From contig JAAPAO010000127.1 of NCBI GenBank assembly GCA_013115145.1, positions 1 to 64,000 of the forward strand: a DNA stretch of 64,000 bases. The letters are read 5' to 3'. This DNA comes from Perkinsus chesapeaki. Lineage: Eukaryota; Perkinsozoa; Perkinsida; Perkinsidae. The position numbers were made by a program, and so were the translations under genes. The first letter of the stretch is position 1, and every line of letters begins with the position of its first letter. Of the stretch, positions 1-64,000 are shown one piece after another. The notes under the pieces are model-generated. The model had not been told where the DNA came from. It did not search any database and saw only the letters and a program-made list of their open reading frames with translations.

Positions 1-315
1 CCACATATTCCCAGTACTCTGGTTATGCCCATCTCGGTAAGTATCATCAACTATTATAATAATATTATTAATCATCACTTAGGTGCTGGTCTCACTGTCG
101 GTCTCTCTTCACTTGCTGCCGGTCTTGCCATCGGTATTGTTGGTGACTCTGGTGTCCGTGCCAACGCCCAACAGCCCAAGCTTTTCGTCGGTATGATTTT
201 GATTCTTATCTTCGCTGAAGCTTTGGGTCTTTATGGTCTTATTGTTGGACTTGTTGTTGCCTCCACTGCCACTGAGAAGGGTGCCGGTCTTTGCTCTTCC
301 TTCGCCCCCCAGTAA
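1..315 (+). CDS. V-ATPase proteolipid subunit c, copy 1 (5' truncated by window)
   Basis: This is the C-terminal part of a V-type H+-ATPase proteolipid, the c-ring subunit that carries protons through the membrane V0 sector of acidic organelles. Exon 1-36 is followed by an intron at 37-82 (GTAAGT...TTAG, 46 nt) and a last exon at 83-315 ending in TAA. The last exon encodes two hydrophobic helices with the signature [11 protein letters not shown], whose Glu is the proton-binding carboxylate of the family. The sequence is nearly identical, intron included, to the complete gene at 2002-2629; only a few substitutions are seen. The flanks after the stop differ completely, so the homology ends at the stop codon. 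The rest of the gene lies upstream of the window. Confidence 0.93.
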
Positions 316-2001
316 GCGATTAATACCATTGACTCCGTATTGTTGTTGTCGATGGTGATTATTGCTGTGTGATGATTGAGTGGTGACTACTACCGAGTAC
401 GACGACGCATTCCTATCCATATTGGATAATTTCCCTCCTCCCCTGTATTTTTATCACAACTGTTGCTTCGTAGCGAAGTAATAGTCGTTGTCAGATTAGA
501 TGATTCGTTCAGCATCACAGGAAAGCGCTGTTATTGTTGTTTGTTATTGGTGACTGCTACTACTACTGCTGCGTTATACGTGATATCATCGTCAACATTG
601 CAACATTAATACAACTGTCATCACAGAAGCAACAACACTGGTAGGAGCCAATTCCTCTCAAAGCTTACGCCGTGAACCATCGACTTCAATAATATGCTGC
701 ATTGTGTTTTATAGTGTTGTTAATTATCTTTGATATTAATACTACACCTGAAGAGGCCGTACGATTCTCTTTGACGATTCACTGGTGATCTTTTCTATTT
801 GTTTTGGTACTGTTTTTTAATTGTATAGAGATCATTCTGTTTTGACCAGCAGCAAAATAAGCTACTTCTAGTGATGGTTTGTATAATTGAATAATAATCG
901 ATTGTGAGTGCTATAAGCTCCTACCGCGTTTGGTGCAGGGGATCGTGTTAAGGATTGTGTCAGATGTGTGTCTACCCTGTAAGGGCACTGTAGACGCTCA
1001 CAGCCACACATGTTGGTAACGCCCGCGAGGCAAGGAAGTCTGATATGTCTGCTAGCTACATGCTTTCGCCGCACATGGCAAACTTAGCTGGTTATGGTTG
1101 GTGTTTTTGATGTTACTAACGCGTGTCCAGTTGTCTCCATACCCTATTATTGGAACCCGTTCTGAGTTTGAACCACGGACTCTAATTCAAGCCCTGTATG
1201 ACACGATATTATTTTCAATCACAGGTTAGACTGGTAACGTGCCTCTAGCGCAGCCCAAATCACGCAACGATTTCGAGACTAAGAAAAGTTATTGGCGCAC
1301 GAATTGGTATTGTGTTGTTCGGTCCAACGATGAGAAAGAAAAACGAACATGTGTATAATATAACTCGAACAAAGGCTCCGCCGACAATCTCTGAAACATA
1401 GCCTATACTCTCTTCTGAGGGGAAGTCTCCTCGAGAATTTATCGGTGAGACGCATCAAAACCATATGTGAAATGTGAAAAAGGCTGAAGCGTCAGTTACC
1501 AAATCGATTAACTGATACTTGTTATGGTTAGTTTGGTATTGTAAACAGACAGGCTTTCTCTTACCTTCATACGGCTTTCGGTATCGAGCAACAGCTGTTC
1601 AATAGTAAGGAATGACTATCGGGGGATTTCTTCGACCGTCGGGGACAGCAGGACACAATGGCTCGGCTCACGCTTAGTTATCGCGGCGAGGCTGTTTTAA
1701 GCTCTATTCGCCTCACTCTGCATAATTCCTATTATAACATAGATTCCGGTATCCCACCTGTGATGGTCATAGTTACCTTCAGAGGTATTATATATCATCT
1801 CAAGGTCTCTTGAAGCGTTTGTAGGCTATTGGGCCAGCACGGCTTTACTAGCTTAAGCTGCGCTCAAGGGCTCGCCCAAGAACTCGCGCTGTCGTTCGTC
1901 GTCATCATCATTCACTGTGTCTCCTCAATGTATTCATCATTTGTCTTGTTGTGACTTAACCATGTATTTCCTAATAGTTAGTACCCACATTCATTTGGAT
2001 A
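316..2001. other. Intergenic stretch between the two V-ATPase c genes
   Basis: I see no convincing coding exon here. The short open frames have no recognisable family and no coherent splice chain. The segment separates two near-identical genes and shows no obvious copy of the 3' flank of the second gene (2630 onward), so the duplication did not simply carry its flanks. Confidence 0.6.
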
Positions 2002-2629
2002 ATGTTCGCCGCTTCGACCGCTCTCGCCGCTTGTGAGCCCAGCTCCGCCTTCTTTGGTTTCATGGGTATCACCGCTGCTATCAGCTTTGCCAATCTCGGA
2101 GCTGCTTACGGTAAGAAGTTAATTGTATCTCCTCCTCATCCTGTTTTATTATTATTATTAGGTACTGCTAAGTCTGGTGTTGGTATTTGCTCCATGGGTG
2201 TTATGAGACCTGATCTCGTTATGCGTTCCATCATTCCAGTTGTTATGGCTGGTGTGTTGGGTATTTACGGTCTTATTACATCCGTTATCATCAACGGTAA
2301 GATGGATACCCCCGCCACATATTCCCAGTACTCTGGTTATGCCCATCTCGGTAAGTATCATCAACTATTATAATAATATTATTAATCTTCACTTAGGTGC
2401 TGGTCTCACTGTCGGTCTCTCTTCACTTGCTGCCGGTCTTGCCATCGGTATTGTTGGTGACTCTGGTGTCCGTGCCAACGCCCAACAGCCCAAGCTTTTC
2501 GTCGGTATGATTTTGATTCTTATCTTCGCTGAAGCTTTGGGTCTTTATGGTCTTATTGTTGGACTTGTTGTTGCCTCCACTGCCACTGAGAAGGGTGCTG
2601 GTCTTTGCTCTTCCTTCGCCCCCCAGTAA
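2002..2629 (+). CDS. V-ATPase proteolipid subunit c, copy 2 (complete)
   Basis: This is a complete V-ATPase c subunit of about 176 residues; the family is usually 155-180. Exons are 2002-2110, 2162-2350 and 2397-2629, with introns of 51 and 46 nt, both with perfect GT-AG ends; splicing restores the reading frame (AAYG/TAKSG and AHLG/AGLTV). Four transmembrane helices are expected: helix 1 starts in exon 1, helices 2-3 span exon 2 to exon 3, and helix 4 carries the essential Glu at about residue 145 ([11 protein letters not shown]). The start ATG at 2002 gives the short lumenal N-terminus usual for the family. Its second intron differs from that of copy 1 by a single base, which means very recent duplication or gene conversion. 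Confidence 0.96.
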
Positions 2630-4108
2630 ATAGCTATCAGCTACTCCCACCAGAACTGCCAGCATGGTTTTTCACTGGAATTCACTTCAACATCAGCATC
2701 ACGCAGCATCCCCACCCACATGAAGGCTTCATTAATAACCCGCTATTGCCGACGTTCTTTTACTTTCCGTAGTAGATGAGTAACAACGACAATATCGCTA
2801 TTATTGCTTTTGCCTTGTGTTTGATTTATGCTGTGACGACAATACCATTCATCATTAGCATATTTTCCTCAACTTAGAGTTGTTGATTCATCAACTGTGT
2901 TTGGTTAGTTGGTCACTATTGGATAGCTCTCATGTTGCGGGATGAAATCAAAACAACCCCAGTTGGTTTTCGCATGCTTTAAAACCATTGTTTCCTTCTA
3001 CTTGATTAATGCTTGGAGTATTAGTCGTATAACTATAGAGTGTAGTAGTAGAGAGTAGTATTAGTGCCTAGTATTTGACGTCAGCAACTACTAGTTATTC
3101 ATAATCACTCACTCACGGAACCACCAGGATGGATTTCAGATAGTTTGTTGACTTGCAACTCGCAAGTCACAAGTAAACCAGCACAGCACTGCTATCTGCC
3201 GGTCAATAGAGGAATGTTTTCTTTAGATAGAAGAATCTTCACATACCCTCTTCGCTGGTATTATCATTACGTTTCAAGTAAAAACCAAAACTGTTCAACA
3301 AAAATGGCTAGTCAGCGAAGTTGCGACCAGAGACAATTCCATGGAACTTGTTCCCGTTACAGTGATATAATCATACCATTATAACCAATAGAACCCATCC
3401 TCACCGACCGACCTGTACCAAAACTGCTACACGAATTCTGCTTAAACGTGCTTAGTACTTCGTACTGACAGGTCTTAGTCTGAGACTCCCGAGGGACTAT
3501 AAAGCACGATTTTCAGCAGCAGGCATCATCGCTCAATAATATTTCGCATCCTTTCTTCTATCAACTGACCAATCGTTACCAAGCCACAGTCGAATCGTGA
3601 CCTCTTATACACAGGGTCAGGTAAAGTTAGAGGGTCCAAGAGCTAAAGGCCTCTTTCATGGCGCAGTAATTGTGCGCATGCGTGCACATCTGTTCTTCAT
3701 CATTTTTTAATCGCTCCGGCCAACAATTCGGCTCTATCTCTATAGTAACTTACGTCCCCCGTTCACTCCGTTTAACTTAACAATCCCAGCAGTACTCTAG
3801 GATCCTCCAAACACCAACCCAACCTGCTCCTGGGCGAGCGCTACTTCCATTTCTCTTTTTCCCATTGGTATTCTTTTATGGCAGCTTAGACCCTCGTTGC
3901 TCCGTCTAACCTCGATTTTCTTACATACTACAATGCCACTTAGATCTATCAATGCTTTAACTCGTTCAATGTACGATTATTGGACTTTCCACTCGGTTTT
4001 GTAGAATCGATTTGATGACGCAATGTACCGAACCTTTAGTCGTTTGCTGATAAGGTTTCCGTGTCACTTGTAGCCTGTGCCAGTCGTAGTTGATGTCATT
4101 GTGTATAA
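2630..4108. other. Intergenic stretch upstream of the TIR-like genes
   Basis: There is no supported gene in these 1.5 kb. Open frames are short and lack family features. The first TIR-like gene starts directly after the string TATAA at 4104-4108, which overlaps the start codon context and so cannot be a conventional TATA box. Confidence 0.55.
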
Positions 4109-5581
4109 ATGGTAGACGATGCCAGCTTGTCGCCGCCGCCTTTAGAGCACCGTAGCTCCACATCAAGTACAGTATCTTCGGTATCCTCTCTTGAAGATAA
4201 GCAACAGCTTGGCACCACAGCCCTAGTGCCGCTTCATGGAGTTACCATGACCAAGCTGCTTAGTAACAAAGGAGAGGCTTTCTATTACAAGCAAAGAACG
4301 AGTCGCATTCGTCAGAGACGAGAAAGTCAGCTTCTGTATAATCTCTCGGAGCCCGTAGAAGAGCTCGATGAGTTCATATCTCATTCCTGGAATGCAGACC
4401 CTCAAGTTGCTGTATGGACCATGAAGCTACGAGTTAATTTCTGGTTAGCTGTTATTATTAGTATCATTACAACTATAACTATGTCTTGGCTGTTTCGCAT
4501 TGAATCTCGAATCACTACGATTGTCGGTATTCTGTTGTATGTCATTTTGTTGGCGCGAGGACAGGACATACCTCTCAAGCTTCCGTGCGTTCGCCGCACA
4601 TGTGATAAAATGGTATTCTTCGATCGTTGTTGTATTGATCAAGTTGATCCTATACGTAAGGTTGCTGGTATTAAAAGTATTGGAGCCTATCTTAATAAAT
4701 GTGATAGTTTCCTAGTCTTATGGAGTGATGATTATTTTCAAAGGCTTTGGTGTGTATTTGAATTGGCATGTTTCCTAAAAGGTTCGGAGACTATGTCAAA
4801 ACAAAGACCATTAAAGCTCTTTATGATGCCGATACAGAAGTCAGTTTTCCGTTGTATGTTTCTGACTACCGCGTATTGGCTTCTTCTGTCGGTCTCTCCG
4901 AGAAGTCTTCGTCTCCCTCTTGATGTCATTATGTCGGTGGCCCTGTTACGGTTCGTGATCCTCGGTGACCTGGGAGAAAGAATGAAAATGAGATATGCGT
5001 TGTCGGAGATCGATTTTGAAACCGTCCAGTGCACCGAGTCATCTGATAAAGAAATGATTATTGATCTTATCGAGGAGTGGTATGGCAGTCTTGAAAAATT
5101 CAAGTCCTACGTCTCGGACAAGATGTGTCACGCCGCCAAGGAGGCAGTTTCAACGGACAGGTTGATGATTCATATTTGCTGTGTATCGCAGCCTGCAATA
5201 CTTTATGGCCTTGCCCATAAGGATATGCTACAGCCGGCACTGTATGCTTGCAGGGGCATGTTATCTCTGGTTGCTGTGATATATATCTCAAAGAGATTCG
5301 GTATGGCAAGCAACGAGAAGCAGGCAGTTAAGCCTAACGTATGCCGCATTATCGTATATATAGTGTCCGTCTTGGTATCTATAATTGTGGATGTGTTGGA
5401 GAGTCGATGGATTGTTATTCGAAGTCAGCAATATTTTCAGATTATCTCGTGTGTCATCGGTGCAGTGTCCCTTCTTGTTGTTCCTGCCATCACTTTCTCA
5501 TCAACTGCATCGGCGGTCTTCGGAGATCGTTTAGATGATCGGAAATGTTGGCGATGGTTGGTTGATGAATGTTCTTTGTAG
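4109..5581 (+). CDS. TIR-like domain multi-pass membrane protein, paralog 1
   Basis: Single-exon protein of 490 residues. After a Ser-rich N-terminus comes DEFISHSW (residues 87-94), which matches the first strand of TIR-fold domains. A pair of hydrophobic helices follows (about 107-150). The remaining TIR-like signature comes next: FFDRCCIDQ (171-178) and RLWCVFELACF (from 212). In TIR NADases a Glu in the WC-x-x-E motif is catalytic, and Glu218 sits at that position here. Further hydrophobic segments lie near 250-300 and 370-480. The protein therefore looks like a TIR-like domain split by a membrane hairpin and embedded in a polytopic protein. NAD hydrolase or signalling activity is inference only. 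The gene lies head-to-tail with a paralog at 5979-7535 and shares a 236-bp nearly identical core with it. Confidence 0.8.
   Translation: MVDDASLSPPPLEHRSSTSSTVSSVSSLEDKQQLGTTALVPLHGVTMTKLLSNKGEAFYYKQRTSRIRQRRESQLLYNLSEPVEELDEFISHSWNADPQVAVWTMKLRVNFWLAVIISIITTITMSWLFRIESRITTIVGILLYVILLARGQDIPLKLPCVRRTCDKMVFFDRCCIDQVDPIRKVAGIKSIGAYLNKCDSFLVLWSDDYFQRLWCVFELACFLKGSETMSKQRPLKLFMMPIQKSVFRCMFLTTAYWLLLSVSPRSLRLPLDVIMSVALLRFVILGDLGERMKMRYALSEIDFETVQCTESSDKEMIIDLIEEWYGSLEKFKSYVSDKMCHAAKEAVSTDRLMIHICCVSQPAILYGLAHKDMLQPALYACRGMLSLVAVIYISKRFGMASNEKQAVKPNVCRIIVYIVSVLVSIIVDVLESRWIVIRSQQYFQIISCVIGAVSLLVVPAITFSSTASAVFGDRLDDRKCWRWLVDECSL
4604..4839 (+). repeat. 236-bp core block nearly identical to 6519-6754
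   Basis: This stretch matches 6519-6754 with one substitution (T/C in the codon before KSIGAY), while the coding sequence on both sides has diverged strongly at DNA and protein level. It encodes the central TIR-like segment from DKMVFFDRCC to MMPIQK, including the WC-x-x-E motif. The sharp edges are best explained by gene conversion between the tandem paralogs. Confidence 0.95.
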
Positions 5582-5589
5582 TTTACCGG

Positions 5590-5895
5590 GTATCTTGAGC
5601 TTCACCTTGCAAGATACAAAATAGGTTGATTGCTCGACTATCGTAGTTCATAGTTTATGCCTTTCTGTTAGCCGTTCGAATTGTTGCGACGAACTGTTAG
5701 TTTCTCGCGTAGTACCTCAATTCTTGCGTTTAACTGAAAAGTATCTTAAGGTTGAACCGGCAAGATACGAAGTAGGTTAGTTGACGCACCTCCCTGTAGT
5801 CAAATGCGAACTGTAAGTTTCCCAAGTCTCCAGCACTTGAGTTATAATGAGGCGTATCTTGAGGTTAACCGGGTAAGATACAGAATAGGTTAGCT
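5590..5895 (+). repeat. Three copies of a GTATCTT...AAGATAC hairpin element with AAATAGGTT tail
   Basis: Between the two TIR-like genes, three copies begin near 5591, 5741 and 5852. Each has GTATCTT, then a variant of (A/G)AGGTTGAACCGG, then AAGATAC and a tail close to GAAATAGGTTAG. The two ends pair to form a short hairpin, and the centre is itself partly palindromic. The same element recurs inside introns of other genes at 13131-13179, 14776-14825 and 49497-49551. Confidence 0.85.
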
Positions 5896-5978
5896 TGTTG
5901 CCTTCAGTAATATTTTCTTTCTTGTGGTTCACGACTAATTCATCATCATTATTATTAAACAGCAGACATTGCAGTTGC

Positions 5979-7535
5979 ATGGACCACGACGAGAATAACA
6001 GTAAATGTGGATGTCGTCTGCCCCGAGCCTCCTCGACTGCTAGTACTTCCTATACCGCCTCGGGGTCCCGAGAGGATCTAGAATCGATACAGTCAACAAC
6101 GCCGCCCAGTCCGACTGTTGACTTGCAGATTTCGGCGCATCAATTGGTGCCTCTACGAGCGGTTCGGACCTCTGTGCTTTTGAACATTCGAAAGACGGCA
6201 TTCGAAAGGGCCGATGGGGACAGGAACGGTGAGTTGTATACCTTATCGGAGCCGGTCGAGCGAATAGATGAATTCATATCACACTCCTGGAATGCCGATA
6301 AAGCTGCGATGATGTGGACTTTGACGCTTCGAGTCAATTTCTGTCCAGCGGTGACCTTGAGTATCTTCACAACTTTGCTGCTGGCTTGGTTCACTTATAT
6401 TGATGCCCGTGTCGTCACTTTGATTGGCATCTTGATCTTCATCATTACGATGTTTTGGGGCCATAGAGTCGTCTCCGGGAGGCTGTGGCCTGGGTGGCTG
6501 AAGGACGCAAGTGCGGCGGATAAAATGGTATTCTTCGATCGTTGTTGTATTGATCAAGTTGATCCTATACGTAAGGTTGCTGGTATCAAAAGTATTGGAG
6601 CCTATCTTAATAAATGTGATAGTTTCCTAGTCTTATGGAGTGATGATTATTTTCAAAGGCTTTGGTGTGTATTTGAATTGGCATGTTTCCTAAAAGGTTC
6701 GGAGACTATGTCAAAACAAAGACCATTAAAGCTCTTTATGATGCCGATACAGAAACTCGTTTTCATGTGGACGGTAACCGCTGCGGTCTATTGGTCTGTC
6801 TGGGCCTTTACCCCACCTCAGTGGGCATCTTTGGTTGATGCGTGCATGTGGATGCTTCAAATGAAACTGGTAGTTCTCGACGATCTTGGCTCTCGATTCA
6901 CGATGGGCTGCTGCTTGACAAGCGTTGACTTTGACTCTGTTGAGTGTACGGAGGCAAGCGATAGGAAGACCATTATTGAGTTGATTAAAGAGTGGTATGG
7001 CTCCTTGGAAGCATTCCAGAATTACGCCCAGATGATGCTAACTGAGGTCGCCAAGAGCACCGTGGTGGCTCGGGAGAGGCTAACTGTTGACATCAGTTGC
7101 ATGTCTATGCCTAGTATTATATATGGTTTGGCATTCAATGACATGACAACTCCTGTTACGTATACGTCTCGGGCGCTAATAGCGGTATTTCTAGTAGGCA
7201 GGTTGCTCAAATTCTTCATTCTCTCTCCACAGCATCCGGCGGCGTCAACAACTCCGAAGAAGCTTTCCGCGCGTCGACGGACCTGCCGGATACTCTGCTA
7301 CCTCTCGACGGCTCTGTTGTCAGTTTGCTTGGATGCTGGTAGAAGGTATTACGAGCAGCGACGGCAGGCGGTGAGCTGGGCAGGCTCGCTAAGGCTTATT
7401 TCGGGTTGCATATTCGTTTTGGTGGCCCCGTTGGTTACCTATGGGCCCTCTTTATCATTGTTGTTTGAAGCGAAGGGATGCACTTGTGAAGCTCTCAAGC
7501 TGATGCTGACGGAGAGCACAGGCCTGCCTGAATAG
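5979..7535 (+). CDS. TIR-like domain multi-pass membrane protein, paralog 2
   Basis: This 518-residue protein has the same architecture as its upstream neighbour: a Ser/Thr-rich N-terminus, DEFISHSW (residues 97-104), a hydrophobic hairpin, FFDRCCIDQ, the RLWCVFE motif with Glu233 at the position of the TIR catalytic Glu, and further hydrophobic segments toward the C-terminus. The open frame continues upstream to 5895, but the ATG at 5979 is preferred because its product (MDHDEN...) lines up with the start of the paralog (MVDDAS...), and the upstream 28 codons read like leader sequence. Outside the 236-bp shared block the two proteins are clearly diverged. Function is unproven; immune-like or stress signalling is one possibility by analogy. 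Confidence 0.8.
   Translation: MDHDENNSKCGCRLPRASSTASTSYTASGSREDLESIQSTTPPSPTVDLQISAHQLVPLRAVRTSVLLNIRKTAFERADGDRNGELYTLSEPVERIDEFISHSWNADKAAMMWTLTLRVNFCPAVTLSIFTTLLLAWFTYIDARVVTLIGILIFIITMFWGHRVVSGRLWPGWLKDASAADKMVFFDRCCIDQVDPIRKVAGIKSIGAYLNKCDSFLVLWSDDYFQRLWCVFELACFLKGSETMSKQRPLKLFMMPIQKLVFMWTVTAAVYWSVWAFTPPQWASLVDACMWMLQMKLVVLDDLGSRFTMGCCLTSVDFDSVECTEASDRKTIIELIKEWYGSLEAFQNYAQMMLTEVAKSTVVARERLTVDISCMSMPSIIYGLAFNDMTTPVTYTSRALIAVFLVGRLLKFFILSPQHPAASTTPKKLSARRRTCRILCYLSTALLSVCLDAGRRYYEQRRQAVSWAGSLRLISGCIFVLVAPLVTYGPSLSLLFEAKGCTCEALKLMLTESTGLPE
6519..6754 (+). repeat. 236-bp core block nearly identical to 4604-4839
   Basis: Second member of the pair of almost identical blocks inside the TIR-like genes. 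The block is in the same reading frame in both genes, and its edges fall inside codons of otherwise unrelated local sequence. Confidence 0.95.
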
Positions 7536-7693
7536 CATCATAATAGCTTAACTGGCATTACGGCCGACCGTTCCTTTCCATTCCTGCGGTCTTGGGTTCA
7601 ATTCCTGCTACTATCATTTCCACGTATCGCATCTTCATTGCGTTGCCGTTGAGTTTTCAGGATTCTTCCGAGCTTACTTTGTTAACCTTCGTA

Positions 7694-9637
7694 ATGGCGA
7701 GTCACTCCTACCAGCAACCTTCCGTGTCTCGGCCACCGCCTCCTCCACCTGGGATGCTAGGATCGCCTCAACAGGTAGTAGTCATTCCCGGGAGTATCAG
7801 CTCGTCGAATGCTGATTGTTATTATCTATTCCGTATCGCCTGGACCATTTTCCTTTGAGCTGTTCGTTTTCCGTGCCCGGAGAGCGCTTGGAGACGAATC
7901 ATCTATTTCAGAACGCGGCAGTTGCAGGATACGGCAATCTCAATCGACATGACAACTCCGGTGACTCCGCCGTCCAACAGTACTAGATTGGGATGGTTGT
8001 TTGCCGTTTGATCGTTAAGTGCAGGTTGTTGATGAATGCATCACAGTTTTCTGCTGCTGCTGCCGCGGGAGTTGCCAAACCATCCACAAATGGACGTGTA
8101 GTATTACGGGTGGACGGGAAAGAATTTATTTTGCAAATGTATCAATCTACATTCATCGGTAGCTCATGCCACAGGCGGCACTATCTCCTCAATCTCGGCG
8201 CTTCGGTTATTAAACTTTCCACCATGGCGGGATGACACATCGAATCCCAGCAGTCTCCAGCATTACGCAGTACCTGCTCTTCTAAATGAGCGGCCTACAC
8301 GACTACGGTGGAATTCCAGCATCTACCTGGGAAATATGTCGAATGAATACAATAAGATTTGCCGCTAGTCCAACCGGCACTACCCCCATTAAAGTCAGGG
8401 AGACCGTCCGCAGAGACGGTGGGATATCACTCAATAGTAGAGGAATGGATCAGCAGCTCATCAATTTCTATTTAAAATACTTTTGGGCGGCAAACTCGTT
8501 CGCCCTCCTCGGGAAGATAAATAGTCGAGCACATGTTGATATTCCGGCACTAGCTTCAACTCCCTAGTGCGCGTCAGTCACCTTGGCCCGTGTCAAGCCA
8601 GCGCGGAATTAAGCTCAATTCGGGCGGCGGTTAGTGTGTATTAGTATGTTTGAATTTGTAGAATATTTTACTTATGCGGATCCGTGAAGTGATATGAGAT
8701 ATCTTCCAATAATGATATGTGCTGCTGCGCACATCTACTTGCCGATGATCGAGATGCGTTTAATTCAGGCCCCAGTCCCGCCGCATAATTTGGCACCCCC
8801 TCACAAGACGGAAGAGCTTGGCCGGTAGGCGATTAGAGGAAAGAGCGGTATGAACATGCGTGCAGTTACGGTCTCGAAGGCATGTTGGAGACAGTATCAC
8901 CATCCGATACGGCAAATCAGTTCCGAAGACAGCTCCAGCTTGGGCTCGATGCCGGCTCCCTGCTCGGTGTTCCCGAGGCGCCTTTCGACACCCCCGGGAC
9001 GGGTCACTTGTCGAAGGATCAGCTAAGGAGATATCGCGTGCCGAATTGCTATTTTGTCGGTGGTGGGGATCAGAATGACCAAAGCATGTCTGGAGTGAGT
9101 TCCAAGTTGCAACGGTTTCGAGATAGATCCGTTCTCCTTCAGTTCCGGTTTGCGGTGAAGGCCAGTCATCCCAAGCAGTACCAGACCGAGACGCTCTTTT
9201 ATATTTTCTATGTATTGGCCGGCGATGAAATGCAAGCGGTTGCCGCAATGGAGCTGCACGCTCGTGGCTGGAGGTTCCAGAAGAAGCTGCAGCTTTGGTT
9301 CCGAGTGGCAACTCAAGATGATATTGATGCAGCCATTGCCAATGGGGAGGGGCCCTCTCGGAAGGCCAAGGCCAAGGATTCGTCACACTATGTATACTTC
9401 GACCCGAGCGGCTGGAAAAATAGAATTTGGGGAGGCTCGTCGGCGGCATTGGAAAGTTCAGAGTTCCTCACTGCGGTTGATCATCAACATCAACTCATGG
9501 CGGCACCGGTTACTTTTCCTCTGCAAACGCATTTCGATCTCTACATGCCAGAGCCGACGGCAGCCAAGCAACAGCAAAGGCTTTTACAAAGGCAACAACA
9601 ACAGCAGCAGCAGAGTAACAACCGAGTTAACGCCTAA
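7694..9637 (+). CDS. CCR4-NOT complex NOT2/3/5-domain protein (multi-exon)
   Basis: The last exon, open from about 8882 to 9637, carries the C-terminal NOT domain typical of NOT2/NOT3/NOT5: TETLFYIFYVLAGDEMQAV, then ELHARGWRFQKKLQLWFRV, then YVYFDPSGWKNRIW. These proteins are scaffold subunits of the CCR4-NOT deadenylase, which acts in mRNA decay and repression. The protein ends in a Gln-rich tail. A likely start is the ATG at 7694 (MASHSYQQPS..., with a proline run). Plausible middle exons lie near 7915-7985 (NAAVAGYGNLNRHD), 8050-8130 (AAAAAGVAKPSTNG) and 8235-8360, but the exact splice chain is not resolved. Absence of an N-terminal coiled-coil in what can be read favours NOT2 over NOT3/5. 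Confidence 0.75.
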
Positions 9638-9662
9638 AAGGCTACTATCATTAGCTGTATTC

Positions 9663-10175
9663 GCTACTATGTCATGTCTTGTGTTTGAAAAGTTAAACAC
9701 AGGAATATTCAATAACGGAAAGTAGCAACAAGTAATGAGATGGTTGCTTGATGATGATCAAAAGGCGATATCTCAAGCTAGGCTGTCTCGGTGGTGGGTG
9801 ATTCATACTAACGGCGAGGTTATCGATGTCTTAACAGACAAGTCTATTGTTATCAACATCGTCTGGTCTGATAAGCTGTTGTTTAAGAACGGATTCAAGG
9901 AATACCACTTGGATGGCTGGTGCCAAATGAGGTATAAATGCCTCGAGTAATTTGCTAGCCCCAGAGGACACTATGGGAGTCCCATAATGGGACGATGGTG
10001 GATAGTCGTACAGTTCCGCCGGCTTAATAACAACAGACAGTTGACTAGGTTCGGGTTAAGTCCGACAGTCGTAGACCGTGATATACTATCGGTCCTCGAC
10101 AGTAGTGCTGGGCGCGAATATCTTACCGCGATAATCATCTCGTTTCCATCCAAATGAGCTTCACGCGAATGAAAG
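9663..10175 (+). repeat. Unit 1 of a diverged ~0.5-kb tandem duplication
   Basis: This segment and 10378-10960 share a long series of matching stretches in the same order, for example the run around GATATCTC with the downstream GATAAGCTGTTGT, and near the other end a match around CGATAATCATCTCGTTTCCA. Unit 1 contains a 72-codon open frame at 9735-9950, but the copy in unit 2 is interrupted, so coding function is doubtful. Confidence 0.65.
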
Positions 10176-10377
10176 AGATGAGCTATGTCGCATAAGGAAG
10201 TGACTCCCTACCCCAATCGGGATGTCATTCGATATTCTATGTAGCTGTAATGACAAAGACCGCATACCGTTTTCCAGATGCGAGAGTTGTCTACAAAGAT
10301 TGCTTCCTGGACTCTTCAATAAAGTCAAGGTTGAGTCATATCGTGCTTAATGATCATCAGCTGCGTTTCGTTATTAT

Positions 10378-10960
10378 GTTTTCGATTCACTAGTTCAACA
10401 CAATCATGATCAGTTACAGAAAATAGCAATAACGAATGAGATGGTCACTTGATGGTTAAAGGGCGATATCTCGACCCACTTCTTGAGCCGGGCAGTCTTG
10501 CTGGTGGATGTGGATGTGGATGATCCAAACTAACAGCAAAGTCATCGGCATCATAACCGACAAGCTCTTTGCTGATAACATCCTCAGGTTTGATAAGCTG
10601 TTGTCTGTTGCTATTAAGTCTTTTTGATTGAGCTACCATCCACCATCGGCTCATTATGTGTTCTGGCACAAGCAATTTCTGTCGGATCTTCTCCTTCAAT
10701 TCGGCACCGGTCGTTTGGCCCTAAAACAGCAATTCATATCTCTCTCAATCCCTCTCAACGTGCTTACCACAATAACCTTCACCAGAGTCGGGAATCCGAA
10801 ATACATTCCACCTTGAGTGCCCCTGTCATAGTGTTGCACGTAAACCGTCAGAGGTTGCCCATCCTCGACCGGAGCGTGAGGCGTCACAATCTTAGCACGA
10901 CAATCATCGTCGTCTCGTTCCAGCCGGATGTAACTATCAAATTATCGTCACGCGCCACGA
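10378..10960 (+). repeat. Unit 2 of a diverged ~0.5-kb tandem duplication
   Basis: Second unit of the duplication that starts at 9663. It has small insertions such as the GGATGTGGATGTGGATG stretch at 10505-10520, and its reading frame is broken relative to unit 1. It ends close to the 3' end of the minus-strand USP7-type gene. Confidence 0.65.
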
Positions 10961-10975
10961 AATTATATCTTTATT

Positions 10976-13900
10976 TTACTCGAATAAAACATTTGTAAGC
11001 TTGTTCTGGGCAGTACTGTAACGTTGGAGCTCCTGGAAGATGTTGTCTTCTCCACCGTATACTTCCATAACCTTTACAGTAAAAATACCGAGGCCAGGAA
11101 TCGAACCCGGGTGACTTACCTTCGATCTGTCGGTAACAACCATTCGGACAGGCACTGCCTTTGCATCACACTCGTCCTCGTGGATCACTCCGACCTTACG
11201 ACAGTCGCTCACAAACGTCGGGTTCTCATCCACGAGGTGCTGCCACAGCTGATTTACCGTCAAAGAAGGCTTTAAATCTGAATAATAAATGCGGGGTGCC
11301 GGGAACGAACCTATGCCTCACCACCCAGGTCATTTCCTGCTTGCTCGCTGTAACACTCTGTTGTCGGTACAACAGTCATTAAACCGTTGGCTACCTCTCT
11401 CACATGCTCATCGAAGAAACGAACCTGAGAAAATAACCGTAAATGAATGAGAAGTGTGGTATGACAACTTGAATATGAAATTTAAATGCGTTCTTGACAT
11501 CACCATTGTGGTGATGATTAATGCGAAACCATTAATCATATAAAAATGGTTAATTGCACTCTATGTGGTGTGGAGTGTTTCCTTCCCACATACAGGATGC
11601 ATAAATATTATATCACTATGGATTCGCGAATGATGGATCTCGCCGTCGGGGAGCTGTCGGCAATTAAGGTAGGACCCGTGAGAATATCTCCTAGAGATGA
11701 CATTAAACACACTTACACATGCACATCCATTTTCATTCTCAACAAGCCTTTTCGGGACCCCGACTGCTTGCATCGTCCATTCGTGCGTTGGTGGCTGTCC
11801 CCAATGCAAAGATGAGAACTTCTCGTGTGACGCCGTCACATGGGCCGCCGAATTGGCATCATCCAGTGCCGCCTGATGAGACCAGTCCACCCAGGTTCGA
11901 TCCCCAGCGAGAGCACTTACGAAGAACCTTTGGTGGCTTCCAAGCAACGAATGACCGGCTTCCGCACCGTTATTTAGGAATTCTTCTCGGGAAGCAGCTG
12001 GCGGTGTCCCTCCCGGAGTTAGTAAAATATCTTGCCTGAAGAGTATACAACTACACCCTTCCCGCAACCATGGCCCGCTCTTTCGAACAGCTCCAGTTTC
12101 ACAGGGTTGATTATAGGCGATCGAGTTTTGATCTTTCCGTAACCACAGCTGTCGGAAATTTCGGGAAAGTGTGTCGATTTTTTCGTATTAGGACCCAAAT
12201 AAATTAAAACTAGTAATTAAATTGATATAAACTTGATATTGACTGATGAAATTGATAACTTCATTAATATTTCTAATGATTTAGTGGAATTCAACATCTC
12301 AAGCACGCGATATTGTAAGAGTAGCAGTACTGGTTCGATGAGAATAGCTATAATTATTAAAATGTCCTCGCCAGGGATCGAACCCGTGCCCCTACCCTTC
12401 ATCAACATTGAACGTCTCTCGAATCGCTCTGGTCACTTGCGCCAAATTCCATCTGAAATCCATCTCCAGAGTTTCAACCGGATGCGGTCGTCCATGTGAC
12501 ACAATCGGTGTCTCCCTAAAAACCGAAAATTTCCGGCGACATTTCTCGCTTTTTCTTACTGTATCGAAGCCGTTGACGGATGAGCGTTATTGCTATCATC
12601 GGTGCCACGGGAGAACGGCCGGTCCCAACTGTCATGCGAGCATCTGGCGAAACAATGGAAATTTCTCGCCGAGCCAGCAGCCTTACATCCCATCAATGCT
12701 TGCTTCCTCCGCAGGGTCCACCATGTGAACAGTAACAACAACTTGATTAATAAGACTAGCGAAGCAGTCTGCAGCTGTAAGTATCTTTTCAGAGCAGATA
12801 ATGCACGGTTAACCTAAAGATTCCTCACCTTAAGTTTCGGGACCTCCGCAGAGCTCAAATCGGGCACGGCTGGGACAGGTGGATTCGGTCCGTCATACCA
12901 TTGGCAAATCAAAACCGGTGCCACACCATTGCAAACGGTGACCTGACAACATACCAAATCGATCAGCTGGGCGAGCGCTTTTTACAATCCAACTCTACCA
13001 GGTTAGTGAGCTCCTGAGGATCATCGAGTTTGACAGATGCAAGACCGGTGCGTCGCTCCGCCTCCTCGTAACACAAAATTGATCCACCGTCCTTTTCCGA
13101 GGGCACGCCTTCTGGCCAGAGCGAAAGAAACTGAATGCATATCCAAGGTTGAAGCAGGTAAGATACAAAATAACTCTACTTTGGCTAGAATTTCCTGATC
13201 AATCTCCTTCATATTCTGTAAGCCAGCAGCTTCCACCATCTCGCTGATCCTCGTTCCCAAGGCTGTCCGTAATGTCGGTGGCCCTCCAGCAGCCGTAACT
13301 CCTCCCAGGGAGATGTAATCGGCACCGAGCTCGACAACAGCGTGAGTTTTAGGGCAATAATATTTCATAATGACCAAAGTGCCTAATACCAAAAACGCAA
13401 TACAAAAATCGCTTCGCTCCGCTAACCTACCCTGATTTCTCTCGATAATATCTCCGAGTGGCTCAGGTTTGGCTTTTCCCAAATGCAGACGTCTGTGCAC
13501 CGCCAACGTGTGGCTCGGTACCGCTAGTAACTAAAAATGACCGCTGCGCCACGAAATTCATCCACCCGGTTCGTACTGTAATGTCTGCAACCTCCGGAGA
13601 TCGATCCCTTCCTCGCTCGCTTGTTCGAGTTCCGATGGAAGTTTTCATTCTGAAAATTCAACCATTATGGGCCGGAAAAAATAGGAAAATTCCCGGAAAA
13701 TTCCGGTCGTTTTTCCCCTCCCTGATTTATATAATATTTTCACATTGCAAAATCGTTTTTCATATCATCAGGGGAGACAATGCCGTCCAATCTCGGACGA
13801 AAATCAAAACAATGGCCTCGAATTTAGTTTCTAAAATTATACCCCGCCAAAATCTCAAAAAAATTCCCGTTATTTTTCCACGAAAAAGTCGTAAATTCGT

Positions 13901-16900
13901 TTTTTCCGGTGGTAATCTTACGCATCATTAAGCATCGAATCAAGTGTCCTTCCAGCACGAGATCGACTTCCGCGATGTAAATGATGATGTCCGTCGCTGC
14001 CCTGTCGGGTAGGTCCGTACATATTCCAATCTGCAGCGCCTGTGCTGTCCTCCTCAGCGCTCTCAGATACAACCATATCGCTCTTCAATTGGGACCAATC
14101 CATCTCAGTCATTCTGAAAGACGCAAGTTCGATTCCCGGCAGCGGAATTTTTAGGACTGTCCGTTACTTCTGACAATTTCGCGATAACTTGTCCAACAAA
14201 GATGCCAAGGTTAAACTAGAAAATTTCTCTCCAGAAACACAGCAAACACTTCCCTCCAAATTTTCCATCGACCAAATCCGCAATTTCAAGCAAATTTCCG
14301 AGCAGTTTTTCCCTGAAAATTTCCGAAATTTTGTCATCAAATACCCAAGCTCACCCATCAAGCCGTCTCCGTCTAAGATACGCCAAACCAATCTGTGTTG
14401 GGTCCAATTCGCTCGCCTTCTCATTAGTAGCCTTCAATGCATCAACAACCGACTCGAAAATTTGCGGTAACTACCAAAACAAAATCAACCTCACCCGAAA
14501 AGATTCCCCCGCCTACCTCAGCAGTTCTGAGCATCCGTATAGTCGTTCCAGCGTTATCCGCTATTGCAGGAATACCAAAGCCCTGCAGTCAAGAGTGCAA
14601 ACGTTTTAATGTGGGTAATTAATTCCGATTCTGAGATTTATTTCCCCAAGGTTACCTCTCCTCCCCTTAAATCCGCCGATGTCACTATCCTAACATTAAC
14701 GTGCATGGCCGCTTCTTGAAGCTCTCGCTTCCGATCGTCAACTCTCTTAGACTCGAGCTCTAAGCGATTCTTAACCTGACAAAATCGATCACGTGGTTAT
14801 CAATTCAACCTATTTCGTATCTTACCGTTTCATAAGACGGATTCGTTAATATCTTATCTGCCTCAGAAGCTTTCACATACACCAATAAATACCTAAAAAT
14901 GCCCTCCCCCGGGTTCGAACCCACGACCTTCCCCTTACGCGCTATATATTCTTTGCCTCGTCACTTCCGTCGGAGATCTCAAACCTTTTGTAAGATAATC
15001 AGATGGAACCACATCGGTGCCGCCGAAATTATCCTCAACCTGAAACGAAAAATGTAAAACGAAAAACGCTTCGCTCCGCGTGAACACTCACCGCCGCATA
15101 CTCCGAAACCTTCGTAACAGAATCGTCATCAAACCGGAACCAATCAGTTCCTGAAATCGATCGATTGGGCGCGCGCTTGTAACATCACCGATAAACTCAC
15201 CTTCTCCTTTTGGTCGAATAAAAGCATAATAGTGTCCCGAATTAACATCCCCGGAATGGACCTATTATGGTTATCCCCTGGTTATCCGAGGTTGAAGCGC
15301 GAATTCCAGGCTCAAAAAGATACGCCCGCGTAGAATCTTCACAGTGCGCAGCTTCCTCCACCTCCTTACCAGAACCGTGTGAAGAATATAGTCTCCTGTC
15401 CCGGGAAGCAAATTATCCAAATTCAAACGCGTTGGGAATTCAAACCGATCATGCCTGAGCAAAATCGATCACGTGATCGATTACGAACCCCCTTACAATT
15501 TAACCATGTCCATCCTGGCGAAATCAAAATTGAATCTTTTCAGTTGAATATTTAGAACCGGTGGGAACTTCGTAAACCGAATACCTTTCCTTGCCCTTTG
15601 CTTTCCATGACCTAGTAATCGAAAGGTCACGGGCTCAATTCCCAGTCGGGGCATTTTTATTACCTTCTGCTTCATAGGCATTCTCCCCCTCCAACATCTC
15701 CACTTGCGTAAAATCAAGTAGAGAATCTTGTAGAGTCTTCAGTCCAGCCACATTCAGCGATAAATCATAGAAAGGCTCAAGTCTGATAGGAGTAGAAAAA
15801 AAATCGAGTGAACCCGAAACCACAAAAGCTCGAGTGAGAATGAAGATGTCCAAGATTTTCCTGTCATTGTCGTGCATTCCCCAGCAAATATATTTGAAAT
15901 TTCCCGAATTTTTCGGAAAAAATGTCCAATTTTCCCGAAAATTTCCGGTAATTTTCCCTAGAACATCTCAGATTTCCTTAGTTTACTACCTTCTACTAGA
16001 GTAGCTTATATCCACACATTCAATAAAGTTCTCAAGCTCTCCTTCGAAGAGTTGCTGTATCGCACCGTCGACCGAAGTACCCTTCAACTTCTCCTCCAAC
16101 TTGTCACAGAGGAGTCTCTCCAACTCTTGAGCCTAGAAACAGCAGAATCTTTAAATATAAAGAATCCCATAATCATCAGGTATAATAAAAGTCTATTATA
16201 TCATATCATGAATAGTTACAGTGTATCTGTCAAACTACCAGTAAAACATCCCAGGTTCCATTCCCACGCAGAACACATCAAAATTATCATGTTCTCCTCC
16301 ATCAACTGGCCGATCTATTTTAATGTTTATTTGGTTGCCCTAAGACGTGCTGTTCTACAACCTTCCTCACCAAGAACCCCACGAAAGACCTCCTTCACGT
16401 AGTAATACGTACCATACAGCAAGACTATTATTAATTTCATACCGCTCCTCTCTTACGTCATGTTGAGTAAATGCATCCATCGAATCCCATCCAAATGCTC
16501 TTATCAAATCCTTACAAGTCACCGGGACATCAGAAGTCTGCAAGTCCAAAAAGACCTGACCACAACAACTCTCAAGAGATGGATGATATAACGACCATCG
16601 ATAATTTTCAACTGAGACACTGCATTGGATGCCTGGATCCCTCTACCGCCTGGTGCTCTCTCTGTGCGCTCGATCTTGGACTCTATATCAACACACTGTC
16701 CCCGATAGCGTCCAGCCTTGCGAACCAGAATCCAATCCGAAACTCGCTTAATCCTCAAGTACAATCGAAACGACAATGAGGGAATTGCGCACCTACCGAA
16801 CGCATGCTTCAACCTAAGATACTACCTTTTGCAGTGCAATCGGCAAGCTCAATCGACCTCCAGATGGACTCATACATGCCAATGAATCTTCCTCTCCAAT

Positions 16901-19441
16901 TTCCCCACCTTCCTCATCCTTAGCCAGACCTGAGACACCCCTCAAAAATCTTCACAGTGCGAAAGATTCCTACGTTCTCGCTCCGCTCTAGGATCAACCG
17001 AATAAACAATCTCCCGGAATCTTCCCAAATGATACAACGACTGTAGCAGTCCATTCAGGTAGCAAGTTGCCCCATGGTTTCGAAGACCAACGAAACTGAC
17101 GACAGAAAAATCAAAAAAATTTTTTCCCTGCAAAGCTACCCTGTTCCTCCTCGCTCCCTATCAGTCCCGTTGCCCAGAACTGTCTCGGCTTGCCTAGCGT
17201 AAGCTGATGCTCTCAAAACCTAACAAAACAGCAAGTAAAATAGGATATGTTTTCCAAACTCGGTCGCCTTTTCACGATTATTTCTACAGATTTACTTTTC
17301 CTCCGGTTTAACATGTCTCATTCAATCACAAGTTCAATTATCTTTACTCTCGACAACCGTGTAGTGTTGGAGGCCTCTCCTGGCTCCCGTCTCGGGAGAT
17401 CTTTATTATTTACCCCGAAAAACAACTTCCAAAAATTCCCACCAATTTTTACCGAATAATATAACTTTCCCAATCTTACTTGGAAACACATATCTCCCCA
17501 CTTTACGAAATTTCCCAAAAAATCGATAATTTTTCCCATGTTTTCCCCCCTATTACCAAATTCCCTTCCTCATCCAACCAGCCTTCTTTAGGATCCAATA
17601 CTTTATCGATTAACACCAGATCATGCCAACCACGATCAATCTCAGCCTTGCAGAAATTATGACTGTCAGATTTAACCTGATCATAAATCATTGAAATATT
17701 ACAAAAACCTATCTCTTCAGTCACCAAGATGACCCATGCCTTGCTGCTCGCCCAGTGAAATATCTCACTTCAAAAACTAGACATTAGAGCCCCCCAGATT
17801 TCCTCCCTATTCTCACGAAGCCCAGCCTCAGGCGGCTTTGCTATGAACAACCGCTGAGTGAATTCCAAAGTTGACCAAAGTCCACCAATACCAAACCGCT
17901 TCACCCATTTCGAGTCGTGACGGAATATACTACAAATTCACATTAATTTTTATATTGCTTCATATGATTTATCGAATACCATATCCAACTGCATCACAAG
18001 CCCATCAGAGATTTCTTGCGCGCCACGAAACTCTACTTCCACTTACAACAGATTTTCTGTAATCCTTCTGGTTGATAACAATAATCTGAAACTTAACACC
18101 AGCATAGACAAACCGAGGATCCATGCCTGACATCGAAAATTCACTGCGCCACGAAATTAAAAAACCACTACTACCTTCCTCCCTCTCCTGGCATTCTACA
18201 TAGGCAGCTAAATAGGTCGGCGCACGTGTGCGATTGCCGTGGGGGAAGACCAAAAGCTGAGGAGAAGTTGGTATGAGAATTCTCGTTAAAGCCACAGAGA
18301 TTTGGATCCGAATACATCCGAAGCGGTGAGTCACATTCCCCTATTGAAGAGATGTCCGACTTTTTAATGAGATTTCAAGTTGTATTTCTCCGGTATATGG
18401 TATTCTCCATTTACCATACGCATTGCAATATACTACATTTAATACGAAATGAACTATAAAAAACATATAGGATAAAATGTGCGGCACTTTCATCTACGAG
18501 CCTTCATAATTCCAAATAAGGTTCCACCTTGGAAGGGGTCCAGTTTCCTTATAATTTTCCATTCCCGATGACTTGAACCATAACTTCATCAGAAGATCTA
18601 ATGGGACAATTATACCATATAAAAGCACCCTCAAATTTCACAAAACGTGTATTCATGAATCGCTTCGCTCCGCCTGAATATTGTTACCTTAAAAGTAAAT
18701 GGTCCAGCTGTGAGGGAGGGTGAACGAATCTGCTCCATTGGTTGATATTTCGCAATATCCGCTATCTTAAACTCCAGCTCATTAGGGGCACATGGTGGAA
18801 TTGTAGCTGATTAAACAAAAGAGCGGTATGAGCTGCACCAACACACACACCCGACCAAGCTAAAGCATATACTAAAGCACCGCTCTGTAGACGTGCCGAG
18901 CTTTCCAGCAATAAAAGGACGAATACGATATTCAAAAACCTTCGCTTAAAAACGAGTCAATGCTGCTCCTCGGTGAATTAATTGAATATAGCATTTGGGC
19001 ATATTTCCATTTGGCTCGATTTACGTGGCCCCGAGAATTATGATATATTAATTATGACAACGAAGTAGTAGTAGAACAGAATAGGCACCAATTTTATCGA
19101 CACAGCTACCAAAAATGCCATAATTATTAACTGCGAGAATTTTTAAGAAATTTCCAGAAAGAAAGTTTTTATTCAATAAACCTCGGTGGTATTATCAAAT
19201 AGTAGGACACTACTGTTTATCATTATCACTATATTATACCACTGTTATTTATATTATTACTATAGAAGACAATATTGAATATCTCCCTTATATTATTACC
19301 AGCATTATGATCCACTTCTCCTCTTTGTTGTAGATCCTTCCGACTGCTACTACCATCACTAGTTCGTGATGAGCCCGGTGATGAATCTCCCTTATGCCCT
19401 CGAGTAGATGACGGAGATTTCCCGCCACTCAAAATCGACAT
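10976..19441 (-). CDS. USP7-type ubiquitin carboxyl-terminal hydrolase (many exons)
   Basis: Cysteine deubiquitinase with USP7-like layout. From the 5' end: Ser-rich start at 19441 (MSILSGGKSP); MATH/TRAF-like domain (NELEFKIADIAKYQP near 18770, LLVFPHGNRTRAP near 18270, GWHDLVLIDKVLDP near 17620); catalytic Cys box FVGLRNHGATCYLNGLLQSL with Cys at 17064-17062; DLIRAFGWDSMDAFTQHD near 16480; AQELERLLCDKLEEKLKG near 16110; FPPVLNIQLKRFNFD near 15540; HDRFEFPTRLNL near 15440; catalytic His in VNSGHYYAFIRPKGE near 15230; Asp in DWFRFDDDSV near 15120; YLLVYVKASEADKI near 14870; then a coiled segment and probable ubiquitin-like domains. The last exon would end at 10976 (TAA). Homology fixes many splice sites between 18.8 and 14.7 kb. 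Below 14.4 kb the exon chain is unsure, and a separate gene there cannot be excluded. Confidence 0.85.
11072..11119 (-). repeat. 48-nt intron with sense tRNA T-arm-like core
   Basis: Minus strand: GTAAGT donor, then CACCCGGGTTCGATTCCTGG, an acceptor-like CCTCGGTA, TTTTT, and an AAAG acceptor. The order T-arm, acceptor-like strand, T-run is that of the 3' end of a tRNA gene with its Pol III terminator. Confidence 0.85.
11278..11321 (-). repeat. 44-nt intron with degenerate sense T-arm-like core
   Basis: Minus strand: GTGAGG donor, CATAGGTTCGTTCCCGG, CACCCCGCATTTATTATTCAG. The downstream exon reads in frame as DLKPSLTVNQLWQHLVDE, which supports the acceptor. Confidence 0.75.
11873..11920 (-). 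repeat. 48-nt intron with antisense T-arm-like core
   Basis: Minus strand: GTAAGTGCTCTCGC, then TGGGGATCGAACCTGGG, ending CTCATCAG. The T-arm reads on the opposite strand to the gene. Both flanks keep one open frame when the intron is removed. Confidence 0.7.
12348..12395 (-). repeat. 48-nt intron with sense T-arm-like core
   Basis: Minus strand: GTAGGGGCACGGGTTCGATC, then CCTGGCGAGGACATTTT and an AATTATAG acceptor. Same layout and same length as the intron at 11072-11119. Confidence 0.75.
13131..13179 (-). repeat. 49-nt intron made of the GTATCTTAC / AAGATAC element (antisense)
   Basis: Minus strand: GTAGAGTTATTTTGTATCTT, ACCTGCTTCAACCTTGG, and a CATTCAG acceptor. It corresponds to the element repeated at 5590-5895, in the opposite orientation to the gene. 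Confidence 0.7.
13383..13430 (-). repeat. 48-nt intron with GCGGAGCGAAGCG core
   Basis: Minus strand: GTAGGTTAGCGGAGCGAAGC, GATTTTTG..., GGTATTAG acceptor. It shares the 13-mer GCGGAGCGAAGCG followed by ATT and a T-run with introns at 15040, 18630, 19480 and 19949. Confidence 0.85.
13531..13576 (-). repeat. Short intron with AATTTCGTGGCGCAG motif
   Basis: Minus strand: the motif AATTTCGTGGCGCAG is followed by CGGTCATTTTTAG. The donor is either GTACGA at 13576 (46 nt) or GTGGAT at 13565 (35 nt). The motif recurs at 18147, 18020, 22389 and 10943. Confidence 0.6.
14114..14167 (-). repeat. 54-nt intron with antisense T-arm-like core and poly-A/T run
   Basis: On the plus strand the core reads CGCAAGTTCGATTCCCGG, CAGCGGAA, TTTTT, which is a complete T-arm plus acceptor-like strand plus T-run. 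The gene is on the minus strand, where the intron starts GTAACGG and ends TTTCAG. The element is therefore inserted backwards. Confidence 0.75.
14776..14825 (-). repeat. 50-nt composite intron: GTAAGATAC element plus CACGTGATCGATTTTG
   Basis: Minus strand: donor GTAAGATACGAAATAGGTTG supplied by the hairpin-element tail, then AATTGATAACCACGTGATCG and ATTTTGTCAG. It joins the exon ending ILTNPSYET to VKNRLELESKR of the USP7-type gene. The second half matches the intron at 15455-15495. Confidence 0.85.
14893..14938 (-). repeat. 46-nt intron with sense T-arm-like core
   Basis: Minus strand: GTAAGGGGAAGGTCGTGG, GTTCGAACCCGGGGGAGGG, CATTTTTAG. It lies directly before the conserved USP7 exon YLLVYVKASEA, so the acceptor is supported by homology. 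Confidence 0.85.
15040..15091 (-). repeat. 52-nt intron with GCGGAGCGAAGCG core
   Basis: Minus strand: GTGAGTGTTCACGCGGAGCG, AAGCGTTTTTCG..., TTCGTTTCAG. It separates DWFRFDDDSVTKVSEYAA from VEDNFGG, both matching the USP7 catalytic core, so both ends are supported. Confidence 0.9.
15262..15369 (-). repeat. 108-nt double-length intron carrying GCGCACTGTGAAGATT motif
   Basis: It splits the USP7 motif ...ILHTVL / VHSGDVNSGHYYAF, so both ends are homology-supported. At about twice the usual intron length it contains the GCGCACTGTGAAGATT motif (15334-15349) and, further down, a segment resembling part of the GTATCTT element (GGTTGAAGCGCG). This looks like one element inside or beside another. 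Confidence 0.8.
15455..15495 (-). repeat. 41-nt intron with CACGTGATCGATTTTG
   Basis: Minus strand: GTAAGGGGGTTCGTAATCG, ATCACGTGATCGATTTTG, CTCAG. Splicing gives DMVKLHDRFEF, aligned with the USP7 stretch before the His box. The palindrome ATCGATCACGTGATCGAT lies in the middle. Confidence 0.85.
15612..15663 (-). repeat. 52-nt intron with antisense T-arm-like core
   Basis: On the plus strand the core reads GTCACGGGCTCAATTCCCAG, TCGGGGCA, TTTTT. The gene is on the minus strand (GTAATA...TACTAG). Splicing joins YEAEG to HGKQRARKG, exactly as in the USP7 family alignment, so this backwards copy is spliced out of a conserved exon. Confidence 0.9.
18127..18174 (-). repeat. 48-nt intron with AATTTCGTGGCGCAG motif
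   Basis: Minus strand: GTAGTAGTGGTTTTTTAATT, TCGTGGCGCAGTGAATTTTC, GATGTCAG. It lies inside the MATH-domain region of the USP7-type gene; a related copy lies at 18020-18032. Confidence 0.8.
18630..18687 (-). repeat. 58-nt intron with GCGGAGCGAAGCG core
   Basis: Minus strand: GTAACAATATTCAGGCGGAG, CGAAGCGATTCATG..., AAATTTGAG. It follows the exon SPSLTAGPFTFK of the MATH domain. Confidence 0.75.
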
Positions 19442-19479
19442 ACTTCAAAAATGATCACAACAACAACTACTGTCATACA

Positions 19480-19518
19480 CTAATTTGCATAACAAAAATC
19501 GCTTCGCTCCGCTGTCAC
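19480..19518 (-). repeat. 39-nt probable 5' leader intron with GCGGAGCGAAGCG core
   Basis: Minus strand: GTGACAGCGGAGCGAAGCG, ATTTTTGTTATGC, AAATTAG, ending 39 nt upstream of the USP7-type start codon. If real, this is an intron in the 5' leader. Confidence 0.6.
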
Positions 19519-19539
19519 GCTAAATACACAAACTAGCCC

Positions 19540-19820
19540 CTGCCGAGAATCGAACCCGGCAGGCCAAGAAGATCTGATTTTTCCCAGGAAAATAGCGATA
19601 CCAAATTTCCTCTAGATTCACCATAAATACAAACTTGTTTAAAAACTATTACTGAGGGATTTGTTTGATTTAATTGATCTCTCCAAGAATCGAACCCATG
19701 CCCTCTCCCTCAACAAAATGCCAGTCACACACAGCAATGAAACGTAGTCGAGCACCCAAGTGCCACGCTAGCAAGGAACTGTTAAATTAAACCGCCTCTC
19801 CCGGGGATCGAACCTCCGCG
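19540..19820 (-). repeat. Cluster of three T-arm-like sequences between two genes
   Basis: Three T-arm-like cores read on the minus strand: GCCGGGTTCGATTCTCGGC near 19545-19563, CATGGGTTCGATTCTTGG near 19682-19700, and GGAGGTTCGATCCCCGGG near 19797-19816. None has a matching 5' half of a tRNA. The last one overlaps the final codons of the ATP-grasp gene, which stops at 19787. Confidence 0.75.
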
Positions 19821-22800
19821 GGTTTTCGTACACCGGGTTCTCGAGCAAGCGCCAGCTGCAACGCATCTCTATATATCCCCTTTGCGATCGATCGATACTC
19901 TCCATCATCTTGACTCAGAAAATTGTCCATCATTACCCCACAATTCACCTATACAAAAAATGGTAAACATGAATCGCTTCGCTCCGCCTACTACCTCAAG
20001 TATCTTTAACTCGCCATTCGTTAGCTCGACAACGTCCACACTACAGAAGTCGATTCCTATTGCGTTTGTCGCGGCTACCGCAAGCGAAGCAATCTGATGA
20101 GATACTTCATAACCCGGACAACATTGACCAAATTCGACGTGCCAAAATGGAACAAGAATGTAATATTACACTATAGCCAATAGTACACTTTATTATTCAG
20201 CCAAGATGGTGCGTTCATAGAAAATGAGTTGTTGGTGGTGGAAAAAGAATCTTTTAATGAATAATAAAGCAGTAAGATTGGGGTTCAAGATAGGAGCTAA
20301 AACACAATTTAAAATAGGGCCAAGATGCAGCCAATACTTTCCCGTCCTCGACGGGCTCCCCTTGAATCCCATCACCTCGGAGCGTCACCCGTGAATTTCT
20401 GTAATTTCTCTAGCGCGCATAAAATGCAGCACCTTGAATGAATCCAGTCAGAAATGAGAGACCAGCTCCTCTCCTCCTCAGCCCTCCTTCTCCACATTAC
20501 CCTTTTCCCCATATCAGAATCCATCTCAACTAACTTCGCCTTCGCACCTAGTCCCAAATTATGCTTCCACTGTAGTGGGATTATCTCATCCTTCTCAGGT
20601 ACCCAGTCAGCATCTTCAACTGCAGCCAAGCAGCTCGCTATTCCCTGGAGACAAATCAATGGCGAGCATTCAAATAAAGCGGCAACCCTAAACCCACTAT
20701 CGAATAGGTTCCACTGTGGAAATATTCCCTTAATTAATTCGCCCAGCAAATCATGCTCTGCAGGGTGGCGAAATGCAACCGAAACCCGACCCTCCAGTCG
20801 ACGATCTGCCGTTCCTATAAGCTTTAAAGCTGTCAACAAATCTCCACGCTACAAGTGCTCTTTAAACTACTCAATTCCATCAGTTACCTCTTGATCAAAA
20901 ATTTCCACGGAAATTAGGAAATCGTTCACGCTCTTTGATGGTTTATGTCGCTTTGTGCCCAAAAAGGTTCTTAACATGCAGATACCACATAAACCTCCAA
21001 AAGCAAGCAGCAGCAGCAAGATGAAGTGCCACATTGTTCCCTATCTCTCCTATAGCCCCCCCCTCCCTTTGTCCATTATTAACCTGTGCATTATGTTTAT
21101 TAAGCCTCTGTGCACATAGTTCCGTTATTGTCTTGACTCCATCTCCCTTCACCGATTGCCTCTGCTTCGAATACATTAATCTCGGTCTGCGATGGGTACA
21201 TACAACCCTGTATTCATTCAATATATTCAGAAATGGTGAAACTGCCAACCCATACCTGACAAAAAATTTCCGAAAATTTGCATAAAATCCAAAGAAAATT
21301 CCCGAAAATTTCCATTTCCCGATTCCCCAAATGACTTATTGTGGATGATAACCTCAACAATAAGACATCATTATCAGAATTGAAGGGCCTAAGAAACCAT
21401 ATATTGACCATGGACCAGCGAGCCAGCTAGCGAAGATGCGTCCCTAGGTGATGGAATAATATTTATAATGCGGAGACGTAGCGAGGATCTTTCTATGAAA
21501 TAGGAAGAAAGGTCCCAAATGCTTTGCTTTTACCAGCATTTGATTCTCATCCATGAATCGCTTTTAAAGCATGTCTTCGCCTGAATTGGTGAAGGAAATT
21601 TTGAGGAAAAACAGTAAATTTTCCTTTGTTCACATTTGCGTGCTTAATTACAGTCTTCTATGGGAATTGAACACAAGCTTAACTGACGAAAACTAACACC
21701 TATACCAGAACTGAGATTAGTGAATCAAAATCACCGATACAGAAAAATAGCCATCATCACGTTCGCAAACCTAACTAACTGAAAAGAGTTTTACCACTGC
21801 GATGTACGGAGGTAAAAATGATTGTTCACCTGCTCGCTCGAAAGAATTTTTTTAAGAAAGTGTTTTTTTTGCAATTTTTTCTGTCTTACTCTCGGCTGAA
21901 TATAGTCAATATTGCCGCTTCCGCTTCTCTGACATTATGCGCCACCATAACATCAGCTCCACCAGTACCTAACCATCAGCTGGGATAGACGAGGCATTAA
22001 GATTAGGGAGGCAATTAGCCAAGTCATACCAACCACGAGAATTTCTAGAGTTATCCTCGTAAAATTTGAAACTGATATGACAGGGCTTAGGAATAAGATT
22101 CTTACTACCAATGATTATTAATCCTTATAAGCTTAAACGTATGGTTAATATAGATTATATTAATACTTGACATAAGTACCAAGTTTTTATTAATACCACA
22201 TTTCCGCCAAATCCTCTCTTCTATATTACCTTTCAATGGCTTTAACACTAATGATTCCGACCCTTCCTTTTTCCAATATTTCAATACCTCCTCAACTGCA
22301 CTTTGACCTTTAGGGATGTAATCTTTGGCGACAGAGCAACATGGATTAAGAAAGACTGTATGCGGAACATTTGGAACCTAAACAAATTCTCACTGCGCCA
22401 CAAAATTATTGATACAGCGAATGTGAATTAATGCATGGGTGTGAAATAGCCCGATTGCCATTGAGATGAAACATGACGAGGACTTAAACGCAGAAGACTG
22501 GATGAGTACGCTACGACTGCATCACCCACACTCCAGGACGTCGAAAAAATATATCTTTCCTCAAACAATACAAGCTCAATGTTCTAAAACCTACTCCATG
22601 TACTACCATTATCAGAACAAGGGTATGATACATATTACGGCAGGCATGGTAATGGTCAGGCATTATTAGCTATCAGAAAAATGCGACAGAGCTACCTGTC
22701 CTGTACAGCAAATAATGCCTCCCACTGGACACAATCACCTCCGACATATCGACAGAAATTCCAAGTCATTCCTCTTGGTGACCAGCTTCATCGGAGATAC

Positions 22801-23504
22801 GGGCATTTTCCCAGCAAATATTTACCATTTCCTTACCCCGTGGTCCTCAAGCACGATGCTGGTTGCACTCTTCTCTTTGCAAATCTCAACTGCCGCCGCC
22901 GAGTTCACGTCAAACGTGTAGCCAAAAACAGAAGTCTGCCGAACCGGCGAGCTTTCTGAAAAAAATCTGAAAAATTTCCGCAAAATATTTTACTCGTTTT
23001 AAACTGTAGGATCCAGTCCATCGACATCCTGGTCATAATAAGATTCTCGTCATTGGCAATCTCACCGAGTAGTGATATAAACCTTGCTCGTCTGGGCATT
23101 AAAAAGTGATGCTTCAAAGAGCTTGATATCATCGGTGGTATTTTACTAGGGATAACCATTACAACAGAAACAAGTGCAGGAGACTTAACTGTACGATTAG
23201 AAGGAAATACGGTATAAAAAATTAACCTAATAATTTTGTTCGGCCAATAATATATTTTAGAAGTTTGAGTTTTCAAAGAGTACCCTGCGAACTTTTCCAG
23301 GATGGTCTATTTCGATGAGTAAATTATCGATTGCCGGACAAATGCTGAAACGCTGACGAGTGATACATGTTGCCAGGATTCCGATTGACCTGAATAATCC
23401 TCAAACAAACCAACAGCTTTTTTTTCTGCTAGTACGCGGAAAACACTCCGACTAAAAGATAAAAAAACAAATACCGTACCCGTGGTTCGAACCCGAGTCT
23501 TCAC
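19787..23504 (-). CDS. ATP-grasp domain protein (multi-exon)
   Basis: The exons together read as an ATP-grasp ligase fold, enzymes that join a carboxylate to an amine or thiol through an acylphosphate. Order on the minus strand: pre-ATP part (DVNSAAAVEICKEK near 22910, SATSIVLEDHG); central PCCSVAKDYIPKGQSAVEE with LVLKPLKG near 22240; glycine loop GTGGADVMVAHNVREAEAAI near 21940; VSPFLNILNEYRVVC then YSKQRQSVKGDGVKTI near 21180, typical of the family; EIIPLQWKHNLGLGAKAKLV near 20560; AATNAIGIDFCSVDVVELT near 20060; LEVNCGVMMDNFLSQ near 19930, whose LE/VN junction spans an intron. The stop is at 19787. The 5' end is unresolved, with the first probable exons near 23.3-23.5 kb. Substrate unknown; it is closest in style to RimK or glutathione/peptide ligases. 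Confidence 0.78.
19949..19994 (-). repeat. 46-nt intron with GCGGAGCGAAGCG core
   Basis: Minus strand: GTAGTAGGCGGAGCGAAGCG, ATTCATG..., TTTTGTATAG. It splits the ATP-grasp motif KILE / VNCGVMM in phase 0, so both ends are confirmed by homology. Confidence 0.9.
22191..22229 (-). repeat. GGCGGAAATGTGGTATTA element at an ATP-grasp donor site
   Basis: Minus strand: the donor GTAATATAG after LVLKPLKG at 22229 leads within 17 nt into TTTGGCGGAAATGTGGTATT. The same element occurs at 45003, 45128 and 45292. The intron is longer than usual and its acceptor is not fixed. Confidence 0.7.
22378..22415 (-). repeat. ~38-nt intron with TTTTGTGGCGCAGTGA
   Basis: Minus strand: GTATCAATAATTTTGTGGCG, CAGTGAGAATTTG, TTTAG, directly before the ATP-grasp exon VPNVPHTVFLNPCC. 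It is a variant of the AATTTCGTGGCGCAG family. Confidence 0.65.
23452..23504 (-). repeat. 53-nt intron with sense T-arm-like core
   Basis: Minus strand: GTGAAGACTCGGGTTCGAAC, CACGGGTACGGTA, TTTGTTTTTTT..., TTTTAG. The T-arm, acceptor-like strand and T-run are in the canonical order. The flanking exons are less certain than in the USP7-type gene. Confidence 0.65.
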
Positions 23505-23747
23505 CACGACGGAATCCCGAGCAAGTACATCCTCAAGCGTCTTTTCATATGCTCGCCTGTTCGCTCGATTTCCTGCATTTCAGATTCTCAAGGAAGTCGC
23601 GCGATTCCTAAGGACGCTTGCTCGTACTCTTAACCTGCGTCTCATTCTTCTGTTTTGGGTTCACTTTGCAGCTCGAGTTTTAGATCAACCCGTCTGAAAA
23701 TTAGGGTTTCTGTGCTGCAATTAGATATTTAGTTAGTTTTAGAGCTA

Positions 23748-24119
23748 ATGATTAGTTTTGGTAAAGAACAATACCCCATTTTCATCGTTGTATTATTGCT
23801 GTCCCAACCGCAACAAGCTAGCTCGTCAATGAAGATGGATCCACTGTTGGAGCCAATACTAGGGGGCACCGAGGTGAGACAATGTGACTATCTCAGCACC
23901 GTGGGACTCTCGGCACATATCAGAAATCAGAAATCACAGGCTGCTCCTTCAACAACCGATAAGCGACAGACCTTGCATTTCGATGTCCATTCGGATGATA
24001 GGGATGAGCATGATAAGGTATTCTTCAAATGTCGGTATTTCCCCCAGCAAAGGGATGCTCATCTACAAGATTCAGTTGGCAGCTACATTGATGTTGTCCA
24101 GATCACCTTCGGAAGATAA
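23748..24119 (+). CDS. Hypothetical secreted protein (possible first exon)
   Basis: ORF of 123 codons that starts with a probable signal peptide (IFIVVLLLSQPQQASS). No family is recognised. The region after it contains further coding-like stretches on the same strand, for example GYDVIIGGDVIMEKLKAAKY near 24210 and ARDGVYVTEHPGTPRWVTDS near 24800, which may be later exons or decayed sequence. A short intron at 24019-24048 is possible. Confidence 0.4.
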   Translation: MISFGKEQYPIFIVVLLLSQPQQASSSMKMDPLLEPILGGTEVRQCDYLSTVGLSAHIRNQKSQAAPSTTDKRQTLHFDVHSDDRDEHDKVFFKCRYFPQQRDAHLQDSVGSYIDVVQITFGR

Positions 24120-24959
24120 TATGGAGCAGATCATGCTTACGAGTGCTGAGAACATCTGGTGAAGAGGCCGCGAATGTCAAGCTTTAACCAGCCCCGGAGC
24201 AGATTTGTGGGGATATGATGTTATTATCGGTGGTGATGTTATTATGGAAAAATTAAAAGCTGCTAAATACGGTATCAGAATGAACCCTACAGGGGACTCC
24301 AAGTTGAGAAATCAACTGGTGATGAGATTCCGCTACAGGCTTTTCCCAAGGATTTATGATAATCCCCCGGATGTGTACCAGATAGCTGCGACTAATTTTG
24401 CACGTGCATTGGGACTGGTATCAAAGGTGAGCCCAACGGGCCGCCAACGCTCATTACTGAGGGTGTGCTTGCTGATGTAGAAAACCTGTGCGGCTTACTT
24501 GTTGTTTAAGTACAAAAAGAGGAGTAAAAGTTTGCAAATACAAAGGATGCCATTCTTCATCGGCAAGGGAGGATACAGCGAGGTGGATCATGCGGGGTAA
24601 GTTTGACGGCGGTTCACGATAGTAAGTAAGACTTGAGCCCCCTTCAGCATTTCGGTCGAACTGAAATTCAACATGTCTCAGCTTCGCCTGTTGGGGTCTA
24701 AGGTGAAAATAATGACATTGCGGCAACCAATCATGGGGAGAGATCTCATTACTCAATCACATCAGTACGCTAAACATGCCAAGGAAATGCTCGCACGAGA
24801 TGGAGTCTATGTCACTGAACATCCTGGAACACCTCGGTGGGTGACCGACTCAACTTCATTTGGATACGAATCAAGGCTTTTTGCCAACATCAAAACTATT
24901 ATTATTTACCTAACAGGAGGTACGACCGATTTTCAACCTTGGTGCGGATACCGTAAATA

Positions 24960-25952
24960 AACAACTCAGACAGCTCTTAAATGAGAAAGTTTGTAGTATT
25001 TGCCCATTGTATTTTCTCATTGATCTGTCTTCAAGTTGTCCTCTTAATCATGGTATGTCTATCTTTATGTGAATGCTGTCATGCTGTTCAAATGGGTGTT
25101 TCGAGTTACTAGTCAACAGCAACTTTTTGAAGCACCTTCTTTGCGTTCAGCGCCACACATTAGAAATAATTGAAGGCTATAACATTCCCACGATACGTAT
25201 TAAAATCGTTTTGTTACTCCAGCTTCCGTTGCCTGTGCTTGCGCTCACGCCGATGAAAATGGATGCAATGCTACTCTCTATAAGACTGGGGCGGGCGAAG
25301 TGGGACCGCTGCAGTTCGTATTTTAATACAGGATAACTTTCAAAAGCCAGTTCAAGACGCCGACTCAACGCCATGTCTTCCAGATATGGGGTATTGAGGA
25401 TGCGGACATTGGCGGACGTCGAAACAATTGGGCACGCACAGAGAGCTTGGACTCCAAGCTTGGACTCAACTTAGATCTCCAAGCTCTGGAGATATAATTT
25501 GAGTCGCAGTCGGAATCTTCATTTATCTGTGCTGCCACTCAATTCTATGCAAAGGAAAGGTTTACTATGTTTCCTTAACCCTGATGTCTAGACATCCTTA
25601 ACCCAACAACAACAACAACCTGAAAGTCATAGTTCTTCCCGGTCGAATTCATCCAACTGACGGAACGGGCACATGAGAAGAGCCTCCAACTCTGAGGCCT
25701 TCTTCGTTGGCAGTTGTACTGCCGCAGTTCCTGTCACTATTCAGCTCAACGCAGCGCTGTCTGATATATTATAACGTATAATTGATGCCAAGTAAATGTA
25801 AGAAAAGTATATAACTGACCGATGAAAGGTAAACTTGAGGTAGAGAGCAACCCCTTCATCCTCCAGAAACCTGTCGTGCGCGTACAACAAAGCTTGTCAT
25901 CTCAAATCTCCTATACGGAGCTTTCACTGGGGAAGGTCTAACGCAGCCATCT
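24960..25952. other. Intergenic stretch before the secreted-protein array
   Basis: No gene seen. It holds an inverted pair around 25447-25470 (TTGGACTCCAAGCTTGGACT) with AGATCTCCAAGCTCTGGAGA just after it, and an AAC triplet run near 25603. Confidence 0.5.
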
Positions 25953-26432
25953 TTATTGAACAAGCTTAACCTCAAACTGTGGACCGTTCTCGAGTTGAAC
26001 ATAGAATTTACATCCATCCTTCCAGAAGTCGAACCTGTGAGGGCTCAGACCAATATGCTCATGTATCTTAGAAGTGCAAGAGCTCACGAGGGTACATCGG
26101 GTGATGTCGATAGTTTGGCATAGTGTAGGTTCACAGGTGAAATTACCCTTCTTCGTCCGAAAGCCAAATGGCATCATATACGAGGATTCCGTCTCCGCCT
26201 CCTTCGGTACATTCATATGCATAGTATTTCCGGAAAAGCTGCCTTCATATACGCCAGCATGTATCAACCCTGGTGGAGGGCATCCCAGAATACAAGATGC
26301 TACAAACCATATAGCAAACCATACCGTAAGCTTTCTGGCGCTCAATATATAGTATGCTTTTAGGGCCCTCTGGGCCTTACCATAGTTGCCGTTGTACTCG
26401 TGGAGTTCAGGGGAAGTGGGAGAGGAAGGCAT
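25953..26432 (-). CDS. Small membrane-anchored secreted-family protein, member 1
   Basis: Product of about 159 residues. The ATG at 26432 (MPSSPTSPELHE) is chosen because all family members share this start; the frame stays open upstream without similarity to member 4. A short polar N-terminus is followed by one hydrophobic segment (LTVWFAIWFVASCILGC) that can act as signal anchor, then a Cys-containing ectodomain with GNTMHMNVPKEAETE, FTCEPTLCQ and a C-terminal FEVKLVQ. The first half and the upstream DNA are almost identical to member 2, while the second half is clearly diverged. No known family recognised; probably lineage-specific. Confidence 0.75.
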   Translation of the reverse strand: MPSSPTSPELHEYNGNYGKAQRALKAYYILSARKLTVWFAIWFVASCILGCPPPGLIHAGVYEGSFSGNTMHMNVPKEAETESSYMMPFGFRTKKGNFTCEPTLCQTIDITRCTLVSSCTSKIHEHIGLSPHRFDFWKDGCKFYVQLENGPQFEVKLVQ

Positions 26433-27228
26433 AACAATAAAAGTAGTAGTATAACTTTGAACTGCGATCTTAGCGACGTTCTTCCGAAGAAGCCTCCTCG
26501 AATGAACCGATTCATACCGGGAGCGCCCTACAAACGAAATTCGTTGAACGAATAGCAATACTTTGCACTTATACATGTCACGGTCACAATGGCACCAAGA
26601 ACTTTGGCCAAGTTACCTCACTCTGAAAGGCTGCCTCATCTACCTTGCTCTCAGGGCATCCTTCCATACCTGCAACAAGGTCCCAGGCTACAAAGCTTGA
26701 GGACAACTTCTTCAGCTGTAGTGTATGGCAACGATTGGTTGCCATCGTAGGTGACCGAGGCCGGGATTCACGTACCATCTGGCGAGCGCGAAGGACATGT
26801 CACCTGGGGCACAAGGCGCCAAGTTGGGTAAACCATATCGTCCGCATCGGCGATGTATCATATCGGCATATGTACATGCAACGGGCTGTTGCATGTGTCT
26901 TGCACAGCATTTTAATGCAGTGACTGCGTCGCAATCAACGTTGAGTCATCATAGTCTCACTCAAATATAGTAACCGCTTAGACTGAGGTGGAATTGATTG
27001 TCCGAAAGACGAGATTTCTGATTTCCCTGAGCAAGCGGAATTGAAGGCACATTCTGGGTTCCGAGGCTGAATACAATTCAATCGAACATCTCAAGACGAG
27101 TGTCCCAAATGGGAACAAGATTTGCCGGTATCGGATTCGACCTCCATGTTCGCTCACCGCCGAATTCGACGTTTCCAAGGACGAACTAGATACTGTGAAG
27201 GTGTGCATACATTGATAGGAAAACCTCC
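26191..27228 (-). repeat. ~1.04-kb segmental duplicate (partner 29797-30840)
   Basis: At an offset of 3606 bp, this block covers the N-terminal half of member 1 and about 0.8 kb of 5' flank and matches 29797-30840 with only scattered substitutions over most of its length; the far upstream 250 bp is more diverged. The edge at 26191 lies inside the coding sequence. Open frames on both strands within the flank are conserved only because the DNA is. Confidence 0.9.
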
Positions 27229-29558
27229 GTTTTGAACTGTAAGATGTAAGACTAACAGCCTGAACCTTACTGGTACAGGACCGCCTTAATAAGACGGCCT
27301 TATGACAAAGCCCTTGCTGACGAGACTGCTTCAGAGAAGTGCTAGTGATTTGCTAGTTGAGACAACACTACACTGGATGAAATAGGGAGGGAATTCCTAG
27401 AAATAAGCCAATAATCACTCGATAGAAATGCTTCGACTTCATAGTCTTCGCTTAGCTCCTATCTTCTTACTACATATAATATTATACAAATATCTACTAG
27501 GTCTTCGTGACGAAGCGGCGGAGCTCGTTCAGCTGCTATTTTGCTCGTTGTTAGTTCGTCATCACACGCGTAGGGCTTTGGAGGTGCGAGCGAGTGATCA
27601 AATCGCGCGGAAACGATTTAGAGAAGAAGACGTGGGTTCGACTCCCACAGGCCGCATTTTCCGTCAAGTAATGTTTTTGCGCTTCCACTCGACACACGGG
27701 GTAGCTTTCAAAAAATTACAAAAAATAATTTTCTTGGCATCCCCAGAGGGAGGGGAGTTTTTTCGTATACAGGTCATCAGCTAGTTCGCTCTGGTTAACG
27801 GGAAATAACTCGTACGCACGCACGCACGGCGAAATGATCCATTTCCAGATAATAAGCCCCGCTCGCTTCGCTCGCTCCGCAATTGTAATGTATGACATGT
27901 TCCAATCACAAGGCATCAACTTCGAATAGGCCTGGTTGTCCAAACCCTGGCGGCTAGGGACCCGAAGTTCGGGACCCGAGCGTGTGAAATGTGTAGGTGC
28001 ATCTAGGGTCGTTCAATAGACCGATCTTCAAATTCAGGATCAATTCCAGAACTGCATTTTACATGGCAAATGCGATGTTGGAATCGATTCTGAATCCCAG
28101 AATTGGTTCAATAAACACTGGGACTGATACGCGGAGCTTCGTCCAGAATCGGGACAGCCGGATAATATGAAGTCGAAACTGGCTGAACTATGGCACTGTC
28201 CGACAGTAACTGTCGGGTGTTAAATTGGGTAGACCCATTCAAAGAGTCGAGATCAGCCGTCTTCAAGGCGCTACAACTATGACAGTTAACTTATTTAAGA
28301 TCGACTATAGGCCCGGTCGATATAATAAACCAAACAGATGGATTATAGAAGGATCCAATTGCTTATACACTAGTATATACCTTACGAAGTATACAGCATT
28401 AGCTAGGCTTAGATATCATATGTAACACAATGGGGACAAGCTTTGTGTTAAGCTTATACTACACGACTGAACTCATCTATTGATAGTATCAATTTGATAC
28501 CACTTGAGAGTTGAATTCTGTGGCGGGACCTTCAGGTCATTAACGCTTGATACTAAGATCCAGTCCGGAGCATGCGATCCAGACTGGACCAGTCCCACGA
28601 CTGCCGTGGCACGACAAAAGAGTTTGGTGTAACTGCATTGGTTTACCAGTTCAGCTTGACCTTAGCGAAGTTCTGCCAAGGCCAATTCACGTCGTCTGCT
28701 TGATGCATGACATCTCATCAACTGAGTGCCGTGACGGTATATAGCCGACCGATTATCGGATGATTCGAACAGTTCTAAGTCCGAATAGTTCGGATGAATC
28801 GAACGTATAATCTCAACCATTGTATATAACACAAGGAAAGCCATTGGACGGATAACGTGGGACAAAGGAAAAAGCCTTAGCTGGCAACAATGATTGATTC
28901 TCTACAGTTCTGGAACACTCCAAGCAGTTATTGGACTGTTCGTGGGACCCATTCAAGCACAGGGGTACTGACACCCCGAACTACCCACATATCACACCAT
29001 TGGCAAATCAGTACAACGCAACACGTAGACAATTCAATACCGGAACAAAGAAGTCTGAACTCTGATGCTTGAAGTCCAATTACAGGACAATTTCAGACGC
29101 TCTCGACCGGAGCCTCATACAGAATGTCATAATTCATCATCAACAACAAACTGGTTACGCCGTGGCACCAAAGCTTGAGACTTGAGATTCTATACGGAAC
29201 TTTACTAACAAAAAGTCTGTTGCTTACATAATGGCGGCAGGACGGCAACAGTCGTGACTCAAGGTGACCTATCTTAGTCTAAGACTTGTACTCTAACTTC
29301 AGCACTGAACTTAGAGTATAAGTCTGTGATTGTCAGCATAATCCATATAAGTCACTGGAAATTACTGGTCTGCAATTATCACGACTGAAGAACTGGCATC
29401 ACAGTGTGATGATTATACAATATAGAGCAGGCGGGAACTGTTCAAAAATGTGCTCAAGTAAAGAGTCTCAACACTGTTAGAGCAACAATGACTGCAAGTA
29501 GCCAGCGTTGCGCAAGGCATGCATGCATGCATGCCAGCTAAGCTAAGCTGGCCCAGCT
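27229..29558. other. Long non-coding stretch with isolated T-arm and CGCTTCGCTC sequences
   Basis: No supported gene. A perfect T-arm (GTGGGTTCGACTCCCAC, 27632-27648) followed by AGGCCGCA and TTTT lies at 27632-27660, and a CGCTCGCTTCGCTCGCTCCGC string lies at about 27860-27880, resembling two of the intron families. From about 28720 the sequence resembles the stretch from 34540 that precedes member 4, so the array has shared spacer DNA. (GCAT)n at 29518-29533. Confidence 0.55.
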
Positions 29559-30038
29559 CTATGAAACACGCTTAACCTCAAACCTTGGACAGTCTTTGAA
29601 CTCTACAAAGTACTTCTGGCCATCCATCAGGAAGTCGAAGTAGTCGGGGCTGATACCCATATACTCTTGTAGCTTAGAAATGCAAGCGGGAACAAGGGTG
29701 CAGCGTGTCCAACCATTGATTTGGCATAGCGTAGCTGGACAGGAAAATGGACCCTTCGGCGTCCGGAACCTCAAGTCCATCATGTACGCGCTTTCTGTCT
29801 CCGCCTCCTTCGGTACATTCATATGCATAGTATTTCCGGAAAAGCTGCCTTCATATACGCCAGCATGTATCAACCCTGGTGGAGGGCATCCCAGAATACA
29901 AGATGCTACAAACCATATAGCAAACCATACCGTAAGCTTTCTGGCGCTCAATATATAGTATGCTTTTAGGGCCCTCTGGGCCTTACCATAGTTGCCGTTG
30001 TACTCGTGGAGTTCAGGGGAAGTGGGAGAGGAAGGCAT
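29559..30038 (-). CDS. Small membrane-anchored secreted-family protein, member 2
   Basis: About 159 residues, start MPSSPTSPELHE at 30038. Its N-terminal half, including the hydrophobic anchor and GNTMHMNVPKEAETE, is identical in sequence to member 1. Its ectodomain end (FDFLMDGQKYFVEF...RFEVKRVS) is closer to member 4 (FDFFQDGKKYFVEF...RFEVKRVE) than to member 1. Members 1, 2 and 4 are thus mosaics. Six Cys are recognisable in the ectodomain. Function unknown. Confidence 0.75.
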   Translation of the reverse strand: MPSSPTSPELHEYNGNYGKAQRALKAYYILSARKLTVWFAIWFVASCILGCPPPGLIHAGVYEGSFSGNTMHMNVPKEAETESAYMMDLRFRTPKGPFSCPATLCQINGWTRCTLVPACISKLQEYMGISPDYFDFLMDGQKYFVEFKDCPRFEVKRVS

Positions 30039-30840
30039 AACAATAAAAGTAGTAGTATAACTTTGAACTGCGATCGTAGCGACGTTCTTCCGAAGAAGCC
30101 TCCTCGAATGAACCGATTCATACCGGGAGCGCCCTACAAACGAAATTCGTTGAACGAATAGCAATACTTTGCACTTATACATGTCACGGTCACAATGGCA
30201 CCAAGAACTTTGGCCAAGTTACCTCACTCTGAAAGGCTCCCTCATTTACCTTGCTCTCAGGGCATCCTTCCATACCTGCAACAAGGTCCCAGGCTACAAA
30301 GCTTGAGGACAACTTCTTCAGCTGTAGTGTATGGCAACGATTGGCTGCCCTCGTAGGTGACCGAGGCCGGGATTCACGTACCATCTGGCGAGCGCGAAGG
30401 ACATGTCACCTGGGGCACAAGGCGCCAAGTTGGGTAAACCATATCGTCCGCATCGGCGATGTATCATATCGGCATATGTACATGCAACGGGCTGTTGCAT
30501 GTGTCTTGCACAGCATTTTAATGCAGTGCCTGCGTCGCAGTCAACGTTGAGTCATCATAGTCTCACTCAAATATAGTAACCGCTTAGACTGAGGTGGAAT
30601 TGATTGTCCGAAAGACGAGATTTCTGATTTCTCTAAGCAAGCGGAATTGAAGGCACATGCTGGGTTCCGATGAAGTTGAATACAATTTAATCGAACATCT
30701 CAAGACGAGTGTTCCAAATGGGAACAAGATTCGTCGGTTTGGGATTCGGACCTCCATCTTCGTTCACCGTCGCGAACTCGTTGTTTCCAAGGACGAACTA
30801 GATTTTCATTAAAAAGATGTGTATACATTGATAGGAAAAC
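29797..30840 (-). repeat. ~1.04-kb segmental duplicate (partner 26191-27228)
   Basis: Second copy of the segmental duplication. The boundary at 29797 (GTCTCCGCCTCC on the plus strand) is the same point in the coding sequence as in the partner, so identity is high upstream of this codon and low downstream of it. Confidence 0.9.
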
Positions 30841-30849
30841 CTGTATACA

Positions 30850-31700
30850 TTGATCAGGCTTCTCTTATGTCACCTAAATTGTCTCCCGGGGGAAAGCTCT
30901 TTCTTTTATCGAGTAGCTGCTACTCAGTAGCATAACTTCCGCTTTGTTAGACTTGCCCATGCCAGTGCGTCGTACGAAAACGTTCCTGTCAAACCCCCTC
31001 TCCGCTGATAGATCCACTAAAGACCTAACCAGCAATAATGCGTTGTTGGAGGATCAGTTCTGGGATATATGCAGGCTCTCGCCTACGTACGCTGGCGATT
31101 TTAGGGTGAGTCGAACTGTGCTACGGGTTAAGCTCGCACGTAAGCAAGTTATTACTGCACGACAGCTCCTTGCAGGTATGCATAGAGCTATGGTTCATGG
31201 GCCACGAATCGTGGCTCCGCAACTTTGAGCAGTTCAACTTGAACCCAACACAAGACCTGCCGAAAAGCTAATTAAATGAATGCTATGGCCCTGAATGATT
31301 GTGCAATAAGGGTTATGAGAAACTCCAAGTGCAGAGCAATTGTAGAGCCTGACACAGCTTATAGCAGTTCATTACTGAAAAGATATTCGTTACACAATTG
31401 CAAGAAAGCTTGAAGCTCCGGCGCGAAACAACTATGTTACAATGATAGGTGGGAATATATTGCTCCTTAACCAGTCCAAGGAAGTCCATAAACTCAATAC
31501 ATTGAAGTGTCTCCAAGTGCGCCAAGAGAAATGACACGCTTTTGCAGCTGGATCACCGGCAACTCTCGCGACCGAAGGACAGCATCACACAGTTTAGAGT
31601 AAACAGAGCTCGCTCAACAGACAGCTGTGTGCAGTTGGAAGTGTGGATGGATCTTCAACTGGTCTTCCAACAGTGAATGTGAACAGGTCGCTTGGTGCAA
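30850..31700. other. Spacer between member 2 and the family remnant
   Basis: No supported gene. The ORF at 30944-31228 has no family features. The spacing and orientation are consistent with an older array unit that has decayed. Confidence 0.45.
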
Positions 31701-31703
31701 GCA

Positions 31704-31850
31704 TTATTCAACTGTCACGACCTCAAACTTAGGGCCATCGCTGAGATCTACAAAGGACTTGCACTTCTGACGAGAGAAAAATAACCCGTTGGAATTCAGG
31801 CAGGTATACTCGCGTAGTTTACCAATGAAGTTGTCTGTAATAAGACATGC
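31704..31850 (-). pseudogene. C-terminal remnant of the secreted protein family
   Basis: Minus-strand reading gives GKLREYTCLNSNGLFF, then KCKSFVDLSDGPKFEVVTVE and a stop at 31704. This matches the last third of member 3 (SKIRAYIGVNS..., KYYVDFSKGPHFEVV). The anchor and the start are missing, so it is a truncated fifth copy. Confidence 0.75.
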
Positions 31851-32937
31851 ATTGGAAGTGAAATGGTTGCGCTTTTAAACGGCGCTGAAATATGCACCCA
31901 ATACCTATCTTCCCTTCAACTATATAAACAGTCACCCTACATTTACACTAAGATCGTCTTTTCGAAAAGGCCCTCTTCAAGGCAGCTAAATTAGAAAATA
32001 GATATATCATCGACATTACGCTACAGCTATCAGTCTGATGACAATGTATTATGGATTCCATGATGGAATTTCCATCGTACACTGCTATCGTGAGTCATGA
32101 TTCATAAGTTATGAATCAAAACACGGCCGCCTTGATTTTATATCTAGGACTCCCAAGACTGGGAGAACGACGTTTTAGGATTCCCTAGACTCAGTCCAAG
32201 TCGAACTGATTTCAGTTATCAAGTAAATCTTTGTCGATCAATTCAATACCTCAGGAATAGATAAGTGCAAATACAGTATATTCCAAAAAGAGGAAAGTTA
32301 ACCATTTGCGGTTGAAGTTTTGCACCTCGTGGCCTTAGTTGAGAGCGCTCATCATCGCCACGTTACCCTATGCAAGGTACTGGTACCACGGTGGTACCAA
32401 ATCGGATTGCTTACACTGACGGGTAGTTACTTCCCATCATTTACATCTTTTGAGTGCATGATCCAAATATAAACGCAATACTCAAGATAATGTATGACTG
32501 AGTAATAAGCAGGATGAACGGATCCAAGTACAAAGCAATTATAGAGCGTCATAATAGTGACATTGTTCATCATCAACAAAATGTTGAATGGCCCCGCCAC
32601 GCAACGTATAACAAAGATCATTATCTTGAAAGTCCCGCACGGGATAACTACTAATAAGAATGCTGACATCATGGCGGCAAGTCACATTAGATGACTGAGC
32701 TTCGTACGCTGATAGTAAGGAATAGAGCAAATCAGCAAGGTCGCTACCAGCATGGTGATCCGAGAGCTACGCTTTTGTGACTGGCTCACCGACAATACTC
32801 GCGACGGCAAAAGGGCAGCGTCACACTATGTAGGCCAAAACGATTCTGTTTCATAGAAAGCTATGCAGCTGAAATGACGTGTGCAGGTTAAAGTGGCGTT
32901 GCAACAGGGACTGTGAGCAGCCAGCGTGGCGGTGGCT
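31851..32937. other. Spacer upstream of the remnant
   Basis: No gene seen. Short frames such as 32427-32672 on the minus strand are rich in hydrophobic residues but have no matching start or family. Confidence 0.45.
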
Positions 32938-33426
32938 TTAGGATGTACGGACGACCTCAAAGTGAGGGCCTTTACTAAAATCTACGTAGTACTTGCAGTG
33001 AAGCTCAGAGAATGCAAAGAAGGCAGAGTTCACACCAATATATGCCCGTATCTTGGATCTGCAACTGTCAGAGGGAGTACAAACATGATTAGTAGGATCC
33101 ACATCAGTAGTGCATAACGTAGGCTCACAGGTAAATACACCATTCGGCGTCACAAAGCCCAATCCCATGTAGTATTCGACATCAGTCTCTGCTGCCTTCG
33201 GCACGTTCATTTGCATGGTATTCCCATCAAAGTTCCCTTTATACACACCAGCGGTAATGCTACATTCAGGAGGGCAACCAATCATGCAGGATGCTACAAA
33301 CAACATAGCAAACCATGCTGTAAGCTTCTTCAAGCTCAATATAGAGTACACCTCTAGGGTATACTTGACCTTCTTCCCGCCACCGGTATACTCGCAAAGT
33401 TGAGCAGAAGTGAGAGAGGTAGTCAT
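32938..33426 (-). CDS. Small membrane-anchored secreted-family protein, member 3
   Basis: 162 residues, start ATG at 33426 (MTTSLTSAQLCEY), the most diverged full-length member. It keeps the layout: short polar N-terminus, hydrophobic anchor (LTAWFAMLFVASCMIGC), GNTMQMNVPKAAETD, FTCEPTLCTTD, more Cys, and GPHFEVV at the end. The anchor motif is more conserved than the ectodomain. All members are transcribed in the same direction. Confidence 0.78.
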   Translation of the reverse strand: MTTSLTSAQLCEYTGGGKKVKYTLEVYSILSLKKLTAWFAMLFVASCMIGCPPECSITAGVYKGNFDGNTMQMNVPKAAETDVEYYMGLGFVTPNGVFTCEPTLCTTDVDPTNHVCTPSDSCRSKIRAYIGVNSAFFAFSELHCKYYVDFSKGPHFEVVRTS

Positions 33427-35055
33427 TAATGAAGGCTATACAACCCCATCGAGCTCATTCTAGAAGAGTCTCGTCGATGGGTAGTGGACGCGGTACATAT
33501 CAACTAGCGAATAACGAGCACAAATACTACTTTTCTCCTTGACCGGTCTCGATTTCCTCTCCAGAATTAGCCAACTGTTTCGTTTCCCAGCAGCCGTACG
33601 TGCAAATGTCATAGTCTAACTGTGACAGTCACACCGGCGCTCATACCTTTCATGAAGTCATCTCTGCCATGAGACGACTTAAGGAGAGCCTTGCGAAGCC
33701 TTTCCTAGGAACAATTCGACCCGGTTTCCTCACATAAGATCTTAGTAACCTCGTGCTAGTACCTTCTTGTGCAATCGAGGGAGCACCGATGAAGGTTCAC
33801 GAAATCCATGCTTTCCGGAACTATTTCGGAAACCATGATCTAAAAAGCTCGGTCTCTTAGAGACCGTCGCTACTAAACTTTCCGATGAGCTGCGTATCCG
33901 CGTAATGATACTGGTTCTCCAGGGCGAAGTGGCCGAGCTGCTTAGTTTTAGGGCTCCAGCAGCGTACATGTATGCTTCGACCGCGCCACTGTAGTCGATT
34001 TTCGGTCACACGAGCCAAATGTATGTTACACTGCGTGAAGGAGGGAAAATTACCAAGTGAGATTTAGCAAATCTAATTCAGTTGCAGTTGCTTCGAAATG
34101 TGCACTTGCACGTCATAACACTTGTTCTCTTCGTAGTTATGATCGAGAATCGCCGTTAGAGTGCGTTAAGGCTCTGCTGAGGTTCAGCAGAGGAGCGTTT
34201 GTGATAGTGGCGGTGACAGAGTGTTATTCATTGCGCTGCACAGCCAATCAACCTTCGTTATGTCACTAGAGAAGAAGTTCCGGTAGTTACAGCTGCTTAG
34301 GAAAAAGGTATGACCCTTGTTATATTGGCAAATGTGGAGAAAATCACGTAGATCCAAGCTACACCTTTCAGCTCAAACGTTTCAAATCAAGCTTGTTCTT
34401 TTAAGCCAAGCCAAAGAGCTCCAATCCGAGCAAAAGGGTTTGCTTCAACCTTATTGATCGACCTTGGAGAAATCCAGCCAAGACCAGTTCACATGAGTTC
34501 ATGGGTGAGCCCCATCATTGTCTGTCAAGTGAGTGTTGTGACGATATATCGCCGACCGATTGGTGGGTGATTCGGGCGTGTCTGATTATCGGTTGAACCG
34601 ATTCGGTTCTATAATATAACCATGTTTTATATAACGCAAGGGTAGCAGCTATTGGATGGACGACTTAAGAGAGAGGGAAAAGGCTTATATTCCAGATTCT
34701 ACAGTCTATAACACTTGAAGCAGTGATAGCAACATTCATGGGGACAAGTGCAATAGCTGAACTACTCAACTGAGGGCTCTCCAAGCACACGCGTACTCCT
34801 GGCGTGAGTCTCCTGCTCGTGCCCACATATCAGTGGGGCACGCGGAGCAACAAATAGACAACAATAATACAACACAAACTTGGACCCCCGAGGAGCTCCG
34901 ATACGGAGCTTTTTTTGAGAAAAAGTCTGATGCTGGTATGTGCCAACAGCTCAATGCACGCAGCTGCGAGCGCATGTTCAAGTAGAGACGCGCAACAGTG
35001 CTGGGGCAAGAGTGACTGCGAATAGCCAGCGTTGTAAAGGCATGCACTGCCAGCT
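33427..35055. other. Spacer between members 3 and 4
   Basis: No supported gene. A stretch around 33750-33960 reads on the minus strand with phrases (LVATVSKRPSFLDHGF) similar to those at 53900-54100, suggesting a decayed repeated coding element. 34540-34700 matches 28720-28870, shared array spacer. GGTCTCTTAGAGACC at 33851-33865 is a perfect palindrome with a one-base centre. Confidence 0.5.
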
Positions 35056-35535
35056 CTATTCAACACGTTTGACCTCAAACCTTGGGCCGTCTTGAAACTC
35101 TACAAAGTACTTCTTGCCATCCTGGAAGAAGTCGAAGTAGCCGGGGCTCAGACCAGTATACTTGTGTAGCTTAGTGGTGCAAGTCTTCACCAAAGTACAA
35201 CGAGTTCGCACGGTGATCTGGCACTCCGCCGGTTGACAGAAAAACATGCCCTTCTTCGTCTGGAAGATCAAGTCCATCATATACGCAGTTTCTGCCTCTG
35301 CTTCCTGTGGCACATTCATATGGATCGTATTCCCGGAAAAGTCGCCTGTGTAAACGCCAGCAGGTATGTACCATGGTGAAGGGCATCCCAGAATACAAGA
35401 TGCTACAAACCATATAGCAAACCATACCGTAAGCTTTCTGGCGCTCAATGTAGAGTATGTTCTTAGGGCCCTCTGGGCCTTACCATAGTTGCCGTTGCAC
35501 TCGTGGAGTTCAGGGGAAGTGGGAGAGGAAGGCAT
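35056..35535 (-). CDS. Small membrane-anchored secreted-family protein, member 4
   Basis: About 159 residues, start MPSSPTSPELHE at 35535. The N-terminal third and anchor match members 1 and 2 closely. The middle (YIPAGVYTGDFSGNTIHMNV) has diverged, and the C-terminal part resembles member 2. The 5' flank also carries a stretch resembling the flanks of members 1 and 2 around 35650 (CATGTCACGGTCA), which marks the old duplication limit. Confidence 0.78.
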   Translation of the reverse strand: MPSSPTSPELHECNGNYGKAQRALRTYSTLSARKLTVWFAIWFVASCILGCPSPWYIPAGVYTGDFSGNTIHMNVPQEAEAETAYMMDLIFQTKKGMFFCQPAECQITVRTRCTLVKTCTTKLHKYTGLSPGYFDFFQDGKKYFVEFQDGPRFEVKRVE

Positions 35536-35884
35536 GAATGAAGGGTATACAAACCTAGTGAGATTGCTCTGAACAAGTCTCATCGATTGAGTCTATCTAC
35601 ACCGGTAACGCCCAATAGCGAATGGTCAATTACTTGCTTTTGCAGCAACTGTACGTATACATGTCACGGTCATTTTGCACGGGCTGTGAAGAAGCACCAA
35701 TCGAAGGGGCCTTGTTTGGTAGAACTCCTGACACTCCAGCTGTTACTCGAGTACAGCTCATTCGAGGACGTTTGTTTTGCCGCTAACCTCTCGCTCCACA
35801 CAACAACTGTGGCTGAATGGCCTGGTATCTCATTTTCAACGGGATACTGCCAGACAATCGGGCCGTAGAGGTTCTGGCAACGGA

Positions 35885-36914
35885 ATGGTGGTGTTGATAC
35901 TTATCATGAGCATGGTGCTGTATCTGTGGAGAATGATACAAGATGTACGATCTCGTTCCGATCAGCGAATTGACTTGTATAGGCCTAATTATAATGATCG
36001 TGTTCATGAGTCACGGACCCGCATGTATGATGATGCTACGAAGCGCTGTGAGGAAGCTCAACTTCCTCCAGGTGGACCATATTCTGGTCGAAAAGACCAG
36101 AGATCCATCCTTAGTTTTATTCAGGAAGTGGAGCGAGTCCCAGCCTGGGACCTTGGTTATGGAGTTAGCCCTGCGTTCTTCCAAGGAGCGTATTTGGAAC
36201 GCTGTCTGAATGCCAATATTCGAGAGATTGTTATTAATACTGTGGATAAGCAACTTAAGGATGAAGGTTATCGAGGGTATGAAAAGGCTATGCTACGTGC
36301 TTTTCGTATTCGTGAAGTGTTGATTGATCGGTTGATTCAAGACGTCTGTTGGTGGATCGCTGCCAGCGATTCGCTGGGAACACTTGTTCTGGGATGTGAA
36401 GAAAGAGTCGTTCGATCAATTCTATTTAAGATTTGACTATACCCGTATGGCTGTTGATGCACAACGTCGTCATCCCCTTACAATAGAAGATGTTGCTGAT
36501 AGATTATTTTCAAGCTTTGCTGATGATATCTGTGAAGATATTTTACACCAATATGGAAATTCCCCGACCCTAAATGATTTGATTGAATTTGGTAGACGTC
36601 ATAGTGATGTTCTGCTTCGTAGGGCTTCTCGACGACAGCCCCGTAATGGCACTGTGAATGCCGTGGACATTGACGATTATGATGACGAAGATGGTGATAC
36701 TGTTATGCCTGTTGATATGGCTTCGAATACTGATCGACTATTCTTAACTAATTTATCCTACACTGCTACTGAATCTGATCTGATAAATGCATTTCGAATC
36801 GAAATGCATCGAAATTTTCGATCCATTTTGAAGGTTGGTGGTGTGAAACCTATATCTCTGAGGGTATGCGAACGAACAGTATCCAGGTTCCAAAAGATAA
36901 AAAAGAAATGTTAA
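35885..36914 (+). pseudogene. Gag-like ORF with a frame break
   Basis: An N-terminal hydrophobic stretch (MVVLILIMSMVLYLW) and a charged segment are followed, after a +1 frame change between about 36384 and 36436, by a part resembling retrotransposon Gag: ESFDQFYLRFDYTRMAVDAQ, FSSFADDICEDILHQYG, LIEFGRRHSDVLLRRASR. Codon use is AT-rich compared with the neighbours. I see no zinc knuckle, protease, reverse transcriptase or flanking long terminal repeats. The end (LFLTNLSYTATESDLINAF) looks superficially like an RRM start, but the RNP1 motif is absent. Decayed retroelement is the best guess; a programmed frameshift is an alternative. Confidence 0.5.
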
Positions 36915-37658
36915 CTCTGGCCGCAGCATTATACCCGAACCTTGGAAATAGGGATAAAGACGTCCAATTGAAGATAGCCCGCGGTTGCATCGGTATAGCT
37001 TTCTATATGTACAACATTTCCACTACGCTAGATGATACACAGGAGATGCGTGGAAAGCCTCGTGTGTTCATTCTAGTCCAGGCTGATGAACTGCGTATCG
37101 GAACTATAGAACTGAATAGGTTGATAATCAAAGAGAAGGAGAGTGATTCATTCTTAGATCCGGCGTTATTCGTTGAGATTGCACCCATTATAGCTATGTC
37201 AATAAACGCACCGTATTTGGGTGCTAAAAGAACTATAATAAAGCCGAGTGATAAACGAGTACAAATAGAAAAGAGTCATCTGGCTGCGATGTGGAGGGTT
37301 TACAATTGCCAAAGAGATCTGATTCGATTCATCACATTCAGCTATGATGTACTCGGTTCCCTAATCGAGAAATACGGATCGTTGATAGACCACACTATGG
37401 TGCTTTTTGGTGCTTTTGAATAATCGACGAGGAATTGCTGAACTTCCCATCCTGAGGAAATATAGAGAGATGAGGATGCAGTATGAGCCTCAGGAGAGGC
37501 CATTCGCCGCGTTGATCAACCGCGAAATTATTCCCACTGGCTCCTGGCACCGCGAGGCGCCGTTTTTGAGCCGTTTGATATGGTTTTTCAGCGCCCTCAG
37601 CAGTGACGATTTTGCGATGTTTGCGGGTGGTGAAAATGAAGAGGCAGACCTATGCTAG
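36866..37658 (+). pseudogene. Unrecognised Ile-rich ORF pair with a second frame change
   Basis: An ORF of 185 codons (36866-37423) overlaps a second open frame that continues to 37658, again with a +1 change, near 37400. The text is protein-like (KIARGCIGIAFYMYNIS, ALFVEIAPIIAMSI, HREAPFLSRLIWFFSALSSD), and the alternation of frames is the same as in the gag-like part before it. No family recognised. It could be the continuation of the same decayed element, or an old integrated viral structural gene. Confidence 0.4.
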
Positions 37659-37693
37659 GAGCAGATCAGCTCCTGTGCTCCCAGCCAGAGGGA

Positions 37694-37735
37694 CCGCTTT
37701 TTCGGCTGTCGGACAGCCGAAAGGAGAAAAAGCGG
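37694..37735 (+). other. Strong hairpin with a perfect 10-bp one-base-centre palindrome
   Basis: TTCGGCTGTC-G-GACAGCCGAA (37701-37721) lies inside an outer pair, CCGCTTTTTC (37694-37703) with GAAAAAGCGG (37726-37735). Two alternative folds are possible. It sits 36 bp after the stop of the preceding ORF pair. Confidence 0.8.
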
Positions 37736-37842
37736 TAATAACAGTGGCTTGTTGTAGCACTGATTGCATCATCTGACCATTCATAATCAGCATTTCTGCT
37801 CCGGACGCGTACCACGATCGGCAGGATAGCTGATTTAATGAT

Positions 37843-38540
37843 TTGATGTGTTCCCTATGTTGTCAGCTTCGGCGAAAGCCCCCCGAGCGGGAGAAGGGAT
37901 CAATTGATGTTGATCATGTTTCTAATGATGATGGTAGTACCCGTGCTCGGCTCACTTTACCGTGGCTGAGTGCTGAAAGACCCCGTTCCTCCACTTTAGG
38001 GCTGTCCCGCAAGGCAGCTATTGCTAGGGATCAAGCTACGTGTCGACGGTTGAAGAACATGGGTGGGTCGTGATATAGTGATATGTGTAAGGAGCTGGAT
38101 AAGCTGGTGAAGTAAGGTGGTTCACGAAACATCGTCGTGGGACTCGAAAGATGTCCCCATGATGTCATTCAGGGTATCCATTCTCTTTTTCGTACTGTCC
38201 CTCATCCACAACCACGTTTTGTAGATTTACGTAAAGGTTTAGCAGTTTTTCGTGATGCTGCTGGTAATGGTTGTATATGTGCTGACGTTCGTGGCATTAA
38301 GAATGGTCGCCGTCTTGTTGCTCGTCAGGCTACTTTGAATCCTAATTGGACAATTCCCCGTTTGGAGCTGTGTTCGGAACACAGTGTTCCATACTACTTG
38401 GATACGGTCTTCTAAAGAAGGTTTTGGACCAGAAGGATGCGCTTATAAGTTAGAATTACGAGATTGGTCCTATATGGCTTCTAAGCGACTCTCAGTAGAA
38501 TGCGTCGGTTCTGCGCGCGCTAAAAACTTCGCGCGCCAAG
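37843..38540 (+). pseudogene. Further decayed ORFs after the gag-like element
   Basis: Two short plus-strand frames (37843-38073; 38137-38415) have coding-like text (PHPQPRFVDLRKGLAVF, CICADVRGIKNGRRLVARQA). The second would continue in another frame to about 38550 (GFGPEGCAYKLELRDWSYMA). No family recognised. A GCGCGC...GCGCGC inverted pair lies at about 38515-38540. Confidence 0.35.
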
Positions 38541-39150
38541 ATATCAATTGTTAGTCATGAAACGGTTGATAGTTTCAGTGTCACGTTTTTTATTCTTGTT
38601 ATAGTACTCATGTTTAAAATTTCACTCTTTAACACTCAATATTGAGTGACAAATCGATAAGAAACGAAATATTCTATTTCATTGCGTGGTACATCACCTC
38701 CATTCGTGGCTAGCAATGACTGCAATGTAGGAGCAGCTCCCCACCACCTTAAGACTGCCCACCGCCAAATGGGAAACGTGGTTGCTGTAGTAGCCTTATT
38801 CAGCGGGATGCCTACGAGAGCGTCCCGAGCAATTTTGCAGCACTCCCGGACCGTCTTTCGCTTTAGGGGCCCTAGCCGACACTCTGGAGTAACTCCAATA
38901 TATGATGGCACGTACAGCCCTACTGAGAGCATCCCAACAATGATATGCTTCCGCGTTGGCGTCCGTGATGCCATATTGACCAACTCAACCCGTCAGCCCT
39001 TCCGCGAAGCAATGGTTTATAATTGTGACAGTATAAACTTAAAGCGTTGCTATCATTCAGATGGGCAATGCGGTCATATGAACTTTTCAACGGCGGTAAA
39101 ATATATACCTAATACGAGATTCCTCTTGACCTGCCACAACACCCCCTCCC

Positions 39151-39790
39151 CTACATTAACATGAACATCGCCACTACAAAGAGGGCTAAATATATCATCG
39201 ATCTTCCGCTACCACTATCCATCATATTTTGAAGCTTGGACATGGTCCCCTTTAACATCTGAAAGAGAGACTACTTTCAGTCATTGAACAAACGAATCAA
39301 TGTTAAGGTATACAAGTAAAGAAACGAGATGATTCCTTAAATGAGGATGCATGAGGCATTTCATGGTCGCTTTTTGATGGCCCTACTGAGACCCCTGCCG
39401 TCCAACCACACTAACATCTCCTCTCTGGGGTATTTCACTAATGTCGATATCCACGACTGCGCCAAAGGAAGCTTGTCGCAATTCCGTATTCCAGTTCCTC
39501 CATTCCGGTCTTCGCTATTTCTAACCTCCACCCATCTGCTTTCCCCCAACTCTATTACATCTCCAGCCTTGTCAAATTGTCCTCCCATGCCACTAAGTAT
39601 ATTATTAGATTCTCTCGCCTCCCGACCGATACCATGCGCCACTTCCTTCACAGCTCGCACTCGAGCATCTAACTCATCAAGATACTCATCGTTTTGCTGC
39701 TCTAGAACTTGAGCGCTTGCCCCGTTGCCACCCTGACCGCCGTGAATCTCGCACTTTTAATAAAACAAAATGGCTCACTCGAGGTTGCAT
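39151..39790 (-). CDS. Bet1-like SNARE (tail-anchored)
   Basis: Small Qc-type SNARE of ER-Golgi membrane fusion. The main exon (39559-39753) carries the SNARE helix: EQQNDEYLDELDARVRAVKE, IGREARESNNILSGM, FDKAGD. A 300-nt intron (39259-39558, GTAATAG...TTTCAG) leads to the last exon (39151-39258) with MLKGTMSKLQNMM and a C-terminal hydrophobic anchor (MIYLALFVVAMFMLM) ending in TAG. Both exon ends keep frame and fit the Bet1 layout, with the SNARE helix running straight into the tail anchor. The start is tentative: ATG at 39790 with a 25-nt intron would give a short N-terminus. Confidence 0.85.
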
Positions 39791-40369
39791 TTCACGACTG
39801 CTGGAATAACGGTTCCCGAAAAGTGCGGCGCGCTGGTCAACTTCGAACCTAAAACCAGGATACCCTCGATAATGCGACCCTCACCATATCCAGCTCCATC
39901 CTAACGATCCTGACTTCAATGCTTCGATCAGGGTGTCTTCTAGACTTGAAGTATAGTGTTTGTCGGGAAAGAAAGGAGGTCAAACAGTGTGAAGATACAA
40001 CCCGGCAAAAAGGAGACCGAAAGGAAACGTCAAATTCATTTCTTCTAGGTAGCCAAGCATCTCATATCTCCATCACTCGAGCGTTACAATGAGAAATAAT
40101 CATCTGTGATGTTTATTATATTACCAAGTTGGTAATACGAACAACATGACAACAGCTATTCTGTTTAATATTATTGGCGGGTGTCCGTAACCGGGGTGAA
40201 GTAGATACTTGGAAACCAGTATTACACGAATGCTATAATAACTGCATTGATAATAGTAAAATCATTCTACACTAAGCTCATGTGTAGTTCGTATTATTCA
40301 TAATATCTATTATAACATAGTCGTGATCTCCTACTGTTGCCTTCTTGAGTTGCCTATAATTCCTATCAG

Positions 40370-42810
40370 CCCATTGTGATTCGATCTACCTGTGATTTAT
40401 ACGCTCCCTAACATCATAGGATCTACTTTGCGGCGGCGGTGGCTCTTGAGGTTGATACTGCCGATTCGATGCCCCCAATCCATATCGGTCACCGTAATTT
40501 GATGACATTAAAACTCAAAATCACCAACTACTACCTCTTGTTCATCTGGTCCCGAACATTATATCCGTCCGACCGACCGCCATTACGCTGGTACCCAGAC
40601 ATTGACCTCAAAAATATCTTTCCGTTTCATATCTCTCCCACCAAACTCAACACTGACTCACTGCGAACCTTTAAGTGAATAGCTCGTAAGGTAAACGTAG
40701 CTTAGGTGATTGGGGAGCGACAGAATCGATTAGCAGCATCCGCCATGGGGGAACTAATCCCCGACTCGGCGACTTTACAAATATTACTAGTGGACAGTAA
40801 CAACAATTTCAAGCTGCATACAAACATACACTTATCCTTCTTACATAGCCTCAGCATTTCTTGCGCGCCCCAAATTGCTAATAACTGCTCTTAACTTTCG
40901 CAGTGGTGACACTATTGGACTTTGATCTTTCAAAGATACTCCCACCAGAGCTATCTGACCGTTATTAGCCTCGGACATCCCGACCCATTCAACCGATGAT
41001 TCAAAATCACCATTAACGTTCACTCGAGCCTCTAAGGCACCTAAGACATGTCAAATATCAAATATAATACACACACGTGATCGCCTCCGTCCCCCCCCCC
41101 GACAGAGGCGTCAAATCTACATATTGCATTACTAAGGCGGTCCTGTATGAGATACTCGGGAGCTATCTGCATAAAGCCAACTGCTATATCCTATCACGCT
41201 GAGTTCAAGTCTATGATGAGAAAATCGCCTCCCACTTAAGCAGCACCGAAACGTCCATAAAGATACTTCTGCTCCTCCCCAGAATCTTTAACAAAAATTC
41301 TTACCAGTGCGCAAGTCAATTCGCCCTGCAGCGAAATCAGGATGCTCTTTCGTAGACGTCTCTTGCCAAAGCACATACAACTTCTCGGCATTTGATTCCT
41401 TATGGGCAATTCCAATCACTGGTCCCGGAGCTCTTAGAACTCTCTCAACAACCAGCGATGCCGATGAACCATTCAACCTGAACAACAGCACACCCCTCGC
41501 CTTCCATGAGCAAAATAGATATGTTGCCGATTCGGCAATCGCCAATAAATAATTCCAACCACGAGCGACATAGTCATTTGCCCCGAACAATATAGAATGA
41601 TTTTCCCCTATCATTTCAGTTCAAGTTTGTAGAGAGCTCCGAAGCCTGTATGTTCAACAACCGCTTACCGGTTACACGGATTAATTAACGCGGAAATGTT
41701 CTTCCAGCGCAAAAATGGTTGTAAATGCGAGTATACGACAACAGTCAGCAGCCAACATGTTTCTAGAGCAAAATACCGTGTATACATTCTGGGATCATCT
41801 CGCTCTCCTTTGAACCCCCCCCCCCCCCTGAATCGCTACAGAATCCATAGCACACAAAAGCTGTCCCCTTAGTGTACATAATTAAGCACGTTACTCTATT
41901 ATATACAACACCGGTCATCTGGAGATGGAGAATCGATGGGCAGCCGTAACTTCTTCAAAAATGAGAGTTTTGAGGTATTTTTCCCCTAGACAGTCCCGAT
42001 ATATATCTACACGGTAGGATAGGACAGTGGTTCCTCAATTCAATACAATATCAATATATACTGCCATCATGGCAAAATTATCCCAATCCTTACCTAACAA
42101 TTTGCAGCCATCCTGGGTGCTCCTTAGTAGCAACAACAGCCTGCCCACTGCCCATCATCTCCGCCTTGGTTACCGCACTCCCGGTGTTCAAGTGCAGAAC
42201 TGCCTCCTCATCATCAACACTGTTCATGCACTTCTTCAGACCACCATCAGAGAGCACCGCATATGTGGTATTGCTGGACCTGATTAATATCGGTTGCTTC
42301 TGGTTCAGTGGGAAAAGGTTAACCAATCTCGAATTCCAAAGTTGAGTCTCCAAAGGCTATTTTTGTCTACTTGTAATTTTATTTTTCCACGTGAACCTTA
42401 GAAGCTGTCAGCTTACGGCTTCGCTATTACCCCGCACTACAAGGAAAACGGTATCGCGTGAACCAAAAGCACTGTGGAGGCGAGAGATTCAACTGAGGGT
42501 GAATTCCCCACTCAAGCAACTCATGAGTGTGGCCATGTTGAGGCATAATATTATAGTATTTGCTCTATTAACGAAAGCACGTTCCCCCGATACTGATTAT
42601 TTCTTCTAAATTGAACATTGAAGCCATTGGCCTAGAAGTAAGCCACACTTCACGTGAACCTTCCATATCCCCACTTACCCAGCAACAGTGACGTCCACTA
42701 TACTCATTCCCTTGGGCACAACACAATCTATGTCCCCTCTCAACTCGGGCGAATATATGCCGCCCTAAGTGGCACGAAAACAATAGACGTGATGGTAAAT
42801 AATAAAGCAT
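40370..42810 (-). CDS. Hypothetical multi-exon protein(s), partly disordered
   Basis: Minus-strand coding-like exons lie at about 42740-42600 (CAQGNEYSGRHCCWV), 42350-42095 (NLFPLNQKQPILIRSSNT, MMGSGQAVVATKEHPGW), 41614-41300 (YLLAIAESATYLFCSW, GPVIGIAHKESNAEKLYVLW), 41030-40910 (GDFESSVEWVGMSEANNGQI) and 40600-40400 (QPQEPPPPQSRSYDVRE). The middle ones have the rhythm of beta-propeller repeats. Whether these are one gene is not clear and I cannot name a family. Introns here contain pure C runs at 41091-41100 and 41815-41828. Confidence 0.4.
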
Positions 42811-43498
42811 AGAAAGTTATGTATGATGATGAATGATGGACGAAACCATACCCCCGCCGGCGAAAGAAGGCCTCATCAGGAAAATTGGAGCGCCAAGGTG
42901 TGAAGCTCTACTCGAAACCCATGTTCTCTAAACTCATAACGTCGACTATTTTTCTGAGAGGAATGACTTCTAATTGATATCAAGATGAAGCGTCCCTCAG
43001 ACGCCTAAACGTTCCTGAGGCCTTTTACGTTTATATCCACATTTATTGTCTAATCCGTCCAGGACTCGACTTAGATTTTACCACAGTTTTCGACGTCGAC
43101 AGACTTTCATCTCGACATCTCTCGCTCCCCATACCAAGCGGCCCACCTCGTTGCTGGTGAATACCAGGCCGAGCTCAGGAACGTTGCTAACACCCGATGG
43201 TCTGAAGAATGCTGGCCAGACGTTGTTATCCGGAGATGGCTCCGCGCTCGGGAAAAAGGCCGCTGAGAGCCTTCTGGTGAACTCGCCGTTACCGAAGGGA
43301 TTGGAATCAGGCCAACCTGAAGCACGAGGAGGTGCCATGAGACATTCAATAGAGCGATGGCTGAATGCTGTAGAGATTATTATGACACTCTGATTCAGGC
43401 TTTTTCAAATAAAGCGACTTCACCCGCAATGGGATGAACGCCTGCGAGCAAAACAGGTCACATTTCACACAGCTCCAAACACGTCGAAAACAGATGTT

Positions 43499-44300
43499 CT
43501 ACCACCAACTCCGCAAACTAACTTTTCCAACACATTTCAATGAGTAGTTAATGGATTTACACTTGCTAACATTTCCCATCCTACCCCTCCTGATACCAAT
43601 TCCACAATTTTCTAAAAACATATCTATTCGCTGCTTGATGACAAAACGGTCATTGTAATTATTGTGCGCGCAAGAAACCATGGATCTCATATTTCCTAGT
43701 AAATTCAAAGAACAACAATGTACAGGCTCTCTCAAGTAGATATCCAAATTCTTTCGAGTGCGCATCGCCGCCGCCCTCCACCTACCCCAGCGGTATCCAG
43801 TAAGAACTGCGATACCATAGGCCAGTCCGAACAACCAACAGAAGCCCACTGCGACACATGCCTGGTTGAAACTGTGCCACGGTAACGTCTGAGTTTTCAA
43901 AGATGCTTTGTATGTCTCAGGTGCTTCGCCTAGAAAATAAAAATGCCCCCACCGAGGATCGAACCTGCGTCCTCCTTACCATCAATGAACTCAGGGCTCT
44001 GCAGCGACCTGGCAACCTTCTTTGCCTCTTCCTTCTGCTGCTTTTCTGCATCCTTCATCCACTCTGAACGAAATTAGCAGTTTTCTATATATATCAAAAT
44101 CCTTCCAAAAATGAGCGTTAAAACATGCGCTCAACTTCATATTTTTTCTTACCCGAAGGTGTGCCGGATTGCATCCGAGATATCTTCCTTTCAGGCTCCC
44201 CCCTATCATCCGTAATCAATCCCTCCTCCTTGCTCTTCTCGAAAGATACGCTCTTGCTCACTGAAAAATCTTCGCAGTGCGCAACCGTAAAGATTCTCAT
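43499..44300 (-). CDS. Hypothetical protein with a transmembrane pair
   Basis: Minus-strand exons: a charged upstream part near 44240-44130; EWMKDAEKQQKEEAKKVARS and SLQSPEFID near 44060-43980; then, after the intron at 43930-43979, GEAPETYKASLKTQTLPWHS and a hydrophobic part (ACVAVGFCWLFGLAYGIAVL) near 43840-43760. The splice gives one continuous frame. No family recognised; the ends are approximate. Confidence 0.5.
43930..43979 (-). repeat. 50-nt intron with sense T-arm-like core
   Basis: Minus strand: GTAAGGAGGACGCAGGTTCG, ATCCTCGGTGGGGGCA, TTTTT, ATTTTCTAG. It is one of the clearest members: T-arm, GGGGGCA as acceptor-like strand, five Ts, then the acceptor AG. Confidence 0.88.
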
Positions 44301-44796
44301 CCCTTACATTCTGATTTCTTCTTATCATCCTGCTCGGCTTCCTCTACACTCGACTTCGCGTCCCACAAAAATGTCTGCAACGACTTAACTTGTTCCTCGA
44401 ATCCTTGAAGTACCACCGCAACCGCCTAAAATAGCACCACCGAGATCAACTTCATAAGTTTCCAACTTGATTTCTAAACAAATTCCCTTTTCAACTTTTT
44501 ATCATACTACATGTCACCACTTACACACATCTCAACATTCAACCACAATTCACACACCAAAAAGGGAGCTGAGAAAAGTTAAGTATGATTTGCCTAGAGT
44601 AGTATACATCTCAATCGATTGTGAGGCAGATCTGGTCCCAAACCCCAAACGAACTTGAAACCTCTGTTATATTTTCAGCGAGTGTCCACAGAATATAAAC
44701 TTTTTTATCATCCAATTTGGTCAAACTTCCTTCAATACTTTCTCTCTACCAAAAAATAGATCGATAATTTACAAAAATTTCGCAAAAAAATATTTC

Positions 44797-46150
44797 CTAA
44801 GATTTCACGCAGAAGTTCGGAGATGATGCGAAACGGCGCATTCTTACATCGGGACCATCTTCAACTCTAATCTGGTCAGCTGATAAATCCTTAGGGACAC
44901 TATAGCTAATCTCACTAGTGTGGACATTAAGGAAATATGGACGCTTCTTGTTAGTGGCATCATCTGTGAACTCTAATCTTACCCAGTGACCTGACCGGAA
45001 GAAATAATACCACATTTCCGCAAACTTTGCAGGCGACTCCATTATCAAAAGATGCGATGATGCGGATTTATGGTACACATGATCTCAATATTACTTGAAT
45101 CAATATCATAATTATACAGTAATGGAATTAATAATACCACATTTCCGCCAATTCAATATGTCGCTTCACTTGAAAATAATGCTATATATTATTAATATGT
45201 CATTACATATGGGGCATGATTGTAGCGGACGAGAGTACATCTTATAGCAATAAGATAACTAACGTTTCATAAAGATAATCAAATAAGAATCCTATTTTAT
45301 TAAATAATACCGCATTTCCGCCAATTCGTAATTACCTGGAGACTCGTCCCCACCATCATTATCATGTCTATTCGGAGCACGAACGACATCGCTGGCCTAA
45401 GCAGGAAAATAATAAAGACAAAAGACGACTGCGTTACGACTACCCCATTCACAAGCCTCTTGCGTTCGCCGACAAGCCTAGCGAGCTCCTTTCGATCGGC
45501 ATTGAAAGCCTTGCGCAACCTAAGATACACGAACTCTGCGCCTCGACCTGTTGCCTATCTTGCACGGTCAACCTCAAGATTCTCTTACTGCTTGAGACGT
45601 TTCTCCTGCTCAGGAGTGAACGAGGACTTCGTCGACATTTCCCATTCGCCCAACAGCCTCTGCAATGAATCCTCAGTGTTCCTGAAAACGAAAATCTTCA
45701 CAGCGCGCATCCTCGATATAAAAATATCCACAGCGCGCATCTTGAATTTAGAAATCCTCGCATTGTGCGTCTTCTTATACAGAAATCTTCACAGTGCGTA
45801 AAGATACTTCCCCTTCATTACCTGCAAGCCTTCTCCAATCTCTCACACGCATCAACAGCATCAGAAGCATGTTCCGCAGCGCTTTTCTAACACCAGAACT
45901 CTCCACGTCAAAAGCGCGCGCCCATCTAATCGATTTCACCTGCGTGCTGAAATGCGACGTGTCAATGCCGCTTCGTTTGAGTTCTTCTTTGGTCTTCCTA
46001 AACGTATGGGCCTGTCTGATGACCGGAGCCGCTGGCACTGCTTTAGCGACTGGGGTTTCTTCCTTGATATCCTTGCCTAAATCTTCGCCGTCAGCCTCTG
46101 AAAAAAATGGGAAAAATTCAAAGAGTTCGACGAATACGACTGGGGAATGA
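44797..46150 (-). CDS. WW-domain protein (multi-exon)
   Basis: Exons run from about 46110 down: KEETPVAKAVPAAPVIRQAH, FRKTKEELKRSGIDTSHFS, RKALRNMLLMLLMRVRDWRR near 45840; LRLRKAFNADRKELARLVGE near 45500; and a final exon at 45078-44797 with a WW-like domain (GHWVRLEF...KRPYFLNVHTSEISYSVPKDL, with the two Trp/Tyr and the Pro positions). WW domains bind proline-rich peptides. The first half has no family match. The region 45691-45800 between exons holds a 30-nt tandem repeat. Confidence 0.55.
45003..45025 (-). repeat. GCGGAAATGTGGTATTATT sequence inside the WW exon
   Basis: Minus strand GTTTGCGGAAATGTGGTATT is read as coding (AKFAEMWYYFF), immediately before the WW domain, yet it matches the intron element found at 22191, 45128 and 45292. 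Confidence 0.7.
45128..45154 (-). repeat. GGCGGAAATGTGGTATTATT element, intronic
   Basis: Minus strand GAATTGGCGGAAATGTGGTA followed by TTATTAAT. It lies about 50 nt upstream of the start of the WW exon ORF, probably inside the preceding intron (GTGAAG...ATTGAG). Confidence 0.75.
45292..45335 (-). repeat. 44-nt intron made of the GGCGGAAATG(T/C)GGTATTATT element
   Basis: Minus strand: GTAATTACGAATTGGCGGAA, ATGCGGTATTATT, TAATAAAATAG. The element fills almost the whole intron. Confidence 0.8.
45691..45800 (-). repeat. Four units of a diverged 30-nt tandem repeat
   Basis: Units start at 45691, 45721, 45751 and 45781 with exact 30-nt spacing. On the minus strand unit 1 would read YIEDARCEDF, and related 10-residue phrases (QDARCGYF, EDAQCEDF) appear in the others, with stop codons between them. 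The core is GCGCACTGTGAAGATTT, also found singly at 15334-15349, 16947-16961 and 44267-44282. Confidence 0.85.
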
Positions 46151-46413
46151 CAAGAGTTAGTCTCATATTTATAGTAACAAATGACAAACTTATATGACAA
46201 AAACTAACGAGATTTCTCTCGGTGGTAGCTTGAAATTTCTGGGAAATTGAGCAACAGTATTGAACTGCTCAACGTTGTGGCACAGTGAATGGGTTGCTCA
46301 AAAATCCACCACAGAATCATTTCCAGCACAGAGCAATCATTTATCCGTCTTCACTAACCGATCATTTTTTATAATTTAAGCAAGCCATTATCATGAATTA
46401 TCAGGTCAATGTG

Positions 46414-49400
46414 TCACTGGAAATGTACTGGAGAATGCCTCCAATGCGAGACTTCGCAGCAATCGCTCAACATATTTTTCCCCAGCCTACCTTGAACCTT
46501 CTCATCAAGTCCCAAGATATCAATACTCGTCACTGCAGTGTACCTTGTCGGCACTCCACCGTCCATTTCAATGCCCATATACGCCAGGAAACCAATCCAG
46601 AAGAACATAATCAAACAGATAAATACAAACAGCCACTCAGCGACGTGGGTGGTTTGTTGGAACATCTGTACAGTGGCACCGATTCCAGCCATGATCTGCG
46701 GAAGTGCGCCCAAGAACATCATAAGTATCCATTCGTAAGTGTTAGTATAGAGATTCATGTGCATGTGCACCAAAGAGAAGGCGTCGAGGATGAGCACGAA
46801 TGACCTGATAAGAGAACCATCTCGGAGATATGCTGGGTCACATCGGCGAGCGCTCTGATAGAGACCATGAAGCCTTGCTGGAATAAATCCCTGGATTCCA
46901 ATGATAATGAATCGAAATGATTAAACGTACTCCAATGCAATATACGAACATTTTCATAGATAAGAAAGATGCAAGAAGCTTCCCTTTGGAAAGTCTGTGC
47001 GCTCAAGGTTCGATGTTCCAAGATGACTCTTAAAAGATGGGGATACACCCCTGGTGAAAGATACTCCCAAAACTCACCATGCACCCCAAAGATGGGAATT
47101 GACCATGAAGTAGGCCAACCCCATATATGTGATGGCATCAAGCAGTTGATTAGTGCCAATAACCTACATAGAGAACAACACTTATATCAATGCGGCGCCC
47201 GAGGAGAACTACTGTACGAAAATCTATTATATAGTATAGTTTTAGAAAATGATACATGATATAGTTAAATTTCATATCATATATAGAGTTTTGTCATGAA
47301 AATTATACCAATCGATTCCCCTTGTCTTATAGCCATATCCCTAAAGGTTCCAGCCAATTTTGATCACTCTAACGCGAAATATTTAATTTTAATCAACTTG
47401 CTCAACAAACGCGAGCGCACTGTACTATATGAAATTGCGATGTTTTCTGTATCTATCAACTGTAGCTCAAGGTCCTTCAGTGAAGGACATTCTTAGCACA
47501 ACCGACAAGCCTGAAGGCGCCCTTTCAGACCACATCTTAGTAATAATCATTATAGTACTACTTCCATGAAGATAATATAAAGTGGGCGAAACTCGGCAAT
47601 GTCTTTGCCCCCCCACATGAAATGATTAATAAAAAAGGGAAATTCCCTTCAGTGAAAATGAAGAGTTTTTCCTATCGGACTTTGTCTAAAGAAATGAAAA
47701 TGAAGCTTCTCTGATTCTTACCAACTTTCCCCCAACTCTTGGTCTCCTCCCCCCCCTACCATGCAGACTCTGGTGTAGGCATCGAATCCTTGCCAATGCT
47801 GCTGTAGTTGATAGAAAAGATAGAAATGTTCCAAGAATAGATTGTAGTCACCAACCAGCTCATCCCGAACATAGGCATTGCTCATATCGATTTCTTTCTG
47901 AATAAAAACAGATGGAGCAAGAATTGCCACCATTGAATTTCTTAGTCCATAAAAATGCCCCGCCCCCCCCGTGCCCCCGTTATTACCTCCTTCAACGCAT
48001 CTTCCAATCGGCCATCTCCCTGTCTACGGACTTCACGACCGACTTCTTTGAATCCGGGCACACGACTAAATACAAAATTGAATTTAATCTACTCGAACCA
48101 CGAATCCTCTAAAAGAATCCAACTAATCCAACTACAGCACCAAACCCAATAAAAAACGGCCGAGTGTGATCGAAGCCAATGGTAAGTGTTATTGTTGTTG
48201 ATGACATGATTATTGATGCTGGTTTATATGATCCCAAACAATAAAGCGACCAGCGACACATGACAGTCCTCATATTAATACTTCTATAAATAGTAATGGT
48301 TACAGAGTACGAACATGTTAAAATTATAACTACCAGAAAATAATAACTCCAAGGCATTTCCCAATAAGACCATAGGCAATCCTATCAGGACAAGAAAGCG
48401 AATGAAATGCATATGGGCTCCTCTAGCAGCAGCATTTTCTTGTTCATCTGCGGCAGCAGCAGCGCTGCTCCTTTGGTCAGGCAGATAGGCGTGCCAATGA
48501 ACGGTGAGGGTTGAGCACGAGCAGGAGCAGCTTAAACCACGTAGTGGATGAACTCTCTTATTTAGAACGCATCTGTCCTAACGAATCTCTATCGATCTAA
48601 GGTGTGATCGAGCAAGCACTACCCCCATTCTAGTGAGCCTATGCCCTTAACTACCACCTGACCCTTCCCCAAGCACTACCCCACAATAGGTATCCTGAGC
48701 ATGTCCACAACTCCTCCTCGTTCGTATTCAACCGCACCAATACCAGTGGTGGCATTAATATTTTCCCGGCCAGGAACAGGAAGACGTAACCACTGAGTGA
48801 GCAATCGGACCTAGGACGACCGCACTATAAAGAATTTAAGATACTTTTTATATTACAGCAAACGTCTGAGCTGTGATCGAGGCGTGGATGGCAAAGAAGA
48901 TCGAAAGCATAAGGAACAGTACTGCAGTTCCCAAAGACAAAAGATACAACCATACGAGCCAACCGGGAGTACCTAGTAAAAACCATTAAATCAGACCGCT
49001 GGACTATACATTTCTAATAGTAATAAAAACCAGTACAGATAGAAAGCAGCGATACCGCTTTCCTGTCAAACAACATTACCACAGCTAGTATATAAATAAG
49101 ACTGCGGTATGAGATAACCCTGATGAAGTATGTCGAGTGGATCATATACCAGTGAATTGCATGTGGTCCTCAACACTCACAAAAACTGATCATCTGTGGG
49201 ACACTCAGCAAAATAGACAACCAAGTTATAACTTGATATTTGTATTAATTTTCAACCTTATATACTCTCTACCGTAGTCCAGTAGAGTGAACTAATGCCC
49301 TCTCATCATTAACACCGTTATTATTATTACCTTGGGGCACTCGACCTTCATAGAAGAATCCTCCGGTAAATGCCAACATAAGCGTATTGACAATCAAGTA

Positions 49401-49496
49401 GTTATCCATTTTGGAGATGGTAAGATCGAAAAGGTCTCGAATATCCTCACGGTATAGTCTAACTTGGTCAAACCGGCATTTCTGTGTATGGTACAC
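46414..49496 (-). CDS. Conserved alveolate multi-pass membrane protein
   Basis: Exons on the minus strand: YREDIRDLFDLTISKMDNYL and VNTLMLAFTGGFFYEGRVPQ near 49440-49330; GTPGWLVWLYLLSLGTAVLF with SIFFAIHASITAQTF near 48970-48860; LTQWLRLPVPGRENINAT near 48790; VHWHAYLPDQRSSAAAAADE with HFIRFLVLIGLPMVLLGNAL near 48500-48340; EHFYLFYQLQQHWQGFDAYT near 47830; VIGTNQLLDAITYMGLAYFM near 47150; EWILMMFLGALPQIMAGIGA with LFVFICLIMFFWIGFLAYMG near 46720-46580. I associate this order of motifs with an unnamed multi-membrane family common in dinoflagellates. Function unknown. The 3' end is approximate; the gene likely starts upstream of 49551, before the intron at 49497-49551. Confidence 0.7.
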
Positions 49497-49551
49497 CTAC
49501 AGGCCAGAAGAGAATCTTAGGGTTGAGCGTGCAAGATACATAATAGGTTAC
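49497..49551 (-). repeat. 55-nt intron made of the GTATCTT / AAGATAC element (antisense)
   Basis: Minus strand: GTAACCTATTATGTATCTTG, CACGCTCAACCCTAAGATTC, TCTTCTGGCCTGTAG. It contains both arms of the element seen three times at 5590-5895, in the opposite orientation to the gene. Confidence 0.75.
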
Positions 49552-49559
49552 CAACCTGC

Positions 49560-50473
49560 CCTTACCCTTTTCTGATTAATCTTCCTATTGAACATAAAGT
49601 TCTGCCTATTGTACTCAAAGATGCCCTTAACACCTTCAAACATCGAACCGACTTCCAAGCCTCCCATATTAGCAACTGCTACAGTAACTTATCAATAAAT
49701 AGGAGATGGGCCGCCCAAGCAAACACAAAGCTGAGAGAAGTCAATAGAACAAGATCTCCAGTTGCTCCAATGACGAGGATTATGTCTCTTTGAAACTATA
49801 CGATACATTATCCCCTAGGTATCGGAGTAGGCCCTACCCGATCCGTATTCACTAAGGCTTACTGTTCCACCAGACTTAGTGGATTCTAGCAAACGTCAAA
49901 GGTGGGACCCCTACATTCTAGCAACCCTTGGGAATCCTACAAATGGTGTCACACAAGCTAACGGGAGCCTCAGCACTGTACTGTGAGGGAAGTGTTAGAC
50001 GAGGGAAGCTGAAGACGATTATATAAACTGCGTTAAAACGTTACCGATCCGACCCTCGGATAAGTTTACACACGTATAATCGTCTACTCATCTGATATTG
50101 TTAGACTAGGCAAAGATCGGCTGCAAAGTCTGGTTTCGTATCTCCGTATCAAGTCTAGCCGCAATACAGGGTACTGCGAGAAAGGATCTTCTGTTTTTCT
50201 GAATGCGGAGCGAAACAAAAGATGCCCAGCCGTTTGTGAGCTGAAGAGCCATTCGCTATTTCTGCCGTGTGAATCAATTTGACACTCGAGTCGGGCTCCG
50301 GGCTACGGCTGGGCAAGTGAATGGCTACATAGAGAAATGTCCTACTGGATCTGGATTGTCGTTGAAAAAGAAGCATCCTGAGCGGTATGTAACATTGTAT
50401 CGTCATTATCTCCGCACCATTGTTCGTTGAAGCCTGTAGTTGATGGTTGAAAAAGTGCCACAGTTGTTATATT
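49560..50473. other. Intergenic stretch
   Basis: No convincing gene. Minus-strand coding-like text near 49700-49560 could belong to an upstream exon of the multi-pass membrane gene, but no splice chain is clear. Confidence 0.4.
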
Positions 50474-51265
50474 ATGCCAGGCATCATCTGTTCTGTTAAC
50501 TATTTATCAAAAGAACTGGACGCTTTTATCTCAGAGTACAACTTGAGTGCTAACTTCAACGAATTGCTCCGCTACTCCTATCCATCTCATATCTGCCATA
50601 AACTACTACGCGATTGCCGCTATCTACCCACCCACAAGCCCTCTGAAGAAACCGTGGAGGAGTTCTTAACCGAAGAGCTGCAGAGGCGAAGCTATCCCAC
50701 TAGCCGTGCTGTGCTGCGCTCCGGTAGCATTCTACAGTGGCTTCTCAGTACGCCTGTGAAGAGCCGTTTTCATATCTTATCTGATCTGAGCCTCGGTCAT
50801 ATAGAAATGCTAATAGATGAGTTTTGTCATGAAGGAACAGTCGATCGATCAGAGTACGATCGCCTTCGATATGAAAACGCCTACGACGCCGTGGCCCACG
50901 AAATATACCTTGCCATTAGAGGAAGCGCTGTCTGGTCATCTACTACCGTACCCACGCCGTCAAGTGGCTACAGGGAGACTTTCAGGTACTCTAGAGGTTC
51001 AACTGGTTACCGTAATGCAGAACTGAAACCCCGGAATCAAACGAGATCTCCGCGACCTCGTTGCCATGATAGTGGTAAAGGATTCAATTCGAGATCGATG
51101 AACCATCCGTATCGGCAGCGAATGTTATCTACGGCTGAGGCAGCCGAGCCTACCTGGAGGGACACAAGTGCAACTCGGGTTAAATCGGAAACGCCTGAAC
51201 GAACTTCCAACCTACCGTGGTGGCAGCTGATAAGTCACCGACTCGATGGTTCTGAATGGAAATAA
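50474..51265 (+). CDS. Hypothetical single-exon protein
   Basis: 263 codons from the ATG at 50474 (MPGIICSVNYLSKELD). The N-terminal two thirds look helical and soluble; the last third is Arg/Ser/Thr-rich and probably disordered (SRGSTGYRNAELKPRNQTRS). No signal peptide, membrane segment or family is recognised. The layout, a helical part followed by a basic tail, resembles Gag-derived proteins, but there is no zinc knuckle. It stands alone between minus-strand genes. Confidence 0.5.
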   Translation: MPGIICSVNYLSKELDAFISEYNLSANFNELLRYSYPSHICHKLLRDCRYLPTHKPSEETVEEFLTEELQRRSYPTSRAVLRSGSILQWLLSTPVKSRFHILSDLSLGHIEMLIDEFCHEGTVDRSEYDRLRYENAYDAVAHEIYLAIRGSAVWSSTTVPTPSSGYRETFRYSRGSTGYRNAELKPRNQTRSPRPRCHDSGKGFNSRSMNHPYRQRMLSTAEAAEPTWRDTSATRVKSETPERTSNLPWWQLISHRLDGSEWK

Positions 51266-52556
51266 TATAATAGTTTTCATCTATGCCAGAGTATGGCAGC
51301 CAGACTGTCAACATTTCATTGTTCACACTTTCTTTGCTGATGTACGTTTTCGTCTCTGATCTCATCTCGGGTTCTTGTTAGTATTATACAATAAACCCAT
51401 CCTGGGTCATCTCAAAATGCGAGTAACAGTCCCATCTATGATGCACTCTGTTCACATTGATTTCCTTTCCCAAGTTTGATAATATGAATCGCCTCCTTGC
51501 ATTCGTGCTTGTAGTAGAATCCAACACAGGTGTATTTGCTCATAATATACTATAATCATAATATTGTTATGAAGTAAAAACCACGGCCTCAACCTCCCAA
51601 TGGGACGCTGCCATCGATCAATCGAGATAGCCAATGAGGCGTGTACTTGAAAAAACTCGGAACATATCATATACTCATGCCTACTTTCCTTAGCATCAGC
51701 ATTGCTACATGTTCAGAAGCCAACGAGGCAACCAATGCAACATACACTCTATAACGACTAGTTAGAGTCGGCACTGTGGCAGGTGGGAACATCAACGAAC
51801 AGATCAAGTGGCAAGATCAGAAACGACAATTAGGGGAAAACGACGGACATCTTGTTACACCTAGTACTGCTGCATTCTGGGAACAAAACATTTTTATTAT
51901 AATTCACACATGCATAAAAGTGTGTGCGTGGGAGCGAGCGCGACGCTCTCAGGAAGTACTACCCCGATCGCCCACAGATAGTCATGTTTACTCCACCTCA
52001 ATCTTGTGCTTTGATTCACCAATTTGGTGAGCTTACTAGAGTGGCTCCTGATAGGATGGAATGTAATTTTCGTCTAATTCAGGATGATTTCGTTGCTCGA
52101 GCGTGCTGATCCTGTTGTTCCGCTAAAAACTATTCGGTCCTAGCACTCTGGCACCTGGCGACATCAGGCCGTTTTAGCCAAACACCGTTCGCAATTCGCA
52201 TGCAACAAGATCACTCGGACACATCTATAGCGCAGCCTGTAGTCATCATTTAGGGACCAACGTTTGCGACGCGTCGATTTACAGTGTCACTTAAATATGT
52301 CCTGGCAGCCAACAGTAGTATGCGACCAATATCGGCGCTGACATCGTCACTGATAATTCATCAGTGCTACCATTTACTCAACACTATCAAATCTGGTGGT
52401 ATCAGAAGCTATATTCAGCAAAAGAAGGAAAAGGATCATCTAATGCTGCTATTTGGTGACTGGCAGTCACTCACTGACTGTTTTGACCAAATAGATTGGG
52501 TAGGATAGACCAAGTCGATGGTGAGACGTTTACAAAATAGTCTACCATACTTGACA
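51266..52556. other. Intergenic stretch
   Basis: No supported gene. A coding-like scrap reads on the plus strand at 51930-52105 (RKYYPDRPQIVMFTPPQSCA, ELTRVAPDRMECNFRLIQDD), possibly a fragment of a retroelement protein; it has no start or continuation. Confidence 0.4.
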
Positions 52557-53315
52557 TTACCTTATAAAAGGTTCAAACGGCGACTTCGACTGGACGGTCC
52601 CGTTGTACAGCGAGAAGCTGCGAGAGAAAGACTTGGATAAGCTGAAGTAGTTAACGTTCAGAGTTCCATACATGTGCCACTTGAGACCATCTCCAGAATC
52701 AGCCGCAATCTCCACACTTACCCTAGTAGTCGACTTATCATCACCTTTACCAGTGGTAACCTCTTCGTCAATCTCAATTAGACTGAACATACGCATAGGT
52801 ACATAATCTACCAACTCCTTGTAGTGAACCTTGCAGCTGCCTAGAGTTGAGAAGGGCAAACTTATATCTTTCTTGCCCGACTGCTTTATGTCGATGTCTC
52901 CCTCAACATAAAAGTCCAATTCTTTCCCTCCATAAATGTCATCTCCACCTTCCTCCTTCACGGGTGGAATCGTAAATCGAACGGTGATGTCCATGCCCTC
53001 ATCGGCCAAGGTCTGTTTGAGCACAGTACCCCCAAGTCCTTCCACACGAACCCTGAAACTGCCTGTCTCATTAGGGACAGTGGCTCCGCAGGCAAGTTCA
53101 AGATCGGTGTAGGCCTTGTTGGTGAGGTCGGCAGATTTGAGACGGTAACCACCAAGTAGAACTTCGGAGTTACCCTTAACAAAGAAGCAGTTTTTATTGG
53201 GAATCTTCTCACCTTCGTAGCAGTTCTTAGGACTGATAGCCAGATAGTCTATAACCTGTTGCGAAAGGGCGACAACACACACCAACGCCAGAATGCCAAT
53301 GATTGAGAGGATCAT
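52557..53315 (-). CDS. Secreted protein with N-terminal signal peptide, lineage-specific
   Basis: 252 residues in one exon, ATG at 53315. It starts with a classic signal peptide (MILSIIGILALVCVVALSQQ) and continues as a beta-rich secreted domain with a few Cys (NCYEGEKIPNKNCF, LELACG, LGSCKVHYKEL). There is no second membrane segment, so it is probably secreted or lumenal. No named family is recognised. The ORF is intact and the flanks lack repeats, so it looks functional. Confidence 0.78.
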   Translation of the reverse strand: MILSIIGILALVCVVALSQQVIDYLAISPKNCYEGEKIPNKNCFFVKGNSEVLLGGYRLKSADLTNKAYTDLELACGATVPNETGSFRVRVEGLGGTVLKQTLADEGMDITVRFTIPPVKEEGGDDIYGGKELDFYVEGDIDIKQSGKKDISLPFSTLGSCKVHYKELVDYVPMRMFSLIEIDEEVTTGKGDDKSTTRVSVEIAADSGDGLKWHMYGTLNVNYFSLSKSFSRSFSLYNGTVQSKSPFEPFIR

Positions 53316-54790
53316 TTGGTGGGAAAGAGCTGAAGGATTACCTCAGATGAGCAACTTATCGTTGACTCAGCGACGCTGACCCAATGAAGAAGCAGGGGTC
53401 TACCACGGGAGAAAATTACGACTAGAACTTTACGACGGAAGGAGATTCGACGATTGTCGACTCCTTGCACTACTAGTAGCACTCAAGAGGGTAACGATTT
53501 GATCAGCTTAATTAGCTCAAGCTGCGGGGAATACGTGCAGCCCGGTTTGGCTAAAAAACGAACAACCGTATTAATAGGGATACAAAACGACATCATGTCA
53601 GTTCTTGGTAGACGGGCTAAATGGTGCAACCTCGCAGATGTACCGAAGATCACTTCTATGGAGAAGCAGTAAGCTTGCCCTCACAAGTAGTTCGAGAATT
53701 TATATGGTCACCGTCACATTCCTCGTCGCCACTGAAGCCGAGCTTACCGAGCGCTTTCTTATTTTGTAACAGAAACAGCGAGTGTACAGACTCTCTACTA
53801 GAGAATCACCTGCATACGCAAGTTGCAGCTTCCGCTTCACATTGCCTGCATTCCCGAAGCAGGTGCACTTCTGCCAACATTAGAAGATTCTAAGGCTTAG
53901 AATCTAAGCGTTCCGCGGACTTAATTTCGGACGTTCTTTCGTTGGTCGACATTAATGCATCCCTGAATCCGGGACCATGATCTAAAGGCTTCTGAAAAGT
54001 CGCAACGGTAGAGTTCCCTATTAGTGATCCGTTATCTGGGGTGCGGCCGAGCTTCAGGTTCGAGTATTCCACAGGTGGTAATGTGGCATTCCGAATGCCT
54101 ACACACTCGGAATGAGGTACTCCCGCGTTTGATGGGATGTAGATACGCGTGCAGCTCGTGGCGCGCACCGCGGGTGTAAAAGAAGTGGATAATGTCTATT
54201 TATTAGCATAGGCTATGTCACTCTATTTGCACTAGTTTGAGATTAGCTGTGCTAGGATTTCAGTATAACTTAGTCAGTGTAGGTAGCTGAGAATTGTTAT
54301 TTTTCCACTGTCCTTTGAAGTTGCACAGTTTGCTATTAGCTATGTGATCTACTCTGTTGCACGCATACGTTAGGCTTTTCTGCGCCTTGGGTTGGAAATT
54401 CTTTCTGGCACTCAACAAGGGTGGTTCTTGCATTACTCGTGATACGCAATGCGCACTGCGCATCCACGATGCAAGCAGTGCTTAAGCATCGTGGTCAAAA
54501 TCATCCTGCGGGAGTTCCTTAATCCGACGCGCGTGTTCCTGCCGGCACGACGCGGTGGGTAGGTGTTTTCCAGCTCTGAGCAGTATGGAGGAAAGCACCG
54601 AAATAGCAGAATTAAGAAAAGTATAGCTATTGAGCTGATAGTACACTCTACTGAGTAGACTCTACTCCGAGTAGACTACTTGTATAAGTTAATCTTATCA
54701 GAAAGAAAGGTTCCCTGATTATTTCCCTAAGAAACTTACTAATATTTTCGGGGATTCTTCCTTGATTTTCCCCTGTCCCACTGTAATATC
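53316..54790. other. Intergenic stretch with decayed repeat and hairpin
   Basis: No gene supported. Around 53900-54100 the minus strand reads phrases (STVATFQKPLDHGPGFRDA) similar to those at 33750-33960. At 54464-54494 a long inverted repeat CCACGATGC...GCATCGTGG with an inner AAGC/GCTT pair can fold into a hairpin. Confidence 0.5.
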
Positions 54791-55078
54791 TTGCGTAATG
54801 ACTTGGTGGAGGGATTAGCCTGGGACATATCTAGGCATTGGTCAGCTTGTAGAGAGTATTTGTTCAGAATAAAGCAAGTAGACAGCCCTTTCTGTAAGCT
54901 ATGCAGTTTGGATGATAATAGTAATGCTGTAGATGGTATTGATCACATACTCCTTTTCAATTGCCGCAAGAATGAGAACATTCGAATTACTTGTTCCGGA
55001 AGTTCTACAATTGTGGCAGATAGAGACGACTTTGTTAGTAGGAAGTTCCTACTAACAAAGTTCCTACTAGGAACGTAG
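54791..55078 (+). pseudogene. Fragment of a non-LTR retrotransposon (C-terminal zinc-knuckle region)
   Basis: The reading RHWSACREYLFRIKQVDSPF followed by CKLC...GIDHILLFNC matches the C-terminal region after the reverse transcriptase of many LINE elements, where a C-x2-C...H-x4-5-C knuckle follows a YL-x-RI stretch. Nothing of the reverse transcriptase or endonuclease is present upstream, so it is a fragment. Its end runs into a perfect palindrome at 55029-55061. Confidence 0.65.
55029..55074 (+). other. Two overlapping perfect palindromes with one-base centres
   Basis: ACTTTGTTAGTAGGAA-G-TTCCTACTAACAAAGT (16-bp arms, 55029-55061), directly overlapped by GTTCCTA-C-TAGGAAC (55060-55074). Confidence 0.9.
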
Positions 55079-57663
55079 TTGATGTCGCGCGGTTCGTTGC
55101 TTTAGCGAGGGGCTTATGATAAATATTCTCCTGCCTTCTCCATTCCGTCGAATGGAGTTCAGGTGATACCACAGCACTGCTTATCAACGTAGCAAAGTCT
55201 GTGCTGCGGAGGGCAGCGCAGGACTCGGAGGGGCACCCCCTCCGAGGGAGTCAGATCTGATGATCGGATTCTGATCGTGAGGTCAACATACAACTAGGAG
55301 ATCTCTGTCTTTTTCAGTAAATGCGCGAGTTATGACCAGGTCATTATGACCTACTGCCAGTAGGCTACTGGTACACCTTCATCACCGAGGAACATCACTT
55401 CACCCCAGCCGCTGCGACTATCTTATGCACTAGCGGCCGTGTACGATCAGGCTTTGCGACAGGATCAGCAGCTCCCGGATCGTGCCGTGACAGTTCCTTC
55501 ATCAGGCGTGGTTGGCTGATGTGGAGGTCAAGTTGACGTCCCATGCAATCATGCACATATAAGAATATCGAACTTCCAAACACAGTTTGCCTGTGTAAAT
55601 GCATATCCTGTTTACGGTCCGAATCAGCTATTTTCAAAACGCATTTCTTCAAAGGACCGATTCTAGCGGCCCAGCAGCCTGAAAAGACCATGGCTTGCTG
55701 TGCGACTCTGCACCGAGCAACTCTTGGCAGATATAATATATTTTTGATGATCAGTTTCTGATCGGATATATCCAATCATGCTATGGATCCCATCATGGAG
55801 TTCCGGTCCGGAACTCCAGCATTTCCGGAACTTCCGGAAATTCTATTCCCAATGGACATTTCCTATACCACTTCTTATTGAGGAGTCCTTAGGTAATACC
55901 TAATGAGTGAGAGCACAGCTTCGGAATTGTTCGGCACTGACCATCCTAGGTCTTGCTAAACAGTTGCCAAGTAAGTAGGTTTGCTCAATCAAATACCAAA
56001 CCTCACGCGGATGGCATATCCCACCTCTTTTCATGAGTGTGTCTACGACCTCATCTAGTCTGGGCATGCAGCTGCCAAGTAGGATAAACACGACAGCGAA
56101 TACCTGTGATATTCACCGATATTATATCATCGATGAAGACATAATCTTCATTCATGATTCATCAAAATGTGTGTGCGTTGAACAGACGGCGCCACGACCA
56201 AAAGTGGCATGGTTTCCTCCGGGAAACCAAGTATTTCCGGTACACATGTAAAAAAATCGGAGCAGGCTATCCTGCACCTTCAAGGCGTATCAAAGACTTC
56301 GGAAACACGGGTGTTGTTACGGATACACAATCTCCGCGCTATCACATCCGGGTCCTAAACCTTAGGACTTAAGGGTTCCGCAGGAGCGACGAGTGGCCAC
56401 TTTCAGCTTGCCCAACGTGTCTCAGCCACCGCCAATACCGAATAAGAATACTTACTCAATAAGTACTGTCTCTGCTTTTGCTTCCGCAAAACGCTTCTCA
56501 GCTGACAGCCACAAGTCATATATATCTACTCTCTGTTACACGCGCTCTTACACAGACTTATCCGGATTTCAGAACTTACCGAACATACAGTCCTCCAAAT
56601 AAACTTAGAATATTTTGAAATAATATCATTACTTCACAACGGGAACGAGTTTAGTGCTCATCTTCGGATATGTTATGCATATGGTAGTTCAGACCCACTT
56701 GTCAAAATATTGTACGGGACTCACGCATAGGCAGAAGCGGTATTTATTAAGTATTCTTATTCGGTTCACGGCGTCGTCGACCCACCCAATGCACAGCCTA
56801 GTAGGCTAAATCTATCGCCGATAATGCAGCCCAAAAAATAAAGTGTCGTTCTCATCGTTCCGACGCATATCCATCAAAGACTTTCTAGCGAATTATTGGG
56901 GACTCACCAATCATTCGAGTAGTGCTCTCCAATTGACTGTCCATTATGGACAGCTCCATTCACTCAAAAACAGTTGGTTCGAGTAAGTGATTTTGCGAGC
57001 TGCTCAGTGATTGTGTCATTCACTCTTATTTACTCTTATAACACAAAATAAGCGCTTGGTAGAAAGGGATTTCGGTAATACCGAATCGGCGGTATATTAG
57101 AAAGTAAAGCCTTGATCATTACGAATTGATCCGTGCTTAGCTGTTGGCTGAGGAAACCAACCAGGTGATGCATACCTAATAACGAACAACCAGTTGCCGT
57201 ATAATACAACTTGCCTGAAGCTCAAGCACGCCATGGAGTAGTCAAGCCTAATGTAATCCTATCCTAATGAGCTCTCACTGTAGTATTACAAATTTATAAA
57301 CATATTGTAATCATAGTAACATAAGCTAATCTATATACTATTATAACAGTACTTACACTATATAGTAATACTATAATATATAATAAAAATATATATATCT
57401 ACATCACAATTTATACTCTCTTATAGTTTTTAGATTCATTATTGATGCATACTTGTTAGTAACAAGTCACAAGTTGTTACTTTATAATCTATATACTATT
57501 TTGATACTTATACTATATATCAATAATAATACATAATACAATATAATAATAATAGATCTATATTACGATTTATATTACTATATAATTTTTAGAATCATTA
57601 TTGATCCACACTGGTTATGTACTCCATTACTGGATTTACCCCACTGCCTGGTTCACCCTCCCC
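55079..57663. other. Long non-coding stretch with palindromes and AT-rich duplicated segment
   Basis: No supported gene. It holds a GC-rich hairpin CTCGGAGGGG-CACC...CTCCGAG (55224-55246), two adjacent one-base-centre palindromes with 10-bp arms (GGAGTTCCGG-T-CCGGAACTCC at 55797-55817; ATTTCCGGAA-C-TTCCGGAAAT at 55821-55841), and a diverged AT-rich direct duplication at about 57337-57460 and 57487-57620. The minus-strand ORF at 55395-55775 has no family features. Confidence 0.6.
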
Positions 57664-59492
57664 TTACAATCCAGTCTTATATTTATAACACTGCCACACA
57701 CTCCATCCACTGACCAGACTAATACCCAACAGCGCCATAGCTGACAAACGATAATTACAATTGGAGCCCCTCAAATTGAAGAACACTTACACAGAAATCT
57801 AGACTTCCTCGATTTGATCCAATATGGAGCCCGAACTGCAGCCAAGAGAGATAATCCGGATACTATCATCATCGATGAGCAGAAGAGGCCTTCGCCCAGA
57901 TACTGACCGCGAAACTGCGGCAAATTGAAAAAAATAGTTTTAAAGAAAATAGGGAAAAAGTTTGGGGCTACTTACTCCTTTCAAAATGTACTCTGTATTT
58001 CCATTCCTATCTCGTCCGGAGAATATCATCCCATTAAGCAGGTTATAGAAAATACCAGAAGTTGATATCATCTGAACGAGCCATCGGACGACCAAGGTTC
58101 GAACCCCGGGGCTTCCTACTTCTATCAAAAGTGCTGCAATAATGCATACCACATGCCACCTTCTGGCTGCATATAGTCCATAAATAATGAGGCCGATTGC
58201 TGCTAGGATGAGACACCATACTTTCACGGCGTGCTGAGAATAACTAGTACTCAGGTGAGATGCGACAAATATCCCAACAGACGCAACTGTGAAATTTGGA
58301 TGACGAGAAACAAAAGGAAGCCATCGAAGGACATTAAACAGACCCGTTCTCGATAGATCTCTGCGACGAATCTCCTATGTACGTGATTGGATAATTCACC
58401 TCAACAATTCTGCCAAAAGTTTTACTGAAACGCGTCACGCTATCGATTTATTTTCTCGGACTGTAAGGCCTAGCTGAACTCGGCTAGTTCTCTCCCATAG
58501 AAAGGAAGGCAAGTGTGAGTTCCTGGCAGAGTCCGTTACAGATACCCTCATTCCCTTACTACCATAACTCTCTCCTGTTTGGTAGTGTACGCTTCTACAT
58601 GCTTCCCAGTTTTGATATTCATCCAATCGAGTATCTCACCAACTGGTGGTTCTAACTTGGTCTGATGGTAGATCTCCGATGAAGCTATCTGATATTCTCT
58701 TAGGGACTTCTTGTACTTCAATTTTGACCCTTCATGGAGGTGAACCTATGAGCCAAATTCAGGCTAAGCAATCGGTTCTCCTGAGCTGGCTTTGAATGTT
58801 CCATTAAGGTACACTGCTCGAAAAAAGTATAAAAATGAACGTGCGTGAAAACTACGAGTGTTTCAGCCCCTAGCCAAACGTATCAAATTGAAGAGCAGAG
58901 ATCTAATGCCAGCCTCTTCCATAGTCGGGCCTCCAATTGACAGTTCCTACAACCGAGCCTTCTCCATATACTACCAAATGTGGCACTGACTTGAAGCCGT
59001 GCAGCCTCTGCAAGTCCCTATTATGAAAGGCATTCATTTCCACAAAGAACACTGGCTCTTCATCTTCGTCTGACTCTCCTACCGCTCCCGCCTGAGAAAT
59101 CGGTCAAGTGTCCGTCATTCTTCCCGCCGAAAAAAATCTTTTTAAAAGACTCCGCAACCAGTTTTACATTGGAAGCGTTGTTCACTTCAAAACTATTTCC
59201 TCTTCATGGCCCGGACTCGTTAGGAGAATAAAATTTATGTTAAGCTCATATGGGCTCTTCCCATCCCCGTAATAGATCCTCGATGGATAAACCCCCGAGC
59301 CCCGAGGTTGGGGAATCCACTGTTATTACCATATAATGTGACATGGCCGCCTTATCGAATGCCTCACCAATAGGACCACAGACATCACATACCGCTCCCG
59401 GAGCGGTAATGAGGACAAATGCATGGTATGGACGAGGGTCCTCGAGAAGGAGCCTCCTGTATTCTTCAGTGCTAAGGGATATCTTGGCCGAC
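57664..59492 (-). CDS. Oligosaccharyltransferase OST3/OST6-like subunit (5' end unresolved)
   Basis: Thioredoxin-like subunit of the ER N-glycosylation complex (TUSC3/MAGT1/Ost3 family). The exon from 59492 down contains ISLSTEEYRRLLLEDPRPYH, AFVLITAPGAV and the redox motif CDVC (CDVCGPIGEAFDKAA). A later exon near 59060-58910 has FFVEMNAFHNRDLQRLHGFK and SVPHLVVYGEG. The membrane part follows: NVLRWLPFVSRHPNFTVASV, VWCLILAAIGLIIYGLY, LLIE/MISTSGIFYNLLNGM, NTEYILKG, FRGQYLGEGLFCSSMMIVSG and finally MALLGISLVSGWSVWQCYKY, stop at 57664. Introns at 57741-57790, 57916-57975 and 58072-58119 are clear. The exon with the signal peptide was not found; it should lie upstream of 59492. Confidence 0.83.
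58072..58119 (-). repeat. 48-nt intron with T-arm-like core in the OST3/6-like gene
   Basis: Minus strand: GTAGGAAGCCCCGGGGTTCG, AACCTTGGTCGTCC, GATGGCTCGTTCAG. It joins LLIE to MISTSGIFYN at a position inside a conserved membrane helix of the OST3 family, so it is a verified intron in an unrelated gene. Confidence 0.88.
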
Positions 59493-59659
59493 CTGAAAGG
59501 AATCTTTCCAATGGGAAGATATATTTATAATGTGATATTATTTCTTATTGTACTAACTCCAGCTGCTCGCAATCAGCCACTATTTCGAACAATGTCTCCC
59601 GTTTTAAGGCGGACTCGTAGGTGGGATTGTTATCGAACAACATATTGCTCGGTATAATA

Positions 59660-60969
59660 GTATATGCTACCACTACTAAATAGACTGGATTTGAGGCTTT
59701 GGAAACCTCAGAGAAGCATCAGGAAAATGCAGACAGGAATCAAAATATCTGATAAACTAATTATTTCAACGTTCAATTCTAGAAAAAAAAGCAAGCTTTA
59801 CTCTGAGTGTTACGATGTAGCAGATTGCTGACTCCGCTGGTATCCGTATCTATATTCTCTCGGGTGCGCTACTCTCTCGAGTGCGCGGATGCAAGAAGAT
59901 ATGCACATCATTGGACAGTTTCAGAGGAAGAATGTAACAGTGACGATCGGATGATGATTGATAATTGTGATAATTCGTCTACTCATTGATCATATTGTAT
60001 ATCTCTCAGTGGTTCTTTCTTCCTCTGATTCACTTGCCAACTCGGGTACAGCTCGAGTCCCTAATCCACACTATTACGGAGAGCGACCTTGAGTTGTTCA
60101 GTGACTCGGAGTACGAGGACTACGAATCAGCTAACGAGATGACTACAACGAATGACACTATTATTGATATGGTCCAAATCTACTACAACAGGTTCTATAG
60201 TTGGTACCAATAGTGTAAATAGTAGTATTGACGCTATTACGTCTTAAAGCGAGTAGTTACTCTTGATAATCTAGCATTGCATTTTACAGTAGCCTTTAGT
60301 CGTTCTTAATTCCCATAATACCCATACTACCGGCCTCCAGTCTCCTCGTAAGCCTCCTGTGTGAGTTGTTCAAGCCTATGCTTCTTAATTTCACCATTAC
60401 TCGTAGCGTTAGTACTACAGTATATTGTAGCTAGTAGTAACAATAGGAATCTATAAGGAACCATTTACTAAACAAAGTAACTGTCAATAGTTGCCAATAG
60501 GTTCAATGACTTATTAGAGCCTCCTCTAAACAAAATAACTGTCAACAGCCGCCAATAGCTTCAATGACTTATTATAACCGCTTCTTTCATTTAATATAGG
60601 CTTCCCCGGAACAAAACTGGATTCCGAGTCGGGTTGGTAGAGTGCTTTGAAATACCTGGTTACCTGATCTATACATTTTATTGAAAAAGATATGCATCAA
60701 TCGTGGCACGCGAAACATCGCGACATTTTTATCAACTACCTTAACAGCTAGAGCCCAATGATAAAAATACGATTGCATTAAGACCGGATTTGTGGATTAT
60801 TCGACATAGTAATACTATGAATGTATGACATTATAGTGTGAACGGTTTAAAGCAAACCGTCTACGTGAGAAAGGATCTTTCTTGCACTTTGCGCGAAATT
60901 GGCATTTAGGCGTCGAACCGGACAAATAAACGGTTACCAGTCTCCAGTAGTATTGTTATTCTCCATGTT
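59660..60969. other. Intergenic stretch with a 58-bp tandem pair
   Basis: No supported gene; plus-strand frames at 59807-60213 lack family features. 60468-60525 and 60526-60583 are two diverged copies of a 58-bp unit (CTAAACAAAGTAACTGTCAA...CAATGACTTATTA). Confidence 0.55.
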
Positions 60970-61803
60970 ATGGTGACATTCTTTGACAAGTTCACAACAG
61001 TGATTGTCATTGGAGCTCTCGTTGCTCTCGCTCTACAAGGGTGCCCAACTAAGGCAGATCAGCAACCTCTATCAGACGTCTCGACTTGCTCCTGGGCTGG
61101 TAACAATGGTAACAGTATCGACCTGACCAAAAATGGGAATGTTTTCATGTTGAGCTCTTTCACATGTGGCAAGGAAACGCGGTGAGAAAAAATTTTGGTG
61201 ACTGAAAATTGTGCTACGTTAAAGTTTGAAACGAGTCACTCAACTTTAATTAGAGCATGTGCACTTTTTGGTCTAAAATTCGGAGAAAATGCGGACACGA
61301 TGGATGCGCACGAAGTTGCTCGTTGCTTTCTCGGTGAAGTATTCAATTTTAGAGTCCCGAAAATGGACGTCCTACGGTGCTCGTTCTAGTCGGATTTCTT
61401 CATTTGCTATTCCACTTCTCCAGTAGTCTCTGAGTGCATATAATTCGTGCACTTAGTTTTAAGAAAGTGTTCGGAAGGTACACTACACAGCACCTCAACC
61501 AGCACAGTAATATGGTGGCAGCGTTCACTGTGTCATCCGACGAGAAAACCGCTTCTAATTGCAAGGAGCTACTCAAAGTGGTTGCTAATAAACTCACCGA
61601 TGAGAAACAAAAAGCAGGCAAAAGCTCGTGGTTTGGTCATTCAAAACCTGTGCAGTGGCAGGATGTCTCGCAGACTCTCTGCCTTTTGGCCGAAACGCCG
61701 GGAACTGGTCACTTCCAAGCACCGTCCCTTAATCCATTACAGAGCCAGGCAGGCTTCGTTCAGCAACAGCATCAACAACAACAACAACAACAGCAACAAC
61801 AGC

Positions 61804-61835
<32 letters not shown>

Positions 61836-62156
61836 CTGCCCAGACAACAGGCGTCGGTCGCTCCGGCGCTTAACCAACCTCAACCAGCTCAGATTTACAC
61901 TGGTGCGCAGCAACCAATAGGTGTACAAGTACAGCAGCAGCAGCAGCACCAGCAAAGCGATGCTGCACCAGTTGACGGGGGGCAACCATCTAATCCAGTA
62001 ATAGCGGCGGCCCCATTCCAACCTGTTCAAAATCTTAACCAAGCACCACAAGCTCAAGAGCAGCCTGCAAATAGTGCAGCGACGCAACAGCAGCTAAACA
62101 CTGGAGTTGGTCAGCCTGTGATGGCGGTAGACGGTGGCCAAAGAGTCGGCGGATAA
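60970..62156 (+). CDS. Secreted polyglutamine protein (probable multi-exon)
   Basis: The ATG at 60970 opens with a signal peptide (VIVIGALVALALQGCPTKAD) and a short Cys-containing stretch to about 61182, where a GTGAGA donor follows. Probable later exons are around 61256-61389 (CALFGLKFGENADTMDAHEV, ARCFLGEVFNFRVPKMD) and 61440-62156 (KVFGRYTTQHLNQHSNMVAA, NCKELLKVVANKLTDEKQKA, WFGHSKPVQWQDVSQTLCLL). The last part carries a long uninterrupted Gln run encoded mostly by CAA (61765-61836), then Gln/Pro/Ala-rich sequence. The CAA run is a microsatellite likely to vary in length. No family recognised; the exon chain is inference. Confidence 0.55.
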
Positions 62157-62321
62157 GAAATGATTTATAACCATGTTCTTCATGTACCTGTGATGTTGTT
62201 GGTAAGATTCGATTGTCTCGTTGTTACAAGATAATAAACACTCTTAGCGAGTATCAGTTGGTCGAACAAGCGTTACGAGTTGTATCCGCAGCTATTGTTG
62301 GTTATACAACAGTCTAGCAAC

Positions 62322-63461
62322 ATGTCCCGAGAACCGGCACAGCCTTCGAATACATTCGATGAGGTATGCACCGTGTTTCCGAATCACCAGTTCTAAGGGA
62401 CTGTCGCTGTGTGGTCACAGTGTGATCGTCTACGTAGGAGAAGTGAGAAGCGTTCATCAGGTCAACCTTGAACGAGGTGCACGGGTTGACGGAGCTGAAA
62501 TAGACATTTTAAGGGCATACTTTTACAAAGTTGTAATAATTACAACTTGCACGACCCATAACCGAAGGCTCTTTCTAAATTATTACTTCTCCGATATCCC
62601 GCTTTTAGAGCTCCCAACACGGCGTGTGTTCCAGCGAGGACCTTCCTGGACTGATGCGTCGGTGCGGTTTCGCCCCGTCAAAGAAAATGTTAGTCGCGTA
62701 CCAAGTAAACGGGGAGCTGGCGTTACCTGATACAAGCCACCACCTTTGGGACTCACTGCCCACTTACGCGATATTATATTATTATTTGACAGGCTGTAGT
62801 AGATGGCACCTACAGTAGGTGACATACTGAATCCCATCGTCAACGGGCGTTTTGCAATGTCACTGATTGTGGCAAACCGGCTCTGGTGGGAAGGGACCTT
62901 TACCCTTCCCAGGAGGAAATCAAGGACGCGGGAGACTTGATGTCTTTCGGCACTTTCCTCGACTACTGTCGTCGGTGTCGCACGGATACGCCAAAGTACA
63001 GCCTGGATGAGCTGCTGGAATTCTGCAAATCACTGAGTAATGACGAGAAAGATGGTGTTCTACCAGTCAAAGTGATCAGGTAGGTATATCTTATAATCAT
63101 GTTGGGCATTATCCTGTTCCTTCGCCGGATGGGGATAGGCCAAGCGAATGTGAAAATTCAGTCCAACTAGCGGCGACTACCGAAGTTGGGAACAGCATTA
63201 ACAGAACGTGCTTACCAACTACGAGTTCTCCGGTTAGCAGGCCTTGTTACACTCCTTGACTTTATGATATTGAATTGAGATTACGGGTGGGCTGTCCCAG
63301 TATGGGGTCACGTCACTTTCAGGAATCTCCTGGGAAATGTCGGAGAGCCACTGGATGAAATCGAGCTAGAAAACTTCACCCGTGACTTTGCAGACAGCAG
63401 ATCGGACAGCGTGGACTGTGCGCATATGCTTAGACGTGAGCTTAGAGCATCGATCATTTAG
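62322..63461 (+). CDS. Calmodulin/myosin-light-chain-like EF-hand-fold protein
   Basis: Exon 1 at 62322-62363 (MSREPAQPSNTFDE), intron from 62364 to 62608, exon 2 from 62609 (SSQHGVCSSEDLPGLMRRCG, FAPSKKM), an unresolved junction, exon 3 to 63079 (GRDLYPSQEEIKDAGDLMSF, GTFLDYCRRC, SLDELLEFCKSLSND), intron 63080-63322 and exon 4 at 63323-63461 (NLLGNVGEPLDEIELENFTR, DFADSRSDSVDCAHMLRREL) with stop TAG. The LR-x-CG-x-x-P pattern and the repeated helix pairs match the calmodulin superfamily, but the calcium-binding loops are degenerate. This is typical of myosin light chains, such as apicomplexan MLC1-type proteins. Binding to an unconventional myosin is inference. Confidence 0.75.
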
Positions 63462-64000
63462 GGGAATAGTTTCTCGCGTGAGGAGTAATTTCTTCGAGTA
63501 ATCTTCGACGAAAATATCTGTTCCTGTCCAATTCATCATTTGTGGAGCGAGGTTTGTTTCCAGATCTGCTACAACTCTATAGGCAAGTCACATGCGCTTG
63601 CTAAACCTATAATCCATTGTTTCAAGTCGGAAGGTTTGGAACGTATTTCTACGAGCCAGAATGATGCATGAGCGCAAATTGCGCTCATGCGGTGCGATGC
63701 GCAATGCGAGTGCTCCTATGCGCATTCGCTGGCTGGGATAGTGTGCCGATGTCGGTAGAAGAGTTGTGCACCGATTGTGCTTTATCCAGCCTGGATTGTG
63801 GGATCAACCGATGTTCACCGTTAAACTAGCGCTGTTGATTGCGTAATGAGAATTCATGTCTATATTCCTTAGTCACGAAATTTTGAAGAGCGGTTTCGCC
63901 CGGTTCAGAAGAATGGGCCATTCGAGGTCTGAGTCGAGAGTTTTGACCCGAAACCAGTTTTGAGCTTTTGTGAAAGCATGAGTGTCGATTTCGATTTATG
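63462..64000. other. 3' flank of the light-chain-like gene
   Basis: No gene seen. It contains the perfect palindrome GCATGAGCGCAA-A-TTGCGCTCATGC (63666-63690, 12-bp arms, one-base centre), followed by several CGCAATGCG-like words. Confidence 0.6.

What the first reader, a model, noticed from the sequence alone, without database searches (positions are those of the whole stretch)
11072..58119. Introns that look like the 3' end of a tRNA gene
Seen: at least ten 44-54-nt introns (11072-11119, 11278-11321, 11873-11920, 12348-12395, 14114-14167, 14893-14938, 15612-15663, 23452-23504, 43930-43979, 58072-58119) contain a T-arm core GGTTCGA(A/T)(C/T)C. Most continue with an acceptor-like strand such as GGGGGCA and a run of 4-5 Ts, the order found at the end of a tRNA gene with its Pol III terminator. 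They occur in four or more unrelated genes. Known: introner elements are short mobile sequences that become introns; tRNA-derived SINEs carry the tRNA as the promoter at their 5' end. Inference: a family of introns may descend from tRNA 3' ends or from a tRNA-like Pol III transcript, which I have not seen described.
Basis: partly seen in the sequence, partly recalled or inferred. Interest (0 to 1): 0.88.

Follow-up and report, generated by a model that had tools for sequence, protein, structure and literature searches.

The report
Introns built from tRNA 3' ends
In a single-celled relative of Perkinsus, many tiny introns in unrelated genes carry the back half of a transfer-RNA gene, which points to tRNA fragments as a raw material for making new introns.

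Summary
All ten segments are GT-AG introns by their ends; 7 of 10 hold the strict core, 8 of 10 an adjacent T-run. Two lie in the conserved domain of a USP7-like protease, one with ungapped protein alignment across it; one in an adenylate kinase 6 gene elsewhere is equally clean. Genome-wide, GGTTCGANYC followed by GGYATTT occurs 298 times (tRNA genes included) against 1 reversed, and the 100 listed all have tRNA spacing. The likeness reaches upstream to anticodon base 35: CGAAAGGTC-N3-GGTTCGANYC, up to one mismatch, 223 against 1. Of 27 non-tRNA copies in 264 kb, 15 fall in introns predicted without the motif (14% of bases; P=5e-7), 9 sense and 6 antisense.

Best reading: an introner-like family made from tRNA 3' parts. 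Against plain descent: T-stems pair no better than shuffled, Rfam finds no tRNA in 20 copies, junction repeats are absent. Sequences left and right of the TTCGA core show no clear association, suggesting chimeras joined in the T-loop. How the family moves is not shown.

The parts
11072..11119 (-). T-arm intron, sense, 48 nt, GTAAGTCACCCGGGTTCGATTCCTGGCCTCGGTATTTTTACTGTAAAG
   Evidence: GT-AG, strict core and T-run; predicted intron, phase 0
11278..11321 (-). T-arm intron, sense, 44 nt, core GGTTCGTTCC (A58 changed)
11873..11920 (-). T-arm intron, antisense, 48 nt, no T-run
   Evidence: GT-AG and strict core; not in a predicted gene
12348..12395 (-). T-arm intron, sense, 48 nt
   Evidence: found again by the genome pattern that asks for a following acceptor; not in a predicted gene
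14114..14167 (-). T-arm intron, antisense, 54 nt, core AGTTCGATTC
   Evidence: the model gives a longer intron 14114-14240
14893..14938 (-). T-arm intron, sense, 46 nt, GTAAGGGGAAGGTC = tRNA positions 35-48
   Evidence: residue 538, inside the PF00443 match 93-544; similar copies at C499 (90% over 40 nt) and C99 (87% over 45 nt)
15612..15663 (-). T-arm intron, antisense, 52 nt, carries CTAGTAATCGAAAGGTC on the + strand
   Evidence: after residue 398, inside the USP7 catalytic domain, protein alignment ungapped across it
23452..23504 (-). T-arm intron, sense, 53 nt
   Evidence: not in a predicted gene
43930..43979 (-). T-arm intron, sense, 50 nt, ends GGGGGCATTTTTATTTTCTAG
   Evidence: predicted intron
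58072..58119 (-). T-arm intron, palindromic core GGTTCGAACC, no T-run
   Evidence: not in a predicted gene
13918..17539 (-). gene for a USP7-like ubiquitin protease (750 aa as predicted), host of introns 14893 and 15612
   Evidence: true ends uncertain, homologues also match upstream to about 18259
10445..11539 (-). predicted gene piece holding introns 11072 and 11278; its C-terminal part resembles the C-terminus of USP7-like homologues, so probably the same gene
   Evidence: four homologues, best E from 9e-7 to 0.003; no Pfam match on its own
19547..19814 (-). three further T-arm elements (starts 19547, 19687, 19805), host context not settled
27635..27659 (+). further T-arm element with A73 and T-run, T-stem fully paired, host context not settled

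Best explanation
These are spliceosomal introns of an introner-like family whose body is the 3' part of tRNA: from the anticodon loop (base 35) or the variable loop, through the T-arm and the 3' acceptor strand, to A73 and the Pol III T-run. The piece is nearly an intron by itself. In the sense orientation GT from the anticodon or variable loop (for example anticodon N-G-T plus A37 A38 = GTAA) gives the 5' splice site, and the T-run gives a pyrimidine tract before a nearby AG. Inserted the other way, GTA from the acceptor strand or from the reversed T-run gives the donor. Shown: intron status of three copies by protein continuity, the tRNA geometry, the genome-wide excess, enrichment in introns, both orientations, and the lack of clear association between the two sides of the core. 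Inferred: that the pieces arose as reverse transcripts of tRNA(-like) transcripts with a template switch in the T-loop, where tRNAs share GGTTCGA and where methylated A58 is a known obstacle to reverse transcriptase (recalled), and that they inserted into genes and survived because they could be spliced.
For: Protein continuity across T-arm introns in USP7 and adenylate kinase 6 (L042 2391-2457). Core plus gap plus GGYATTT 298 vs control 1; the 100 listed all have the tRNA gap of 8 although 4-12 was allowed, 8 of the 100 being ends of known tRNA-Arg genes. With a downstream acceptor TNYAG 51+73 vs 0+0, a few elements counted twice. GTAA before the core peaks at the tRNA distance: 28 of 91 listed places that are not tRNA-Thr-like have a gap of 13, at most 9 any other gap from 6 to 20; consensus GTAA[GT]CGAAAGGTC. 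CGAAAGGTC-N3-GGTTCGANYC, up to one mismatch, 223 vs 1. 15 of 27 non-tRNA elements in introns predicted without the motif, P=5e-7; 9 sense, 6 antisense. Positions within the left side and within the right side are associated, but not clearly across the core, whereas real tRNA genes are associated throughout.
Against: T-stem pairs no commoner than after shuffling (50 elements; 94). No Rfam tRNA match in 20 elements at E up to 10. Acceptor positions 66-69 nearly random, so no source tRNA is identified; one guessed full-length source with a paired anticodon stem was not found (only one copy already known, 2 mismatches). Apart from tRNA genes and full-length tRNA-like copies, A-box matches upstream are near background, 7 of 47 against 9.6%. 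No junction repeats: mean 2.5 in 14 T-arm introns vs 2.54 in 608 others. One pair of blocks across the core is weakly associated (z 2.1). Of 21 exact CGAAAGGTC copies only 7 have GTAA at base 35. No RNA data. Protein continuity covers 3 introns only.
Confidence: 0.55

Rival explanations
1. The motif is kept by selection as a B box: TFIIIC binds it, as at extra-TFIIIC sites that lack an A box (recalled), and the introns are only its carriers. Flanks drift, the B box stays.
For: Core nearly invariant, while GGY keeps about 76% and TTT about 85% per position; the ten other specified positions share a mismatch odds of only about 0.47 (computed, assuming independence). The conserved letters are those of the B box, both orientations occur, the T-stem is not paired, and few partly decayed copies are seen (weight-matrix score 6-12: 11 hits vs 10 control).
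Against: A bare B box does not explain the fixed distance to A73 and the T-run in the 100 listed copies nor the upstream CGAAAGGTC.
Confidence: 0.2
2. A tRNA-derived SINE family, of which the introns are 5'-truncated copies.
For: Fixed 3' end with T-run, variable 5' ends, and some longer tRNA-like copies with an A-box-like stretch (L067, L030, L032).
Against: No junction repeats; copies do not form a clear clone family. A shared SINE body, a LINE partner and its tail were not looked for.
Confidence: 0.15
3. An ordinary DNA-transposon introner that came to resemble a tRNA end by chance.
For: Other short intron repeat families occur beside it, insertion in both orientations.
Against: tRNA numbering matches over up to about 39 positions without an indel; no junction repeats. 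Terminal inverted repeats were not tested.
Confidence: 0.07
4. Multiplication of one founding intron by reverse splicing.
For: The element's 5' end can be the 5' splice site itself: the two bases before GTAATCGAAAGGTC differ among 14 copies (10 different pairs).
Against: Antisense copies cannot arise by reverse splicing; copies differ too much.
Confidence: 0.03

Closest known systems
Introner elements (survey in PMC9860276)
   Same: Short repeated introns in unrelated genes, some carrying a splice site of their own; the survey also has families without TSD or TIR (passages seen).
   Different: Body is a tRNA 3' part; no junction repeats here (TIRs not tested); the words tRNA and SINE do not occur in the survey's main text.
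Amoebophrya introners (PMC7789003)
   Same: Alveolate host, many repeated introns, proposed spread like transposable elements (passages seen).
   Different: Those are mostly non-canonical introns with inverted repeats and 3-5 nt direct repeats at the boundaries; the window's ten are GT-AG and T-arm introns lack junction repeats.
tRNA-derived SINEs
   Same: tRNA sequence, Pol III type signals, many copies.
tRNA halves and tRNA fragments (PMC4390854, passages seen)
   Same: The anticodon loop is the most often observed place of tRNA cleavage; several copies appear to start at base 35.
   Different: Those are RNAs; here the pieces are genomic and keep the T-run of a precursor in place of CCA.

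Membership tests
Spliceosomal intron | GT-AG ends and typical length for the genome | tested here: met
   10 of 10; predicted introns have mode 44 nt, donor GTRRG, acceptor YAG
Spliceosomal intron | Protein continuous across the site | tested here: met
   15612-15663 and L042 2391-2457 ungapped; 14893-14938 within the Pfam match; other window introns not settled
Spliceosomal intron | Removed from RNA | not testable with these tools
   no RNA reads held
Introner element | Similar sequence as introns of many unrelated genes | tested here: met
   similarity is limited to core, geometry and weak consensus
Introner element | Presence/absence between strains or paralogues | not tested
   no second copy of the USP7 region found; no relatives held; four places tried as paralogues are tRNA-Arg(CCT) genes
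Introner element of DNA-transposon type | Target-site duplication at the junctions | tested here: not met
   same-register repeats at the splice junctions: 14 predicted T-arm introns (one of them doubtful, GC-AG in L031) vs 608 others, no difference
Introner element of DNA-transposon type | Terminal inverted repeats | not tested
   no such test was run
tRNA-derived SINE | A box at tRNA distance upstream of the B box | tested here: not met
   at most 1 mismatch in 14 of 54, of which 7 are tRNA genes or full-length tRNA-like copies; background 9.6%
tRNA-derived SINE | LINE-related 3' tail | not tested
   no LINE search made
tRNA gene or tRNA pseudogene | Match to the tRNA covariance model | tested here: not met
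   Rfam none in the window, none in 20 elements; ARAGORN none in the window
tRNA 3' part | tRNA numbering from 44 to 73 followed by a T-run | tested here: met
tRNA 3' part | Paired T-stem | tested here: not met
   34-35 of 35 distinct tRNA sequences pair at each of four positions
Extra-TFIIIC site | TFIIIC occupancy | not testable with these tools
   no ChIP data

The most novel reading that the evidence does not exclude
New spliceosomal introns are being made from chimeric tRNA pieces: a reverse transcript that stalls in the T-loop jumps to another tRNA through the shared GGTTCGA, and the product, already carrying a 5' splice site from the anticodon or variable loop and a pyrimidine tract from the Pol III terminator, is inserted into genes as a ready-made intron.
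Probability: 0.25. Interest if true: 0.92.

Novelty: new variant of a known kind. Interest (0 to 1): 0.78.

Why it matters
Where new introns come from is a long-standing question. Known introner families have often been linked to DNA transposons (PMC9860276, passages). A family built on tRNA 3' parts would tie intron gain to Pol III transcripts and would show that a tRNA half holds most of what an intron needs. It can be tested directly on genomes and RNA reads.

Tried and rejected
Chance: rejected. Nested or split tRNA genes: ARAGORN and Rfam find none in the window. Recent exact copies of ordinary tRNA genes: disfavoured, since among 98 copies pairs with 0-1 mismatch over 62-71 are 46 of 4753 (about 14 expected from shuffled columns), too few for some 45 source tRNAs (the figure 45 is a recalled typical number, the tRNA set of this genome was not listed in full). 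A single young clone family: disfavoured for the same reason. Reverse splicing: disfavoured by antisense copies. First gene model degenerated into spurious introns and was discarded; one search was a script loop error. The window ORF at 4109 gave a Perkinsus olseni protein at 64%, which names the lineage only; nine window ORFs had no Pfam match. The four places C23 (two), C43 and C90 tried as paralogous introns are tRNA-Arg(CCT) genes. Rows dropped: 2 of 100 listed rows were the same element read to a second AG, 9 of 100 listed rows had the sequence of tRNA-Thr genes; four of 54 elements that are tRNA genes were left out, but three full-length tRNA-like copies were kept; four tRNA genes and three tRNA-like copies were set apart. 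One of the 15 intron placements (L029) is doubtful: its predicted donor lies inside the core. The 38 extra rows were picked by eye among printed rows and required GTAA or CGAAAGGTC on the left.
Full report
WHAT WAS CHECKED. In the window the strict core occurs 13 times against 0.37 expected, 0 of 100 shuffles reaching it. In the 35.4 Mb assembly it occurs 1105+1137 times against 132+147 for the reversed pattern; tRNA genes are included and the palindromic form counts on both strands.

ORGANISM. A window protein is 64% identical to a Perkinsus olseni protein. The closest relatives of the USP7-like protein are mostly unnamed proteins at 42-44%; the named ones nearest the top are dinoflagellates.

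ARE THEY INTRONS. I trained a simple exon-intron model on the window plus 20 arbitrarily chosen 10-kb regions (a first attempt was discarded). It found introns with mode 44 nt, donor GTRRG and acceptor YAG; 603 were predicted and 21 of 603 hold a T-arm-like string on either strand. The minus-strand gene at 13918-17539 encodes a ubiquitin protease (PF00443, E 8.8e-41, residues 93-544) closest in the PDB to USP7 (E 1.3e-61). Intron 15612-15663 falls after residue 398, within a stretch aligned to USP7 without a gap; intron 14893-14938 falls after residue 538, within the Pfam match, and a homologue reading HSAYMLVY against YSAYLLVY agrees by eye. In L042 an adenylate kinase 6 gene aligns ungapped over the site of a 67-nt sense T-arm intron. 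The remaining window introns rest on GT-AG ends and, for 11072, 11278 and 43930, the model.

GEOMETRY. GGTTCGANYC, a gap of 4 to 12, then GGYATTT gives 147+151 matches against 1+0; the 100 listed are the same 100 rows as the exact matches listed when the gap is fixed at 8, the tRNA distance. Of these 100, seven are GGTTCGAATCCTGCATCGGGTA, the 3' end of tRNA-Arg(ACG), and one is a tRNA-Arg(CCT) gene; for the remaining 92 I saw no tRNA gene, but the full tRNA set was not available. With an acceptor TNYAG within 12 nt the count is 51+73 against 0+0 (a few elements count twice). Upstream, GTAA placed 6-20 nt before the core occurs 181+159 times against 22+32; of 91 listed rows that do not have the sequence of tRNA-Thr genes, 28 have a gap of 13, the distance from anticodon base 35 to G52, and no other gap has more than 9. 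Their consensus is GTAA[GT]CGAAAGGTC, the form of a tRNA anticodon loop, 3' stem strand and variable loop. CGAAAGGTC-N3-GGTTCGANYC with up to one mismatch: 106+117 against 1+0. In 14 copies with exact GTAATCGAAAGGTC the two bases before it differ (10 different pairs), so for these the element seems to begin at base 35, with the 5' splice site. Of 21 exact CGAAAGGTC copies listed on C1-C157 only 7 have GTAA there, so this end is not universal.

PLACE AND ORIENTATION. A weight matrix from 18 seed elements gives 34 hits of 14 bits or more in 264 kb and 0 in reversed sequence. Setting apart 4 tRNA genes and 3 full-length tRNA-like copies leaves 27: 15 in predicted introns (one doubtful), 4 in predicted coding sequence, 8 elsewhere; introns cover 14.0% of bases (P=5e-7). 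Nine are sense and six antisense. In the 200 kb outside the window the figure is 9 of 13. Scaling 13 per 200 kb gives roughly 2,300 copies (extrapolation).

WHAT IS ODD. The core is far more constant than its surroundings. Relaxing GGY raises the count from 298 to 665, relaxing TTT to 489, and allowing one mismatch anywhere to 874, with controls of 3, 6 and 3. From these, assuming independence, each GGY position is kept in about 76%, each T in about 85%, and the other ten positions share a mismatch odds of about 0.47 in total; in 56 local elements A73 is A in 46, G57 is G in 53 and G52 is G in 54, while G53, T55, C56 and C61 never vary (these elements were found through the core). T-stem pairs are no commoner than after shuffling in 50 elements and in 94, while 34-35 of 35 distinct tRNA sequences pair. 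Rfam's tRNA model finds none of 20 elements at E up to 10. Few half-decayed copies are seen.

TWO SIDES. Mutual information among 56 elements shows association within 39-51 (z 7.7, 3.7 and 2.9 for its blocks) and within 62-72 (z 1.9 to 5.3), but little or none across the core: T-stem 5' by 3' strand z 0.6, upstream by acceptor 0.9, upstream by T-stem 3' -0.8, T-stem 5' by acceptor 2.1. With 38 more, joined from printed rows, the whole left side by the whole right side is reached by 39 of 300 shuffles, while loop bases 59-60 go with the right side (4 of 300) and not with the left (178 of 300); 35 tRNA sequences show strong association everywhere, inflated by near-identical copies. This would place the joint within 52-58, inside GGTTCGA. 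The sample is small and lack of association is not proof of exchange. A template switch there during reverse transcription is my preferred reading; a long-lived family with selection on a B box is the main rival, and the two are not exclusive.

SPLICE SITES. Read by eye: sense copies use GT from the anticodon or variable loop (GTAATCG in L099, GTAGGTC in L088, GTAAGTC in L060) and an AG after the T-run; antisense copies (15612; probably L097, L098, L100) use GTA from the acceptor strand or reversed T-run and place GATTAC ahead of the AG. That GATTAC serves as branch site is a guess.

NEGATIVE RESULTS. No junction repeats. No clear A-box excess beyond tRNA-like copies, though L067, L030 and L032 hold longer tRNA-like sequence. 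The one guessed full-length source with a paired anticodon stem was not found. No second copy of the USP7 region was found to show an empty site.

LITERATURE. Searches: introner with Perkinsus, 1 paper, on Amoebophrya; introner with tRNA-derived, 0; wider searches listed none that by title and abstract start describes introns made from tRNA 3' ends; three listed papers hold the word introner beside SINE and tRNA and were not opened. I read passages of PMC7789003, PMC9860276 and PMC4390854; the rest only as listings. Papers outside the open library were not seen. m1A58 as a stop for reverse transcriptase, B-box consensus and extra-TFIIIC sites are recalled.

VERDICT. It is best filed as a new variant of introner, tRNA-based, with an unresolved mode of copying.

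Noticed in passing
window 13390-13433 and 15045-15079; L090, L091, L095: A second intron repeat family with GCGGAGCGAAGCG followed by a T-run near the 5' splice site, 94-100% identical over 30-39 nt between different contigs.
   Followed up: partly
window 12945-12988; L093, L094: A third intron repeat family, TGTAAAAAGCGCTCGCCCA..TGATCGATTTGGTA, 89-94% identical over 35-44 nt.
   Followed up: partly
introns of L033, L039 and the window printed: A 65-69 nt intron family with arms like TTGACCT..AGGTCAA and AACCTAAAGATTC, in both orientations; window 13139-13172 and L092 may be related.
   Followed up: no
window 10951-10964 and other sample regions: A repeated CGCGCCACGAAATT string; the form GCGCCACGAAAT lies inside predicted introns in 3 of 4 sample occurrences.
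   Followed up: no
tRNA loci listed: tRNA-Ile(TAT) appears as eight differing sequences among the 35 distinct tRNA sequences, some with changed T-stems; a wide spread for one isoacceptor.
   Followed up: no
G000:C440:2972-6623: Cluster of tRNA-Arg(TCT) genes on both strands with a tRNA-Arg(CCG).
   Followed up: no
L036 586-3244: One predicted gene joins a bromodomain and a CRT-like transporter; more likely two neighbouring genes merged by the model.
   Followed up: no
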